A stretch of DNA of 64,000 nucleotides. Source: a candidate division KSB1 bacterium. Its GTDB lineage: Bacteria; Zhuqueibacterota; Zhuqueibacteria; Residuimicrobiales; Krinioviventaceae. Location of the stretch: contig JAXHMJ010000003.1 of assembly GCA_034521575.1 (NCBI GenBank), positions 248,001 to 312,000 of the forward strand, in the 5' to 3' direction. How positions within the stretch are numbered: the stretch's first letter is position 1; each line of letters opens with the position of its first letter. This document shows positions 1-64,000 of the stretch, piece by piece. The position numbers and the translations under genes are program-made. The notes beneath the pieces are model-generated. The model was not told the DNA's origin. It did no database searches and saw only the letters and a program-made list of their open reading frames with translations.

Positions 1-1397
1 CTGGCCAGGCTGATGCGGTAGCGCCGGGGATGCGGGATGAGCGGAGATGCCTCAATAGCCATGTTTCCATCCGGGTAGAGATATAATTTTGCTTTTAATT
101 CCTGCTTGTCTGTATCTATTCCGGATTTCAGCTGCTGCCCGGCTCTGCTTGCGTCAAACGGAAATCCAAAATAACGAGCGGAGTGGCGCAGACGGTCTAA
201 ATGCAGATCCAGAAGAAAGAAACCCGTTTCCGCCCTCCATAACAATGATTCGAACAGATAGTGGGGCGGCATTTGATGTAAAATCCTTGTTTTGGTGAGT
301 GTTTCCCGGTATTCATGAGAATCAACAGAATCCCAGACAATGCCGCCGCCGGTTCCGTACTCGGCCCGGCCCGATTTCTTGTTCCACAGCAGAGTGCGGA
401 TGGCCACGTTGAACTGGGATCGGTTTTCCGGGGACATGAATCCAATGCTGCCGGTGTATATATTCCGCGGTGTGGTCTCGAGTTTCGTGATGATGTTCAT
501 GGCGCTTGCCTTGGGAGCGCCGGTGATGGAGGCTGCCGGATAGAGCGCCTTGAAAATATTGACCCGGGAAGCATCTGTCAAGCAAGTGACGGTACTGGTC
601 ATTTGCCAGACCGTCGGATAGCGCTCCACCTGGTTCAGAAAGGGGACGTCGATGCTGCCGGTCCGGGCCACCCGCCCCATGTCGTTGCGCACCATATCCA
701 CAATCATGGTGTTTTCCGCCCGGTCTTTTGCAGAGTGGTAAAGCCGGTTGGCCCGCTGCTGATCCTGACATGCTGTAACGGCGCGCGCAGCGGTGCCTTT
801 CATCGGTTTGGATACCAATTTGTCTGCATTAGTGCTGAAAAACAATTCCGGCGACGCGCAGCAGATGCACCAGTCCGGTAGATTGATGCAGGCGCCGTAC
901 CCCGGACCCTGAGCGCGGATCATCTGCTGAAACAGCGGCCAGGGTTCACTGTGTAATTCTGCCCGCTGACGATAGGTATAGTTCACCTGATAGGTGTCGC
1001 CGCGCCTGATGTGCTGTTTGATGGTCTGTATGCAACGCAGATAGTGTTTCCGTGTGACAGAGGGCTGCCAAATCAAGGCTCCCGCCTCTCCGCTCGGCTG
1101 GTTGGGAAACCGGACCGGCTCTGCCTGACGGTACAGGCCGAACCATAGCAGCGGAAAACCGGCTGGTGCATGCGTGTGCAGCGCCGGATCAAATGCGGAA
1201 GCCGCTTCGTAGGACAGAAACCCCGCCGCCCACAATCCGTTCTGTCTGACTGCGGATTCGATTTCTGTGAGAGCGGGCAGGACCTCCTGACAGCTGTCTG
1301 CCTGGATAATGCGGAGAGGATGGGAGAACAGATTCCAGCTGTGATCGTTTCGGTCGAATAGCAGAACACTGTTTTCAGATAATTGGTTGCAATGCAT
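1..1397 (-). CDS. pabB: Aminodeoxychorismate synthase component I fused to aminodeoxychorismate lyase (PabB-PabC), 3' end beyond window
   Basis: An open minus-strand frame runs off the left edge, giving about 465 residues. PabB hallmarks occur in order: KPMKGT near residue 197 (the Lys of the PIKGT motif separates PabB from TrpE), ENTMIVDMVRND near 228 and SITGAPK near 288. From about residue 385 the motif FLLDLHLDRLRHS starts a class IV aminotransferase (PabC-like) domain, so one chain should convert chorismate, with ammonia from a PabA partner, to 4-aminobenzoate for folate. The ATG at 1397 is the first start after an in-frame stop (TGA at 1427-1425); its ribosome binding site is weak. The fused arrangement is known in many bacteria. 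The glutamine amidotransferase partner is not in the window. Confidence 0.85.
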   Translation of the reverse strand, partial: MHCNQLSENSVLLFDRNDHSWNLFSHPLRIIQADSCQEVLPALTEIESAVRQNGLWAAGFLSYEAASAFDPALHTHAPAGFPLLWFGLYRQAEPVRFPNQPSGEAGALIWQPSVTRKHYLRCIQTIKQHIRRGDTYQVNYTYRQRAELHSEPWPLFQQMIRAQGPGYGACINLPDWCICCASPELFFSTNADKLVSKPMKGTAARAVTACQDQQRANRLYHSAKDRAENTMIVDMVRNDMGRVARTGSIDVPFLNQVERYPTVWQMTSTVTCLTDASRVNIFKALYPAASITGAPKASAMNIITKLETTPRNIYTGSIGFMSPENRSQFNVAIRTLLWNKKSGRAEYGTGGGIVWDSVDSHEYRETLTKTRILHQMPPHYLFESLLWRAETGFFLLDLHLDRLRHSARYFGFPFDASRAGQQLKSGIDTDKQELKAKLYLYPDGNMAIEASPLIPHPRRYRISLA

Positions 1398-1495
1398 GTG
1401 TCGATGGGGATGAATGGATTCGAATCATATTGGCTAATTGTTGTTCCAAGGTAATCCTTTTCATTCAAACATACAATAGAGGACTGTAAAATTTA

Positions 1496-1939
1496 TCAGC
1501 GCCCAGCGTGTTCATACAATCGTTTTGCCGGATTGTCCGCTGATACACTCCAGGATATAGCTTTATACCCGGATTCTGCGCTCTGTAAAAGCTGTTTAGG
1601 CAGCAGGGTTCCGATCCCCCTGCTGCGGAATTCCGGCAACACTGCCAGAACCAGTTCAGGGGTATCCTCATCGACAAATCCATAACCTTTGTTTTGCTCA
1701 GGGAATAATCTGAACCAGGCGGCTCCCATTTCTTGTCCGGTTCGTTTATTTACGGCAATGAATCCCGTATCTCCATTTTTTTCCCAGTTCTGAAAGTACC
1801 GGGTGAGTGCGGGATCTGACAGAATGCTCCGATCCGGAGGTTCTGCACCTTCCGGAACGAATACAGCCTGATACATTGTTTCCTGCTGAAACCGATGCTG
1901 TTCATGCGTTAACGGTAGAATGTCAATGACCGGATTCAA
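1496..1939 (-). CDS. GNAT-family N-acetyltransferase
   Basis: About 147 residues with the GNAT fold signature: an N-terminal TMYQAVFVPEGAEPP stretch typical of one GNAT subgroup, GFIAVNKRTGQEMGAAWFR for the central strands, and the acetyl-CoA pyrophosphate loop as LPEFRSRGIGTLL (Q/R-x-x-G-x-G/A), then the ADNPAKRLYEHAG end. The open frame extends far upstream inside the esterase gene, but family similarity begins only after the esterase stop. The best start is TTG at 1939, five bases after the esterase TAA, with a GGAG sequence upstream. Likely co-transcribed and translationally coupled with the esterase. The acetyl acceptor cannot be predicted. Confidence 0.75.
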   Translation of the reverse strand: MNPVIDILPLTHEQHRFQQETMYQAVFVPEGAEPPDRSILSDPALTRYFQNWEKNGDTGFIAVNKRTGQEMGAAWFRLFPEQNKGYGFVDEDTPELVLAVLPEFRSRGIGTLLPKQLLQSAESGYKAISWSVSADNPAKRLYEHAGR

Positions 1940-1943
1940 TATA

Positions 1944-2849
1944 TTACTCTGCTCCGCTTTGAATCTCTCTCTCCAATCCGCTTGGTCCGTGAGGTGCAAT
2001 GTTTTGAAAGATCCAGCGCAGTCCGCGACTGTATCCTTCGGATTTGACCCCGGAATGGCGTTCACCCTCAATAGCAAAGTTGAGGAGGGCAAACTCGTCA
2101 TAGTTCCGCGTCGCCAGTTTCTTTTGCAGTGCGATAATGGGTTCGCGAAAGGGTTCATATTCGTCTGTACCGTAGGACAGAAACAAGCGAACCTGCAATG
2201 TTTTATGAGTTGCGGCATATCGATCATCACGGTCGAACAGATAGCGGTTGTCCCATCCGGCTGCCGGACTGATGGCGATATAGCGCTTGAACAGGTTTGG
2301 TTTTTCGTACATGGCGTATAATACGAACAGACCTCCCATCGAACTACCTGCCAAAGCCCGATCCTTTGCATCGACTCGGTACTCGGATTGCATGTAGGGG
2401 ATAACTGTTTTTTCAATAAATGTTAAAAATTCAGGTCCCTGACCGGATTTTATGTTTGCCGCACTGACTCGAGTCGGTGACAGATCTCTCGAGCGAAGAT
2501 CACCATAGTTTACATCCTCTCCCGGATATGAAAATCCCACCATGATCAATTCAGGCAGCACATTGTCATAGGTCAGTTGTCCGTAAATAGAATGCAAAAG
2601 CGGCATATCCCAGTATGCATCGGTAAAATAGAGCACTGGATAATGTTTTTCAGGTGAATTTTCATAACTGTCTGGTAAATAAATGACCAATTCATGTTCG
2701 TGACCGGTCCATTCCGATTTCATCTGGACTTTATGGGTATTGTTCAGAACAAAGGGGGGTGTTTCTGCTTGTGTTTTCATGCTCAGACTGAAATTGACCA
2801 GGATTAAGAACACTGTAAACTTGAATTGTTTCAAAACAACCTGTGTCAT
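1944..2849 (-). CDS. Secreted alpha/beta-hydrolase, Fes/IroE-like esterase (COG2819 type)
   Basis: A 301-residue protein with an N-terminal signal peptide (about residues 1-28), then an esterase-D/enterochelin-esterase-like alpha/beta-hydrolase fold. The nucleophile elbow is ALAGSSMGGLFVLYAM; the likely acid lies in SYGTDEYEP and the catalytic His in EGERHSGV. The N-terminal YLPDSYENSPEKHYPVLYFT segment is characteristic of this family. The start at 2849 has a GGAAA ribosome binding site. Members cleave siderophore or acylated-sugar esters. The specificity here is unknown, and with no iron genes nearby a carbohydrate ester is equally possible. Confidence 0.8.
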   Translation of the reverse strand: MTQVVLKQFKFTVFLILVNFSLSMKTQAETPPFVLNNTHKVQMKSEWTGHEHELVIYLPDSYENSPEKHYPVLYFTDAYWDMPLLHSIYGQLTYDNVLPELIMVGFSYPGEDVNYGDLRSRDLSPTRVSAANIKSGQGPEFLTFIEKTVIPYMQSEYRVDAKDRALAGSSMGGLFVLYAMYEKPNLFKRYIAISPAAGWDNRYLFDRDDRYAATHKTLQVRLFLSYGTDEYEPFREPIIALQKKLATRNYDEFALLNFAIEGERHSGVKSEGYSRGLRWIFQNIAPHGPSGLEREIQSGAE

Positions 2850-2989
2850 GACGTTTTCCTTTCGTGTTGAACTCGAGTGGCTTGATGATTCAATCTTGTA
2901 CCGGGTCGGTGAGTATGGACTGTTTTTACAGATTTTGGGATACGGCTTGATACGCTTTAGAAGCTGTGTCGCTATAGAGTATATTCAAG

Positions 2990-3011
2990 GCCCCGGAAAA
3001 GCATCCGGGGC
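2990..3011 (-). terminator. Hairpin terminator after the SMP-30-like gene
   Basis: Eight-base-pair GC-rich stem (GCCCCGGA / TCCGGGGC) with a six-base loop, nine bases beyond the stop of the minus-strand propeller gene. The following T tract is interrupted (CCTTGAATA), so termination may be only moderately efficient. Confidence 0.5.
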
Positions 3012-3019
3012 TGAATAGA

Positions 3020-3934
3020 TTACGGTAGTTTGATTTCATAAACCGTTCCGGCCTTCATATCGGGCAACAATAACCGGCCTTTGTCCTCTTCCAGATAAAA
3101 ATCGGCTGCGCTCTGCAGAGTATCCACGAGCACGGTGGATTCCCCGGTGGCAGCATCCATTTTCCAGAGAGTGCCCTGCGCCCAGCTGCTGATATAATAA
3201 TTGCCCTGACTGTCCTGGGCCACCCCGTCTGCGCCGCGATAGGCGCCGGGCAGCTGGGTCAGATCGCCGTCCTCCTGAACAAGCAGATTGCCCAAAAAGA
3301 AGGCGCCGATCAACAGCTTTCCGTCATTGTTCACATTTACGCCGTTGGGATTCAGCATTATATCCGAGGTGTCCTGGGCTATCGTCACATTTCCGTCAAG
3401 ATCGACATGATACACGCGCCCGACCACCGGGATGGCTGCTGCCTCGTCGCTGTCCAGCGGCCAAAGCTTGTCCTCCTGGTCCCACATTTGGTTTGATGCG
3501 CCCATATCCGTGACATAAATGCCGGTGCCGTTTTCATCCACAGCAACATCGTTCAAATAAAGAACCTCATGCGGGAAATCCATTTGATCAACCCAAACGC
3601 CGGCAACGCCGTTCGCATCAATCTCCCAGATTTTGGTGACATCCGATACATACAGATGATTGTTCAGATAAACAATGCCCTTTGGGTCGTTAAAATTCGT
3701 GGAAAACGTGCGGACAACACCCGGTGCGAGTTCGACGATTTCGCCGTCCTCGGGTTCATTGCCGTCCATCAGAGTGACATAATAATTGCCGTTAAATCCC
3801 TTGGTAATGCTTTCCGGTTTTTCTCCGACGTCAATCGGGAATTGGACCTCGGCAACGCTGCCGCACATGATGAGCAGAACCGCTGCAGTAGCCGTCAACA
3901 CAGTTGTAAATTTAAACCATGTATTGCGTTTCAT
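3020..3934 (-). CDS. SMP-30/gluconolactonase-like beta-propeller protein, exported
   Basis: A 304-residue protein with an N-terminal hydrophobic export signal (about residues 9-28), then repeated propeller blades: DPKGIVYLNNHLYVSD, LNDVAVDENGTGIYVTD, NPNGVNVNNDGKLLIG and ADGVAQDSQGNYYIS. This is the SMP-30/gluconolaconase/LRE-like or NHL-type six-bladed fold. The family includes sugar-lactone hydrolases and many binding proteins; metal ligands cannot be assigned with certainty here. It lies 18 bases after the Gfo/Idh/MocA gene on the same strand, so they probably share a transcript, consistent with sugar oxidation to a lactone followed by hydrolysis. However, this protein appears exported while the oxidoreductase is cytoplasmic. 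Confidence 0.7.
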   Translation of the reverse strand: MKRNTWFKFTTVLTATAAVLLIMCGSVAEVQFPIDVGEKPESITKGFNGNYYVTLMDGNEPEDGEIVELAPGVVRTFSTNFNDPKGIVYLNNHLYVSDVTKIWEIDANGVAGVWVDQMDFPHEVLYLNDVAVDENGTGIYVTDMGASNQMWDQEDKLWPLDSDEAAAIPVVGRVYHVDLDGNVTIAQDTSDIMLNPNGVNVNNDGKLLIGAFFLGNLLVQEDGDLTQLPGAYRGADGVAQDSQGNYYISSWAQGTLWKMDAATGESTVLVDTLQSAADFYLEEDKGRLLLPDMKAGTVYEIKLP

Positions 3935-3952
3935 GTTACTCTCCTTGTTGTT

Positions 3953-4924
3953 TTATGTGTTTTGTTTATAGATTTCATCCAGTATTTGAGAAACCTGTTT
4001 ACCGTCAGTGCCGGTCACCGCGGGGTCTCTGTTTTCAAAAACAGCCTGTGTGAATTCGTGGATCAGGGGAAGATGTGCGTTCTCGTGACGCGGATGCCGT
4101 TCCATTCGCTCCTCTGATCCGGATTTGACGCGCAGAATTTCTTGATTGAGTACCGGAACGCGCAGTGTACCCTGTGTGGCGTAAATATCGAGGGTGTCGC
4201 GGTTTCCCTGCACCGCATCGGACACCCGGATCATGCCGTGAATCTGGTTGTCAAATCCCATGGACACAAACGCTGTGTCTTCAACCTCCCGGTCAAACTG
4301 CAGATTATAAAGATCAGACCGGGTATTATAAACCGTTCCGAACAGATTTTGCAGCACCTCGATGCGGTGACAGCCGAAATCCATCATGGGGCCGCCGCCG
4401 GATTTGTCTTTTTTTAGCAGCCAGTAACGCGCTTCTCCCGGTTTTTTATCGAACCAGCGAAAAGCCTGTGCATCCGCCATCACCGGTTTACCGATTTCCC
4501 CGGACGCCAGAATTTCTTTAATCCGCTGGATGATGGGATAAAATCGTCGATAATAAGCAATGCCGAGTTTGACATGATGCGATTCACACGCCTCGATCAT
4601 CCGGTCGCAGTCTTTGCTATTCAATGCCATCGGTTTTTCGCACAGCACGTGCTTGCCGGCTTGTGCCGCTTTAATGGTTTGTTGCGCGTGCAGATAGACG
4701 GGCGTGGCGATATACACCGCCTCAATTTCCGGGTCCTGAATCAAGTCATGCCAGTCGCTGTACCAGGTTTCAGCGCCGAATGTGCGGGCAAACGGCTCTG
4801 CCAGTTCGTCATGCAAACGCGCCACCGCATGCAGCTCGCAGGTTTTCAAATCACGCAGCGCCGGTGCCACGCGTTTTTGCGCGATATCACCGCATCCGAC
4901 GAGACCCCATTTGAGTGTTTTCAT
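3953..4924 (-). CDS. Gfo/Idh/MocA-family oxidoreductase
   Basis: The N-terminal Rossmann motif is KWGLVGCGDIAQKRVAPAL (GxGxxA-like), followed by VYIATPVYLHAQQTIKAA and the family EKP signature in HVLCEKPMALN; the Lys of EKP is catalytic in the family. The C-terminal half has GGGPMMDFGCHRIEVLQNLFG, with the D-x-G-x-H sequence that lines the sugar site. Size, about 323 residues, is normal. An ATG also exists at 4936, but the ATG at 4924 has a GGAG ribosome binding site at the right distance and gives the usual family N-terminus. Predicted NAD(P)-dependent dehydrogenase of a sugar or inositol derivative in the cytoplasm; substrate unknown. Confidence 0.85.
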   Translation of the reverse strand: MKTLKWGLVGCGDIAQKRVAPALRDLKTCELHAVARLHDELAEPFARTFGAETWYSDWHDLIQDPEIEAVYIATPVYLHAQQTIKAAQAGKHVLCEKPMALNSKDCDRMIEACESHHVKLGIAYYRRFYPIIQRIKEILASGEIGKPVMADAQAFRWFDKKPGEARYWLLKKDKSGGGPMMDFGCHRIEVLQNLFGTVYNTRSDLYNLQFDREVEDTAFVSMGFDNQIHGMIRVSDAVQGNRDTLDIYATQGTLRVPVLNQEILRVKSGSEERMERHPRHENAHLPLIHEFTQAVFENRDPAVTGTDGKQVSQILDEIYKQNT

Positions 4925-5139
4925 GCTGTTCTCCATGATTGTTCTGACAATTCTGTTTCGCTATTCCGATTTGCAGTATGTGCCAGATATAACCGCCTGC
5001 CGCTAAACCGGATTTTTAAACTCGGGAATCCTGAAAGATACGTGTTTTATTGAGGATTTGCAACAGGATTGTTGTTTATTGTTGTGCTGCAAATGATCGT
5101 TGCAGGTGCTTGACGGGCAATCGGGATTCCCGACCAGGC

Positions 5140-5221
5140 GTTGCATGGCAACATCGCAAAAAGATCGCCCCGGATAACAGACAAAATCCTGCCTCTCCTG
5201 TTTGTCGCATAACAGTTATGC
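5140..5221. promoter_or_regulatory. Two short palindromes upstream of the oxidoreductase operon (possible operators)
   Basis: The upstream region of the minus-strand operon (4937-5282) has no gene. It contains GTTGCATGGCAAC at 5140-5152 (five-base arms) and the perfect 15-base palindrome GCATAACAGTTATGC at 5207-5221. Symmetry and location suggest repressor binding sites, but no regulator is identified and no clear promoter was seen. Confidence 0.3.
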
Positions 5222-5282
5222 TCTGGTATGCTATTTTAATTTATTGCCAAGTGTAAAAAAAGCAATAAAATAAAAAATGTTA

Positions 5283-5312
5283 AAACAGTACGTACCGGGG
5301 TACGTACTGTTT
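5283..5312 (-). terminator. Rho-independent terminator after the GH lipoprotein gene
   Basis: Perfect 14-base arms AAACAGTACGTACC / GGTACGTACTGTTT lie just beyond the stop at 5322; on the minus strand they are followed by a T-rich tract (TTTTAACATTTTTT). A very similar hairpin sits at 62104-62131. Confidence 0.7.
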
Positions 5313-5321
5313 GTGTTCGTC

Positions 5322-6632
5322 TTACTGGTTCACATAAAACGGAATATTGGCGGTAGCGGTGCGGTTAATGTCGGGGTCTTTGATATACACAAAAATGCGA
5401 TAGGGACCCGGCTGTTGCGGCGCTTTGAATCGGGCTTGGACGGTGTGATTCTGCTCAAAACGGTTTTCTACTTTGGCGGGTTTGCCTTCGCGGTCGCCGC
5501 CGGATTTCAGATCCGTGCTTTCGTGGTAAATCTCCCATTCGATCTGAACCGATTGAGAATCCGCGGCATGCGAATAGACCACAGCCTCGACCGGTTCACC
5601 GGGTTGTACAGAAATATCATCAATGGCTTGTTGTCCGTCCAGTCTCACCGAATCAATACTCGGGGAGCGGTGCTCCGGCCATTCGCCGGTCCAGTTGCGC
5701 TGCATGGCATCGATCACTTCCAGGGGATCGCCGTTTTCCATAAACATGCCGTACCAGGTATGCGTGCGCTCCTGTTTTTGTCCCCACAGAAACGCATAAG
5801 AACCGAGACAGCGGCTGGTGTCACTTGCGATGGCCTGTTGGTAATGCTTGTAATACGCCTTTCGTTTTTCAGTCGAAGTCTCTTCAATGGCCACATCCCA
5901 TTCCGTGCGCGGCGCCGCCCAGTGTCCGGTGGGCCCCCATTCGGTGACGATATAGGCTTTTTCCCAGCCGGTTTTCCTTACATCCTCAGTTAGTCGGGCC
6001 AGACTGCCGTAGGCATTGACTGCCAGCAGATCGAGGTCTGTGCAGCGTTGCTTGATCTCCTGCATGCGCTCCTCAACAACGCCTGCGGTCATGGTGGTGG
6101 TGGGATGATGCGGATCCAGGTCATGGATCATTTTCGATACATCGTTCACCGCGTTCCAGACTTGAGGGTTGGTGTAATTGAGTCCCAGTTCATTGCCAAC
6201 ACCCCACATCAACACGGCCGGGTGATCCTTGTATTTCAGAACCTCGGCGCGCATGCGCTCCAGCTGCTGCGCCACGGCCTGTTCATCGTTATAGTCAAAC
6301 CCGTGACGTTCGCGTTGCATGTCCAGCCCTAAACAGACAGACAGGCCTTTTTCATGCGCCTTGTCCAGCAGGGCCATGGTGCGCTCTCCGGTTCCCCAGG
6401 TTCGGACGGAATTGCCGCCGATGGAGACCAGCAGGTCCAGATGTCCCCAGCCGCCTACGCCTTTAATAAAGTAGGGTTTTCCGTCCCGATACAGTTCAAA
6501 GCGGCCGTTTTCCTCGCGGATTTCAACCGGGATGGGGCTTTGATTGGTATTGCATGCGGTTGCCAGAAAAATCAGGGTTATTACAGCCAAAATCAGGACT
6601 GTTTGGATCATTGCAAATTGTTTTGTATTCAT
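5322..6632 (-). CDS. TIM-barrel glycoside hydrolase lipoprotein (GH2 catalytic-domain-like)
   Basis: 436 residues. The signal peptide ends in a lipobox (LATAC, Cys27), so the protein is a membrane-anchored lipoprotein. The FELYRDGKPYFIKGVGGWG entry and (beta/alpha)8 pattern match the catalytic domain of GH2 and its single-domain relatives. The likely acid/base is E148 in WGVGNELG and the nucleophile E231 in YIVTEWGPTG. The C-terminal ~110 residues form an Ig-like beta domain (VQPGEPVEAVVYSHAAD...). It is separated from the oxidoreductase operon by a terminator and is probably its own transcription unit. The substrate is unclear; a beta-linked glycan is likely, and a role in glucan use with the locus at 17-43 kb is only a guess. 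Confidence 0.75.
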   Translation of the reverse strand: MNTKQFAMIQTVLILAVITLIFLATACNTNQSPIPVEIREENGRFELYRDGKPYFIKGVGGWGHLDLLVSIGGNSVRTWGTGERTMALLDKAHEKGLSVCLGLDMQRERHGFDYNDEQAVAQQLERMRAEVLKYKDHPAVLMWGVGNELGLNYTNPQVWNAVNDVSKMIHDLDPHHPTTTMTAGVVEERMQEIKQRCTDLDLLAVNAYGSLARLTEDVRKTGWEKAYIVTEWGPTGHWAAPRTEWDVAIEETSTEKRKAYYKHYQQAIASDTSRCLGSYAFLWGQKQERTHTWYGMFMENGDPLEVIDAMQRNWTGEWPEHRSPSIDSVRLDGQQAIDDISVQPGEPVEAVVYSHAADSQSVQIEWEIYHESTDLKSGGDREGKPAKVENRFEQNHTVQARFKAPQQPGPYRIFVYIKDPDINRTATANIPFYVNQ

Positions 6633-7059
6633 AATGGCTCCGTATATGTTTAAACGTAAAGATTCAAATGATGCAGGACACGCTATACAGCTGTACGTGT
6701 CTGCAGGAATTTGTGCGGCTGCCTGAGATGTCAGACAGATTATTGCGGGGAGAATTGTACAAGGTTATTCACCTCAAATATGCAAAATAATTCCGCAAAT
6801 GCAAGAAAAAAATGGTTCTATAGCGAATCGAGCGGGTAAGAAATTTTAGCGACAAAGATAGTAAAGATAATCAAAAATTGAATATACAGTTTTTTCCTTG
6901 GCTGTCCTTTCTCTGCGCCTCTGCCTGCATCTCTTTTAAAAAATCAATCCACGCAAAGAAGCAAAGATCGCAAAGAAAAACAAGAGTTAATCCAAATTAT
7001 GATTTCAAATCGTTGGGAATATTTATTGGCCTGAATTTTATTTAATTCTATTTTATTAT
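6633..7059. other. Intergenic region with a decayed A-rich repeat
   Basis: 427 bases without a convincing gene. The AT-rich stretch 6780-6890 should include the promoter of the minus-strand GH gene. At about 6900-6990 are CTTTCTCTGCGCCTCTGCCT and, further on, CACGCAAAGAAGCAAAGATC. These resemble the interspersed CGCAAAG-type intergenic repeat seen in many environmental bacterial genomes. No terminator was found for the long alpha-2-macroglobulin gene. Confidence 0.4.
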
Positions 7060-10000
7060 TTAAAACGCCGGCTTGACCTCAACCTCACCGGATTCAATCG
7101 CGGCCGACACCTCCGGCGAATACATGGCTTCCACCGTCACCGGCGGCAGGGTATACGTGCCGGCGAATGTGGGATTCACCTGGATAAAAAAGTTTTTCTG
7201 ACCGCGGTGCAGATCAAAGAACCAGTTGACCCGGTCGTCGCGGATGTCCATATACTCGCCGTTATCCGGATTGTAAGATTGAATCCAGGTCGGTAGGTTC
7301 TGCTGTGTCAGGCGCGGATTGATGATCTCCCAGCCGGCCGGCAGCAGACTCGACAGGGCCAGTTCCTCAAGCGGATTTCCACTCTGATTAATCACCTGGT
7401 AACGGACCCAGAACGGCTGTCCCTGGGACAGAGCCTCGACGGATATTTCGTGTCCCTCTTTGCCGTAAAACGCGCGCGCCAGCTTGACACCCTGCTGCTG
7501 CGCCGGAATGATATCCTTTAGAGGTATGCCTTCCTCGAACAGCGTGATAAATAGCGGCGCATCGGATTTTGGCGTCACAGTGATCGCTTTGGCATAGGCA
7601 TCGCTGACGTCCATGGACATCTGGTAATCGTTCAGAATAAAATCTTTGGCGGCATTGTCACCGGTCTGCACGCTGAATTCCACACTGCCCTGTGACAGGG
7701 ATGATTGCGCGTAAAATTTAGACGATGCCAATAGCGCAGATCCGATATCATGCGTAGAATACCAGCCTGTGGCGCTGAACTGCTTGCTAAAGGCGCGCAC
7801 ATGTCCGGCGGCTGCTTTCACGTCCTGCATATCCAGAGCGCAGCAGGTCATGAGCGCCTGATCGCGGATCACAGAACCAAAGGTGCCGCTCATTTCCCGA
7901 TACGGAGAAATCGAGGTGTCGATCTGTTTCTGAATATCGTTGGCCGCCGCCTGTTCGCCGGACAGGGCGTATGCTGCGGCCAGCAGTGATTGGGACAGCG
8001 GATCCAGCTCCGGCAGCAGGGTTTCACGCATCAGGTTCATGGCGCCGTGATGCGGATGCCCGGCGAGGGACAATACATACAGCCGGTATGCCTGATAGCG
8101 ATGATCTTCCCGGACCTCTCCGGCCTGGCTTTGCGCGCTTTGCCGCCAGCGCCGAAGGAGCGATGCCGGGATGTGATAGCCCAGTTGTTCGGCGAGCACC
8201 AGAAAATGTCCCGCATAAATAGAGCCCCAGTCCGAGTAGCGCTGTTTGTAATACTCGTTCACCGGCCAGAACGAAAATCCCTGTTTGATCTGAAACGACG
8301 GCAGTTTATCAATGGTTTGAGTGATATTGTTCTGGATGGCTTGAGCTTCCTGTTCACTGACGTCCATGACATTGTCAATATACAACTGTGCCATGCCGGT
8401 GGATACGGTTTGTTCCAGGCAGCCGTAGGGATAACGGATCACGCGTTTAAAACGTTTCTGCAGCTGGATGTCGGGAATGCGGGTGAACGCCAGGGTCGCC
8501 GAGTTGGTGCCCGGCAAGCCGATTTTTTCCGGAGTTAATACCACCGGCTGGTCCTGAGCCGTGGTATCGGTGACCCGGGTATAGAACGGATTGAACGGCC
8601 GCACCGGAAACTCGGCCTGCGCCGACGCCTGCTCACGGCCGGATTCGGCCTGAACGGTCAGCTCGGAGCCGCCGATGCGTTCATCAGCTTGTATGTCAAA
8701 GATCACGTCTTTTTCACCGGTTCCTTTAAAGGTCAGGGATTTGCGCGTGCTGTCCCGGATGTTGAGCAGGTCCGAGGTTCGGCATTCGACAGTAACGTTG
8801 CGGATATTCTCGTCATGGGCAAACACCGTCACAGGCACATAAAATTTGTCGCCGGGACGCGCGAAACGCGGAATGGTGGGCAGCACCATCAATGGACTCT
8901 TGACCCGGATATCCGCGTCCTGCGCAGCATAAGCATGGCCGCTGCAGGCGGTGAGCATGGCGCGTACCGAGCCGATAGTGTTGTGCATATCAAAGGAAAG
9001 AGCTTTTGTTTTACCCGGTTTTATACTGAACGGGCCTTTGAAAAACACCACCGGTTTGAAGCGTTGGATATTTTCCAGTTCTGCGAGTCCCGCCCCGGCG
9101 CGTTTGGCCATCGCCTCGGCATAGCCGCCGCCGATGGAGAAATACACGTTCATATCCGGAAGGAGCACACCCAGAATCTCATCCCAGGTATCCAGTGTGG
9201 TCACACCGAGACGCAGTTTTTTGAAATAGTGCTCCCAGGGATCGGGCGTTGTAAAATCTGTCAAATTTAGCAGCCCTTCGTCCACGATCGCCAGGGTAGC
9301 GGAAATCGCTTTGCGGTTGGGATTGGCAATGTCGATGCGGAACGACTCGCCCGGACGCACCGTTTCAGGAGCCGTCATCCGCACATTCAGGCGCGTCTGC
9401 GGCGATTCCACGAACACAGGCTGGATGCCGAAAATGCGCCGCGGCAGATCGTTGTCCTTGTGTTCGTGCGGCTGGATCAAACTCAGGGACGCATAGCAGT
9501 TGGGGATCATGTCCTGCGTGATTTTAAACCCGATTTTCGTGCGTTCCTTGTCCACGGATCCCACTTTTTGCAGCAGGATGCGTTCGTCCTGTTCGAGGGT
9601 AAACAAATACAGGCCTTTATCCGGAGTGGTAAAGCTGAGTTCCGCCTTGTCACCCGGCGCAAAGCGGTCCTGATTCAGGGTGAGATTCAGGAACGGCTGA
9701 TCGGTTTGTTCGTCCGGCTGCGCCTGACGTCCCCATTGCGAGGCGCTAAAGGTGACGGACGCGCTCTGGCCGGTCTGCAGGTCTTCGACACGGATCATGT
9801 GAAGACCTTCTTCATCCACCAGGGTTCGAAACGCCAGCGGATTGGTTGCGGATTTCAGAGTTTTGCTTTCCACCTCAAAGGTGTTGTCCAGTTTCCTGAA
9901 TGTTTTATCGCGGTTGCGATAGTATTCCCACCACCAGTAATTGCGGTTGATGTAATGTGAGACCCGCAGGTTGTGACCGGAGACCGGCTGACCGTCGAAT

Positions 10001-12540
10001 GTGGTGACGATCACGGGAAATTCATAATCCTGACCGGTACGCAGATACTGCGAATCCGGGCGCCGGATTCCCACCACACTGTCCACCGGTTTGATGAGCA
10101 TGGACTGCTGCTCGCGGGTGAACCCCCCGCCGCGCTCATAGACCGTGGCATTGACATGGGCGCGCACCAGCTTGGCCTGTTGCACGGATTGGGAAAAGGT
10201 ATAATCAAAGTTAATAGTTCCCTGTTCATTCAGGGTATCCGACAGGAGCGTGTGTTCACGGGGCGAGAACCGGTCTTCTTCATCCGTAAACGAATAGTGT
10301 TCATAGCCGGGCACGCTGAACGAGGCTTGGGACAGAGACGCCTCGACCTGAACGCGCAGCCGCGATGCCGGAGCGCCGAACAGGTATTGGGATGTTACGT
10401 TGCCGTTCAATACCGGCGGCCGTCCGGTGACGGTATCCGGCAGCATTAGATTCACCTTGAGCCGGTTGGGGCTTAACCGTTCGATTTTCAACCAGTGAGT
10501 AAAGGTCTGTCCGGCAAATTCCAGTTCAGCGCGCCAGTTGCCGGTGGGCGCACCGGGTGGGGTCGATAGCTCAAAGGAACAATGGCCAAACTCACCGCTT
10601 TGGGTTTTCAGTTCATGCGTCATCTGGTTGTGAGGATTGAACACTTTGAGCAGAATCGGCTGTTGGGCGGGCGGAGTTTCGGTGTTCGTACGCAGAATCG
10701 CGGACAGATGTATCGTATCACCCGGCCGATACACACCGCGGTCGGTGTAAATAAAAGGATTGATGCCGTCCTGTCCGCGGCTGACACCGGATACATCAAA
10801 GGTAGACGTTTCCCAGCCCGACTGATTCAGTTTGATCACGGCAATTCCCTGATCATTGACGCCCTTGATGTAATATCCGTCATCTGCTGTAAAATGCGCA
10901 TGCCCGTCCTTATCGGTTTGCCGGGTTTGAAGCGCCTTGTTCTGATAGGTATACAGGGTCAGAGTCAGGCCGGAGACCGGTTTGGCATCGGATAGTTCAG
11001 CAGCGTACAGATGCAGACCGTCATCGGCTTTTTTAAGCGATAGACCGATGTTGGATGAAATCAGCACTTTGAGTCGGGTGCCGTTCTCGCGATAATAGCC
11101 GTAGCGGTCGGGATTGTCATAATAACCGGTATCCGGATAATACAGTTCGTCGGCGGATACCGAATTTTCATTGTTTGTCGGTCTGCCGACCAGGTCATCG
11201 CGGTTAAATTGACAGGTGACCACAAACATGGCATTGGTTTTATCGCTAAACACCGGACTCAGGTCAAGTTCACCGCGCATCCAGGTGTTGCGTTCCGCGT
11301 CCAGGTGCAGTTCTTTGTTGTAAATCTGTTCCGCCACCCGGTTCAGGTCATTGACGTAGCGTTTCTGATCACCCCCGAGCATGTTGTTCTGCAGAAAAAA
11401 TCCCTGATTTTGCGGAAATATTTCGTGCACCTCTACACGCATTTTTCCGACATTTATGCTTTTAAACTGCAGACGATAGTCATTGGCAGGCGGCAGAAAA
11501 ACACCTTCCGAGAGCCATTCGATTTTGGGTTTTTGATTGGCCAGGCGGAACGCCGCTTTATAATCATTCTGCAATTGCGTGTTCAGTGCACTTTTAAATC
11601 CTTTGCGAATGTGAATCACGTATTCGCGGCCGGGGATGAATTTGCCTTTGAGCAAAAGATAATTGTCTGATAGACTCAATTCATAATCAACAGCCGGATC
11701 AATGCTCACATAACCGCTCAAATCCCGATCTTTTGCAATGGGATCGGAAAATCGAAAGCCGTATGTTTTGAGTTCATCTCCGGGCTGGCTTTTATGGGTA
11801 TGCGTGATCACCTTGAACGTATGGGCTTCCGGCAGGATCAGGGTTTGGCTCCAGGGTTTGTTGTCGGCTGTATAATCGGAGGGTAGCTTTAATGTGACAT
11901 ACTGCACGCGTTCACCGCGCTGTACCGGCTCGGAAATGATCTCGTATGCATGCCGGCCGTCATCGGCTGTCTCGGCCCGGAGCTTGAGCGGCTTTGAGTT
12001 GATCGTGCCTTTGAGATCGTTGTTCAGCTTTTCCGGATCAACTTTTTGGGCAAACTCTATTCCGGCCTGCAGCCGCACCTGATGCGGCGCGCCGTCTGCG
12101 GGCTTGAATGACCAGTCGAATGTGTTGATGTCCTGTTCTGCGGTTTTAAAGCTAAAGGTGAAATCACTGCCGGTTTTGCCAGGCAATGCGCGGCTGCCGA
12201 TCAGTTTGCCGGTATAGGATACACCCGGGGGCAGCGCTTCGGCAGGTTTAAACGTGAGCGTGGAGGGATCAACCCATCGCGCTTCACCCTGGATGGCAGG
12301 CTTGAATTTGAACGGTGATTGATCCAGTACTTTGTCTTTAAAGTGTTCCGGAACCATGGATTGGTTGAAAATTAGCGTGATCGAAGCTGTGGTTTTAAGG
12401 GTTTGGGCCGGTGTGGATACGATGGATCCGGCCAAATCAATCGATTCAGCGCTGTCTTTTTCTTTCCATTGATCTTTGAATGAATCTGTACAGCTGATGA
12501 ACAACAGTAGAGACAGAATACATACGAGTATTGATCTCAT
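7060..12540 (-). CDS. Bacterial alpha-2-macroglobulin lipoprotein (YfhM-like)
   Basis: About 1826 residues, normal for the large bacterial A2M type. The open frame continues upstream to 12681, but the ATG at 12540 has an AAAGGAG ribosome binding site and starts a lipoprotein signal (LLFISC, Cys17). Recognisable parts in order: macroglobulin domains, the MG2 signature YTDRGVYRPGDTIHLSA, the bait-region domain (DRFAPGDKAELSFTTPDKG), the A2M domain (RFARPGDKFYVPVTVFA), the thioester motif in YPYGCLEQT near residue 1370, and the helical thioester domain (RYSDWGSIYAGHFLV). The family is a periplasmic protease trap: cleavage of the bait exposes a Cys-Gln thioester that binds the attacker. In E. coli the gene is linked to pbpC, which is not present nearby. 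The frame is intact over 5.5 kb. Confidence 0.92.
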   Translation of the reverse strand: MRSILVCILSLLLFISCTDSFKDQWKEKDSAESIDLAGSIVSTPAQTLKTTASITLIFNQSMVPEHFKDKVLDQSPFKFKPAIQGEARWVDPSTLTFKPAEALPPGVSYTGKLIGSRALPGKTGSDFTFSFKTAEQDINTFDWSFKPADGAPHQVRLQAGIEFAQKVDPEKLNNDLKGTINSKPLKLRAETADDGRHAYEIISEPVQRGERVQYVTLKLPSDYTADNKPWSQTLILPEAHTFKVITHTHKSQPGDELKTYGFRFSDPIAKDRDLSGYVSIDPAVDYELSLSDNYLLLKGKFIPGREYVIHIRKGFKSALNTQLQNDYKAAFRLANQKPKIEWLSEGVFLPPANDYRLQFKSINVGKMRVEVHEIFPQNQGFFLQNNMLGGDQKRYVNDLNRVAEQIYNKELHLDAERNTWMRGELDLSPVFSDKTNAMFVVTCQFNRDDLVGRPTNNENSVSADELYYPDTGYYDNPDRYGYYRENGTRLKVLISSNIGLSLKKADDGLHLYAAELSDAKPVSGLTLTLYTYQNKALQTRQTDKDGHAHFTADDGYYIKGVNDQGIAVIKLNQSGWETSTFDVSGVSRGQDGINPFIYTDRGVYRPGDTIHLSAILRTNTETPPAQQPILLKVFNPHNQMTHELKTQSGEFGHCSFELSTPPGAPTGNWRAELEFAGQTFTHWLKIERLSPNRLKVNLMLPDTVTGRPPVLNGNVTSQYLFGAPASRLRVQVEASLSQASFSVPGYEHYSFTDEEDRFSPREHTLLSDTLNEQGTINFDYTFSQSVQQAKLVRAHVNATVYERGGGFTREQQSMLIKPVDSVVGIRRPDSQYLRTGQDYEFPVIVTTFDGQPVSGHNLRVSHYINRNYWWWEYYRNRDKTFRKLDNTFEVESKTLKSATNPLAFRTLVDEEGLHMIRVEDLQTGQSASVTFSASQWGRQAQPDEQTDQPFLNLTLNQDRFAPGDKAELSFTTPDKGLYLFTLEQDERILLQKVGSVDKERTKIGFKITQDMIPNCYASLSLIQPHEHKDNDLPRRIFGIQPVFVESPQTRLNVRMTAPETVRPGESFRIDIANPNRKAISATLAIVDEGLLNLTDFTTPDPWEHYFKKLRLGVTTLDTWDEILGVLLPDMNVYFSIGGGYAEAMAKRAGAGLAELENIQRFKPVVFFKGPFSIKPGKTKALSFDMHNTIGSVRAMLTACSGHAYAAQDADIRVKSPLMVLPTIPRFARPGDKFYVPVTVFAHDENIRNVTVECRTSDLLNIRDSTRKSLTFKGTGEKDVIFDIQADERIGGSELTVQAESGREQASAQAEFPVRPFNPFYTRVTDTTAQDQPVVLTPEKIGLPGTNSATLAFTRIPDIQLQKRFKRVIRYPYGCLEQTVSTGMAQLYIDNVMDVSEQEAQAIQNNITQTIDKLPSFQIKQGFSFWPVNEYYKQRYSDWGSIYAGHFLVLAEQLGYHIPASLLRRWRQSAQSQAGEVREDHRYQAYRLYVLSLAGHPHHGAMNLMRETLLPELDPLSQSLLAAAYALSGEQAAANDIQKQIDTSISPYREMSGTFGSVIRDQALMTCCALDMQDVKAAAGHVRAFSKQFSATGWYSTHDIGSALLASSKFYAQSSLSQGSVEFSVQTGDNAAKDFILNDYQMSMDVSDAYAKAITVTPKSDAPLFITLFEEGIPLKDIIPAQQQGVKLARAFYGKEGHEISVEALSQGQPFWVRYQVINQSGNPLEELALSSLLPAGWEIINPRLTQQNLPTWIQSYNPDNGEYMDIRDDRVNWFFDLHRGQKNFFIQVNPTFAGTYTLPPVTVEAMYSPEVSAAIESGEVEVKPAF

Positions 12541-12896
12541 GATTTCTCCTTTACTGAACACAAATTGAAATGCTTGATAAATAACCCCGATCCGATAGTA
12601 GGCGGCTCGCTTGTTTATTTTAACCATTTGTAATCTATTATGCAAAGGAAATTTGCATAAAACAGGAGGGAACTCTATCATGAAACCGTCGTTTTTAAGC
12701 GATAGATACAGAGTCTTGCTGATGAAATATCTTGCAATTGTGGTTACTTTTGATTATCGTTATTGATAATCGTTATTAAAAAGACATTGGATGGTTTCAA
12801 GCCGTTTTAACAATTGCGATTTTATTGTTTTCGGGGGTAATGCATGGCTGTGTATCGTACAACTTGCTGGTAACAGAGAGCACAGGTGACGGTTAA
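12541..12896. promoter_or_regulatory. Divergent promoter region with a tandem 13-bp direct repeat
   Basis: Shared upstream region of the alpha-2-macroglobulin gene (minus) and the hybrid regulator gene (plus). At 12751-12776 two 13-mers lie head to tail, TGATTATCGTTAT and TGATAATCGTTAT, one full helical turn plus about three bases apart. Such a pair suits a regulator that binds direct repeats, for example the AraC-type domain encoded next door. The GATAAT elements also recall Fur boxes, but the arrangement is not the standard inverted one. No sure -35/-10 pair was identified. Confidence 0.4.
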
Positions 12897-15800
12897 TTGA
12901 AAAATAAACTATTTCTCATTCTCTTTTTCTTATTGATGGCCAACGCCGTCCATTCTCAGTACAAGAATCTTCGCTTTACGCATCTCAGTACAGCGGACGG
13001 TCTGTCGAGATCACATGTGACCTGTAGCTCCCAGGATGCCCGGGGATTTATGTGGTTCGGCACGTCGAATGGGCTGAACCGCTATGACGGATACGATTTT
13101 TCCATTTACACCTATCATCAGAATGATCCTTATTCCATCAGCCATAATTATATTTCGTCCATCTGTCAGGACGCGGACGGCAAGATGTGGGTGGGCACGA
13201 GTGACGGACTGAATGTTTATGATCATGCCATGCATCATTTTGAGACTTTTAAACACAGTGATGAGCACCCCGGCAGCATCAGTGACGATCAAATCGAGGC
13301 CATTATTCAGGACAGACGGGGCCGGCTGTGGATCGGCACCCGTAACGGTGGTGTGGACCGTTATGATTCTGAAACCGGTCAGTTTATTCATTATCAACAC
13401 GAAGACGGCCGTTCCGGTATCAGCGGCAATGACGTGCGGGTTCTGTTTGAGGACAGCGGCAACCGGCTTTGGCTCGGGCATTGGAACGGCGGCATTGACA
13501 TCTATGAAGAACAAACTGACACATTTGTTCCGTTGTTTGAGGATCAGCGATTGACACAGTCGGGCATCATGGATATGGCCGAACTTGACTCGTGCCTCTG
13601 GATCGGCACTCAGAGCGACGGACTGTACAAAATCGATCTGCGTGACCTGCGTTTGTCTGCTGTGACCCATTACCGGCAGTCTGGTGAAAACAGCCTGGCC
13701 AGCAACAGTGTTTTGTCGTTGATGCCAGATAAAGACGGACATCTCTGGATTGGCACGGAAAACGGCGGCCTTGATGTTCTGGACGTCAATCGAAATGTGT
13801 TTTACCACAATCAGGTGGATCCGTTTGACCCGGGCGGACTCGATTCCCAATTCTGTTTATTCAATTTACAAGGATCGGTCGGGTAATATCTGGGTGGGCA
13901 CGTTTGCCGGGGGCATTAATCTGATGATGCGCGGCAAGGCCGCCTTTCAGCATTACAAACATATTCCGGGCCGGAAAAACGGTCCGAGTCATAATATGGT
14001 GACCAATTTCCTGGAGGATGAGAGAGGTCAACTGTGGATTGGTACGGACGGCGGCGGTCTGAATGTTTTTGATCCGCAAAATAAAACTTTCAAGCATTAT
14101 ACGGCGGCCAACAGCAATTTGAGCAGTGATGTCATCCTGAGTTTGTTTCAAAATCAGGAAAAGCAGTTATGGGTTGGAACCTGGGCGGATGGATTGTACC
14201 GATTCGATCCAAATTCCGGACGTGTAAAACGTTTCACGCGTGAAACCCATGCTCTGGGAAGCAATAATATTTTTGACATCGAGTCTGATTTCGCCGGCAA
14301 TCTCTGGATGGCGTCGTTTTGGGGCGGTTTGACGTTTTTGGATCCGACCGGTGATTCGACCCGGATTTACCGATCTGAAAACAGCAATCTGAGTGATGAC
14401 GATGTACGGGTGATTTGCCGGGATCATGACGGAACCTTCTGGGTGGGAACGGATGCCGGTCTGGACCACTTTGATCCGGTTAGTAAAAAGTTTGTCAATT
14501 ATCAACACGAACAATCCGATACCGGCAGTCTAAGCAAGGGATTTGTTTTGTCCATTCTGGTGTCCCGGGATTCCACACTCTGGGTGGGCACCATCGGCGG
14601 ATTGAATCGCTTTGACCGTGAAACCGGAACGTTTGAACACTATACCGTCGACGTTGGCCTGCCCAATGATGAGATTAGATCCATTGTTGAAGATAACGAC
14701 GGCATGCTGTGGCTCGGGACCAATAAAGGATTGTCGCGGTTTAATCCGGTGACCGAAACCTTTGTCAATTACGATATGTCGGATGGGTTGCGAATTAATG
14801 AATTCAGTTCCCGAAGCTCGTTGCTGCTGAGCAATGGTTCGCTGGTATTCGGCGGCAATAACGGCTTTAACATGTTCCAGCCCAAAAATCTCGAACGCAA
14901 TTCTTTTATTCCGCCTGTGCTCCTCACCGATTTCAGGATTTTTAACGAGTCGGTAGAGATTGGAGAGCGCGATTCATTGCTGCAGCAGGATATCAGTGAA
15001 ACCCGGGCGATAGAGCTCAGCTACCGTCATTCGGTTTTTTCTTTTGATTTTGTGGCTCTGAACTATATTTCTCCTGAAAAGAATCAATATGCCTATATGA
15101 TGCAAGGGTTTGAATCCAGTTGGAATTATGTGGGCTCCCGGCGCACCGCAACCTATACGAACCTGGATCCGGGTCGTTATGTATTCAAAGTCAAAGCCTC
15201 GAACAATGACGGCATCTGGAACGAAACCGGCGCCTCGGTCAATATTCTGATTCATCCCCCGTTTTGGAAAACCTGGTGGGCTTATCTGATTGAAGCGCTT
15301 CTCGTCCTGGCGCTCATTTCCTTTGTTCTGAATTATTTTATCAGCCGCCAGCGTCTGCGCCATAAACTGAAAATGGAGCACTTGGAACTGGAAAAAATGT
15401 ACGAACTGGATCAGATTAAAACGCATTTTTTCACCAATATTTCACACGAGTTTCATTCTCCGCTGACTTTGATCATTGATCCGCTTGAAAAAATTGTCAA
15501 GACGTTTCATGTGGACGAAAAACTGAGAAACAGTCTGGAACTCATCCACCGGAATGCGCGCCGGCTGCAGCGCATGACCCGCCAGCTGATGGATTTTCAA
15601 AAACTGGAAACCGGAGACCTGCAGCTTTACTTGTCGCGCGGGGATATTGTACAGTTTGTAAAAGCGATTTTTTATTCATTTGCAGATTACGCCTCGCAGC
15701 ACCAGATCACGTTCAAATTCGAATCTGAAATTGAGGACGCGGCTGTGTGGTTCGATCCGGACAAGCTGGACAAGGTTGTGTATAATCTGCTTTCCAATGC

Positions 15801-17026
15801 ATTCAAATTCACACCGGACGGCGGCACCGTCAGAGTCGGCGTATCATTACTGTCGGGGAGTCAGCTGAAACAAATGAATCTGCAGGATAAAGCTGACCGC
15901 TATATTGAAATTCAGGTCCAGGACAACGGGATCGGCATTGCCAAAGATCAGATTGATAATATATTTAAACGGTTTTATCAGATCGATACATCCGATTCAA
16001 CCAACAAACGCGGTATCGGGATTGGCCTGGCGTTCATTTACGAAATTCTGCGGTTATATCAGGGCGATATATCGGTGGACAGCGAGCACCAAAAAGGCAC
16101 CACCTTTACGGTGCGGATTCCGGTCGATGAGCATTATCTGGAAGAAAATCAGCTGGTCGGAGAGTTTAAACATCAACCGATGAACGACTTTTACATGTCT
16201 GATCTGGCGGGATCCATCTCGAAACCATCAAAGCAGAACGGACAGCCCGATGCGCACAAGGGCAAGGAAGATATTCCCAGTATCCTGATTGTAGAGGATG
16301 ATATGCAGATTCTGGATTATATTCAGAAATCTCTGCAGAGCGAGTGCCGCATTTACAAGGCAACGAATGGAGAGGAAGGACTGGAAAAAGGCCGGAAAAA
16401 TGATACCGGATCTGATCATATCGGATATTATGATGCCCGAGATCACCGGAATTGATATGTGCAATCAACTCAAACAGGATGAGAAAACCAGTCACATTCC
16501 AATTATTCTGTTGACAGCCTACACAAGCCAGCAATATCGAATAGACAGTCTGAATCAGGGTGCGGATGCCTATCTCACCAAGCCATTCAGCATAGATGTG
16601 CTGGAGGCGCAGGTTGTGAATCTGCTGGATTCGCGTACAAAATTACGCGAAAGATTTACTTCGCATTTTCTGCTGGAACCGCAAAAAGTCGAGATCACGG
16701 ACGTAGATGAACGCTTTTTAAAACGCGTGATCGATGTCATTGAAAAACATATGTCGGATGCCAAATTTAACGCCGACATGCTGAGCAGCAAAGTCGGTTT
16801 GAGCCGTATGCAGCTGTACCGCAAATTGCGCGGACTGACCAATCAAACCGTGCATGAATTCATTCGCAGTATCCGGCTTAAACGCGCGGTGCAGCTTTTG
16901 GAAGAAAAGCGCATGACCATCACAGAAGTGGCCTATGATGTCGGATTCAATGACCTGACCTATTTTGCCCGCTGTTTTAGAAAACAATACGACAAATCCC
17001 CTTCGGAATATATTTCCAGCCGTTAA
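12897..17026 (+). CDS. Hybrid two-component system sensor-regulator (propeller, Y_Y_Y, HisKA, HATPase, REC, AraC HTH), two frameshifts
   Basis: One gene of about 1375 codons read in three frames. Start TTG at 12897 with AGGTGA upstream. Order: signal peptide (1-20); a double propeller of Reg_prop repeats (GxLWxGT-type motifs such as GKMWVGTSDGLNVYD and GNIWVGTFAGG); Y_Y_Y domain near 720-790; one membrane helix (~793-815); HisKA with FFTNISHEFHSPLTL; HATPase with N box NLLSNAFKFTPDGG and DNGIGI; REC starting ILIVEDD; and AraC-type HTH (GLSRMQLYRKLRGLTNQ). Frameshifts lie near 13845 (TCCCAA run) and 16395 (A-rich run), and homology resumes at once after each. Such proteins sense oligosaccharides in the periplasm and activate the adjacent polysaccharide locus, so it most likely controls the glucan genes downstream. 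Confidence 0.88.
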
Positions 17027-17379
17027 GCGTGTCTAACCGGACTGATTGTCTGTTCTGTCCCGGACTGTTGCAGGGGGCAGTCTGCTTTATCAAACACAAG
17101 TTCGACAGTTGTTTTATAACATTCATTTTTTGCGATAAAAATCATTTCCTAATCCCGCGTGGTAAAGACCTGTCCTTTTATTGCAAAGAATGAATTTTAA
17201 AGTGTTGAACCCAGGTTAACAAATCTGCTGTTCTTGCCGAATGAGTGGATTTCAATTAAAAACCTTCCTTTTTGATACCATTGTCCGATACTTTGTTACT
17301 CCAGTCCGAGCTTTTATCCCGGTTTTTTATATTTTTCTCTTATTGAATTGTCATTAATTCCAATATCTGAGAGAAAAAA
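17027..17379. promoter_or_regulatory. Upstream region of the glucan-utilization genes
   Basis: 353 bases without a gene between the regulator and GH30. It holds the imperfect dyad GTTGAACCCAGGTTAAC at 17204-17220, a candidate site for the AraC-type regulator, and an AT-rich stretch (about 17310-17370) just before the GH30 start. No sure promoter boxes were found. Confidence 0.35.
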
Positions 17380-18876
17380 ATGAAATCCTTTTATTTTATT
17401 CCTGTTTTTGCTGTGATCTTGACAGCCTGCTCATCATCTGATCACCACAACTATACACAGGTTCAAGTTATTCAAACTTCCAGGCAGGGAGATCAGCTGA
17501 ATGAAACGGCCCGACTCGATCTCAGCGCCGGGAGTGTTTCTGACGCTGTTGAAATCCGTCTTGATCCCGCACAGACGTTTCAGACGCTTGAAGGATTCGG
17601 CGGCTCGTTCACAGAGGCTTCCGCGCATGTCTTGAAACAGTTGAGTGCGGATAAACGCGACGAGGTGATTCGCGCTTATTTTTCTGATCAGGGCTCCAAT
17701 TACACCCTGACCCGGACCCATATGAATAGTTGCGATTTTTCCCTCGGCTCCTATTCCTATGCTCCTGTCGCGGGCGATACGGCGCTGGAGCATTTTTCCG
17801 TTCAGGAAGACAAAGACGACATTATCCCGTTAATCAAGGATGCGATGGCAGTATCTCGGGACGGGTTCAAACTGATTTCCAGTCCCTGGACCGCGCCGCC
17901 CTGGATGAAGACCAACGAGGATTGGTTCGGAGGATCGCTGAAACCCGAATATTATGAGACCTGGGCGCTGTTTTTCGCCAGGTATATCCGTGCCTATCAG
18001 CAGGAGGGTATTCCCGTGTGGGCGGTTACCGTAGAAAACGAACCGCTGGGCAATGATTCCAACTGGGAAAGTATGCATTACACCCCGGAAGAAATGCGTG
18101 ATTTTATAAAGTATCACCTGGGACCGCAGTTTAGCAATGACAATATTGACACCCGTATAATGATATTCGACCAAAACCGCGATCATGTGCAGGAATGGGC
18201 GGATGTCATATTGTCCGATTCCGCCGCCTATGGCTATACCTGGGGTATTGCCGTGCACTGGTATCGCAGCACAGTCGATTGGTTCCCGGAGGCGCTGAAT
18301 GCGGCGCATGAACAGTTTCCGCAAAAACCGCTGCTGAATACTGAAGCCTGCATCGATGCTGAAATTCCCGTTTGGCGCGATGATGCGTGGTACTGGCAGA
18401 AAAATGCCACAGACTGGGGATTTGAATATGCGTCTGAAGAAAACAAACATCTGCATCCCCGCTATGTACCTGCTTTTCGCTATGCACGTGATATTATCGG
18501 CGGACTGAACAGTCATTTGGTGGGCTGGGTGGACTGGAATCTAATTTTGAATGATCAGGGCGGTCCCAATCATGTTCAGAACTGGTGTATTGCACCGGTG
18601 ATCGCCCGTCCGGAGAGCAATCAGGTCTATTACACGCCCTTGTATTATGTGCTGGCGCATTTCAGCCGTTACATGCGGCCGGACGCCAGGCGTATCTCTG
18701 CGCAATGCAGTCATGATGATTTGATGGTCACGGCCTGTATCAATCCGGATCAACGCATGGCCGTGCAGGTTTTTAATCCATCGGAATCCCCGGTGCCCTT
18801 TCAGGTGACCCTGGGTGACAAGCGCGTGTCGCATGAAATTCCGGCGGCTGCTTTGCAGACGCTATTGATACATTAA
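17380..18876 (+). CDS. GH30-family beta-glucosidase/glucanase lipoprotein
   Basis: 498 residues. The N-terminus is a lipoprotein signal ending LTACSSS. The (beta/alpha)8 domain has LEGFGGSFTEASAHVL, a typical GH30 start, then SSPWTAPPWMKT. Acid/base is E221 in VTVENEPLG and nucleophile E322 in LLNTEACID; both positions match the family. A small beta domain closes the C-terminus (MAVQVFNPSESPVPFQVTLG). GH30 subfamilies 1 and 3 act on beta-glucosyl links, subfamily 3 on beta-1,6-glucan branches of laminarin. It is the first gene after the regulator and 16 bases before a mutarotase-like gene. Removal of 1,6 branches from laminarin oligosaccharides in the periplasm is the likely role, but the subfamily is not settled. 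Confidence 0.88.
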   Translation: MKSFYFIPVFAVILTACSSSDHHNYTQVQVIQTSRQGDQLNETARLDLSAGSVSDAVEIRLDPAQTFQTLEGFGGSFTEASAHVLKQLSADKRDEVIRAYFSDQGSNYTLTRTHMNSCDFSLGSYSYAPVAGDTALEHFSVQEDKDDIIPLIKDAMAVSRDGFKLISSPWTAPPWMKTNEDWFGGSLKPEYYETWALFFARYIRAYQQEGIPVWAVTVENEPLGNDSNWESMHYTPEEMRDFIKYHLGPQFSNDNIDTRIMIFDQNRDHVQEWADVILSDSAAYGYTWGIAVHWYRSTVDWFPEALNAAHEQFPQKPLLNTEACIDAEIPVWRDDAWYWQKNATDWGFEYASEENKHLHPRYVPAFRYARDIIGGLNSHLVGWVDWNLILNDQGGPNHVQNWCIAPVIARPESNQVYYTPLYYVLAHFSRYMRPDARRISAQCSHDDLMVTACINPDQRMAVQVFNPSESPVPFQVTLGDKRVSHEIPAAALQTLLIH

Positions 18877-18892
18877 AAAAGGTCATGTAACG

Positions 18893-19795
18893 ATGGCAAT
18901 GCAACTAAATAATGATCAGGTTAAACTGGAACTATGCGAACCCGGTGAAGTGTATCGCGGGATGCGATTCGACTGGACCGGACAGATCGAGCAGATCACC
19001 TATAAGGGCGGAGAGCCTTATACCTTTTGCACCCGGGAAATTCCCGATGCACCTCTGACCCGGCAGGGGTTCGGGCTGGTCAACGAGTTCGGCATTGATC
19101 AGGCGCTGGGGTACCGCGACTGTCCGGTCGGCGAACAATTTCATAAAATCGGCGTCGGACTGTTAACCCGGGATACTCATGAATCCTATGATTTTTTCAG
19201 GGATTATCCGGTGCAACCTTATGAGTTCAAGGTATCCGCCGTATCAGACACACGCAGTGTATTTACTTGCGAGGCTGCTGAACATCGCGGATATCAGTTC
19301 AAACTCGAAAAACAGATCGAACTGGCTGGTGCGGGTTTTTCTATCCAATACACCTTTACCAATAGCGGTAAAAAGCACATTCGGACCAATGAATATGTGC
19401 ATAATTTTCTGGCCGTGAATGAACAGGAAATCGGTTCAAACTATACTCTGAGGTTTTCATTCCCGATTGATCCAAAGCGGTTTCACGCCAACGTGAATCC
19501 CGAGGCTGCTGTGCAGTTTGACGCCAATCAGGTATTTTGGAAAAAAACCCCGGAACAGCAGTTTTACGTTGCCAATGTCGGCGGCGCGCCGCAGAGCGGG
19601 GCCTCCTGGACTCTTGTCTTTGACAATGCCATCCGGATTCGGGAGCAAGTGGATTTTCAAACCACCGTGAACTTGTGGGGGCATTCCCACGTGGTGAGTC
19701 CGGAATTCTTTTTTGAACTTGATGCGGCGCCGGGAGAGCAGGTGACCTGGCAGCGGCGATACGATATTCTGCCCGAAACCGGAAAAAAAAGCTGA
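18893..19795 (+). CDS. Galactose-mutarotase-like (aldose epimerase superfamily) protein
   Basis: 300 residues, no signal peptide. The beta-sandwich pattern of the galactose mutarotase superfamily is visible: RQGFGLVNEFGIDQALGY, FHKIGVGLLTR, a central TNEYVHNFLAVNEQEIG (the HNF element matches the substrate-side strand) and a C-terminal VVSPEFFFELDAAPGEQVTW. It lies 16 bases after GH30, so the two are co-transcribed. In such loci these proteins interconvert sugar anomers for uptake or phosphorolysis, which would fit a phosphorylase downstream. The catalytic His/Glu pair was not assigned, so a non-catalytic sugar-binding role remains possible. Confidence 0.65.
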   Translation: MAMQLNNDQVKLELCEPGEVYRGMRFDWTGQIEQITYKGGEPYTFCTREIPDAPLTRQGFGLVNEFGIDQALGYRDCPVGEQFHKIGVGLLTRDTHESYDFFRDYPVQPYEFKVSAVSDTRSVFTCEAAEHRGYQFKLEKQIELAGAGFSIQYTFTNSGKKHIRTNEYVHNFLAVNEQEIGSNYTLRFSFPIDPKRFHANVNPEAAVQFDANQVFWKKTPEQQFYVANVGGAPQSGASWTLVFDNAIRIREQVDFQTTVNLWGHSHVVSPEFFFELDAAPGEQVTWQRRYDILPETGKKS

Positions 19796-19948
19796 AAAAT
19801 GCCGATTTGTTACGATAATACGACATTTTGTTACTATGATACGAGCATTTTGAGATTGAATTTCATAAATATGAGATGCAGACTCGGGAGCAGCCCCGAT
19901 AACGAGAGAATATGAGGGTGTATCCCTTTAACGATGAATGGAGAGTTG

Positions 19949-21304
19949 ATGGAACCTGTCAAGCAAAAATTGACCTTTAAGGAAAAAGTCGGATACGGGC
20001 TGGGGGATACGGCCTCTAATTTATACTTTCAAATGTTTGTCAATTTCTTATTGTTTTTCTATACCGATGTGTTCGGTATTCCCGCCGCGGCAGCCGGTAC
20101 TATGCTGATGGTATCGCGCTTCTGGGACGCGATCAATGATCCGCTGATGGGGATTATCTCGGACCGCACGCAGACCAAGTGGGGCAAATTCAGGCCGTAT
20201 CTGCTCTGGATATCACTGCCACTGGCGATAATCGGCGTTGCTACATTTACCACACCGGATCTGAGTGTGACCGGCAAGATTGTTTACGCTTATATCACAT
20301 ACACGCTGATGATGATGGCTTATACGGCGATCAATATTCCCTATTCCGCGCTGCTGGGTGTTCTCAGTCCGAGCTCCCAGGACCGCACAAGCGCTTCGAC
20401 GTACCGGTTTGTGCTCGCATTTATCGGCGCTTTTATCGTGCAGGGGCTGACCTTGCCGCTGGTCAATTTTTTCGGCAAAGGCGATCAGGCCACGGGATTT
20501 CCGTTGACCATGGCTGTTTTCGGTGTCATGGCTGTTATCCTGTTCTATCTTACATTCAAAGGCACCCGCGAACGGGTTCAGCCTCTGGCAAATCAGCAAA
20601 CATCGTTGAAAGATGATCTGAAAGATTTACTTAAAAATCGTCCGTGGATGCTTCTGTTGTTCATGGGTGTGTTTACACTCGGTTATGTGATTGTCAGAAA
20701 CGGTTCGATCATGTACTATTTCAAATATTATGTCAACAATGAAGTCATGGCTTCCGTGTTCATGGTGTCCGGGACCGTGGCGATTATTGCCGGTATTACC
20801 TGTACCCAGTTTTTTTCCAAAGTGTTTGGCAAAAAACGCTTTTATATCATTGTCATGGCACTAACCACGGTTTTGACGGTTTTGTTTTACTTTATCCCCA
20901 AAGAGCATTTGGTTCTGGTGTTTGTCATGCACATTATTATTTCGTTTGTCATGGCCCCCCAGGCGCCGTTGTTATGGGCCATGTACGCAGATACGGCGGA
21001 CTATTCCGAGTGGAAGAATGAACGCCGGGCCACGGGACTGGTGTTTTCCGCGGCAACGTTTGCCCAGAAATTCGGAATTGCATTGGGCGGCGGTATGGCC
21101 GGCTGGATGCTGGCGTTGTTCGGTTTTATCGCCAACCAGCCGCAAACTCCGGATACCATCACCGGAATCCGGTTGATGATGAGTATTATCCCGGCAATCG
21201 GGACATTGATCGCGGCGGTTGCAGCCATTTTCTATGAACTTGATGATGATAAAATGGCTCAGATTGAAAAGGATTTGGAAACAAGACGTGCTCTGGAACA
21301 ATAA
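19949..21304 (+). CDS. GPH (glycoside-pentoside-hexuronide):cation symporter, MFS-like
   Basis: About 451 residues with twelve hydrophobic segments. GPH hallmarks: FKEKVGYGLGDTASNLYFQ at the N-terminus, DAINDPLMGIISDRTQTKWGKFRPY (quoted here as a span: the D-P-x-x-G and R-x-G-K-x-R-P loop) after helix 2, and the cytoplasmic loop ADTADYSEWKNERRATG between the helices of the second half. Symport of a glycoside with Na+ or H+ into the cytoplasm is the family role. An ATG exists at 19934, but the ATG at 19949 has GGAGAG at the right spacing. It sits between the mutarotase-like gene and the large cytoplasmic enzyme, suggesting import of short glucan oligosaccharides as that enzyme's substrate. Confidence 0.9.
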   Translation: MEPVKQKLTFKEKVGYGLGDTASNLYFQMFVNFLLFFYTDVFGIPAAAAGTMLMVSRFWDAINDPLMGIISDRTQTKWGKFRPYLLWISLPLAIIGVATFTTPDLSVTGKIVYAYITYTLMMMAYTAINIPYSALLGVLSPSSQDRTSASTYRFVLAFIGAFIVQGLTLPLVNFFGKGDQATGFPLTMAVFGVMAVILFYLTFKGTRERVQPLANQQTSLKDDLKDLLKNRPWMLLLFMGVFTLGYVIVRNGSIMYYFKYYVNNEVMASVFMVSGTVAIIAGITCTQFFSKVFGKKRFYIIVMALTTVLTVLFYFIPKEHLVLVFVMHIIISFVMAPQAPLLWAMYADTADYSEWKNERRATGLVFSAATFAQKFGIALGGGMAGWMLALFGFIANQPQTPDTITGIRLMMSIIPAIGTLIAAVAAIFYELDDDKMAQIEKDLETRRALEQ

Positions 21305-21322
21305 ACCGTTACAGGACTATTG

Positions 21323-24300
21323 ATGAATCGTGATCCAATATACATAGGCAACACAACATTACAGATCAACTCGCGAGATGTGCAGGGATTTGCGGATTGC
21401 AAGGAAAATGGTCGTGATTATCGCATAGAACATTACGATCAGATGCGTCCCTTTTTTATGAATATTGTCAGCGATTCTGATCTGTGGATGTTTATATCCA
21501 GCAACGGCGCCTTGACTGCCGGACGCCGGGATCCGGACCACGCGTTGTTTCCCTATTACACGGATGACCGGATTACATGATTCTCATGATATTACCGGAA
21601 GTAAAACACTGCTGCTGGTCGAGAAAAGCAGCAAAATATATTTGTGGCAGCCTTTTTCGTCCTCTTGTGAGAATTTGTACAAAACAGAACGTGTGTTGAC
21701 CAAAAATGATATCAGCCATCAAGTGACATTCAGAGAGGTCAATCTTGATTTAGAGTTGATATTCGAGTACACCTGGACCTCTTGTGATCGTTACGGATTT
21801 GTGAAAAAATCGCATATCCGCAATTTAAACACACACCCCAAAACAGTCCGTATTCTGGATGGCATTCAGAAACATATTGCCGTTTGGCGCCGATCAGACA
21901 TTTCAAAACCAGTTCAGTACACTCCTGGATGCTTACAAACGCAATGAACTGCAGCCGGAAACCGGATTGGGATTATATACATTGAGTTCGATTCCGACCG
22001 ATAAAGCGGAACCTAACGAGGCTTTAAAGGCCACTACCGTGCTGGTCTTGCGGTTTAAAGTTTCGATAAAATTCTCCTCTCCTCTCAACAGATTGCAGCT
22101 TTCTGCAAGGGGGGACCCGTAACACCGGAAACGCTGGTCAAGGCTGAACGCGGCGCTTATTTTTTGCACTCGGAATTGGTTCTCGAGGCAGAGGCCGGTT
22201 CATCCTGGTATATGGTTGCTGATCTGAATCAGGATCAGTCCGATGTTGCGGGTTTGCAGCGGCTGTTGGCGTCGGATACGGATTTGGTTGCTTTAATTGA
22301 AAACGAAATCGACCATGATCGGGAGAATCTGCGCCGGAAAATTGCAAGGTCTGATGGATTTCAGCTGACACAGGATGATTTGGGTGCATTGCGCCATACG
22401 TCGAATGTACTGTTTAATATAATGCGCGGCGGGATTTTTGAGGATAGTTACTACATCCAGACCCGCGATTTTAAGCGGTTTATAAAAACAGCAAACCAGC
22501 TTGTTTTTAAAACACATCAGGATTTTCTGCATTCACTACCGGAAACCATAGAGCTCTTTGAGCTTCGCGATCAGGTCGGTCGCCTAAATGATATTGATCT
22601 TGAACGTCTTTTGTACGAATATCTCCCCCTGAGTTTTAGTCGACGGCATGGCGACCCCAGTCGACCCTGGAACCGGTTTTCTATCAAAGTCAAAGATGAA
22701 ACCGGCGAAAAAAGCCTCAATTATCAGGGCAACTGGCGCGATATTTTCCAAAACTGGGAAGCGCTGGCTCTCTCATTTCCCGGCTATCTGGAACATATGA
22801 TTACCAAGTTTGTCAACAGCATGACCGCGGATGGATACAATCCCTATCGGGTCCTGCGCGATGGATTTGACTGGGAAGTTCCGGACACCAACGCCTGGAG
22901 CAATATCGGTTACTGGGGTGATCATCAAATTGTTTATCTGCTGAAATTACTCGAGCTTTCTTTTAACTATCATCCGGAGCATTTGAAAGCGCTGCTAAGC
23001 CGGGACATGTTTACCTATGCGCGCGTTCCCTATCGGATCAAACCCTATCAGTCCCTGGTTCATGATCCGCACCGCACCATTGAATTTGATCATCAGCAGG
23101 ATTCTGATATCAGAGCGGATGTTGCAGAGCTGGGTGAGGACGGCAAATATCTGCTGGATGAACAGAAACAGCCCTGTAAAGTGAATTTATTCGAGAAACT
23201 GCTGGTGCCGGTTTTGGTCAAACTGTGCAATTTTGTTCCCGAAGCGGGTATCTGGATGAACACGCAGCGTCCGGAATGGAACGATGCCAATAACGCGCTT
23301 GTGGGGTACGGCACTTCAATGGTGACCCTGTATTATCTGCGCAGGTACACTGTGTTTGTCAGTGAACTGTTGCAGCAAAGTGATCCCGAAGAACTGACTG
23401 TATCCGGAGCGGTACACAGTCTTTATCATGATTTATATACTGCATTCAAATCGTTCGAACCGGATTTGAACGGGACGTTGACGGATGCACGGCGCAAAGA
23501 AATCCTAAATGAACTGGGAGCCGCCGGTGAACAGCACCGAAAGCGCGTATACGAAAACGACTGGGGCAACCGGGACAAGGTGAAAAAAGCGCATGTGATT
23601 GCGTTTCTGGGCCTGGCGCTGCATCATCTGGATCACTCTATTTCAATGAACCGCCGGTCTGATGATCTCTTCCATTCCTATAATCTGATTCGCTTTAACA
23701 ATAATGAGGGCATCGAGATCCGTCATTTATATGAAATGCTGGAGGGCCAGGTCAGTGTTTTATCTAGTGGATACTTGTGCTTTGAGGATTCGATTATTTT
23801 GTTGAATTCTCTGAGAAAGAGCAAATTATACCGCAAAGATCAGGACAGCTATTTGCTTTATCCGGAGCGTTCGCTGCCGGATTTTATGGAAAAAAACAAT
23901 ATACCGGATGAACAGGTCAAACGGTCCGAGCTGTTAAAGACGCTGCTGAAAAAAGCCAATGAAGACATTGTGAAACGCGATCCTGACGGACAGGTGCATT
24001 TTGCCGGAACTCTCGGCAATGCCGGCAAACTTGAACAGGCGCTTGAACAACTGGATTCGCAGTATCGGGATCTGGCGAGCAGGGAAAAAAGTATTGTACT
24101 TGATATATATGAATCTGTTTTTGATCATCAGTCGTTCACCGGGCGTTCCGGTACCTTTTATAAATACGAAGGTCTGGGCAGTATCTACTGGCATATGGTT
24201 TCTAAGCTTGCTCTTGCCGTACAGGATGTATTTTATCGGGCGCTGGAAGACGATGCAGATCGTTCAATATTGGACAAACTGAAAAATTATTATTACGAGA

Positions 24301-24819
24301 TTCGTTACGGGATTGGCAGTCACAAATCCCCGGATCTGTACGGCGCGTTTCCGACCGATCCCTATTCGCATACGCCACGGCACACCGGTGTTCAGCAGCC
24401 GGGCATGACCGGACAGGTTAAAGAAGATATTATATCCAGATTCGGTGAACTGGGTGTCTGTGTACGAAAAGGTAAAATATCTTTTCATCCGGATACTGAT
24501 CTCGGATTCCGAGTTTTTAAATCGATCCAGTGTGTTTGAATATTTTAACGTGGGTAACGAAAAACAGACGTTGATGCTGTGTCCCGGTATGATCGGCATG
24601 ACACTGTGTCAAATTCCGTTGATTTATATCAGCTCTGATGAACAAAAGATTATTGTTACGTACAAGGATGGTTCTGAAATTACAGTCGCAGGTTATCAGC
24701 TTAATCGGGATCTTTGTGATCTTGTGTTCAGGCGCAAGAACCACATTGTAAAGATCCAGGTGTTGTTGTGTAACGAGGAAGCGGCATCAACACAAGGTTT
24801 TGAAAGGAGAGAAACATGA
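21323..24819 (+). CDS. Large clan GH-Q-like (GH94/149/161-type) glycoside phosphorylase candidate, several frameshifts
   Basis: A cytoplasmic protein of about 1160 residues (no signal peptide) spread over several frames. Shifts lie near 21576, 21870, 22045-22070 (probably two) and 24500, and the protein logic continues across each. An alpha/alpha-barrel core is suggested by GNWRDIFQNWEALALSF, DTNAWSNIGYWGDHQIV and TQRPEWNDANNALVGYGTSM. The last aligns by eye with the GDWNDGMN...G.GESVWL block of GH94, and the WGD aspartate would take the place of the GH-Q general acid. Length fits GH149 and GH161, which hold beta-1,3-glucan phosphorylases. With laminarinase-type genes around it and a symporter just upstream, phosphorolysis of imported beta-1,3-gluco-oligosaccharides is the best guess. 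Family membership is inferred. It ends in an ATGA overlap with the receptor gene. Confidence 0.6.
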
Positions 24820-27711
24820 GAAAAATATGGTTTATCCTTGCAGTGGCTGTTTTACTGCTGGGTTCCGGGCAAGCATGGGCTAAATCCCGGATCACAGGCA
24901 AGGTCACGGATGCAAAAACGGGTAACGGCTTGCCCGGCGCCAATGTGTTCATCGAGGACACCAATATCGGCGCGGCAACCGGGCTGGAAGGTGAGTACCT
25001 GATCACCAATGTTCCGCCGGGACAATATACCCTGATTTTTCGCTATATCGGTTATGAGGAAGCGACGGCCCAGGTGAATGTTACAGCCAATGAGACGATC
25101 ATTCAGGATGTGAGGTTGGAATATCAAACTTTGACCGGTGAAGAAGTCCAGGTGACGGCTCAGGCTGAAGGTCAGATGCAGGCCATCAATCAGCAGATTA
25201 CGGCAAATACGATTAAAAATATTGTCTCATCGGATAAAATTCAGGAACTCCCGGAAGCCAATGCGGCCGAAGCTGTGGGCCGGTTGCCGGGCATTTCACT
25301 GAAACGTGAAGGCGGTGAGGGAAACAAGGTCGTGATTCGCGGTTTATCACCAAAGTACAACAAGATTCAGATTGACGGTGTCAGTATGGCGGCAACCGGC
25401 AGCGAAGACCGCAGTGTTGATCTGAGTATGATCTCACCGAATATGCTGGAAGGCATTGAAGTCAGCAAAGCCGCCATGGCGGATCAGGAAGCCGACCAGC
25501 TGGGCGGGACGGTGAACTTTATCCTGAGAGGCGCCCGGGAAAAGTCTTCATTGAACGTCACCGCCCAGGGCGGTTACAATGAACTGAGCGATGAATATCA
25601 GAATTACCACTTGATTGTCGGCGGCGGAAGACGTTTCTGGGACAACCGGATCGGTGTTTTTGCGCAGGCGAATCTGGAACGTCGGGACCGCAGTGACAAT
25701 AATGTGTATTCCGGATATCAGATGCTCCAGGATTCCATAACGATTGCCAATATGCTGGGATTCCAGGATGTTCGTCGCACCAACCAACGCCAGGGCGCTA
25801 TGCTGGTGCTGGATTATAAATCTCCGCTGACCAACGTCAAATTTTCAAATACATATAATCATATTGATATTGACACCTATTCCAGACAGGAACATCTGGA
25901 TGTGGTGGGACGCAACCATGGGTACAACGGCATCAGCACGCAAGAAGATATGACAGTTCTGGTCAACGCCCTGAATGTGGAGCAATATATCGGCGATGTA
26001 AAACTGACAGCCAATGCCAGCTATTCGCGGTCCGAGAAAAAAGTGCCTGAAGAACTGCGTCTGGAAGCCGCAGAAGCGAATGCTTTTGTGGAGCGCTGGA
26101 CCTTTGATGATAAACCTATACATCCAACCGAGTTTCAGGCCAAGGCCATTAACGATACATCAAAGATTCTGGTCAATTGGTTTCGTCAGCGCGAGTTTGA
26201 TGTGATGGAAGAAGAGCTGTCCGCGGATATCAATGCCGAATGGGGATTTGATGCCGGGATTGCACAAATTCAGTTCAAAGTCGGCGCCAAATATAAAAAC
26301 AAAAACAAAGATTATAATAACGAGGAATACCGTATTCCGATTGCCTGGAATGATCTGGATTTGGCGCGCGCCTATCTGGCGGATGAATTCGGCTTGAGCG
26401 GCTATGATATCGGTCAGGATTTTCCCTACAGACCGTTCATCGATTTCGATTATGACCCCGAGACGTTTATGGCGGGTGATTATAAAATCAGTCGAATTCC
26501 GGATCGTGGAAAAATAGAAAAACATTACCACGCCATTCGTGACCTGGAAACGGTGCGCGGACAGTCGGTTGGTAAAACAGTATACCGCGATTACAATGCT
26601 TCGATCCAGAATGATTATTTCGGCGAGGAAAACTATTTTGCCGCTTATTTTATGCCCACCATCAAAGTCGGTGAATCGGTTACCTTGATACCGGGTGTGC
26701 GCTATGAACAGAACAACACGGAATACACTGCCAACCGCGCGGACAGTCCCGGCAAGTGGAGCGATCCGTTTCCGGTGGATACAGCCGCGGCCACACGCGA
26801 GAATGACTATTTTCTGCCGATGATTCACGCCAAATACAAACCGGTTGACTGGTTCGATGTACGCGCCAGTTATACCCAGACCCTGTCGCGTCCCAGCTAT
26901 ATGAGCATTATTCCCAGCTGGACGTCCTGGCAGGATAACCTGACCTGGAACAATACGACACTAAAACCTTCGGTGTCGAAAAGCTGGGATCTGTATCTGT
27001 CCTTTTACAGTGACAAGGTCGGCTTGCTGACGATCGGCGGATTTCAGAAAAATATTAAAAACTTTGTCTATAACACAGACCACCTGGCTGGTGGACTCGA
27101 CGGATATTCGACCGGAATGGCCGGCAAGCGTACAGACCGGCGGCAAGGTGTTCGGTAATATCAATAATCCGAACGCAGCCAACCTGTACGGATTGGAAAC
27201 CGAGTGGCAGTCGAATTTCTGGTTCCTGCCCGGCGCTCTGAAAAGTCTGGTGCTGAATGTCAACTATACCTACACATACTCGAATCTTACCTATCCCCGG
27301 CGCGAGGCAGTGTGGGAGATGGTGCGCGTTGGTATTATCAAAGTACCCAAAATTGTCGGTATGGTGGATGGAAGTTATGACGCACGGCTGCTGGATCAGC
27401 CGACCCACACATTGAACTTTACAGTGGGATATGACTATAAAGGATTCTCGATTCGAACATCCATGCAGTATAAATCCGATGTCTTTGCAGCCAACAACTG
27501 GTATGAAGAATTGCGTGAAACCACCGAGCCGCTCACCTTGTGGGATATGAAGATTCAGCAGCAGTTGCCGGTGAAAGGGCTTCAGGTGTTCGCCAATTTC
27601 AACAATCTATCGCGTGCCGTTGAACAAACGTCCAATAACGGCACCGGCTGGTTTACCAGTAAAAGTTATTACGGGTTTTCTGCGGACGTCGGTCTGCGCT
27701 ATGAATTGTAA
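24816..27711 (+). CDS. TonB-dependent outer-membrane receptor (SusC-like/Omp with CarboxypepD_reg domain), one frameshift
   Basis: About 965 codons. A signal peptide (1-22, ending AWA) is followed by a carboxypeptidase-regulatory-like domain (ITGKVTDAKTGNGLPGANV) and the plug (SDKIQELPEANAAEAVGRLP, with VVIRGLSPKYNKIQIDGV). A large beta-barrel ends in GFSADVGLRYEL. The frame changes near 27078 (FVYNT then QTTWLVDSTDIRPEWP), after which the barrel continues. Ribosome binding site AAAGGAGAG before the ATG, which overlaps the preceding stop. The plug with PEANAAEAVGRLPGI is typical of TonB-dependent receptors from sugar loci. Predicted active importer of glucan oligosaccharides across the outer membrane. 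Unlike Bacteroidota Sus systems, no susD follows. Confidence 0.9.
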
Positions 27712-27804
27712 ACAGGTATAAACATGAAAACAAGAGAAAGGAGGATGAATTTTTTGAAAATCAATTTATTAATCCATCATTCACACAATTAAAAGGAGAG
27801 AGAA

Positions 27805-29478
27805 ATGTTAACAAGGTTATTTGTAGTACTCAGTTTGGTTCTTGTTTTTGCCATGGGTTCGTTTGCTCAGGAAGCAGACACGGTCTTTGTCCCGGCAGAA
27901 ACCGAGGACGGCGATTATCTCGTCAATTCACTGATCGATTATGTGGTTGCAGATACCAACGAGGCCGGCGAACAGCTTCACAAAGTCTACAAGCTGGAAC
28001 GCGGCAAATTGTATCTGCTGGATCAGGCCATGGATCTGCGCAACGAAGTGGAACTGGTTGCCGATCCGCCGATTGCGGATGTTCCGACCATGGTTCCGCC
28101 GAAAATTCTGTCCAACACCACGGCAGACGGCGAAACCGCAACTCATAATTTGATCAATACCTGGGAAGATATCACTGTGAAAAATATCTGGCTGGGTGGT
28201 ATGAGCGTCAACGGCAGCACCCGAGGTTGGGGTTACGGTCAGGCGCTGCAGGTGATGGATTCACTGGTGACCGTGCATCTGGATGGTGTCTGGGCCGATT
28301 ACAACGGCTGGTCCGCCTTTGGAACCGCACAGCCTAAAACCAGCTGGATCATCAACAACCTGCATGCCCGAAATGAACAGAATCCCGGTGATCCCTGGAC
28401 CACGTTTCTGTTTTTTCTGGAACCTGCAGTGAATTTGGATACCTTCAAGGTAAGCAATAGCACCTATTTTCAGTCGAACAGTTTCTTTCTGTTCCCGCCG
28501 GCTTATGTGAATTACTTTGAGGTTGATCATTGTACGTTTGCCAACCTGTTGAAATGGCCGTTCCATTCCACACAGTGGCTGGAAGCCAAAGTTACCAACA
28601 GTGTTTTCTACAATGTCAGCGCGCTTTCTTTGACGGAAAATGAAGAAGAAGGTCAGGATCCGGACTGGCTGGAATACGGTCTGATCAATGTCGACACGCT
28701 GTTTGCCAATGCGGTTGATTCCGTTGATCCAGGCCCCTTTCATGTTCCTGAAAATGAACGTATGATTGAAGTCAAGAACAATCTGTACTACTGGTGCGAT
28801 GGTGTACAGGATTACTGGGCCAACAATGATTCCGTAAAAGCGGCCGTCTGGATGAATGATAGAACCGAAGCCATGTTTGCGGATGATGAAACCTGGCCCG
28901 GACTAATTGCGGAGAACAACTGGAATCAGGATCCCCTGTTCAATGACTTTGACGGCCTGGCTGGTGCCAATAAAAAAATGGTAGATGTCTGTAAAGCTTT
29001 CCGTGCCGGCGGTTTATACCAATGGGACTGGGACGCGGATACCTCCGATTATCCCGAACTCTATGAAGTTATCTACCAGTATCCGCTGCCCGAAGATTTC
29101 CGTTCTTACTCCGGCTTGATCGGAACAGACGGACTGCCTCTGGGCGATCTGAGCTATTATCCGGAAACCGTGGGTGTTGAGGAAAAAACACAGGCTCCGA
29201 CCGAGTTTGCGCTGCAGCAGAATTATCCCAACCCCTTTAACCCGGTGACCACGATCAACTATCAGTTGTTCGGAAAAGGTAAAGTTCAGCTTACTATTTA
29301 CAATGTACTGGGTGAAAAAATCAGAAATCTGGTTGACGCCCGTCAGGATGCCGGTTCCTACAGTGTGAACTGGAACGGCGCCAATGATGCCGGACAAAAA
29401 GTTTCCAGCGGTGTGTATTTCTACAGTCTGGAAACCGAAAACGCATCAATTATGAAGAAAATGACGTTGATTAAATAG
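27805..29478 (+). CDS. Secreted beta-helix-type surface protein with C-terminal sorting domain
   Basis: 557 residues. A signal peptide (about 1-21, ending FAQ) precedes a region rich in short strands with alternating Asn/Thr/Val (TWEDITVKNIWLGGMSVNG, EVDHCTFANLLKWPF, LEAKVTNSVFYNVSAL) that suggests a right-handed parallel beta-helix, as in polysaccharide-binding or -cleaving proteins. No catalytic residues were recognised. The C-terminal ~85 residues are the type A sorting domain: LQQNYPNPFNPVTTINYQL, then SSGVYFYSL and a final KKMTLIK, implying export across and attachment to the outer membrane. It directly follows the TonB receptor, the place where SusD stands in Bacteroidota, and is followed by a strong terminator. 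Glycan capture at the surface is an inference. Confidence 0.7.
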   Translation: MLTRLFVVLSLVLVFAMGSFAQEADTVFVPAETEDGDYLVNSLIDYVVADTNEAGEQLHKVYKLERGKLYLLDQAMDLRNEVELVADPPIADVPTMVPPKILSNTTADGETATHNLINTWEDITVKNIWLGGMSVNGSTRGWGYGQALQVMDSLVTVHLDGVWADYNGWSAFGTAQPKTSWIINNLHARNEQNPGDPWTTFLFFLEPAVNLDTFKVSNSTYFQSNSFFLFPPAYVNYFEVDHCTFANLLKWPFHSTQWLEAKVTNSVFYNVSALSLTENEEEGQDPDWLEYGLINVDTLFANAVDSVDPGPFHVPENERMIEVKNNLYYWCDGVQDYWANNDSVKAAVWMNDRTEAMFADDETWPGLIAENNWNQDPLFNDFDGLAGANKKMVDVCKAFRAGGLYQWDWDADTSDYPELYEVIYQYPLPEDFRSYSGLIGTDGLPLGDLSYYPETVGVEEKTQAPTEFALQQNYPNPFNPVTTINYQLFGKGKVQLTIYNVLGEKIRNLVDARQDAGSYSVNWNGANDAGQKVSSGVYFYSLETENASIMKKMTLIK

Positions 29479-29490
29479 CGTCTTCTCTCA

Positions 29491-29526
29491 AAGAGCGTCC
29501 GCCGGCTGGTGGACGCTCTTTTTTTA
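29491..29526 (+). terminator. Strong rho-independent terminator
   Basis: Ten-base-pair stem AAGAGCGTCC / GGACGCTCTT with a GC-rich loop, followed by seven or more T residues, 12 bases after the beta-helix gene stop. It divides the glucan locus into an import/phosphorolysis part and an extracellular glucanase part. Confidence 0.9.
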
Positions 29527-29595
29527 TTCAACGAATTTACCAGGCTTTTACCTGTTCGGATGAACAGGTGTTTTATTTTAGGATATGGAGTTACG

Positions 29596-32553
29596 ATGAT
29601 TCAGCCCCGACGAGAAATCCGACCCTTTTTATTTACTATTATCATCCTTTTAAATACGACGTTGTATGGTGAATCGGTCTACAAAAGCCGCCCTGAAGAT
29701 CCGGCTGCCGTTTATTTAACCCCTGAAAACTATGACGTCACTCCGGACGCGCCCGCTGATGACAGCGACGCCCTGCAGGCCGCTATAAATGCGGTTGAAG
29801 AAAAAGCAAAATTTGGTATTGTGTATATACCGGCGGGAGAGTATCAGCTCACCCGACCTGTTCATGTCTGGAAAGGCATCCGCCTGATCGGATATGGCCA
29901 GACCCGGCCGCGGTTCGTTCTTGAGCCACATACGAGCGGTTACGAGGGGATGAAAGTGTTTATATGATCCATTTTGTCAGCAATCGGCCCCGTGAAGGCC
30001 GACCGATTCGTGATGCGAATCCCGGCACGTTTTACAGCGCCATCAGCAACATCGATTTCAAAATCGGGGTGGCAATCCGGCTGCTGTGGCGGTGCGCTCG
30101 CATTACGCCCAGCATTGTTTTATTGCGCATGTAGATTTTTTTATCGGAGACGGTAAAGCCGGTGTTGAAGAGGTGGGCAATGAAATTGAAGACTGTCGGT
30201 TTATCGGCGGTGATTACGGCATTATCACCACCAAACCGTCCCCCAGCTGGCCGTTTTTAATGATCGATACGATGTTTAAAGGTCAGCGTCAGGCGGCCAT
30301 TTCCACTGAAGAAGCCGGGTTAACCCTGGTTCGCAATCAGTTTGTTGATGTGCCGCATGCCGTGGTGGTCAATCCGGATCGCGCCGAAGAGCTGTTTATT
30401 ATTGATTCGCGGTTTGATCGAATATCCAAAGCTGCCGTGGTGATCAGCGATGAATACAACGCGCGCCCGCAATTTAATTTTAAAAATATTGTCTGTCATG
30501 AAACGCCGGTTCTGGCACGTTTCCGCAAAAGCGGCAAACGCATCGAGGCGCCGGCTGACCTGTACCGGGTCGATGATTTTCTCACGGCATGCAGATGCAT
30601 GATCTTGGCGCTGTGCCTGAAGTAAAAACAACGGTGGATATGGAGCCGTTGAAAAAGATGCCTGCGCCCGTGGCGTCCGATATCCCGGAACTCCCCGATG
30701 TTAAAGACTGGGTCAATCTGCGCGACCTGGGCGCCGCCGGTGATGGCGTGACCGATGATACCGAAGTGATCCGGCAGGCGGTACAGGAACACCGGGTCAT
30801 TTTTGTGCCGACCGGCCGTTATCTCGTTTCTGAAACCATCAAGCTGCGTCCCAACAGCGTGCTCATCGGAATGAATCCGATTACCACCCAGTTGGTTCTG
30901 GCCGATGACCTGGACGCGTTTGCCGGTCCCGGCTCACCCAACGCCCTGCTGGAAACCGCCAAAGGCGGTGAGGCGATCGTAATCAGCATCGGTCTGGATA
31001 CCGGCGCCTTTAACGAACGCGCGGTGGCGGCCAAGTGGATGGCCGGTGAACGCTCGTATATGAATGATGTCCGGTTTGTCGGCGGACACGGCACCTATCA
31101 TCCGGACGGATCGCATGTACCAGTGTATAACAAATTCCGTTCCGGTGATCCGTATCGCGATCGTGACTGGGACACTCAGTACTCGAGCTTGTGGATCACG
31201 GACGGCGGCGGTGGCACATTTAAAGATATCTGGACCCCGAATTCCTTTGCCCAGGCCGGATTGTATATCTCGGATACGGATACACCCGGACGCATCTACG
31301 CCATGTCCCTCGAACATCATGTGCGCAATGAAGTCATGCTGCGCAATGTCTCGAACTGGAGATTTTTTGTGATGCAGATGGAAGAGGAAAGCGCCGAAGG
31401 TCGACATGCGCTGCCGGTCTGGATCCAGAATTGCGAAAATCTCCTGTTTGCCAATACCTACCTGTACCGGGTCATCCGTATGAATTCACCGTACCCGCAG
31501 GGAATTCTGGTCAATTCATCAAAAAATATTGAATTTTGCGGACTGCATGTGTACAGTCCGACTGTTTACAGTTTTAACACTACCCTTTATGATCAAACAC
31601 ACGGTGTTGAGGTGCGACAGCGGGAGCTCGCCCGACTGACGCTGTCCGGGAATCCTCCAACGCAGCCTCAGGACGAGCCCGCTGCCTCTGCTGTACTTGC
31701 AAACGGGGCAAAAGTCGAAAAGGTGATTGACGGATTTGAATTTATCACCGGCGCCACGGCGGATCAGGAAGGGAATGTGTATTTTGTCGATTCCCGTTGC
31801 CATCATATTTACAAATGGTCTCCGGAAGAGCAGAATGTCTCGCTGATCCGCAACACTCCCCTTTCCCCTGTGGCGCTGGGCCTGGACGAAAGCGGCAATC
31901 TGCTGGTAACCACCCGGGATCGGCATGTGGTGGCCTTTGACCCGGATCAAAACGGAGAACAGCTTCAGGTGCTGGAGCCGGTCGATCCGGATCAGCATAA
32001 TGCGCCCATCGCCTTGATCCCCGGCCATATGTGGCGGGATGAACATGATTTTCTCGATATCACCACATATTCCGAGGATAATCCGCCGACCACCCATTCG
32101 TCTTTTACCATTGCTCATCGACTCGATTCGAATCCCCTAAAGAATCATTACGTGTCCCCGGACAACGGGGTGTTTATACCCGAATGGCAGGGACTGGTGC
32201 GTTCGGTTTCCCTGCGCCGCGCGGTTCCGGGACAGCCGTTTTACATGGCGGACGAGTTTGGACAAAAAACCTATAAATTTAAAGTCAATAAAAACGGCTT
32301 GTTGACGGATCCGGAATTATTCGCCGAACGCGGTGAACTGGATGTTTCGGTGGACAATGAAGGCAATGTTTACATTCCGGCTGGCGATGTCTATGTGTAC
32401 AATCCTGATGGCGAACAGATAGATGTGATTCGTGTGCCGGAGCGCCCCGCCACACTGGTATTCGGCGGCAAAAATCGGGATACGTTGTATATCACCGCAC
32501 GGACTTCGCTGTATAAAATTAAAACGCGTACCCGCGGCAGAGTTTTAGAATAG
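29596..32553 (+). CDS. GH55-like beta-1,3-glucanase fused to an SMP-30-like propeller, three frameshifts
   Basis: About 985 codons in three frames. Start ATG 29596 with GGAG upstream; signal peptide ends about residue 25 (LLNTTLYGES). Two pectate-lyase-3/GH55-type beta-helix domains follow: the first begins near DDSDALQAAINAVEEKAKFG, the second at NLRDLGAAGDGVTDDTEVIR. Tandem beta-helices are the mark of GH55 exo/endo-beta-1,3-glucanases. From about residue 705 an extra propeller resembles SMP-30/NHL (GATADQEGNVYFVDSRCHHI, LDVSVDNEGNVYIPAGD). Frameshifts lie near 29957 (T run), 30070 (missing G) and 30580 (T run), and each repair restores homology. Likely role: secreted hydrolysis of beta-1,3-glucan. 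No sorting domain is present at the C-terminus. Confidence 0.72.
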
Positions 32554-32595
32554 GCTTTGTTGTTTTAATCTGAATGTAGAAGAAAAGGATTTTTA

Positions 32596-34377
32596 ATGAG
32601 AACCGAGAAATGGCTGATTGTTATTTTGATCATGATAGTGACCGGATCGCTGTCGGCACAGGGCTGGCAGCTGGTGTGGCAGGATGAATTTGATACTGAA
32701 ATTTCCGATGACTGGTTCCTGGAAACCGGGTACGGCGGCTGGGGCTGGGGCAATGATGAATGGCAGTATTATCAGCCCGAAAATGCGTTTGTACGGGACA
32801 GCTGTCTGGTGATTCGCGCCGAGGTGGACGGCGAACCCGGCAAACGCGACCGCAGCATTACATCCGCGCGCATGAAAACCCAGGACCGCTATGAATTCAA
32901 CTATGGCAAAATTGAAGCCCGGATCAAACTGGACCGCGGCAAAGGACTCTGGCCGGCGTTCTGGATGCTGGGTTCCAATATGAGCTGGCCGGATTGTGGT
33001 GAAATTGATATCATGGAGAATATCAACGGTGAAAGTACCATTCACGGCACAGCACACTGGGTGTCCGGTGGTCAACTTGCCAGCTATGGACAATCAGTAC
33101 GTAATGTGGATATTGAAGCATTTCACACCTATACAGTGATTTGGGATCAGCAGTACATTCGCTGGGAATTTGACGGGCAGGAATACAACCGTCTTTCCAT
33201 CACCGGTGCAAGTTTGAGTGAATTTCATCAGCCGTTTTACATTATTTTGAATATGGCAGTCGGCGGACAGTGGCCGGGTCCCCCGGATTCCACGAGTCTG
33301 CCCGCCGAGATGCATGTGGATTATGTGCGCGTGTATATGAACAAAGGCCCGCGTCTGGGACTGCAGCCGTATGAACTGAATTTTGCTTTGTCAGGTGGCG
33401 GCTCGGCATCCGTTGAACCACAAACTGTTACTCTGGTAAACACCGGATCGGATACTTTGCAAAATGTAACGGTTAGCTCGGACGCTGACTGGATCGATGT
33501 CATCTGGAACGATCATGAGGGCAATGAACAGTTTTTTGATGTGGCGCTCAATTCACAGGCAGACGCCTTGTCACTGGGCACCTATTCAACGTTATTGATT
33601 GTTCAGGCGGATGACGCTCCCTCTGATACGGTCTCTGTTGATCTGCAGGTGGGCACCAATATCGTGTTGAACAATATCGCCAAGGCTTCCTCGGTAAGCA
33701 AAGATGCTTCAGGTGATGAAACCATCAGTGCGCGCAATGTGAATGACGGCGATATGCAGAGCCGCTGGGTGAGTGAGGCCGGCGCCGAGCAATGGGTGTC
33801 CCTGGATCTGAATAAACTGTTTATCAATAAATTTTACACTGTAAGCACGGTCAATGTCTGCTGGGATGAAGCCTACGCCGGCGAGTATGAAATCCAGGTG
33901 GCCAACACCTCGGATTTTTCCGATTATGCCGTGATCGCCGAGGTCACAGACGGTGACGGCGGCGTGGACCGGTTGAGCACCGATGCCTCGGTCGCCGGCA
34001 AATACCTTCGGCTCTATGCAAAAGCCGGCGGAGAAGAAAGCGGCTATGGTATCTATGAGCTGCAGGTGTTCGGCAAAGTGAGTACCGGTGTGGAGCAGCG
34101 ACAGGCCCATGTCCCCGATCAGTTCAGGCTGACGAATGCGCCGAATCCGTTCAATCCGGTGACCACGATTTCTTTTACTTTGCCGGCAAAGCAGCGTGTT
34201 GATCTGGCGCTTTACGATATGACCGGTCGGCGCGTGGCCACTCTGGTGTCAGAGGAAAGGGATGCAGGTACCTATCAGATCGACTGGAATGCCGGAAATA
34301 GATCCTCCGGACTGTATATTTGCAGGCTGACCACCCCCGGAATGAGCGTGACCCGCAAGCTTGTTCTGTTGAAATAA
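32596..34377 (+). CDS. GH16 laminarinase (endo-beta-1,3-glucanase) with BACON-like and F5/8C domains and sorting domain
   Basis: 593 residues. Signal peptide (1-21, SLSAQ), then a GH16 domain opening with WQLVWQDEFDTEISDDWFLE. The catalytic motif is E136-I-D138-I-M-E141 (GEIDIMENI); the extra Met in E-x-D-x-x-E is the form seen in laminarinases of this family. A BACON/Ig-like strand region (~255-350) and a discoidin-type (F5/8C, CBM32-like) domain (~355-495) follow. The sorting domain has NAPNPFNPVTTISFTLP and ends RKLVLLK. The enzyme should cut internal beta-1,3 bonds of laminarin at the cell surface. 42 bases after the GH55 stop, so co-transcription is likely. Confidence 0.92.
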   Translation: MRTEKWLIVILIMIVTGSLSAQGWQLVWQDEFDTEISDDWFLETGYGGWGWGNDEWQYYQPENAFVRDSCLVIRAEVDGEPGKRDRSITSARMKTQDRYEFNYGKIEARIKLDRGKGLWPAFWMLGSNMSWPDCGEIDIMENINGESTIHGTAHWVSGGQLASYGQSVRNVDIEAFHTYTVIWDQQYIRWEFDGQEYNRLSITGASLSEFHQPFYIILNMAVGGQWPGPPDSTSLPAEMHVDYVRVYMNKGPRLGLQPYELNFALSGGGSASVEPQTVTLVNTGSDTLQNVTVSSDADWIDVIWNDHEGNEQFFDVALNSQADALSLGTYSTLLIVQADDAPSDTVSVDLQVGTNIVLNNIAKASSVSKDASGDETISARNVNDGDMQSRWVSEAGAEQWVSLDLNKLFINKFYTVSTVNVCWDEAYAGEYEIQVANTSDFSDYAVIAEVTDGDGGVDRLSTDASVAGKYLRLYAKAGGEESGYGIYELQVFGKVSTGVEQRQAHVPDQFRLTNAPNPFNPVTTISFTLPAKQRVDLALYDMTGRRVATLVSEERDAGTYQIDWNAGNRSSGLYICRLTTPGMSVTRKLVLLK

Positions 34378-34447
34378 GAATTACTGTGGTAACCGTTTGG
34401 GGAGACGGTGGTTATTGGTGAGGGGATTCATCAGGTTCGAGAGCCTG

Positions 34448-34484
34448 GTTATGAGGGTGTATGATTCAAATTCGCCCTCATAAC
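34448..34484. other. Inverted repeat in the GH16-GH17 gap
   Basis: Ten-base arms GTTATGAGGG / CCCTCATAAC with a 17-base spacer, 71 bases after the GH16 stop. No T tract follows, so it is more likely an RNA stability or regulatory hairpin or a binding site than a terminator. Confidence 0.4.
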
Positions 34485-34561
34485 GCGTTGTATTGTAAGA
34501 TACGATTGATCTCCCGGACAGACATGTTTACACATATTCACAATTCATTTGAGGAGCAAAA

Positions 34562-35626
34562 ATGACAGCAAAAAAAAATATATTGTATATTTTCAGTGTG
34601 TTCGTTGGTATTTCCCTTTTCTTCGGCTCCTGCCGCAGGGCATCCGATCCTCCATCGGTTTCTCTCAAACAGGACGAGACAGAGTTGATAGCGGATGTCG
34701 CCAAAGCCGTGTCTTATTCCGGATTCCGGCGGGGACAGCATCCGGACCGCGGCGACGGCGCCGTGAATCCCGGTGATGAGGAGATTCTGGAGGATCTGCA
34801 CTTGCTAAAGCAGACGGATTTTCGTCTCGTGCGCTTGTACGATTCCGGGGAGAACTCACGCTCCGTATTGAGAATGATCAAAGAAAATGATCTGGACATC
34901 AAGGTCATGCTGGGCATCTGGCTGGACGCCGAGGTCAGCAATCACGAGGGCTGTCCGTGGCTGACTGAACCCATCCCCGAATCGGTTTTGGCTGAAAACA
35001 AACGCAAGAACAAGCGGGAAATTCAGCGGGCTATTCAATTGGCCGATGCCTATGATCAGGTTGTTGTCGCGGTAAACGTGGGCAACGAAGCGCTGGTCTC
35101 CTGGAATGATCATATGGTGGAAACCGATACCGTCATTTCCTACGTCAAACAGGTCAAACAGTCCATCGCCCAGCCTGTGACCGTCGCTGAAAACTATGTC
35201 TGGTGGGCGGAACAGGGCGCAGAACTGGCTGAGCAAGTGAATTTTCTGGCGGTGCACACCTACCCGGTGTGGGAAGGAAAGGATATTGACCAGGGATTGT
35301 CCTATACGATCGAAAATTTATCAAGGGTCAAAAACGCTCTGCCTGAACAGTCGATTGTCATTGCAGAGGCGGGATGGGCAAGCGAGGCGTCCGAGTTTGG
35401 CGAACGCGCCAGTGAGAAAAAACAACTGCAATACTATCGGCAGTTAATGGGATGGGCATCTGAAATGAATATCACCACGTTCTGGTTCGAAGCTTTTGAC
35501 GAACCCTGGAAAGGCGATCCGAACAATCCCCTGGGCGCTGAAAAGCACTGGGGCCTGTTTACCGTGGACCGGGAACCCAAGCTGGTGATGCGTACGCTCT
35601 ATCCGGATCTGTTCCAAACCGAATGA
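34562..35626 (+). CDS. GH17-family beta-1,3-glucanase lipoprotein
   Basis: 354 residues with a lipoprotein signal (LFFGSC, then RRASD). The TIM barrel begins at KAVSYSGFRRGQHPDRGDGA, the bacterial GH17 entry. The acid/base is E176 in VNVGNEALVSW and the nucleophile E269 in SIVIAEAGWASE, matching the GH17 signature with E-x-G-W. FLAVHTYPVWEG and ITTFWFEAFDEPWK are also typical. Bacterial GH17 lipoproteins are exo- or endo-acting beta-1,3-glucanases that shorten laminarin oligosaccharides. It sits among GH55, GH16 and the DUF5107 genes, and the AT-rich A-run start region has GAGGAG upstream. Attachment to the outer or inner membrane cannot be decided from the lipobox. Confidence 0.88.
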   Translation: MTAKKNILYIFSVFVGISLFFGSCRRASDPPSVSLKQDETELIADVAKAVSYSGFRRGQHPDRGDGAVNPGDEEILEDLHLLKQTDFRLVRLYDSGENSRSVLRMIKENDLDIKVMLGIWLDAEVSNHEGCPWLTEPIPESVLAENKRKNKREIQRAIQLADAYDQVVVAVNVGNEALVSWNDHMVETDTVISYVKQVKQSIAQPVTVAENYVWWAEQGAELAEQVNFLAVHTYPVWEGKDIDQGLSYTIENLSRVKNALPEQSIVIAEAGWASEASEFGERASEKKQLQYYRQLMGWASEMNITTFWFEAFDEPWKGDPNNPLGAEKHWGLFTVDREPKLVMRTLYPDLFQTE

Positions 35627-35748
35627 TTTGTTGATATTAACCGTTACAGGCTGGTATCATGTATTGGACAGGATTGAACCTGCAAATTATACCGCGCCGG
35701 TTGCGCGGACACAATTTTCGACAACCGCAATTTCGAGAGGATTTTTTT

Positions 35749-37485
35749 ATGACAAGAGCATTTTTGATGATACTGATTCTGATAATCCCCCTGAGCCTGC
35801 CCGCAGCCGTGAGCATGAGAGATACGACGATTGTCTGGCATACCTTTGATTATCAATTAACAGACGATAATATGATGGAATCCTGGTCTGATACCCCCTA
35901 TGATACGGTCAGCCGCACGTTTCAGGGGCTGGTCCTGGAAAATGATTATCTGCGTGTGACCCTGGTGCCCGGGTACGGCGGCCGCATCCTGTCCATGATT
36001 TACAAACCGACCGGACACGAGCAGCTGTATCAGAATCCCGTGGGCACGCCGTACGGGATCGGAGAGGACTGGTTTTACTACAAATGGCTCATGGTTTACG
36101 GCGGCATATTCCCGACGCTGCCGGAGCCGGAACACGGCAAAGCCTGGCTGCTGCCCTGGACGGCTGAGGTGATCGCACAAACTAAAGACAGCGTTTCCGT
36201 GCGCATGTCCTGGCGGGACAGTGTGGCGCTGGATGACATCAATACCGGCAAGTGGAAATATGGTGTGACCGGATTAACCTGCGATTTTACAGTAACGCTG
36301 GTCAGCGGTCACAGCTCTCTCAAGGCAGATGTCATCGTGTCTAATGATGCCGCGATAGAGCTGGATTATGAATACTGGACCTGTCTGACTCTGGCGCCCG
36401 GATCAGATCCGCAAACCCCGCGCTGTACTCGGGGTGCGGAACTCGTCATTCCTGCATCCAAAGTCAAAATTCCGCCCTGGTATCCGGATATTGCCGGTCA
36501 GGAGGAATCAATAGCCGGCGAACGCAATATGTATACGTTTAACGTCCTGCGTGACTGGGAAAACTGGGTGAATGACGGCATTGCCTATCCCTGGGATGAC
36601 CCGAATGCCGATTACTGGGGTGTGATCAACCAGGACAATGGCGAGGGACTGATTCGGGTGGCGGATAATCGTGTGACGCCCGGTATCAAAATCTGGGCCT
36701 GGGGATATCCGGCGAGTCAGGATATCGATCCCTTTGCACAGCCGCAGGTGAGCCGCCGGCCGTATATTCGACTGTGGGCCGGTCATTCGCGTGAATTCTT
36801 TGAACCGGCGCAGATCGGACAAACCACGCAAAAGCAGTGGACTGAATTGTATGCGCCGACCGTCGGACTTGCCGGCGTGTCGCATGCCAATTTGCATTTC
36901 ATTGCCGACCTGAAACTCACTGAAGAGTCAGAGGCTGCTCTGATTGAATTGATGTTCGTCCCCGCAGATCTTGAATCCGACTGTGATGTCGCTCTGGAAA
37001 TTACCGGCGATCATCCACAGGCCTTGCAGACTGAACACATCACACCGGATCCGGTGAACGGTAATCGGATTGTTGCTGAATTACCGGCGGATCAAACCTG
37101 GTCTGTGAATGACAGCGTCCGGTTTGTGCTCAGCAGTGCGGGACGCGCTCTGGCCGGGACCTGCAGTCTGCACGAATGGTCGACACGTGTTGAAACAGAA
37201 GAACAGATTGTCCGCGGACATAAACTTTATCAGAATTACCCCAATCCGTTCAATGCCGCTACCACCATTGAATATCGAATCGCTTCGGATGCGCATGTCA
37301 GGATTACGGTCCTGAATATGCTCGGTGAAACGGTAGAAACGCTGGTGAATCGACAGCAGCATGCCGGTCTGCACAGTATTCAATGGACGGCTGATGCGGC
37401 GAGTGGCATTTACTATTATAAACTTGATGTTCGAACGAATACGGGACAATTTACTGATCTCGGAAAGATGGTTCATGTAAAATAA
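35749..37485 (+). CDS. Secreted DUF5107-like protein (mutarotase-like fold) with sorting domain
   Basis: About 578 residues. The frame is open from 35659, but ATG 35749 has GAGAGGA upstream and begins a signal peptide (LMILILIIPLSLPAAVS). The main domain has LVPGYGGRILSMIYKPTGHE, WFYYKWLMVYGGIFPTLPEP and IKIWAWGYPASQD, the pattern of DUF5107-type galactose-mutarotase-like proteins. The C-terminus carries the sorting domain (LYQNYPNPFNAATTIEYRI; final GKMVHVK), so it is exported to the surface. No function is established for the domain; sugar binding or an epimerase-like role is suggested by fold only. It pairs with the next gene, which carries the same kind of domain. Confidence 0.7.
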   Translation: MTRAFLMILILIIPLSLPAAVSMRDTTIVWHTFDYQLTDDNMMESWSDTPYDTVSRTFQGLVLENDYLRVTLVPGYGGRILSMIYKPTGHEQLYQNPVGTPYGIGEDWFYYKWLMVYGGIFPTLPEPEHGKAWLLPWTAEVIAQTKDSVSVRMSWRDSVALDDINTGKWKYGVTGLTCDFTVTLVSGHSSLKADVIVSNDAAIELDYEYWTCLTLAPGSDPQTPRCTRGAELVIPASKVKIPPWYPDIAGQEESIAGERNMYTFNVLRDWENWVNDGIAYPWDDPNADYWGVINQDNGEGLIRVADNRVTPGIKIWAWGYPASQDIDPFAQPQVSRRPYIRLWAGHSREFFEPAQIGQTTQKQWTELYAPTVGLAGVSHANLHFIADLKLTEESEAALIELMFVPADLESDCDVALEITGDHPQALQTEHITPDPVNGNRIVAELPADQTWSVNDSVRFVLSSAGRALAGTCSLHEWSTRVETEEQIVRGHKLYQNYPNPFNAATTIEYRIASDAHVRITVLNMLGETVETLVNRQQHAGLHSIQWTADAASGIYYYKLDVRTNTGQFTDLGKMVHVK

Positions 37486-37624
37486 AGGAGATGTTGACGG
37501 GAGAATGAAAATCGGTTGACAGAAACCGAACGCTAAACTGAGAATTGTTGGCCGCAGGCTGTTATAACTGACGGTACAGGAAACCGGACAGCCGTGGTTT
37601 GAGACATTTAATAAGGAGTACAAG

Positions 37625-40600
37625 ATGAGAACAAAAACTGATTTTAAAAGCCGGATCACAGCTACTGCGACGATTATTGTCCTGCTTGCATTGTACCCGA
37701 TGCTCAACACGGGCATGGCGGACATTACGGTGCGGGAAGACTCGCTGGTCATCCCCACCTATCTGGTGAATCCGCCCAATCCCATGCCGCGTTTTTACGA
37801 GGGCGGCACCCATCAGGGCGTGCAGCGGCGGATGTATCCCTATCCGATGAATGATAATCTGACGGGGGTCAAAGAGGACCGGTCGTATCATATCGTTGAA
37901 TTTGGAAATGAATATATTGATCTGGATATCATGCCGGGGCTGGGCGGACGTATTTATTCGGCCCTGGACAAGACCAACAATTACAACTGGTTTTACAAAA
38001 ACAAGGTGATCAAACCGTCGCTGATCGGTATGCTCGGGTACTGGATTTCCGGTTCCAATGCCTGGGGCTTTCCGCACCATCACGGTCCGAATACGGTCAA
38101 GCCTATGGATTACAAGGTGGTTGATCATGATGACGGCAAGCTCTACCATCTGGATCGCCAATACGGACCGGCGTCACCGCATGCGCGTGATCGTCGGATA
38201 TACCATTCATCCGAATTCATCGCTGGTGGAAATGACCATTCGTCCGATGAATCCCACGCCGATTGTCAATTCTTTTTTGTTCTGGGCCAATCCATCCGTG
38301 CATGTGGACACCACCTATCAGGTGATTTTTCCGCCGTCTGTGCGCTATGTCACCCAGCACGCCAAACGCGAAATGACCACCTGGCCGGTTGCGGATCGGC
38401 GCTATAACCGCTATGACTATGAGGGTGTGAATATCAGCTGGTGGAAAAATATCGGTGTGCCGTCTTCGTTTTTTCCTGGGACCCGCAGGAAGACTATTTC
38501 GGCGGCTATGACCACGGCAAAGAAGCGGGTACGGTGTGGATCGGCAATCATCACACCTCACCGGGCATGAAGTTCTGGGCCTGGGGCAACAATCCGGGCG
38601 GCGACCGCGCCAATGCCGGACTCACCGACAATGACGGTCATTACATTGAACTCATGGCCGGCGCCTATACGGACAATCAGCCGGATTACAGCTGGCTGCA
38701 GCCCTATGAGGGTAAAGATGTGACCATGATCTGGTTCCCGGTGCGCGAACTGGGCGGACTGAAATACGCCAACCGCAACGGCGCCTTGAATTTCGAGGTT
38801 TCAGATCAAACCGCGGCCGTGCGTATCAACACCACGTCGCCGCACGACAACGCGGTGGTGGAGCTGAGAGCAAACAAAGAGATTCTGTTTGAACAATCCA
38901 TCGGAATCAGTCCGGCCGACCCTTACACTGCCGATGTCGATCTGCCGGCCGGCGTGACCGAGGATGACTTGACAGTGTCGTTGACCGGCGCTGACGGGGA
39001 GGTGCTGCTTACCTACAAACCCGCTGATTACAAGCAGTCGGATGAGCCCATGCCGGAACCGCTGGAGCCGCCGGCAGAACCGGAGGAGATTGAAAGCGTG
39101 GAAGAGTTGTATCTCACCGGACTGCGTCTGAACCAGTTTTACAATGCATCTGTGGATCCCATGCCTTATTACCAGGAAGCCCTGAAACGCGATCCCGGCA
39201 ATTACAATGTCAATACCCAGCTCGGAATTCTGGCCATCAAGGATGTCAATTGGGATGCGGCCGAGTCGTATCTGCAGACCGCTGTGGACCGGATTACCCG
39301 AAACTATACCCGCGCCATAGACGGCGAAGCGCAGTATTATCTGGGATTTGTACACAAGGCACAAGGTGATTTGGAAAAAGCCTATGATCTCTTTTACGCT
39401 GCCTCCTGGAGTTCCGCCTGGCATACCCCGGCTTATTATCAGCTAACGGAAATCGACTGTCAGCGCGGTACATTCGAAACCGCTCTGGAACATGTGAATC
39501 GGGCCCTTTCCACTCAGACCCATAACTTGCGCGCCTTAAACCTGCGGGCAATTATTTTGAGAAAACTGGGACAGCATGAAAAAGCTATGGCTCAGAGCAA
39601 AGCCATTCTGGAAATGGATGTCCTGAATCATCAGGCCGTCAATGAATGCGTTTTGAATCTGAGAGCAGCCGGACAAGCCGACGCGGCGCGGGAGCGTCTA
39701 ACGGAATTGTCCGGGATCATGCGCGATCAGGTGCAGTCGTATCTGGAGCTGGCGGTGACCTATGGCGATGCCGGATTTTACGCCGAGGCCTCGGATGTGC
39801 TCGGGCGTCTGCAATCCAAAGGCGAGACCTTTCCCATGCTGCATTATTATCTGGGGTATTACGCCGATAAACGGGGTGAATCTGAAAAAGCCCTGGACTA
39901 TTACAAAACAGCATCCCGCATGCCGCACAGCTACTGCTTTCCGTTCCGCTGGGAATCCGTGCACGTGCTCAACGAGGCGATGCAATCCAATCCGCAGGAT
40001 GCCAAGGCGCCCTATTATCTGGGTAATCTGTTTTACGAGCATCAGCCGCAAAAAGCGGTTGACTATTGGGAAAAATCGCGTGATCTGGATGACTCGTTCT
40101 ATATCGTACACCGCAATCTGGCTCTGGCCTATGAAAAGATTCAGGGCGACGTACAAAAAGCCATGCAAAGCATGGAACGGGCTGTGGCCGCAAACAGCAG
40201 CGATCCGCGATTGTTGTTTGAAATGGATGAATTGTACGAAAAGAATAAAGAGTCCTCGCAAAAGAAATACGCGCTGCTGAAGGAAAATAAAGAAACCGTC
40301 GCTGAACGCACCGAGAGCCTGTTGCGACTGGCCACGCGTTCGGTTGAAGTGGGCAAATACAATGAGGCGCTGGACATCCTGCTCAATAACGAGTTCCCGC
40401 AGTTCGAGGGCGGACGTGAAATGCAGGACACCTATTTGAACGCGTACACCCTGCGCGGACTGGAGTTTTTCGGGAACGGCGACTATGAACGCGCCCTCGA
40501 GGATTTTGCCACCGCCATGGCCTATCCCGTCGGCCGCTGGGGCCGTTCCCGCTGGGCGCAGTTTCACTATCTGACCGGTCTGGCGCATGAGAAACTCGGT

Positions 40601-40957
40601 CACGGGAATCAGGCCGAAGAAGCGTTTCAAAATTGTCTGAATGTAGCGGTCGAAAAACGCGGCCGCGATCAGGAATACCTGTATTATCACGGACTGGCTC
40701 TGGAAAAACGGGGACAAACCGAAAAGGCAAAAGATTTGTTTGAAAATCTGCTGGCCCGCGCCCAGTCGCAGGATGACGACCGCTTTTTCCGCCAGTTTGA
40801 AGGCGGATTGTCCCGCGACCAGCAAAAGGCTGCCGATCACTATTTAGCAGGTCTGGCTTATAAAGGTCTGGGACACATGGCCAAGGCACAGCAGGAATTC
40901 AAACAGGCTGTGGAACTGGATCCGGGTCACGTCTGGGCGGATTATTATTCGAAATAA
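37625..40957 (+). CDS. DUF5107 domain protein with long TPR array, two frameshifts
   Basis: About 1110 codons. A signal-like hydrophobic N-terminus (residues 14-30) precedes a DUF5107 domain (EYIDLDIMPGLGGRIYSALD, SGSNAWGFPHHHGPNT, TVWIGNHHTSPGMKFWAWGN). After a Pro/Glu-rich linker (PEPLEPPAEPEEIESVEE) comes an array of about 15-20 tetratricopeptide repeats up to the end (NYNVNTQLGILAIKDVNWDA ... AQQEFKQAVELDPGHVWAD). Frame changes occur near 38145 (FKLY then TIWIANTDRRHRMRV) and at a T run near 38475. The DUF5107-TPR architecture recurs in carbohydrate loci of FCB bacteria but its task is unknown. Exported scaffold or sugar-processing assembly factor is speculation. 49 bases separate it from the GH9 gene. 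Confidence 0.75.
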
Positions 40958-41006
40958 GCGTCCGGATGGATCATGTTATAATGAGTGACTAACCAGGAAG
41001 GACATT

Positions 41007-43307
41007 ATGAAACAATTCAGTTGTATTTTAATGCTGTCCGTGCTTTTACCAGCGCTGGCCGCGGCCGGAGACCTGCCGGACATGCCTATGCGTTTTGATC
41101 CTGCGAATACCATGGAATATTTGTGGGCGCAAAAACCGGTGCTCGAGTCCCGGTCTTTATCCGGCATGGAAAGCATGGACGAATGGCGGCACGAGGGATT
41201 CGGGTCTCTCAGATTGTCAAGAGATCAGGTGAATAAGGGCGAAACCTCGCTGCTGTTGACTTGTCCCACTAAAGGTAAAGAGCCTGGTGATGAAAATGGC
41301 CGGCCGTTCGGCGCCGCCCGCGCCGTTTATCCGGTGGACAACCAGGACTGGAGCGACTGGAACCGCATCAGTTTTCAGGTATACCCGGATCTGCCCGGAT
41401 TCCGTACGGTGGTGCTGAGTCTGGTGTTTCACAATGACGGCGAAGAAAAAGTGCCGGGACCCTATGACCGCAACGGTTTAAACTATGTGCTGCTGGAAAA
41501 CGGCAAATGGAACGAGGTGTACTGGGAAATCGAGCATCTGGGCCGCGACCAGGTCACGGCCGTTGAACTGCGCTATCGGCTGCAGGGCAATGAGCCCGGC
41601 GCGACCGATACGGCGGCGTATTATTTTGACGAGATGAATCTGGAAAAAGTCGAGCCCGATCACTATGAAGGCTGGAATGTGGCGCCGGGACAGATCGCCT
41701 ACAGCCATGTCGGCTATGCGCTTGATTTCCCGAAAACCGCGCTGGTATCGGATGTTGACGCAAAACAGTTCTCGCTGCTGAACGTGAAAACCGGCGCAAC
41801 GGTGCTGGAAAAACGCATCGACATCCGGAAAACACCGCTGGGCCGGTTCCAGGTGCTGGATTTCAGTGAAATCAATGCGCCCGGAACCTATGTGCTCAGC
41901 GCCGGAACTCTGCAAACCCGGCCGTTCAGGATCGCTTCCTTTGATGACCTGTACCGCAGCACCATTGTCAAGAGCATCAATCATTTTTACTGTCAGCGCT
42001 GCGGCACCGAGGTGCCCGGTATTCACAACGAGAATCACCGCGACTGGACCTGTACGCACGGCGACAGCACGATTATGATCAATGGCGGCTGGCACGATGC
42101 CGGAGATTTGTCCCAGGGCCTGACCAATACCTCCGAGGCTGTCTATGCCATGCTCAGGCTGGCGGAAACGTATCCAGAGCCGGACTTGTCGCAGCGACTG
42201 AAACAGGAAGCGGAATGGGGACTGGACTGGGTATTGAAAACCCGCTTTGGAAACGGCTACCGCTGTACCTGGGCCACCATGGATTTCTGGACCGACGGTA
42301 TTCTGGGTAATGTGGATGACGTGTCGATGCGCGCCCGCCATAGTTCCTATGACAATTTTGTCGCTGCCAAGACCGAAGCCATGGCCGGCATGGCGCTGCA
42401 GGACACGGATGCGTTCAAGGCGGATTACGCCCTGCAGTGCGCCCGCGAGGACTGGCGGTTTGCACGGCAGCGCCACCGCTATTTCAATATCGATGTGGCC
42501 GCAGCCGCCCTGAATGCGTCATTAACTCTTTATGAGGCGACCGGGGAAGAGCCGTATAAAGACGCGGCTGCAGAATACGCCGATTATATCCTGGCGTGTC
42601 AGCAGAGCGAACCGTTGTCAAAAGGCGCGCAATTCAAAGGTTTCTTTTATCGGGACTCCACACAGCAGGAGATTCTGCATTACGCGCACCGCGGACACGA
42701 ACAGGAATCGGTAATGGGACTGGTGCGCCTGCTTGAACTGTTTCCGGAATCCCCGAACGCGGAAAACTGGGAGTCCGCTGTTCGCATGTACGCAGAGTAT
42801 TACAAACAGATTTCCGTGTACACCGATCCGTATTTCATGATCCCGGCCGGGATCTATGACCTGCGCACCGCCGAAGATAAAGTCGAGAAAGAACAAATCA
42901 AAAACGGTGTCAAACTGGACCCGCATTATTATCTGAAACGGTTTCCGGTGTGGAAAACCTTTCGCGGCAATTGCGGGACGAGTATCTCCCAGACCAAAGG
43001 CCTGGTGCGGATCGGCCGATATCTGAACGATCGCGATCTGATGGTCCTGGGTTATCATCAGCTGCAGTGGGTGCTGGGACGCAATCCGTTCAATCAAAGC
43101 CTGATGTACGGCGAAGGCTATCGATTCGCCTCCCAGTACAGCGCCATGAGCGGCGATATCGTCGGCGGACTGCCCGTGGGTGTACAGACACATTTCAACC
43201 GCGATGAACCCTATTGGCCGACGGAAAACTGTTACAACTGGAAAGAAATTTGGGTGCACCCCTCCAGCCGCTGGCTGTGGATTATGAGTGATTTTTATGC
43301 CGAGTGA
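41007..43307 (+). CDS. GH9-family glycoside hydrolase (endoglucanase-like)
   Basis: 766 residues. Signal peptide 1-20 (LPALAAAG). The N-terminal ~200 residues form a jelly-roll-like carbohydrate-binding module (SWNRISFQVYPDLPGF-type strands), then a CelD_N-type Ig domain (PGQIAYSHVGYALDFPKTAL) and the (alpha/alpha)6 catalytic domain. GGWHDAGD carries the paired aspartates D364 and D367. Near the C-terminus WPTENCYNWKEIWVHP supplies E740 at the place of the GH9 acid. GH9 enzymes mostly cut beta-1,4-glucan, though some act on mixed-linkage glucan or are exo-acting, so the locus may handle mixed beta-1,3/1,4-glucans as well as laminarin. Last gene of the cluster, followed by a terminator. Confidence 0.85.
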   Translation: MKQFSCILMLSVLLPALAAAGDLPDMPMRFDPANTMEYLWAQKPVLESRSLSGMESMDEWRHEGFGSLRLSRDQVNKGETSLLLTCPTKGKEPGDENGRPFGAARAVYPVDNQDWSDWNRISFQVYPDLPGFRTVVLSLVFHNDGEEKVPGPYDRNGLNYVLLENGKWNEVYWEIEHLGRDQVTAVELRYRLQGNEPGATDTAAYYFDEMNLEKVEPDHYEGWNVAPGQIAYSHVGYALDFPKTALVSDVDAKQFSLLNVKTGATVLEKRIDIRKTPLGRFQVLDFSEINAPGTYVLSAGTLQTRPFRIASFDDLYRSTIVKSINHFYCQRCGTEVPGIHNENHRDWTCTHGDSTIMINGGWHDAGDLSQGLTNTSEAVYAMLRLAETYPEPDLSQRLKQEAEWGLDWVLKTRFGNGYRCTWATMDFWTDGILGNVDDVSMRARHSSYDNFVAAKTEAMAGMALQDTDAFKADYALQCAREDWRFARQRHRYFNIDVAAAALNASLTLYEATGEEPYKDAAAEYADYILACQQSEPLSKGAQFKGFFYRDSTQQEILHYAHRGHEQESVMGLVRLLELFPESPNAENWESAVRMYAEYYKQISVYTDPYFMIPAGIYDLRTAEDKVEKEQIKNGVKLDPHYYLKRFPVWKTFRGNCGTSISQTKGLVRIGRYLNDRDLMVLGYHQLQWVLGRNPFNQSLMYGEGYRFASQYSAMSGDIVGGLPVGVQTHFNRDEPYWPTENCYNWKEIWVHPSSRWLWIMSDFYAE

Positions 43308-43330
43308 TCAGTTATAGATTATGGAATGAG

Positions 43331-43370
43331 AACAGCATCCCGGTGAACGCTCGGGGTGCTGTTTTTGTTT
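43331..43370 (+). terminator. Rho-independent terminator closing the glucan locus
   Basis: Twelve-base arms AACAGCATCCCG / CGGGGTGCTGTT (one T-G pair) and a short loop, then GTTTTTGTTTT, 23 bases beyond the GH9 stop. Confidence 0.85.
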
Positions 43371-43420
43371 TACAGCTTGCCTGTTGTGCGGCACATGGGA
43401 GAGGGCGGACTGATCTAAAT

Positions 43421-43523
43421 CTCTCATTGGACCGGATTACAGGATATTCAGGATTGACAGGATTCCATCGTTCCGTCAGTCTCTGACGGAATGCAGCCCG
43501 GACACTTTGTGTCCAGTGCCCGT
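43421..43523. repeat. Dispersed repeat A, copy 1
   Basis: Begins CTCTCATTGGACCGGATTAC, continues with GGATATTCAGGATTGACAGG and ends around GGAATGCAGCCCGGACACTT plus TGTCCAGTGCCCGT. A second full copy at 54281-54380 shares nearly all of it, and a shorter copy lies at 44149-44209. It has no coding potential. Confidence 0.75.
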
Positions 43524-43550
43524 ATTCCCGGACAGAATACATTCGCCAGT

Positions 43551-43584
43551 GCTTTGCGACGAAGGGTCGTGGCACAATTCAAAA
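43551..43584. repeat. Dispersed repeat B, partial copy
   Basis: TTTGCGACGAAGGGTCGTGG followed by CACAATTCAAAA matches the 3' half of repeat B at 43735-43800 and 44721-44780 (core GGTCGCGGCACAAT). Confidence 0.55.
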
Positions 43585-43734
43585 CAAAGCGTCATGATGC
43601 CTCGGTATGATTGAGGCATTGATGTTTTTATTTTCAGGATTCCTGCTTTGGCTTTTGATTCTGTCAATCCGGACGATCCTGTTATCCTGCCCCCTACCCA
43701 TCCCGCCGTTCGGCAACATCCCGGATATTGCCAT

Positions 43735-43800
43735 GCAAAACTTGACTTCATCGTACGGCTCTTCAGACGTGCAATGAGTGGTCGCGGCACAATCCTGAAA
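43735..43800. repeat. Dispersed repeat B, copy with imperfect hairpin
   Basis: GCAAAACTTGACTTCATCGT, then an imperfect hairpin (TCATCGTACG / CGTGCAATGA), then GTGGTCGCGGCACAATCC. It aligns along its length with the copy at 44721-44780. Confidence 0.6.
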
Positions 43801-44148
43801 ATACATGACTCGTATTTTTTGCCCTTTTCGGCATGTACAAAGGTGTTGACTGGTTTATCTTCTTGAGGGGGAGGTCTCCCCTTCGCTGCAGCCAGGCTGC
43901 CCGCCCTGTAATAATGTTGCCGATAGTAAAGTAGGACAGGGGGCGGGCACCGCCTCACTAAACCGGCATCTGCAAAGTGATAATATAGTATTTTTTCAAT
44001 AGATCAAACAAACCCCATACCGGAAACACTTGACAGCCGGTTTGCCGTCCTGCTGAACAACGCAGGCCGGCCGCTCGGCTGCCTGTCTTCCGCTACCCCC
44101 TCTGTTTTCTTGACGTGCCGGTATTCTTCACTATACCATACTTGATGT

Positions 44149-44272
44149 TTTCTGCCCCGCAGTCTCTCATCGGACCGGATCACAGGATATTCGGGATTTA
44201 CAGGATATTATGATATGAGCCTTTAATTCAATATCAATCCTGTTGATCCGGACAATCCTGTCTGGTAACCAT
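44149..44272. repeat. Dispersed repeat A, short copy, with inverted GGATTGACAGGAT-type end
   Basis: CTGCCCCGCAGTCTCTCATC and GGACCGGATCACAGGATATT match repeat A; about 25 bases on, ATCAATCCTGTTGATCCGGA is the same motif in reverse orientation. A similar reversed motif is at about 43631-43690. Confidence 0.55.
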
Positions 44273-44368
44273 CTCTACACCCACTCGTACCAAAATATCA
44301 TTTTAGTGCGTCATTGCTCACGAAACTTTGTTTCGTTTCGGAGTTTCACTTTGTCATGCAGGTTAGTC

Positions 44369-44543
44369 GGAGGTTCTACCTCCTGAAACTGCGTGGATCA
44401 GGTCAGAGGGTAGAACCCTCTGCTATATAGCGTGACGGGGGTAGAACCCCCGCACGATCCTGGAACGGATCCTCGATCCTGAATTTAAGGATCGCGTCGG
44501 GGTTCCACCCCGGCGCGACAAAAAGCCGGGAGGTTCCACCTCC
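44369..44543. repeat. Cluster of five short palindromes with GGTTCYACC core
   Basis: Five hairpins in 175 bases: GGAGGTTCTACCTCC (44369-44383), CAGAGGGTAGAACCCTCTG (44404-44422), CGGGGGTAGAACCCCCG (44436-44452, extended by CGTG/CACG arms), CGGGGTTCCACCCCG inside longer CGCG arms (44493-44517) and GGAGGTTCCACCTCC (44529-44543). Stems differ but compensate, while the central GGTTC(T/C)ACC or its complement is kept. A decayed relative lies at about 54395-54425. No open frame makes sense here. Confidence 0.75.
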
Positions 44544-44720
44544 AATCCAACACACCGGCCAGCAGATGCTTTCATGATCATTTTGGAGTGAAATATCCGC
44601 GAGTTTTCAGGAAACAGCCTTGCAGTAGAGATTGGTGTAGGGCCGGCACCTATTGTGACGGACAACCTAATTCCCAGTGTCCGCCCTGAACGGCAGCATC
44701 GCGGACTCTGCACTCCAAAA

Positions 44721-44845
44721 TTACCGACCTCGTCGTACAATTCCCACATTGTGCGACGAGTGGTCGCGGCACAATAAAATAAAAGGCACCAGGCCATGCC
44801 CTGCCCCTTTCATTTGTCGCACAACAAAAACAGTTGTACGACAAA
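44721..44845. repeat. Dispersed repeat B, best copy, plus a second related hairpin
   Basis: At 44729-44760 13-base arms CTCGTCGTACAAT / ATTGTGCGACGAG enclose six bases, followed by TGGTCGCGGCACAAT. At 44813-44845 a second hairpin, TTTGTCGCACAAC / GTTGTACGACAAA, uses the same GTCG(C/T)ACAA core. The two hairpins bracket about 50 bases, as a small non-autonomous mobile element might. Confidence 0.65.
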
Positions 44846-45441
44846 AGATGGATTCTGACGGGCAGCCAAACTTTGAGTTCACGGTCTGCATGGCAAAATA
44901 CACCCCGCGAAATATTTTCACCGGCTGCGAATCATTTTCGCAGGGTTCGAGATCGGGTTTCCACTAAACCATTTAAAAACAATGCAAAATCTTTGGCCCG
45001 GAACTTGTCTGTTTTGTAATGATGCTTTGTTTTTTCTATTCACGGGCATCATTTTATACACCCCGCGACTCCTGTTGCTCGAACTTGTCTTTCAGCACAA
45101 AACGCCAAACGGGTCAATTCAATCAAAATAATGCTTGACTTTTAATAGTTTAGGTTGTAAAGTTGCAGAGGGTCGGTGGTATTGAGGGTCGGGAGAAGCA
45201 TCTGACGCCGAATGCATCAATGGTTTGCGCAGCGTGACGGGGCGGTGTCAGAGAGGAAAAGGAAATACCACGGAACCGCGAAATTCACGGCACAGAACAC
45301 CTTTCGGATGCGGAGTTTTCCTTTTGTTTAATCGGATAGGTGATAATTGAAATCTTTTGAGATGCGCAAAGGTATAAAAAATGATGCATTTTGACTTTGA
45401 CATGATGTGGAGTTAGCATATAAAAACCCGGATTATTAAAC
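44846..45441. promoter_or_regulatory. Non-coding leader region with a good sigma-70-like promoter (TTGACA-16-TATAAA)
   Basis: About 600 bases with no convincing gene. At 45397-45402 TTGACA and at 45419-45424 TATAAA are separated by 16 bases, placing a start point a few bases before the ATG at 45442. The composition becomes AT-rich from about 45350. Whether this organism's main sigma factor prefers these boxes is unknown. Confidence 0.4.
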
Positions 45442-46477
45442 ATGAAAATAATTTACATTTTTAAAAGCTTAATAATTCATTCTCTTTATAGTAGAGTGAC
45501 AATAGTGGATTTCCCGTCAAAAGCTGAGAATACACCAAAAAATGTTGAATATGCAAGGTTTTTAGTGTTGGTTTTGTACCTGGTTATGGTCATCTTTTTT
45601 AACTGTTCAATGGATAAAAGCCCCCTGATCTACAATGGGAACACAGGACACAACAAGATATTATTCACGTCCAACCGTTCAGGCAAGGATCAGTTGTATA
45701 CCGTGAATCCGGATGGTTCAGGCATTCAGCAAATGTCCAGCGGTCAATGGTGGCACAGCTTTGCAAGATGGTCACCCGACGGGACAAAAATAGTATGTAA
45801 TACAGAAGAAGGCACAACCACAGCCGGGTTCCAAATGGTCGTCATGGATGCAGACGGGAGCAATCGAAAACTACTGGGATATGGAAACCAAATGGCTTGG
45901 CATCCCGATGGTAATGTTATTGTTTTTTCCTTTGCACCTTCTCTGGAAATTGGAATATATGGTATTTATTTGTATTCAATAAATTTACAAGATTTTAAAA
46001 GAAAGCGATTACCTATTGATATGGAGGGGTGGCAGTCCCATTTTTTCACCAAGTGGCCAATCGTTACTATTCGTCGAACCTGATTATATAGGAAATCCTC
46101 CTGAGCCGAAAGTTAATATCGCAAATTTTCCAGAGATGACGAAAATACAGAAACTTCAAGTGGTTGGAAATGATTTTAATTGGTCACCGGATAGTGCATA
46201 CTTGATATTTTCAAAGAGAGAAGAAGAATCCATTCCAAATGATAATCTATTTATTATAAAACGGGACGGCTCGAATCTTCAAAGAATTACCAATAATTCA
46301 TCAAATATGCCTTATATACAACCACAATGGTCACCTGATGGTCAAAAAATTATCTTCCTGGCATATTCAATCGGCAACCCAAAGATATGGAACTTGTACA
46401 TGATCAATCGAGACGGGACAAACTTGCATAAAGTAATCGATGACAATTCAGTGACATCTTGTGATTGGTGTGAATAA
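45442..46477 (+). CDS. PD40 (TolB-like) beta-propeller protein, tandem paralogue 1, one frameshift
   Basis: About 345 codons. The first ~50 residues are unlike the paralogues; then FNCSMDKSPLIYNGNTGHN begins the shared part. PD40/WD40-like blades are clear: ILFTSNRSGKDQLYTVNPDG, ARWSPDGTKIVCNTE, FSPSGQSLLFVEPD and PQWSPDGQKIIFLAYS. The frame changes near 46025, after which blades continue to CDWCE. The hydrophobic segment ending FFNC could be a lipoprotein signal with an unusual Asn before Cys. TolB-type propellers bind proteins or peptides; no partner is known here. It is the first of three tandem copies in an AT-rich segment. Confidence 0.7.
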
Positions 46478-46487
46478 CGAGGGCTTT

Positions 46488-47391
46488 ATGATTGCAAAAC
46501 ATAAAATGAAAATCCGATATTTGTTTTTGATTGTCATCTTGTTCTGTAACTGTTCAACGGATAAAAGCCCCCTGATCTACGATGGGAATGCCGGGCACAA
46601 CAAGATATTATTCACGTCCAACCGTTCAGGCAAGGATCAGCTGATACCAGTGAATCCGGATGGTTCCGGCATTCAGCAAATGTCCAGCGGTCAATGGTGG
46701 CACAGCTTTGCAAGATGGTCACCCGACGGGACAAAAATAGTATGTAATACAGAACAAGGCTCAACCACAGCGGGACTCCAAATGGTTGTAATGGATGCAG
46801 ACGGGGGGCAATCGAAAACTTTTGGGGCATGGGTCTTTGATGACATGGCAACCGAATGGAAATTTGATACTTTATATATATAATTACATTGATATTAAAT
46901 TATACGGTATAAAACCAGATGGAACAGATGTAGTTATACTATCAGAAAATTATGCGGGACATCGCAGCATATCACCAGATGGTACCAAAATAGCTTTTTC
47001 AACAGAATTGGATTCTCAAATGAAAATTATTGTCTTAAATTATCCGGAATTCAATAATCCAAAGTATTGTGGCCCATCTGGAGCAATTCATCCGACATTT
47101 TCTCCCTCGGGCGATAAAATAGCCTTTTCTATGAAAGACTATTCTAAAAAATCAAACGATATATACGAAATAAGTAGTGATGGATCAAATCTGAGACAAA
47201 TTACAAACAACTCATCTGATATGGGGTATGTTTATCCAGCATGGTCACCGGATGAGAAAAAAATTATTTTTTTAGCAATTAGTCATAATAGCCCACAGAT
47301 ATGGAACTTGTACATGATCAATCGAAACGGGACAAACTTGCATAAAGTAATCGATGACAATTCAGTAACATCTTGTGATTGGTGTGAATAA
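46488..47391 (+). CDS. PD40 (TolB-like) beta-propeller protein, tandem paralogue 2, frameshift in a G run
   Basis: About 300 codons. Start ATG 46488 with GAGGG upstream, 10 bases after paralogue 1. N-terminal hydrophobic segment ends LFCNCSTD (possible atypical lipobox). The first ~100 residues nearly equal those of paralogues 1 and 3, the middle is its own, and the last ~30 (IWNLYMINRNGTNLHKVIDD) equal paralogue 1. The frame breaks at six G residues (46803-46808) where paralogue 3 has five; with five, DADGGNRKLLGHG continues into the second half. Role as for the family: a secreted or membrane-attached propeller of unknown partner. Confidence 0.7.
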
Positions 47392-47399
47392 CGAGGGCT

Positions 47400-48323
47400 T
47401 TGATTGCAAAACATAAAATAAAAATCCGATATTTGTTTTCAATTGTCATCTTGTTCTGTAACTGTTCAATGGATAAAAGCCCCCTGATCTACAATGGGAA
47501 CGCCGGGCACAACAAGATATTATTCACGTCCAACCGTTCGGGCAAGGATCAGCTGTATACCATGAATCCGGATGGTTCAGGCATTCAGCAAATGTCCAGC
47601 GGTCAATGGTGGCACAGCTTTGGAAGATGGTCACCCGACGGGACAAAAATAGTATGTAATACAGAACAAGGCTCAACCACAGCGGGACTCCAAATAGTTG
47701 TAATGGATGCAGACGGGGGCAATCGAAAACCACTGGTATGGGGAGCATATATGGCGTGGCATCCGAATGGGATTGATATTGCTTTTGTTTTTTGGCCTGC
47801 CGCGGAATTGGGGCTCATGTTTGGATTTATTTATTTGATAAATAGTACAACTCTAAATATTTGCCGAGTTACTTCAGATAGCCTTGAAGATATTGGTCCG
47901 CCATGCTTTACACCTGACGGAGAGGATATTTATTTTGCCAGCAACCGGCATAATATTAAAGGCAAACATTATTATGATATTTACAAAATGAACAGAGATG
48001 GTTCAAATGTTATCAGGATCACGAACACGCTGAACGGCAGTAGTTATACAGCATCCGTATCACCGACCGGCACAAAGCTTGTTTATATGTTGAGAATGGA
48101 AGAAAGTCAAGGCTCAATCACAATACTTGACCTGGACTCTAACCGAATTAAAGTTGTAAGAACTCCTGAAAATATCATATACAATTATCCAAGATGGTCA
48201 CCGGATGAAAAGTATATTGTTTTCACTGCGGTTAACAATAGAGAATCATCCATATATAGAATAAATTCTGACGGGAGTCATTTGATGCTGTTGGCGGAAA
48301 ATGCGAGAATAGCGGATTGGTAG
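47400..48323 (+). CDS. PD40 (TolB-like) beta-propeller protein, tandem paralogue 3
   Basis: 307 residues in an intact frame. The start is TTG at 47400: compared with paralogue 2 (GGGCTTTATGATTGC) two bases are missing (GGGCTTTGATTGC), turning ATG into TTG in the same place. The N-terminal third nearly equals the other copies; the rest (GLMFGFIYLINSTTLNICRV, CFTPDGEDIYFASNRHN, PRWSPDEKYIVFTAVNN) diverges and has a different end (ARIADW). Hydrophobic N-terminus with FCNCSMD. Propeller fold predicted; function unknown. Confidence 0.75.
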   Translation: MIAKHKIKIRYLFSIVILFCNCSMDKSPLIYNGNAGHNKILFTSNRSGKDQLYTMNPDGSGIQQMSSGQWWHSFGRWSPDGTKIVCNTEQGSTTAGLQIVVMDADGGNRKPLVWGAYMAWHPNGIDIAFVFWPAAELGLMFGFIYLINSTTLNICRVTSDSLEDIGPPCFTPDGEDIYFASNRHNIKGKHYYDIYKMNRDGSNVIRITNTLNGSSYTASVSPTGTKLVYMLRMEESQGSITILDLDSNRIKVVRTPENIIYNYPRWSPDEKYIVFTAVNNRESSIYRINSDGSHLMLLAENARIADW

Positions 48324-48552
48324 TTTTTGATTAAAAAGCGGTGTTGCGAGCACCGTCTTGAACGTGCAAACAAATGAATCATCCTGGCAAGGTGATTTCA
48401 GAGCATTACCCAGGTCAGTGTGCCCTTTTTGTTTGCTACTTTAATAATAAACAAAATGCAAGTAAAAGGAGGTGGTCCCAGCCTATGTCTGTCGTATTTT
48501 CAACAGCACATTGTAGATAAAACCAAAAAGTAACATGAAAAAGGGGTATAAA

Positions 48553-48978
48553 ATGAAAACAAAAATCCAGGTAGCTTTAATATTACTGTTAATATTTACT
48601 GGTATTGTATTTTCCAAGGGTAATATTGAAACAGCGCAATTGTCTGCGCTGGACGTATTAAGAGCCAAATATCAAAACAATATTCAGGTAAACTGGAATG
48701 AATCCATTGGAACACCAGACATCATTACGTTTCAAAAACCGATAGATCTCGGTGATAAAAATGAAAAATCGGTAAACGCTTTTTTGGTTGAAATACAGCA
48801 GTTAATTGACTACAGAACAAAGCTAGATTCCTTGGTATACTTTAAACAAAAAGAGCACAGGGGACGTCAATTTTGTTTAATCGGATCGGCGACAACAGTA
48901 TTGATCGTGAGAGAGAATTTGTTTTTCACAAAGATGTTCATTTCTCAGGATAAACGTGACCATCTTGGTGAAACATAA
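48553..48978 (+). CDS. Small exported protein with propeptide-like (FTP) N-terminus, perhaps truncated
   Basis: About 141 residues. ATG 48553 has AAGGGG upstream (an earlier ATG at 48535 lacks one). A signal peptide (to about VFSKG) is followed by LSALDVLRAKYQNNIQVNWN and PDIITFQKPI, reminiscent of the fungalysin/thermolysin propeptide at the start of secreted metalloproteases. The last 40 residues (QFCLIGSATTVLIVRENLFF) show no family pattern and may follow a frame change or truncation. It lies in the AT-rich segment between propeller genes. The 230 bases before it hold only a weak CGGTG/CACCG hairpin at 48339-48355. Confidence 0.45.
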   Translation: MKTKIQVALILLLIFTGIVFSKGNIETAQLSALDVLRAKYQNNIQVNWNESIGTPDIITFQKPIDLGDKNEKSVNAFLVEIQQLIDYRTKLDSLVYFKQKEHRGRQFCLIGSATTVLIVRENLFFTKMFISQDKRDHLGET

Positions 48979-49029
48979 TGGAGTTTCAGACTCTGGATTT
49001 TTAATAAACTATAAACCACGGAGATGCCC

Positions 49030-50190
49030 ATGAAACCGATTTTCATGATTTGTTGTGCGGTTTATATTGTGATTCAAGCCCATTCATTGTGCGCTCAGGG
49101 CTGGAGTGAACCTGTCAAACTGGGTCCCCCCATCAATGACGGCCGACATACACGCAGCCACCCGTTTCTTACGAGGGATGACTCGATGTTGTATTTCACG
49201 AGTTATGTTGGCGGTACCACGGACATTTTTTACTGTAAACGAAACGGAGATAAATGGGGAGCTGTACAATCCCTGCCGGATTATATCAACACCTCGGCGT
49301 CCGAGCATTCACCTTCTCTGACTGCGGACAATCGGACTCTGTACTTTGTACGCTGGACCACGTATAACAGTTGGGATATTTTTTACTCGGAGTGTAAAGA
49401 GGGGCAATGGGGCAGACCGCAGAATATCGGTCCGCCCATCAATACGCCGGGCATGGAGTTTGGCTGCTGTATTTCCAGCGGCGGGGATACTCTGGTTTTT
49501 GAAGGGCCGCATTACTGGGAAACCGTGTATCCCCCGGATCTCATGTATTCGGTCAAGACCGATACGGGCTGGTCATTTCCGACCTTATTTTTTGATTATT
49601 ATGATGGAAATCGCTCTTGGGAAAGCTACCCTTTTATTTCGTCAGATGGAAAAACCATTTGGTTCAGAGCTGATTATCATGTTGACTGGGGGCGGGATAT
49701 TATTTATTCCAGCTGGGATGGGGAAAAATGGAGCGCGCCGGAACCGGTCGGCCCCCCGGTCAATACGGAGCAGGCAGAAATGGCGCCCTGCCTCTCCTCT
49801 GACGGCCGGGAATTATATTTTGCGCGTATTTATGACCATGGGGATTCTATTCGATCCGAGGAGATATACCGATCAATCCGGCTGACCAATCGTGTGCAGT
49901 ACCAGCCAACACAAACACAGAAGATAGATCGCTGCCGGGTTTACCCGAATCCGTTTAATTCCAGGGTGATTTTGCAGACAATGTCCGGGAGATTTTCAAA
50001 CATCATTATTTATAATATAACAGGAAAGGAGGTCAAAAGATTTACTCAGCCGGGCGGGAACGAAAACAATACACTGGTCTGGAACGGAACAAATAATCAA
50101 GGAAATCCGGTACCCGCCGGAGTGTATCTTTGCCGTATAACACTGTCAGGCGGGGAAATGGAATGGGTTAAAACCATATTAATCAAATAG
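49030..50190 (+). CDS. Secreted PD40 propeller protein with C-terminal sorting domain
   Basis: 386 residues. Of two ATGs (49024, 49030), the second has GGAG at the right distance. Signal peptide to about residue 22 (SLCAQ). PD40-type blades follow: PFLTRDDSMLYFTSYVGG, SPSLTADNRTLYFVRW, YPFISSDGKTIWFRADY and APCLSSDGRELYFARIY, with GPPIN repeats between. The C-terminus is a sorting domain (CRVYPNPFNSRVILQTMSG, PAGVYLCRITLSG, final VKTILIK). Expected on the cell surface. It differs from the three tandem propellers upstream and has a more balanced base composition. Confidence 0.75.
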   Translation: MKPIFMICCAVYIVIQAHSLCAQGWSEPVKLGPPINDGRHTRSHPFLTRDDSMLYFTSYVGGTTDIFYCKRNGDKWGAVQSLPDYINTSASEHSPSLTADNRTLYFVRWTTYNSWDIFYSECKEGQWGRPQNIGPPINTPGMEFGCCISSGGDTLVFEGPHYWETVYPPDLMYSVKTDTGWSFPTLFFDYYDGNRSWESYPFISSDGKTIWFRADYHVDWGRDIIYSSWDGEKWSAPEPVGPPVNTEQAEMAPCLSSDGRELYFARIYDHGDSIRSEEIYRSIRLTNRVQYQPTQTQKIDRCRVYPNPFNSRVILQTMSGRFSNIIIYNITGKEVKRFTQPGGNENNTLVWNGTNNQGNPVPAGVYLCRITLSGGEMEWVKTILIK

Positions 50191-50202
50191 GGAGGATGAA
50201 TC

Positions 50203-50262
50203 ATGAATATTCGAATGTGTTGTGCGTTTCTTTTCATTCTGATGGAGGCTGATAAACAATGA
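50203..50262 (+). CDS. Possible 19-residue leader ORF overlapping the next start (ATGA)
   Basis: ATG 50203 follows a strong GGGAGGATGAATC ribosome binding site just after the previous stop. The frame MNIRMCCAFLFILMEADKQ ends in TGA overlapping the ATG of the next gene at 50259. It could be a coupling peptide or the remnant of a signal peptide from a lost gene. Confidence 0.3.
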   Translation: MNIRMCCAFLFILMEADKQ

Positions 50263-51215
50263 ATAACTATAATAAATTTCTATATTTGCTCAGAGGATTA
50301 GTGGTATTTACGAGTTCAAAGAAAAAAGCTATCATCAGATATAGTTTCACTTTCATTTTTTTTGTTTTGTGTAAAACCACGTATGGTCAAGACTATTTTC
50401 CATTAGAAATCGGAAACCGTTGGATTTATGAACGTACAGATATTAATGGATACGATATATATGAAATTACAGATACAGTTAGTATGAATGATAAAGATTA
50501 CTATTGCTTTTATGTACGAACAATTGGCTCTCCCTGGGGAGAGGAGACACATTTTGAATATTATCGTAAAGATTCTTTAAACCAGGTATGGATAAAAAGC
50601 TATACACCTCAAGATGAACACATTGTTTACAAGTTAAATGTTCCTCAAGGCGCTGTTTGGCATTATCATTTTAATGACTTTACATATAAATATACATTAA
50701 TGGATACGGGTGTGGTCATACATACACCTGCAGGATTATTTGAACATTGTTATTATTATAATACTTTAATTGAAGAAATTCATACAGATTTCAGAGATGT
50801 TCTCGCCCCTGATGTTGGACTTGTTCGGCGTATATCAGAGGGAGAAGGAGCAATATTGAAAGGTGCCTGCGTCAATGGAGCGATGTATGGAGATACAACC
50901 ATTACAAATGTGGAAACTGTCGAAGAAATTCCCTTTGTTGGTGAACTGTTAAATTATCCCAATCCCTTTAATATAAATACTACAATTAAATTTTCATTAA
51001 ACATAAAAATCCCACAAGATATCCGATTAACAATTTTTGATCTCACAGGAAAGGAGGTTATTAAACTATTTGATAATAAACAGAGAGCGGGGAATTATTC
51101 TGTTGTATGGGATGGGAAAAACAAATCCGGAAAGGAGGTGAGTAGCGGTGTCTATATATATAAATTGGCTGTTGGAAAATTTTTAGAATCTCGTAAACTC
51201 ATTGTAACAAAATAG
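50259..51215 (+). CDS. Secreted protein of unknown function with C-terminal sorting domain
   Basis: 318 residues. The N-terminus has a positively charged stretch and a hydrophobic segment ending about VLCKTTYGQ. A ~200-residue beta-rich domain follows (FPLEIGNRWIYERTDINGYD opening; repeated EHIVYKLNVPQGAVWHYHF), a pattern common in lone surface proteins of FCB bacteria that start with PL..GN.W.Y. The sorting domain has LLNYPNPFNINTTIKFSL, SSGVYIYKL and final KLIVTK. No enzyme motif is visible. Very AT-rich, like its neighbours. GGAGG upstream of the ATG. Confidence 0.65.
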   Translation: MNNYNKFLYLLRGLVVFTSSKKKAIIRYSFTFIFFVLCKTTYGQDYFPLEIGNRWIYERTDINGYDIYEITDTVSMNDKDYYCFYVRTIGSPWGEETHFEYYRKDSLNQVWIKSYTPQDEHIVYKLNVPQGAVWHYHFNDFTYKYTLMDTGVVIHTPAGLFEHCYYYNTLIEEIHTDFRDVLAPDVGLVRRISEGEGAILKGACVNGAMYGDTTITNVETVEEIPFVGELLNYPNPFNINTTIKFSLNIKIPQDIRLTIFDLTGKEVIKLFDNKQRAGNYSVVWDGKNKSGKEVSSGVYIYKLAVGKFLESRKLIVTK

Positions 51216-51235
51216 TTAAAATGGAGGATATAGCA

Positions 51236-54160
51236 ATGATGATTCAGACAATTAAAATCACTATGATAGGATGGATGCTGATTCTGTTTATAGTCCCTTC
51301 TACTTTTGCAACTGAACAGGCAAGATGTGTTCACTATCAGGATGGATTATCAAAGTTAGGTTCAAGTCAATCTATTCCACCAACAACATCGAATGTATAT
51401 GCATTGAATATATATGTTTCCTTTCCAAATCATCCGGATAAGCATGAACTTCCAAATTACTGTTCTGATATTGAAGCCTCTATTCAGAATTTTTTTGAAG
51501 AAATGTCTTACAATCAACATCATGTACATTTGAATACCGCTATCAGACCTTCACCTAATGAGAATAAATGCTATATAGCTGATCATAATCGATCTTATTA
51601 CGAATGTTGTTTTAAAGATTACTGTACTGGTACTCAGGGCTTGGCTGATCTTAATACGGAGATATTTTGGAAAGTATATAATGATGATCCTACTGCTTTT
51701 AATAATGTTGACATAGTTTTTGTCAATTTAAGTCCCGACATATTTACACATCATTCTGCGGTTTCAACTCTAGGAGGCCATACCTTTCCACATTACACAG
51801 GACCAGGTACTACCCAAGCATTTGAAGATAAAGATATGCTTGAGTGGTCCATTGCTCATGAGTATGGTCATCAATTGGGTCTAGGTCATCCGCCTGATAA
51901 TTCTGATAGACGGTATTATGGTATGTATGCTTTAATGTTTAATATAATGCAAAAAAATTCACAAGGTGTGGGAGGAGCAAACCCTATCTGTACTGAGAAT
52001 TTATGTAACGAGTTGGGTTGGATTTCCGGAAGTAGGTATGTTGATGTTAATTCCTCGCTATTCAATCAGGAAATAAAAGATATCCGAACGAGTGATGGTA
52101 AATTGTTCAAAGTCCCGATCAACGCATCAGAGTATTTTTTAATATCGAACCACCAGAGAACAGGGTTTGATGCCCTTTATGAAGGAACAGGATTATTAAT
52201 TTGGCATATCCGTGGTGATTTTGATATTGAATGTGCAAACGGCAGATATACAGGTTTAACGCCGGACCCTGTTTCCGGAACCGATTTGCTTGACCAGCTG
52301 GTCACAACTTATAATGGTAGTTCTGATGATTTTTACAATGGTGCATCTATTCAACACTTTTCAGATGTAACAAATCCGAGTTCAAGTGGATATATAAGCA
52401 GTAATAGAACCTCTAATCAAAATGTTATTACTCATAAGGCTGTCGTTAATATTCACCAAAAGCCAAATGACACAGATATCATTATGGCAGATTTTATCAC
52501 CAATTACTGGTCCGGCGCCCTGACCAGCAACACCACCTGGACATCCGCCAACAGTCCATATTATATCGGCGGAGATATCACAGTGGAATCCGGAGTGACA
52601 TTAACCCTATCCTCAGGCGTTCAGGTCATCTTTTTAGAGGGTGATGATCAGTCCGGAGGCGCATCATCTTCCAAATGCGAACTCATTGTCAACGGCACGC
52701 TCGATGCCCAGGGCACTTCCGCTAACCCTGTTGAATTTACCTGTAACACGGGTTATTGGTACGGAATTCGGTTTGTCAACGCGGATAACAACAGTGAGTT
52801 GTCTTATTGTGAAATCAGCAAGGCGGATTATGGTGTTTATGTGGAATCCTGTTCACCTGAAATTTCATATTGTTACATCCATGACAACACCAATGGCATC
52901 AATATCTATAACAGCGGCTCTCCCTTGCTGCTCAACAATACCATCAGCGACAATGGCACCGGGGTGCAGTGTTTTTATTACGGTGAACCGGATTTTGTGC
53001 AAACCGGAACCAGCGGATTGAATCTGATCAAAGACAATACCGGCGATAACGGCATCATTTTGGGTGTATACAGCGACGGCAGACTCGGAGACGCTGCCCA
53101 GGCCGGGTACAATACGGTCAAAAACAGCACACCCTATGATGTTTTGTTGCTGCACTGGTCCTCTGCCGATGCCCGGAGTTGTTACTGGGGCGCATATCCG
53201 CCCAATGCTTCGCAGTTTAGTGTCGGCAGCGGCTGTTCTCTGGACCGGTCCTCTCCTCTTTCTTCTCAACCTCCGGGCAGCGGTTCTCCGCTTTCAAAAA
53301 GCGCAGCCGGTCAGCAATATGTGGATGAGTTTGACCCGAAACATATTGATCCGGACGATCCCAAATCTCTTTGGCAGTACGCCCGGTACGTGCGTTACCA
53401 CGATCAGGACCCGGATCAGGCTCTGGACATCAACCAACAGATCATCAAGCGGTTTCCGTCGTCGGTTTATGCGCGCAAGGCGTTGTGCCAGGTGTTTCAT
53501 ATCTCGGACAAGCACAATATCCCGGGGATGTCATCCTGGTTCAAAACACTGCGTTCGAAAAATCTGCCGCTGGAGACGCGCGCCGTGGTTCACGATTTGT
53601 CTGTGATCCGGGCGATCAAGGATCGCGATTACAAAGCCGCGGAGAGTCTGTGTCGAAAGGCCTTGCAGGATCTTACGGGCAGCGGATACGAACCCTTCAC
53701 GTTGTACCAGCTGACGCAGCTGTACCGGTGTTTTTTGCCGGACGCGCAAAAAGCCGACAGGTATCTGAATCAGCTCACACAGCGCTATCCGGAACACCGG
53801 TTGACGGCACTGGCGCGTGGCGACGGGGAAGCATATGCGACCAATCCGGAGTTGAGCAAACCGGTGGCTCAGACCATCACCGAGGCCAGTCTGCATCCGG
53901 CGCACCCGAACCCGTTCAATCCGGCCACTACGATCTCGTATCAACTGCCGGAAGCGGCGCACGTGACGCTCAAGGTCTATGACCTGCGCGGCCGCGAGAT
54001 CGCGACGCTGGTGGACGCGGAAAAAGATGCCGGATTCAGGGAGATTCGCTGGAACGGCCGTGATGCGCTTGGGCAGTCTGCTGCCAGCGGTGTGTATTTC
54101 TATCATTTGAGAACATCGAGCGGCTACACGAAATCCTGCAAAATGGTATTGATCAAATGA
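51236..54160 (+). CDS. Secreted zinc metalloprotease (M6-like) fused to beta-helix, TPR-like region and sorting domain; chimeric composition
   Basis: About 974 residues. ATG 51236 has GGAGG upstream (51221 is less likely). Signal peptide to about FATEQ. The protease domain has zinc site H208-E-Y-G-H212 in WSIAHEYGHQLGLGHPP and the M6-type WHIRGD segment. From about residue 425, SGALTSNTTWTSANSPYYIG and SYCEISKADYGVYVESCSPE mark a right-handed beta-helix (NosD-like), then a helical repeat region (~715-885) and the sorting domain (HPAHPNPFNPATTISYQLP; final KMVLIK). The first 1.27 kb is AT-rich like the upstream island; after about 52500 codon use turns GC-rich like the main genome. This suggests domain replacement by recombination. 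Confidence 0.8.
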   Translation: MMIQTIKITMIGWMLILFIVPSTFATEQARCVHYQDGLSKLGSSQSIPPTTSNVYALNIYVSFPNHPDKHELPNYCSDIEASIQNFFEEMSYNQHHVHLNTAIRPSPNENKCYIADHNRSYYECCFKDYCTGTQGLADLNTEIFWKVYNDDPTAFNNVDIVFVNLSPDIFTHHSAVSTLGGHTFPHYTGPGTTQAFEDKDMLEWSIAHEYGHQLGLGHPPDNSDRRYYGMYALMFNIMQKNSQGVGGANPICTENLCNELGWISGSRYVDVNSSLFNQEIKDIRTSDGKLFKVPINASEYFLISNHQRTGFDALYEGTGLLIWHIRGDFDIECANGRYTGLTPDPVSGTDLLDQLVTTYNGSSDDFYNGASIQHFSDVTNPSSSGYISSNRTSNQNVITHKAVVNIHQKPNDTDIIMADFITNYWSGALTSNTTWTSANSPYYIGGDITVESGVTLTLSSGVQVIFLEGDDQSGGASSSKCELIVNGTLDAQGTSANPVEFTCNTGYWYGIRFVNADNNSELSYCEISKADYGVYVESCSPEISYCYIHDNTNGINIYNSGSPLLLNNTISDNGTGVQCFYYGEPDFVQTGTSGLNLIKDNTGDNGIILGVYSDGRLGDAAQAGYNTVKNSTPYDVLLLHWSSADARSCYWGAYPPNASQFSVGSGCSLDRSSPLSSQPPGSGSPLSKSAAGQQYVDEFDPKHIDPDDPKSLWQYARYVRYHDQDPDQALDINQQIIKRFPSSVYARKALCQVFHISDKHNIPGMSSWFKTLRSKNLPLETRAVVHDLSVIRAIKDRDYKAAESLCRKALQDLTGSGYEPFTLYQLTQLYRCFLPDAQKADRYLNQLTQRYPEHRLTALARGDGEAYATNPELSKPVAQTITEASLHPAHPNPFNPATTISYQLPEAAHVTLKVYDLRGREIATLVDAEKDAGFREIRWNGRDALGQSAASGVYFYHLRTSSGYTKSCKMVLIK

Positions 54161-54505
54161 ATCGTTGCTCCGGCCGGGCACCAAGTGCCGGGCGGAGTGT
54201 TGTCATTTGCGGGCATGTACATGCATTCTCCGATCCGGTCTAAAAATCATCTCTACTCAAACTCTTTGCTGCCCCGCAGCCTTTCATTGGACCGGATGAC
54301 AGGATTGACAGGATTCTTTCCATCGTTCCGCCAGTCTCTTGTGGAATGCAGCCCGGACACTCTGTGTCCAGTGTCCGTCCTCTCCGGGATCGCCTCGCGG
54401 TAGGACGGGACGAACCCCCGCACAATCCCGTGTCGCCGTTTGTATACGGCGGTTATTTCTTATAGAGGCAATCCTAACGGTAACAGAATTCTATATTCAA
54501 TTTTT
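54161..54505. repeat. Intergenic region carrying repeat A copy 2 and a decayed palindrome
   Basis: Convergent gap between the protease and pgl genes. 54265-54380 is a full copy of repeat A (CTGCCCCGCAGCCTTTCATT, GGACCGGATGACAGGATTGA, GGAATGCAGCCCGGACACTC). Next, about 54395-54425, GACGAACCCCCGCACAATCC recalls the palindrome cluster at 44437-44460. No gene is visible. Confidence 0.65.
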
Positions 54506-55219
54506 TTATCGCAACTCTGTCGCCGCATCCTGATCTAAAAACCATATCAGGTTTCCAGAATGCGGTTTGACCTGTGCAGCCGGATAGCGGCTGTCGGGAT
54601 TTTCCAGCACATCGGCGAGTACCTCCGCTTTGTTGGCGCCGCTGACCAGAAACAGAATATGGCGGGCCTGATTCAGCAGGGGGTAGGTAAAGGTCAATCG
54701 CCAGGCCTCTTTGGATTTCACGTAATTGGCCGCCACCCAGCGTCGGGTTTCGTTCAGAGCCTTGGTGCCGGGGAAGAGAGAGGCGGTATGTCCGTCATCC
54801 CCCATGCCCAGCAGGATCAAATCAAAGGCGGGCGGCGCCTGCTGCGGCAATATGCGGCGCAGGCTCAGTTCATACTGTGCGGCGGCGGCCTGCGGCTGCA
54901 GAAACGTGGGCGGTGTAAAAATGGTGTTGGGCACAACCGACAACGGGTGCAGCAGGTTTTCCAGGGCCATGCCCGCATTGCTGTCCGGGTCATGCAGCGG
55001 CACCATGCGCTCATCGCTCCAGAAAAAACGCACCGCGTTCCAGTCCAGCGCGTCGGTATGCTGGAGGTGTTTGTACACCACTTTGGGCGTTGATCCGCCG
55101 GACAGGGCGATGTTGGCAAATCCGCGCTGCTGCAGGGCGGATTTGAGAACCCGGGTTATATAGTCAGCAGCTTGAGCGCCCAGTTGGTCTTTGCTTTCCG
55201 CTATCATTTTGTCAGTCAT
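54506..55219 (-). CDS. pgl: 6-phosphogluconolactonase
   Basis: 237 residues, the normal size. N-terminal NIALSGGSTPKVVYKHL and FFWSDERMVPLHDPDSN are the sugar-phosphate binding signatures of the DevB/SOL type, and LILLGMGDDGHTASLFPGT is the central family motif. The enzyme hydrolyses 6-phosphogluconolactone to 6-phosphogluconate, the second step of the oxidative pentose phosphate pathway. Last gene of a zwf-opcA-pgl operon: its ATG at 55219 overlaps the opcA stop by four bases. Confidence 0.93.
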   Translation of the reverse strand: MTDKMIAESKDQLGAQAADYITRVLKSALQQRGFANIALSGGSTPKVVYKHLQHTDALDWNAVRFFWSDERMVPLHDPDSNAGMALENLLHPLSVVPNTIFTPPTFLQPQAAAAQYELSLRRILPQQAPPAFDLILLGMGDDGHTASLFPGTKALNETRRWVAANYVKSKEAWRLTFTYPLLNQARHILFLVSGANKAEVLADVLENPDSRYPAAQVKPHSGNLIWFLDQDAATELR

Positions 55220-56286
55220 TCAAACTCTCCGAATTTGGCAAACCATTCGATGCTTTCAAGAAAAACCGAATCGGCATGTAGAAAATCCAGTTCATCACAG
55301 AGCAGTTTTCCCGGTTCTGTGTCAATATCCAGTGTCTTTTCACCGAGCGGATCGCGAATTACCAGTTTTCCCGGCTCGCCGCGTTCAATCTCGCAGTACA
55401 TCTCCGGTTTATCCTGATCAAATGCAAAGGAGACCCGGGCAAGCGCCCCGTCCGGTTTTCCGGAACGCAGCGTATGCGACACCTTGATGTCTTGAAAAAC
55501 ATAACTGTTCTCAGGATCTTTTTTTACAGACGGCCACTGAAGACGCGAGGCAAGCCATGCGGTGAACAGCAGGGCCGGGATCGATCTGTGTTTGCCGTAA
55601 CTTTCAATTTTTATTTTTTTTATATGGTTCAATTTTTCAATGGCCTCCGGTGCATCGAAACACTGAGCAGCCGCTTCGCGCCAGGGCGTCAGTTCCGCCC
55701 ATAACAGGTCACTGATCGCCGTATGGGGGGTGTGTTCCCGGATCAATTGAAGCAGTGGTAAAAGATCTTTTTGCTGATCTACAAATCGGGGCAGATTAAG
55801 GATCAGCCGGTCCGGGATCTGCAGCAGCGGCTTGATCTCACAGGCCTGCAGTAGATCGCTGTCCAGGGTTGCCAGAAAACTCGGCAAGTCTGGGATCAGC
55901 AGCGGCAGTACCGCGCCGCGGATATGTCCGCAGCTTTCCGGTCCGGTGTATAGAATGATCTGTTCACAGCAGATTTGCCGGCCGCCGGAACGCGGCGGCT
56001 GACAAAATGCAGAGATTGTCGACTCTATATGTTCGGATTTATTATCCGGATCAAAATACAAAAGGATAATCCGGCTGGGATGATGTTCGATGATATGCGG
56101 CACCAGGTTCTGTGCTTCTTTGAATTGTTCGTTGGATTGCACCAAAAGAATCAGATTCAAAGTGGTGGATCGAATCACCGCGTGATTGCTCTCGGTGCTG
56201 GCAATTTGCTGCCAGAATTTCATCAATTCCTGTTCGATGTGCGGCAAATCGACCGGGTAGCCGGGTATGTGAGAAATGCTCGTCAT
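55216..56286 (-). CDS. opcA: Glucose-6-phosphate dehydrogenase assembly protein OpcA
   Basis: About 356 residues. The N-terminal half has LNLILLVQSNEQFKEAQNLV and HPSRIILLYFDPDNK, followed by ICCEQIILYTGPESCGHIRG, VLPLLIPDLPSFLATL and a LWAELTPWREAAAQCF segment, the order found in OpcA of cyanobacteria and actinobacteria. OpcA activates and assembles glucose-6-phosphate dehydrogenase. The start at 56286 overlaps the zwf stop as ATGA and has GGAGG five bases away; the ATG at 56298 lies inside zwf and lacks such a site. Genes on both sides are the two enzymes of the same pathway, which confirms the call. Confidence 0.9.
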   Translation of the reverse strand: MTSISHIPGYPVDLPHIEQELMKFWQQIASTESNHAVIRSTTLNLILLVQSNEQFKEAQNLVPHIIEHHPSRIILLYFDPDNKSEHIESTISAFCQPPRSGGRQICCEQIILYTGPESCGHIRGAVLPLLIPDLPSFLATLDSDLLQACEIKPLLQIPDRLILNLPRFVDQQKDLLPLLQLIREHTPHTAISDLLWAELTPWREAAAQCFDAPEAIEKLNHIKKIKIESYGKHRSIPALLFTAWLASRLQWPSVKKDPENSYVFQDIKVSHTLRSGKPDGALARVSFAFDQDKPEMYCEIERGEPGKLVIRDPLGEKTLDIDTEPGKLLCDELDFLHADSVFLESIEWFAKFGEFE

Positions 56287-57803
56287 AAAATCCTCCATTT
56301 GTGATGCGGCTGGACAAGCAGTGTATCGCTTTTTTTCGGTCCCCAGGCGCCGGCCGGATAGGTCGGCAGGTCCTGTTGTTGTTGCGCCCAGCGCTGCAGC
56401 AGGGGGGTTACAATGGCCCAGGCGGTTTCGCTTTCATCGGCTCGAGTGAACAGGGTGGAATCTCCCAATACGGCATCCAGCAGCAGACGCTCGTACGCTT
56501 CCGGTACTTTGTGTCCGAAGCTGGACCCATAGCGGAAATCCATGGCCACCGGCCGGATGATGCGGTCATGTCCCGGCACTTTGGAGGCGAATTTCAGAGA
56601 AATGCCTTCATCCGGCTGGATGTTCAGGGCTAAAATGTTATTGGAACTGGTTTCGGATGCAGCTTTGCCGAAAATCTGCATGGGCGCCTGTCTGAATGCA
56701 ATGGCGATTTCGGTAACGCGCTTGGGCAGACGTTTGCCGGTGCGCAGATAAAACGGGACCCCGGCCCAGCGCCAGTTGTTGAGCCTGAGCCGCATGGCGA
56801 CAAAGGTTTCAGTTTGCGACTCATCCGGAATGTCCTCCTCCTGTTTAAACCCGGGCACGGATTCGCCCCACAGTGAGCCTTTGGTGTATTGGCCTCGCAC
56901 GACTTGTTCGTCCACTTGTTCGGCTGAAAAAATCTCGACAGCTCGCAGTACCTTGACCTTTTCATCGCGTACCGCATCGGCGTCAAATGAGGCCGGCGGT
57001 TCCATACCGACCAGACACAACAACTGCAACATGTGGTTCTGTACAATATCGCGCAGGATACCGGTTTCCTGGTAAAAGCGGCCGCGTCCCTCCATGCCGA
57101 TACTTTCGGCCACGGTGATCTGGACATAATCGACATACCGGCGGTTCCAGATGGGTTCGAATATGCCGTTGGCAAACCGGAACACCAGCAGATTCTGAAC
57201 CGTTTCTTTGCCCAGATAATGGTCGATGCGGTAGATCTGTCTTTCATGGAAAACCTGTCGAATCACCCGGTCCAGTGTCTGGGCGCTGGCCAGATCGTGT
57301 CCGAACGGCTTTTCAATGATCACCCGCCGCCATCCCTGCTCTTCAGAGGCGAATCCGGCTCTGCCCAGATTTTTAATAATGGTTTCATAATGCGAGGGAG
57401 GCGTGGCCAGATAAAAGAGGATGTTTTTTGAAAAGACAGGATCTGTATTTTTGTCAAGATAGACGGAAAAATCTTTCATATCCCCGGGGGTTGTAAATGC
57501 AGCTTTGAAATAGTGGATGCGTTGAAGAAAATTCTGCACGCTTTCATCCGACCAGTCGGATTCATCCAGGTGTTTCTGCATCTCTTGTCTCAGTTCTTCC
57601 CGGTATTCCGCGGTTGATTTGGGCCGCCTGGCAAATGCAATGATTTTCAAGTCCGGAGAAAACAAATTTTGTTTATACAATCTATAAAGTGACGGTATCA
57701 GCTTACGCCGGGTTAAATCACCGGTGGCGCCGAATATGACCAGCGTGGCCGGACCCGGCACTCGGGTCATTCTCATTCCATCCCGCAACGGATTTTTTTT
57801 CAT
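56283..57803 (-). CDS. zwf: Glucose-6-phosphate 1-dehydrogenase
   Basis: 506 residues, family length. The NADP-binding loop is VIFGATGDLTRRKLIPSLY. The active-site signature is IYRIDHYLGKETVQNLLVFR, with the catalytic His-Tyr-Leu-Gly-Lys. EPIWNRRYVDYVQITVAE, FYLRTGKRLPKRVTEIAI and YERLLLDAVLGDSTLFTR are also typical. It oxidises glucose 6-phosphate to 6-phosphogluconolactone. First gene of the operon; the ATG at 57803 has GAGG upstream. The 246 bases between it and the divergent kinase gene (57804-58049) are AT-rich and must contain both promoters. Confidence 0.95.
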   Translation of the reverse strand: MKKNPLRDGMRMTRVPGPATLVIFGATGDLTRRKLIPSLYRLYKQNLFSPDLKIIAFARRPKSTAEYREELRQEMQKHLDESDWSDESVQNFLQRIHYFKAAFTTPGDMKDFSVYLDKNTDPVFSKNILFYLATPPSHYETIIKNLGRAGFASEEQGWRRVIIEKPFGHDLASAQTLDRVIRQVFHERQIYRIDHYLGKETVQNLLVFRFANGIFEPIWNRRYVDYVQITVAESIGMEGRGRFYQETGILRDIVQNHMLQLLCLVGMEPPASFDADAVRDEKVKVLRAVEIFSAEQVDEQVVRGQYTKGSLWGESVPGFKQEEDIPDESQTETFVAMRLRLNNWRWAGVPFYLRTGKRLPKRVTEIAIAFRQAPMQIFGKAASETSSNNILALNIQPDEGISLKFASKVPGHDRIIRPVAMDFRYGSSFGHKVPEAYERLLLDAVLGDSTLFTRADESETAWAIVTPLLQRWAQQQQDLPTYPAGAWGPKKSDTLLVQPHHKWRIL

Positions 57804-58049
57804 AATGCCTCGTCATTTTTTTGTTTTTTATAACACAATTCATCCTGCAGAGATTCCGTGTACTGATTATTTGTCCGGTTTATTAAAAAAAGGAATTATA
57901 ACAACAACTTGTCAATTGATTCATTAAAAAAATTGTTGCTTTAACTGGACACTATTATTATATTGAGAAACCAAATGAAAGAAATGGGTGTACATGTATC
58001 TTGTTTTAATCGACATATATCAATATAATCCGTCAAAAAGGGGCGTGGG

Positions 58050-59499
58050 ATGAACGCTTATGTCCGGGAGCAGGATACAGCGTCAAAGACCCGAATGTTC
58101 ATCATAGATGATCAGTTTGTAATTCATAAAGTCAGCGAGTCCCTGCAGAAATATTTTGAGCAGAAATGGCACCGATCGCTTACGGGACGTATTTGCTATG
58201 CGGCTTTGTTCAACAGCGACTCGCCGTGTAAAAATTGTCCGGTGGTCAAGTGTTTTTCCTTCAATCAGGACGTGCAGAGCATTGTCAGCGCCCACAGTGC
58301 TCGTTATGATGTGTCACGCTACGCCAAAGCGACTCCGGTTCAGGATGCGCACGGACAGGTACGGCAGGTCATTGTCGAATGCTTGACACCGGTGAACGAT
58401 TCAGAGTCGGATAAAGGTTCGTCCTCTGCAGAGCGCGAATACGATCCAACTCAGATAACGGAACTGAACCGACAGCCGAAAGAATCCGGGTACGTACTGA
58501 TGAATCCGGAGCTCAAGGTGCTCTTGCATAACAAAGGCATCCGGTCATATTGCCGGCAGCCGTATATCATTGGCCGGCATTTGTACGAGGCTGTTCCGTT
58601 GTTTGACCAGCCCGGTATTCGTTATCAGATTGATATGTTTCTCACAGAACGGTCGGATTCACTCGAGTTTTATACGCGTACACAGGATGATCATGAAAAA
58701 CGTATCCTGTCATCGCATTCAAAGGATGAACAGCGGCAATCGCAATGAAGTAATCCTGCTGGAGTCCAGGCCGGAGAAAGAAATGCATAAAGAAAGCGCT
58801 CCCCGGGAGCATAATTTGCAGTTGTTGAGCAGTTTTGCCGCGCAGTTGGCGCATGATATCGGCAATCCACTGACCGGATTAATGGGCTATGTGAACCTGA
58901 TGCGCAATGATTTGAATCAGGCCACAACACAGCAGGATATATTGGGATTTCAGGAAAAAGTGGACAATATACAGCATGAAATCAATCGCATTCGGAAAAT
59001 ACTTGAAGGTGTGCGACTGATCAAAGTGCATGATACCGATCAGGTGGAAGAGCACAATCTTCGGCAAATACTGGAGCGCTCGATAGCGATTGCGGAATTT
59101 AAACGGCCGCATAAATCCGTGCATATCAGCACACGGTTTTCAGAGGATCTGCCTTCGGTTTATTTGTGCGAATTGAATATAGAGAATGCGTTTACCGAAC
59201 TGCTGAAATATGCGCTGGAATTTGCGGGACAGACCGGCGGTGTGCATGTGAATATACGCTACACGTCGGAGCAGTCCGAGTTTGAATTCTGTATTCAGAT
59301 CAAGGCCAGTCCGGACGCGGATTTAAAAGCCATGACCGCTTCATTCAATCAGCAGAAATCGTTCAAGAAAAAGGTCAATATGGGATTGCTGCAGGCCTTT
59401 GCCTCTATTTACAATCACGGCGGCAGATTAAGCATGCGAAATCGGGAAGGTGAAGCGGATATCGTGGTCAAGCTGCCGCGAGTTCCTTCAAAAGCGTAA
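58050..59499 (+). CDS. PAS-type sensor histidine kinase with Cys cluster and degenerate ATPase domain, one frameshift
   Basis: About 483 codons; the frame changes near 58735 (after SSHSKDEQ). An N-terminal PAS-like domain carries SPCKNCPVVKC, a C-x2-C-x4-C group also found in PAS sensors that bind metal or act as redox switches. A second PAS-like part (GYVLMNPELKVLLHNKG) follows. The dimerisation helix has QLAHDIGNPLTGLMGYVNLM with the phospho-acceptor His in HDIGNP. The C-terminal domain keeps the Bergerat layout, but the N-box Asn is not visible (ENAFTELLKYALEF) and no D-x-G-x-G is seen, so ATP binding is doubtful. It stands before an intact kinase and a sigma-54 regulator. Possibly a sensor partner or phosphatase rather than an active kinase. 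Confidence 0.75.
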
Positions 59500-59503
59500 A
59501 GTT

Positions 59504-60553
59504 ATGATCAATACTGACTATGAATCCTATCATTCGTCTGTTTATTACCGGTTTATTCTGGATCGGGAATTCCGGGTCATGTCTGCGACTCGATTTCCGT
59601 TTCCGGCAACCGATACCTATCTTTTGATCCGCAAGGGAGAATTTGTGTTCAAGCGGTTGAATCTGCTCTCTGAATCCGAGCTGGACCAATTCCAGAGTGA
59701 TGCCTGTTCCGGGTCGGGACTGATCAAGGCTCGTCAGTGCTGGCGTGAACAGCAAATTGAATGGGCCTTGTGTATGCAGCCGGTGGTCAATGCCGAAGAC
59801 CAGGCTTTTACACTGGTATGTTTCGGTCTGCAGGTTCCGGTTTCACTGATGCGTCAGCGTCGGCTGTTCAATCAGATGCATATGCTCAAGCAATTGGCGT
59901 TCCCCATTACGCACCGCATGAACAACCCGATGGGATCCATACTCAATCAAATCGGACGCCTGTTGTCCGAGGACTGGGAGACCCTGAACAAGGATGATGT
60001 GCTGCAGGAACTCCAGCGTATGCAGGAACAGATTTACACCATGTCCACCATCACCAATGCACTGGCGCTGTTAAATCGTCCGCGCAACGCGTCTTTTAAA
60101 ATGGTGAGCATTAACAAAATCATCAATGTGTCTTTGAATCTGACGCGGTTCGCCGACCCCACAAACAATATTGATTACCAGATTGAGCTGGATGATGACC
60201 TGCCGTATATTCGTGCGGACAGCGTGTCTCTGGAACAGTGCTTTGTTCATTTGCTGCGCAATGCCAAAGAGGCGCTCCCTCGCGGTGGTCAGGTCCGGCT
60301 CAGCAACGGAATAAAATCGGATAATCCTGATTTTATACATATTTCCATACGTGACAGTGGTGACGGCATTTCACCGCGTCAGTTGGCTCGAATATTCGAT
60401 CCCTTTTATACAACAAAAGAGGGAGACCATCCGGGCCTCGGGCTTTGTGTGGCGTATGGGATTGTCACGGATCATGGCGGATATTTAGAAATCGAAACAG
60501 ATAAACAGGGAACCAATGTGAGCATTTGGCTGCCGAACGAACCCTTAAACTAG
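59504..60553 (+). CDS. Sensor histidine kinase (HisKA, HATPase)
   Basis: About 349 residues; ATG 59504 is four bases after the previous stop, so translation is probably coupled. The N-terminal ~125 residues look like a PAS-type sensor without membrane helices, so the protein is cytoplasmic. HisKA: LKQLAFPITHRMNNPMGSIL with the acceptor His in THRMNNP. ATPase: N box CFVHLLRNAKEALPRGG, G1 SIRDSGDGISPRQL, F box RIFDPFYTTK and G2 HPGLGLCVAYGIVTDHGG, all intact. It should phosphorylate the sigma-54 response regulator encoded next. The signal is unknown. Confidence 0.88.
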   Translation: MINTDYESYHSSVYYRFILDREFRVMSATRFPFPATDTYLLIRKGEFVFKRLNLLSESELDQFQSDACSGSGLIKARQCWREQQIEWALCMQPVVNAEDQAFTLVCFGLQVPVSLMRQRRLFNQMHMLKQLAFPITHRMNNPMGSILNQIGRLLSEDWETLNKDDVLQELQRMQEQIYTMSTITNALALLNRPRNASFKMVSINKIINVSLNLTRFADPTNNIDYQIELDDDLPYIRADSVSLEQCFVHLLRNAKEALPRGGQVRLSNGIKSDNPDFIHISIRDSGDGISPRQLARIFDPFYTTKEGDHPGLGLCVAYGIVTDHGGYLEIETDKQGTNVSIWLPNEPLN

Positions 60554-60568
60554 ATTTGGATTTAGACT

Positions 60569-61988
60569 ATGACTCAAGAAAAAGCTGACAATACGTTGTT
60601 AATCATTGATGATGATGAACAGGTGCTGAAATCAATCGAAAGTCTGCTGGACGGTACCGGATATAATATCCTGCGAGCTACCGGATCCAAAGAAGGGGTT
60701 GAAATGATTATGAAGAAAAAGCCCCCGGTGGTGTTGACCGATCTGAAAATGGAACAGCGGCATTCCGGAATTCAGGTGCTGGAAGAAGCCAAGCGCCGGG
60801 ATCCGGATGTGGTGGTGATTTTATACACGGCGCACGGTGACATTTCAGTGACCCGGGATGCGTTTAAAAAAGGTGCGTTTGATTTCATCCAAAAAGTGCA
60901 GACGCATCAGGATATCATTATCCCGATTGAGCGCGCCTTTAAATTTGCACATATAAAGCGCGAGAACAATTATTTGAAAAGCAAACTCGATTTTGAACAG
61001 GATACCGGATTTCACGGCGCGGTGGGGCGCAGTCCGGTAATGCTCGAGTTGTTCAACCAGGTCAAACGGGTGGCGCAGACCAATGCCAATGTTCTGGTTA
61101 CCGGCGAGACCGGCACCGGCAAGGAAATCATTGCACGCGGCATTCATCATTACAGTCAGCGCAAGAACGCGCCGTTTGTTCCCGTTGTGGTCAGCACATT
61201 GCCGGATAATCTGTTGGAAGGCGAGCTGTTCGGTCACGTCAAGGGCGCGTTCACCGGTGCGGTCAGTGACAAACCGGGACTGTTTGAAGCCGCCAACAAG
61301 GGCACGATTTTTCTGGACGAAATCGGTGAAGTCCCCATTGATATGCAGCCGAAACTGCTGCGCGTGCTGCAGGAACGGCGGGTGCGGCGTCTGGGCAGTC
61401 TGAAAGAGCGCGATCTGGATGTGCGTATTATCAGCGCGACGAATGCAGATCCCGATGACCTGGTCAAGGAAGGCAAACTGCGCGAGGATTTGTTTTTCCG
61501 GCTGAACGTAGTACGTATCGCGCTGCCGCCGCTGCGCGAACGACGTGAAGATATTTCCGTGTTGGCCTATCATTTTCTAAAAATATATCAGGATATCGGG
61601 CTGGTCAAAGTGGAAAAAATTTCCAATGAAGCGCTGATGCTGATGGAAGAATACGACTGGCCCGGTAATGTGCGCCAATTGCAGAATGCGATAGAAAGCG
61701 CCATTGCCGTCGCAACCAAAGAAGAAATCCTGCCTGAAAATCTGCCTGATCCGCTGCGGCCGAAATCCAACCGGGTGATGATTGATACCAATGAGAGCAC
61801 GGATTTCAAATCCGCCAAAGCCAAAGTTCGTGCAGGCCTTTGAACGCCAGTATCTGGAAAAACTGCTGGAACAGCACCATAACAATATTTCCAAAGTCGC
61901 GGATGCCGCGGATCTGAACCGTAAAACCATCTATCGTATGATCGATCAGCTGGGCCTGGACTACCGCAAAGGCAATTCCGACGCGTAA
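60569..61988 (+). CDS. NtrC-family sigma-54-dependent response regulator, one frameshift near the end
   Basis: About 473 codons. REC domain: NTLLIIDDDEQVL, the phospho-acceptor Asp in VVLTDLKME and the Lys in GAFDFIQK. AAA+ domain: Walker A VTGETGTGKEIIARGI, the sigma-54 contact loop LFGHVKGAFTGAV, Walker B GTIFLDEIGEVP and arginine-finger region LREDLFFRLNV. After a frame change near 61825 (SAKAK then FVQAFERQYLEKLL) the Fis-type helix-turn-helix NNISKVADAADLNRKTIYRM finishes the protein. It activates sigma-54 promoters when phosphorylated by the kinases upstream. No TGGCAC-N5-TTGC site was noticed in the window, so its targets are probably elsewhere. Confidence 0.92.
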
Positions 61989-62103
61989 CGGAAGAACTGT
62001 TTTGAATCTTGCAGATCGTTGCGACTCAAGAGAACAAGTTGCGAGCAAGGGTTTTATATGCTAAGGGTAATTACAATAATATTAATAGGATGTATACGGG
62101 GCT

Positions 62104-62131
62104 AACAGTACGTACTAAAGTATGTACTGTT
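62104..62131 (+). terminator. Hairpin after the sigma-54 regulator operon
   Basis: Arms AACAGTACGTAC / GTATGTACTGTT (one G-T pair) with a four-base loop, followed by TTAAAA. Nearly the same stem as the terminator at 5283-5312. About 115 bases downstream of the operon stop. Confidence 0.5.
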
Positions 62132-62138
62132 TAAAATG

Positions 62139-63012
62139 TAGGCCGACGAGATCGTCGGCCGTGTGCCTGGGGGCACGAAACAGACATGTAGCGCAGCACT
62201 GAATTTCAGCGCTTTTTGCCGTAACGATTAATCCGGCAGCGCTGTTATAACTTTAATCATGAACAAAATTCTGATTTTTTCTGAAACGTGCTCTACGGGT
62301 TTCGGATAATTAGAATGTGAACGGTTTGGGAATGCGGCCAGTCCGATTTCGGCGGTCGACCAACCTGGTCGACCTACATTGAACCCGACGAGATCGTCGG
62401 CCGTGTGCCTGGGGGCACGAAACAGACATGTAGCGCAGCACCGAGTTTCAGCGCTTTTTGCCGTAACGATTAATCCGGGAGCGCTGTTATAACTTTAATC
62501 ATGGACAAAATTCTGATTTTTTCTGAAACGTGCTCTACGGGTTTCGGATAATTAGAATGTGAACGGTTTGGGAATGCGGCCAGTCCGACTTTCGGCGGTC
62601 GACCAACCTGGTCGACCTACATTGAACCCGACGAGATCGTTGGCCGTGCGCCGGGGCACGAAACAGACATGTAGCGCAGCACCGAGTTTCAGCGCTTTTT
62701 GCCGTAACGATTAATCCGGGAGCGCTGTTATAACTTTAATCATGAACAAAATTCTGATTTTTTCTGAAACGTGCTCTACGGGTTTCGGATAATTAAGAAT
62801 GTGAACGGTTTGGGAATGCGGCCAGTCCGACTTCGGCGGTCGACCAACCTGGTCACCTACATTGAACCCGACGAGATCGTCGGCCGTGTGCCTGGGGGCA
62901 CGAAACAGACATGTAGCGCAGCACTGAATTTCAGCGCTTTTTGCCGTAACGATTAATCCGGGAGCGCTGTTATAACTTTAATTACAGACAAGATTTTGGG
63001 TTTTGATGAAAC
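62139..63012. repeat. Tandem array of a ~242-bp repeat, about 3.6 copies
   Basis: The element GACGAGATCGTCGGCC (GTTGGCC in copy 3) recurs at 62145, 62387, 62630 and 62870, periods 242, 243 and 240. Each unit contains GGGGGCACGAAACAGACATG (shortened in copy 3), AGCGCTTTTTGCCGTAACGA, GAAACGTGCTCTACGGGTTT and, at the end, the palindromic GGTCGACCAACCTGGTCGAC. Copies are almost identical, differing by single-base changes and one- or two-base indels. The last copy decays after about 62985. No frame stays open over several units. Confidence 0.9.
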
Positions 63013-63133
63013 GTTTGGTTTGCAGAGGTTTGTTCGTCAGGCCAATGCTGACACGTATCAGGTGTTTTTCAATGATGTGCAGAATATTAAAGACATCATG
63101 GCCTTGTTGGAAAAGAAAGCTGGATCGTGTTAA
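62996..63133 (+). pseudogene. Possible gene fragment directly after the repeat array
   Basis: The last repeat unit runs into a frame that reads like real protein, LGFDETFGLQRFVRQANADT and then VFFNDVQNIKDIMALLEKKA, ending in a stop at 63131-63133. There is no ATG; TTG 62996 is the only start after an in-frame stop at about 62957. It looks like the C-terminal end of a gene whose front was replaced by the repeats. The family was not recognised. Confidence 0.35.
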
Positions 63134-63491
63134 AAGCGAGACTCTGACCGGAGAAAAAGATATTATCAAAGATGCCCCAAGATTTGCAGCCTCTTCTGGT
63201 CTGGATTAAAATGGAATACCCCGGGTTCATTTGATGGAACTGATGATGATGTATGTCAACGAATGAAAAAGAATGGACGCCTTGAATTGGTTTTTGTATA
63301 ATTGATTGTTTCGACATGTTATTATTACCATCTGTCAAAAATGCAGGGCGGTTTTCCAGAATGCCCTGTATTCAATTGGTTTTGATATTTTTACAAAAAA
63401 GCCAATGAAACGTTGTGATTTATATTTATTTTTCATAATATTATTCCTGTCAGGAACCGTGAATCGTTCATGCAACTGAAAGAGGCCGAGG
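63134..63491. other. Intergenic region with one hairpin before the ribulokinase gene
   Basis: No convincing gene in 358 bases. At 63341-63371 a hairpin with arms ATGCAGGGC / GCCCTGTAT (one G-T pair) may terminate upstream reading. The AT-rich stretch 63390-63440 is the likeliest promoter area for the ribulokinase gene. Confidence 0.35.
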
Positions 63492-63557
63492 ATGGACAAG
63501 TCTCAAGCCAAATTTGAAAGTCGTTTTTTAGAGACACGGCAGGATTGTTTTGTGTAA
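63492..63557 (+). CDS. Possible 21-residue leader ORF before araB
   Basis: The frame MDKSQAKFESRFLETRQDCF ends in V and TAA at 63557, 17 bases before the araB ATG. AGAGGCCGAGG precedes the ATG. It may be chance; no arabinose-like codon run is present. Confidence 0.2.
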   Translation: MDKSQAKFESRFLETRQDCFV

Positions 63558-63573
63558 AACTATGGGAGTCAAT

Positions 63574-64000
63574 ATGAATACGAATGAAAATTATGTAATT
63601 GGAATAGATTACGGAACCGATTCTGTTCGCGCCCTTGTTGTAGATGCTGCGGACGGCACGGAACATGGCGAATTTGTGTTTTATTATCCGCGCTGGAAAG
63701 ATGGAAAGTATTGTCAACCTGCAAAAAATCAGTTTCGCCAGCATCCTCTGGACTATGTTGAAGGATTGGAAACAACGATTAAAGGCGCATTGAACAAGGC
63801 GCCTGAGGGAGCAGCCGAAAAGATCAGAGCAATATCCATCGATACCACAGGATCGACACCCTGCGCTGTTGATAAAGAGGGTACCCCTTTGTCCCTGAAG
63901 CCCGACTTTAAAGACAATCCCAACGCCATGTTTGTGTTGTGGAAAGATCACACCGCGGTAAAAGAGGCTGAAGAAATCAATCAGATCGCCCGGTCCTGGG
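63574..64000 (+). CDS. araB: L-ribulokinase, 5' part (3' end beyond window)
   Basis: 142 codons are visible up to the window end. The FGGY-kinase N-terminal fold starts with YVIGIDYGTDSVRALVVDA (phosphate-1 loop), followed by the ribulokinase-specific insertion YYPRWKDGKYCQPAKNQFRQ and HPLDYVEGLE, then IRAISIDTTGSTPCAVD. It phosphorylates L-ribulose to L-ribulose 5-phosphate, feeding the pentose phosphate pathway whose oxidative genes lie at 54-58 kb. The ATG at 63574 has GGGAG six bases upstream. The first ORF of a probable arabinose operon that continues to the right. Confidence 0.92.
   Translation, partial: MNTNENYVIGIDYGTDSVRALVVDAADGTEHGEFVFYYPRWKDGKYCQPAKNQFRQHPLDYVEGLETTIKGALNKAPEGAAEKIRAISIDTTGSTPCAVDKEGTPLSLKPDFKDNPNAMFVLWKDHTAVKEAEEINQIARSW

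Follow-up and report, generated by a model that had tools for sequence, protein, structure and literature searches.

A GH149-containing gene run without SusD, probably a laminarin-type glucan utilization locus, in the uncultured candidate phylum KSB1

Introduction

Does a bacterium without SusD use a laminarin-type glucan through a new kind of locus, or through one that has already been described elsewhere? The question is raised by a run of genes at positions 12897-43307 of the window, the 64,000-nucleotide stretch of DNA analysed here, which comes from a genome of candidate phylum KSB1 (5.26 Mb in 5 contigs). The phylum has already been reported to be rich in glycoside hydrolases (PMC9765126). 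Judged from its sequence, the run is very probably a locus for the utilization of a laminarin-type beta-1,3(1,6)-glucan, and one of a known kind (GH149 "type II"/CUT-locus). Beta-1,3-glucan is a polymer of algae and fungi. The layout has been described before, and what is added is the host phylum, which is uncultured.

Gene content of the locus

A sequence-only reading had described a run from a hybrid regulator to GH9 on a single strand. Every gene that it named is present, in the order that it gave and on the + strand, and GH30, the MFS_2 symporter, the TonB receptor, GH16, GH17, the two DUF5107 proteins and GH9 are borne out by searches of Pfam and of PDB sequences. The gene families and their order, like the lack of SusD, are read directly from the sequence:

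12897-17026, +, HTCS-type regulator (Pfam: Reg_prop propeller, Y_Y_Y, HisKA, HATPase, receiver and AraC HTH)
17380-18876, +, GH30 glycosidase (PF02055, 285 bits)
18893-19795, +, aldose-epimerase (mutarotase)-like protein (low-confidence fold match)
19934-21304, +, GPH-type sugar symporter (MFS_2, PF13347, 358.9 bits)
21305-24819, +, predicted GH149 beta-1,3-glucan phosphorylase in five frame pieces (NF058639, 6HQ6)
24816-27711, +, TonB-dependent receptor of the TIGR01782 type with a CarbopepD_reg domain (frameshift near 27060)
27805-29478, +, secreted beta-helix-like protein with a type IX secretion tail
29490-29521, +, terminator-like hairpin after the beta-helix gene (14 pairs, 8 of them G-C, then a T-rich tail; pattern match only)
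29509-32553, +, predicted GH55-like double beta-helix exo-beta-1,3-glucanase with a C-terminal SGL propeller, in at least three frame pieces
32596-34377, +, predicted GH16 laminarinase with an F5/8-type C domain and a type IX secretion tail (PF00722, PF00754, PF18962)
34562-35626, +, predicted GH17 beta-1,3-glucanase (PF00332)
35659-37485, +, DUF5107a, a secreted single-domain DUF5107 protein with a type IX secretion tail (PF17128)
37625-40957, +, DUF5107b, a frameshifted DUF5107-TPR protein (PF17128 and TPR)
41007-43307, +, GH9 enzyme with a CelD_N domain (PF00759, PF02927)

The hairpin suggests that the run may be divided into two transcription units. Domain matches in the beta-helix protein are confined to Por_Secre_tail and FlgD_ig. 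The genome carries type IX secretion genes (PorU, 853 bits, and SprA_N), which fits the tails on this protein, GH16 and DUF5107a.

A predicted GH149 phosphorylase and its symporter

The gene at 21305-24819 had been read as a "GH-Q-like" enzyme and a putative intracellular phosphorylase. The phosphorylase part of that reading is supported by the sequence matches, but the family is a different one: by similarity the protein is a GH149 beta-1,3-glucan phosphorylase, its central piece alone reaching 1165.8 bits against NF058639, an NCBIfam equivalog model with a cut-off of 1150, and the match to PDB entry 6HQ6 scoring 835 bits. Frameshifts lie near 21560, 21865, 22077 and 24487. Mapped by means of intact relatives of ~1160 aa, the gene passes through 21305-21574 in frame 3, 21549-21869 in frame 1, 21862-22080 in frame 2, 22074-24491 in frame 1 and 24484-24768 in frame 2, with nothing missing. 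The symporter that precedes it shares 62-75% identity with symporters encoded close to GH149 elsewhere in the phylum, in several genomes. The combination of symporter and phosphorylase had been put forward as a novelty; the pairing is in fact common in GH149 loci.

For the mutarotase-like protein, Pfam and NCBIfam give no match, and no signal peptide is apparent by eye; its fold match to galactose mutarotases comes from a low-confidence model. Relatives occur in three GH149 loci (L029, L037 and L086). In two of these the gene stands directly before GH149 (L029:6591-7493; L037:8194-9147, in a record titled Lentisphaerae), and at L086:17607-19508, inside the GH149 locus of a Bacteroidetes genome, a mutarotase-like domain is fused to a GH2-type TIM barrel.

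A TonB receptor without SusD

The frame-joined receptor matches TIGR01782 ("TonB-Xanth-Caul") at 354.2 bits, above the cut-off of 310, and gives no match to the SusC model TIGR04056, which does recognise the SusC of another GH149 locus (L040) used as a control. Because this is no SusC-type receptor, a SusD partner is not expected, and the earlier statement that there is none is borne out by an HMM search with the Pfam models PF07980 and PF14322, which returned no match in the cluster or in the whole genome. PF07980 matches were found in 30 of 82 genomes of the phylum, but in just one of ten in the family to which this genome belongs. A profile built from phylum sequences detected SusD in 9 GH149 loci; owing to its limited sensitivity, we do not take this share as an estimate.

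The locus thus combines the components that define a GH149 "type II" cluster, namely a TonB receptor, GH16, GH17, a regulator and MFS_2 with no SusD, and is not a SusCD-type PUL, having neither a TIGR04056 receptor nor a SusD homologue.

Predicted glucan-active enzymes

The beta-1,3-glucan (laminarin) substrate proposed earlier gains support from GH149 together with three of the hydrolases. The nearest solved relatives of GH16 are endo-beta-1,3-glucanases (4CRQ, E 4e-70, with other laminarinases matching too), which places it among the laminarinases, and GH17 is nearest to 6FCG, a GH17 enzyme (E 3e-31). The GH30 protein, which over 495 aa shares 52% identity with the GH30 encoded by a laminarin locus of a bin that carries the label Formosa sp. 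Hel1_33_131, is a probable beta-1,6-glucosidase that would debranch laminarin, as the Formosa GH30 does (PMC6246565).

In the GH55-like protein, Pfam finds two Pect-lyase_RHGA_epim domains and SGL. Its best PDB matches are indeed GH55 enzymes, with entries 5M5Z, 3EQN and 8JHH among them (5M5Z at 7e-11, Lam55A at 1e-10); these matches are significant but cover mainly one stretch of about 60-90 residues, which is also matched by a phage appendage protein (2e-6). The GH55 gene of the sequence-only reading therefore stands as a weaker call than the other families.

Proposed working of the locus

The substrate, the locations of the proteins and the flow of sugar through the locus are inferred. GH16, and perhaps DUF5107a, would act on the glucan outside the cell by virtue of their type IX secretion tails, and the TIGR01782-type receptor would import oligosaccharides without a SusD lid. 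GH30 may remove the beta-1,6 branches; the chains may be shortened by GH17 and GH55, either on the cell surface or in the periplasm. Short oligosaccharides would then be carried into the cytoplasm by the GPH symporter, where GH149 would convert them with phosphate to glucose 1-phosphate, saving ATP. The mutarotase-like protein might handle anomers, and the HTCS would sense the sugar.

Alternative readings

Could the lack of SusD, in the cluster and in the genome, mark a new architecture in which another component takes SusD's place? The sequence-only reading had presented the SusD-free arrangement as new, yet "type II" clusters with the same layout were published in 2018 (PMC5827456), which refutes the novelty. 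Moreover, the receptor is not a SusC, and 7 of the 24 other GH149-bearing genomes examined give no SusD match either; we regard this reading as very improbable. A different question is that of substrate. GH9 usually targets beta-1,4 links, which makes a mixed-linkage beta-1,3/1,4-glucan of the lichenan type a possible substrate: GH9 with its CelD_N domain, at the end of the run, and GH16 would be the endo-enzymes, and GH149 would deal with the beta-1,3 parts. However, GH16 is nearest to laminarinases and not to lichenases, GH149, GH17, GH55 and GH30 point to a beta-1,3/1,6-glucan, and a relative of GH9 was found in none of the 93 GH149 loci compared, so that the membership of GH9 in the glucan module is doubtful. 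A mixed-linkage locus is accordingly unlikely, and the laminarin-type reading is preferred.

It could further be argued that the locus has decayed and is non-functional, the frameshifts being real. Five genes are frameshifted in the assembly (the regulator with 2 breaks, GH149 with 4, the TonB receptor with 1, the GH55-like gene with 2-3 and the second DUF5107 gene with 2), or roughly twelve breaks over ~30 kb. Only some of them lie at homopolymer runs of at least four, and such runs alone are therefore no proof of sequencing error. Against decay, alignments with relatives run straight through the breaks in the regulator, in GH149 and in DUF5107b, with no sequence lost and identity normal on both sides, and many genes in between are intact. 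The regulator, for example, lies in three frame pieces (12897-13886, 13750-16455 and 16298-17026), and the relatives that stand beside GH149 in two further phylum genomes (L024 and L025; 47-73% identity) align across both breaks. Outside the cluster, too, there are overlapping partial frames, including kinase pieces, and genes at 1496-2849, 45442-47391 and 58050-60553 look frameshifted, so that assembly errors are likelier than pseudogenes. We consider errors of assembly the likeliest cause of the breaks and a decayed locus improbable; frame-joined sequences were used for searches only.

Two different DUF5107 proteins

Both DUF5107 proteins noted earlier are present in the run, but they are different things and do not form a joint feature of the locus, of which only DUF5107a is plausibly a part. 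Just two full-length relatives of DUF5107a were found among the 82 phylum genomes and 24 others, both at GH149 laminarin loci of Bacteroidota (39-44% identity): one directly follows GH149 (L040), and the other shares a contig with GH149 at a distance of ~17 kb (L171/L086). Since the 24 genomes from outside the phylum had been picked for carrying GH149, this association is suggestive and does not amount to a statistic. The PDB relative of DUF5107a, 5CD6, is named simply as a TPR-domain protein; structure prediction for DUF5107a reached a pLDDT of 32. In the literature searched, a single paper mentions DUF5107. DUF5107a and its two relatives at GH149 loci are the small new element of the locus. 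It is conceivable, although on balance doubtful, that DUF5107a is a member of a so far unrecognised subfamily, made up of glucan-active proteins (enzymes, epimerases or binders) dedicated to the beta-1,3-glucan loci of KSB1 and Bacteroidota. The one testable lead raised here is the occurrence of a secreted DUF5107 protein in laminarin loci; no long-standing question is settled.

DUF5107b was rejected as a glucan-locus protein. Its orthologues (57-68% identity) adjoin housekeeping genes, the closest relatives standing beside NadA, RsmF, DNA-repair and ketoacyl-synthase genes, and it is a widespread DUF5107-TPR protein, probably not specific to the locus. Together with GH9 it probably lies outside the glucan module.

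Comparison with other loci

Among 93 GH149 loci (90 distinct and three duplicates), relatives of GH17, MFS, GH16 and GH30 were found near GH149 in 66, 64, 58 and 47, respectively, many of the MFS matches being distant (22-30% identity). The corresponding counts are 3 for the mutarotase-like protein and 1 each for GH55 and DUF5107.

The published type II clusters, mainly from Alteromonadales, contain a TonB receptor with no SusD named, GH149, GH16, GH17, a histidine kinase, a response regulator and an MFS protein of pfam13347, i.e. MFS_2 (Kuhaudomlarp et al. 2018, PMC5827456). All of this is shared by the KSB1 locus, which differs in its phylum, in having a one-piece HTCS regulator, and in the additional GH30, GH55-like, mutarotase-like, DUF5107 and GH9 genes. 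GH149 clusters of Bacteroidetes, with and without SusCD, also carry GH3 or GH30_1 (PMC5827456). The CUT loci of Xanthomonas, in which no SusD was found and which function without it, likewise comprise a TonB receptor, an inner-membrane transporter, an enzyme and a regulator; their substrates are sucrose and plant-wall sugars, in contrast to the beta-1,3-glucan predicted here (Blanvillain et al. 2007, PMC1790865). The laminarin PULs of Formosa and Muricauda have GH16, GH17, GH30, GH149 and an MFS transporter in common with the KSB1 locus (PMC6246565, PMC13188888), whereas the TonB receptors of Formosa are accompanied by SusD-like proteins. With the KSB1 locus, the known range of the SusD-free GH149 layout comes to include an uncultured phylum. 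The GH149 locus L043 belongs to a record that bears the title Candidatus Brockarchaeota archaeon; the locus holds no other relative of the KSB1 cluster, and contamination of the bin is possible.

Surroundings of the locus

A large intact lipoprotein gene, its product resembling alpha-2-macroglobulin as judged by sequence, lies divergently at 7060-12681 (- strand) and adjoins the regulator. Downstream, a low-GC stretch at 45442-48323 holds tandem, closely similar genes for PD40 beta-propeller lipoproteins, several of them apparently frameshifted, and at 54506-57803 (- strand) there is a pentose-phosphate operon that comprises glucose-6-phosphate dehydrogenase, OpcA and a 6-phosphogluconolactonase-type protein.
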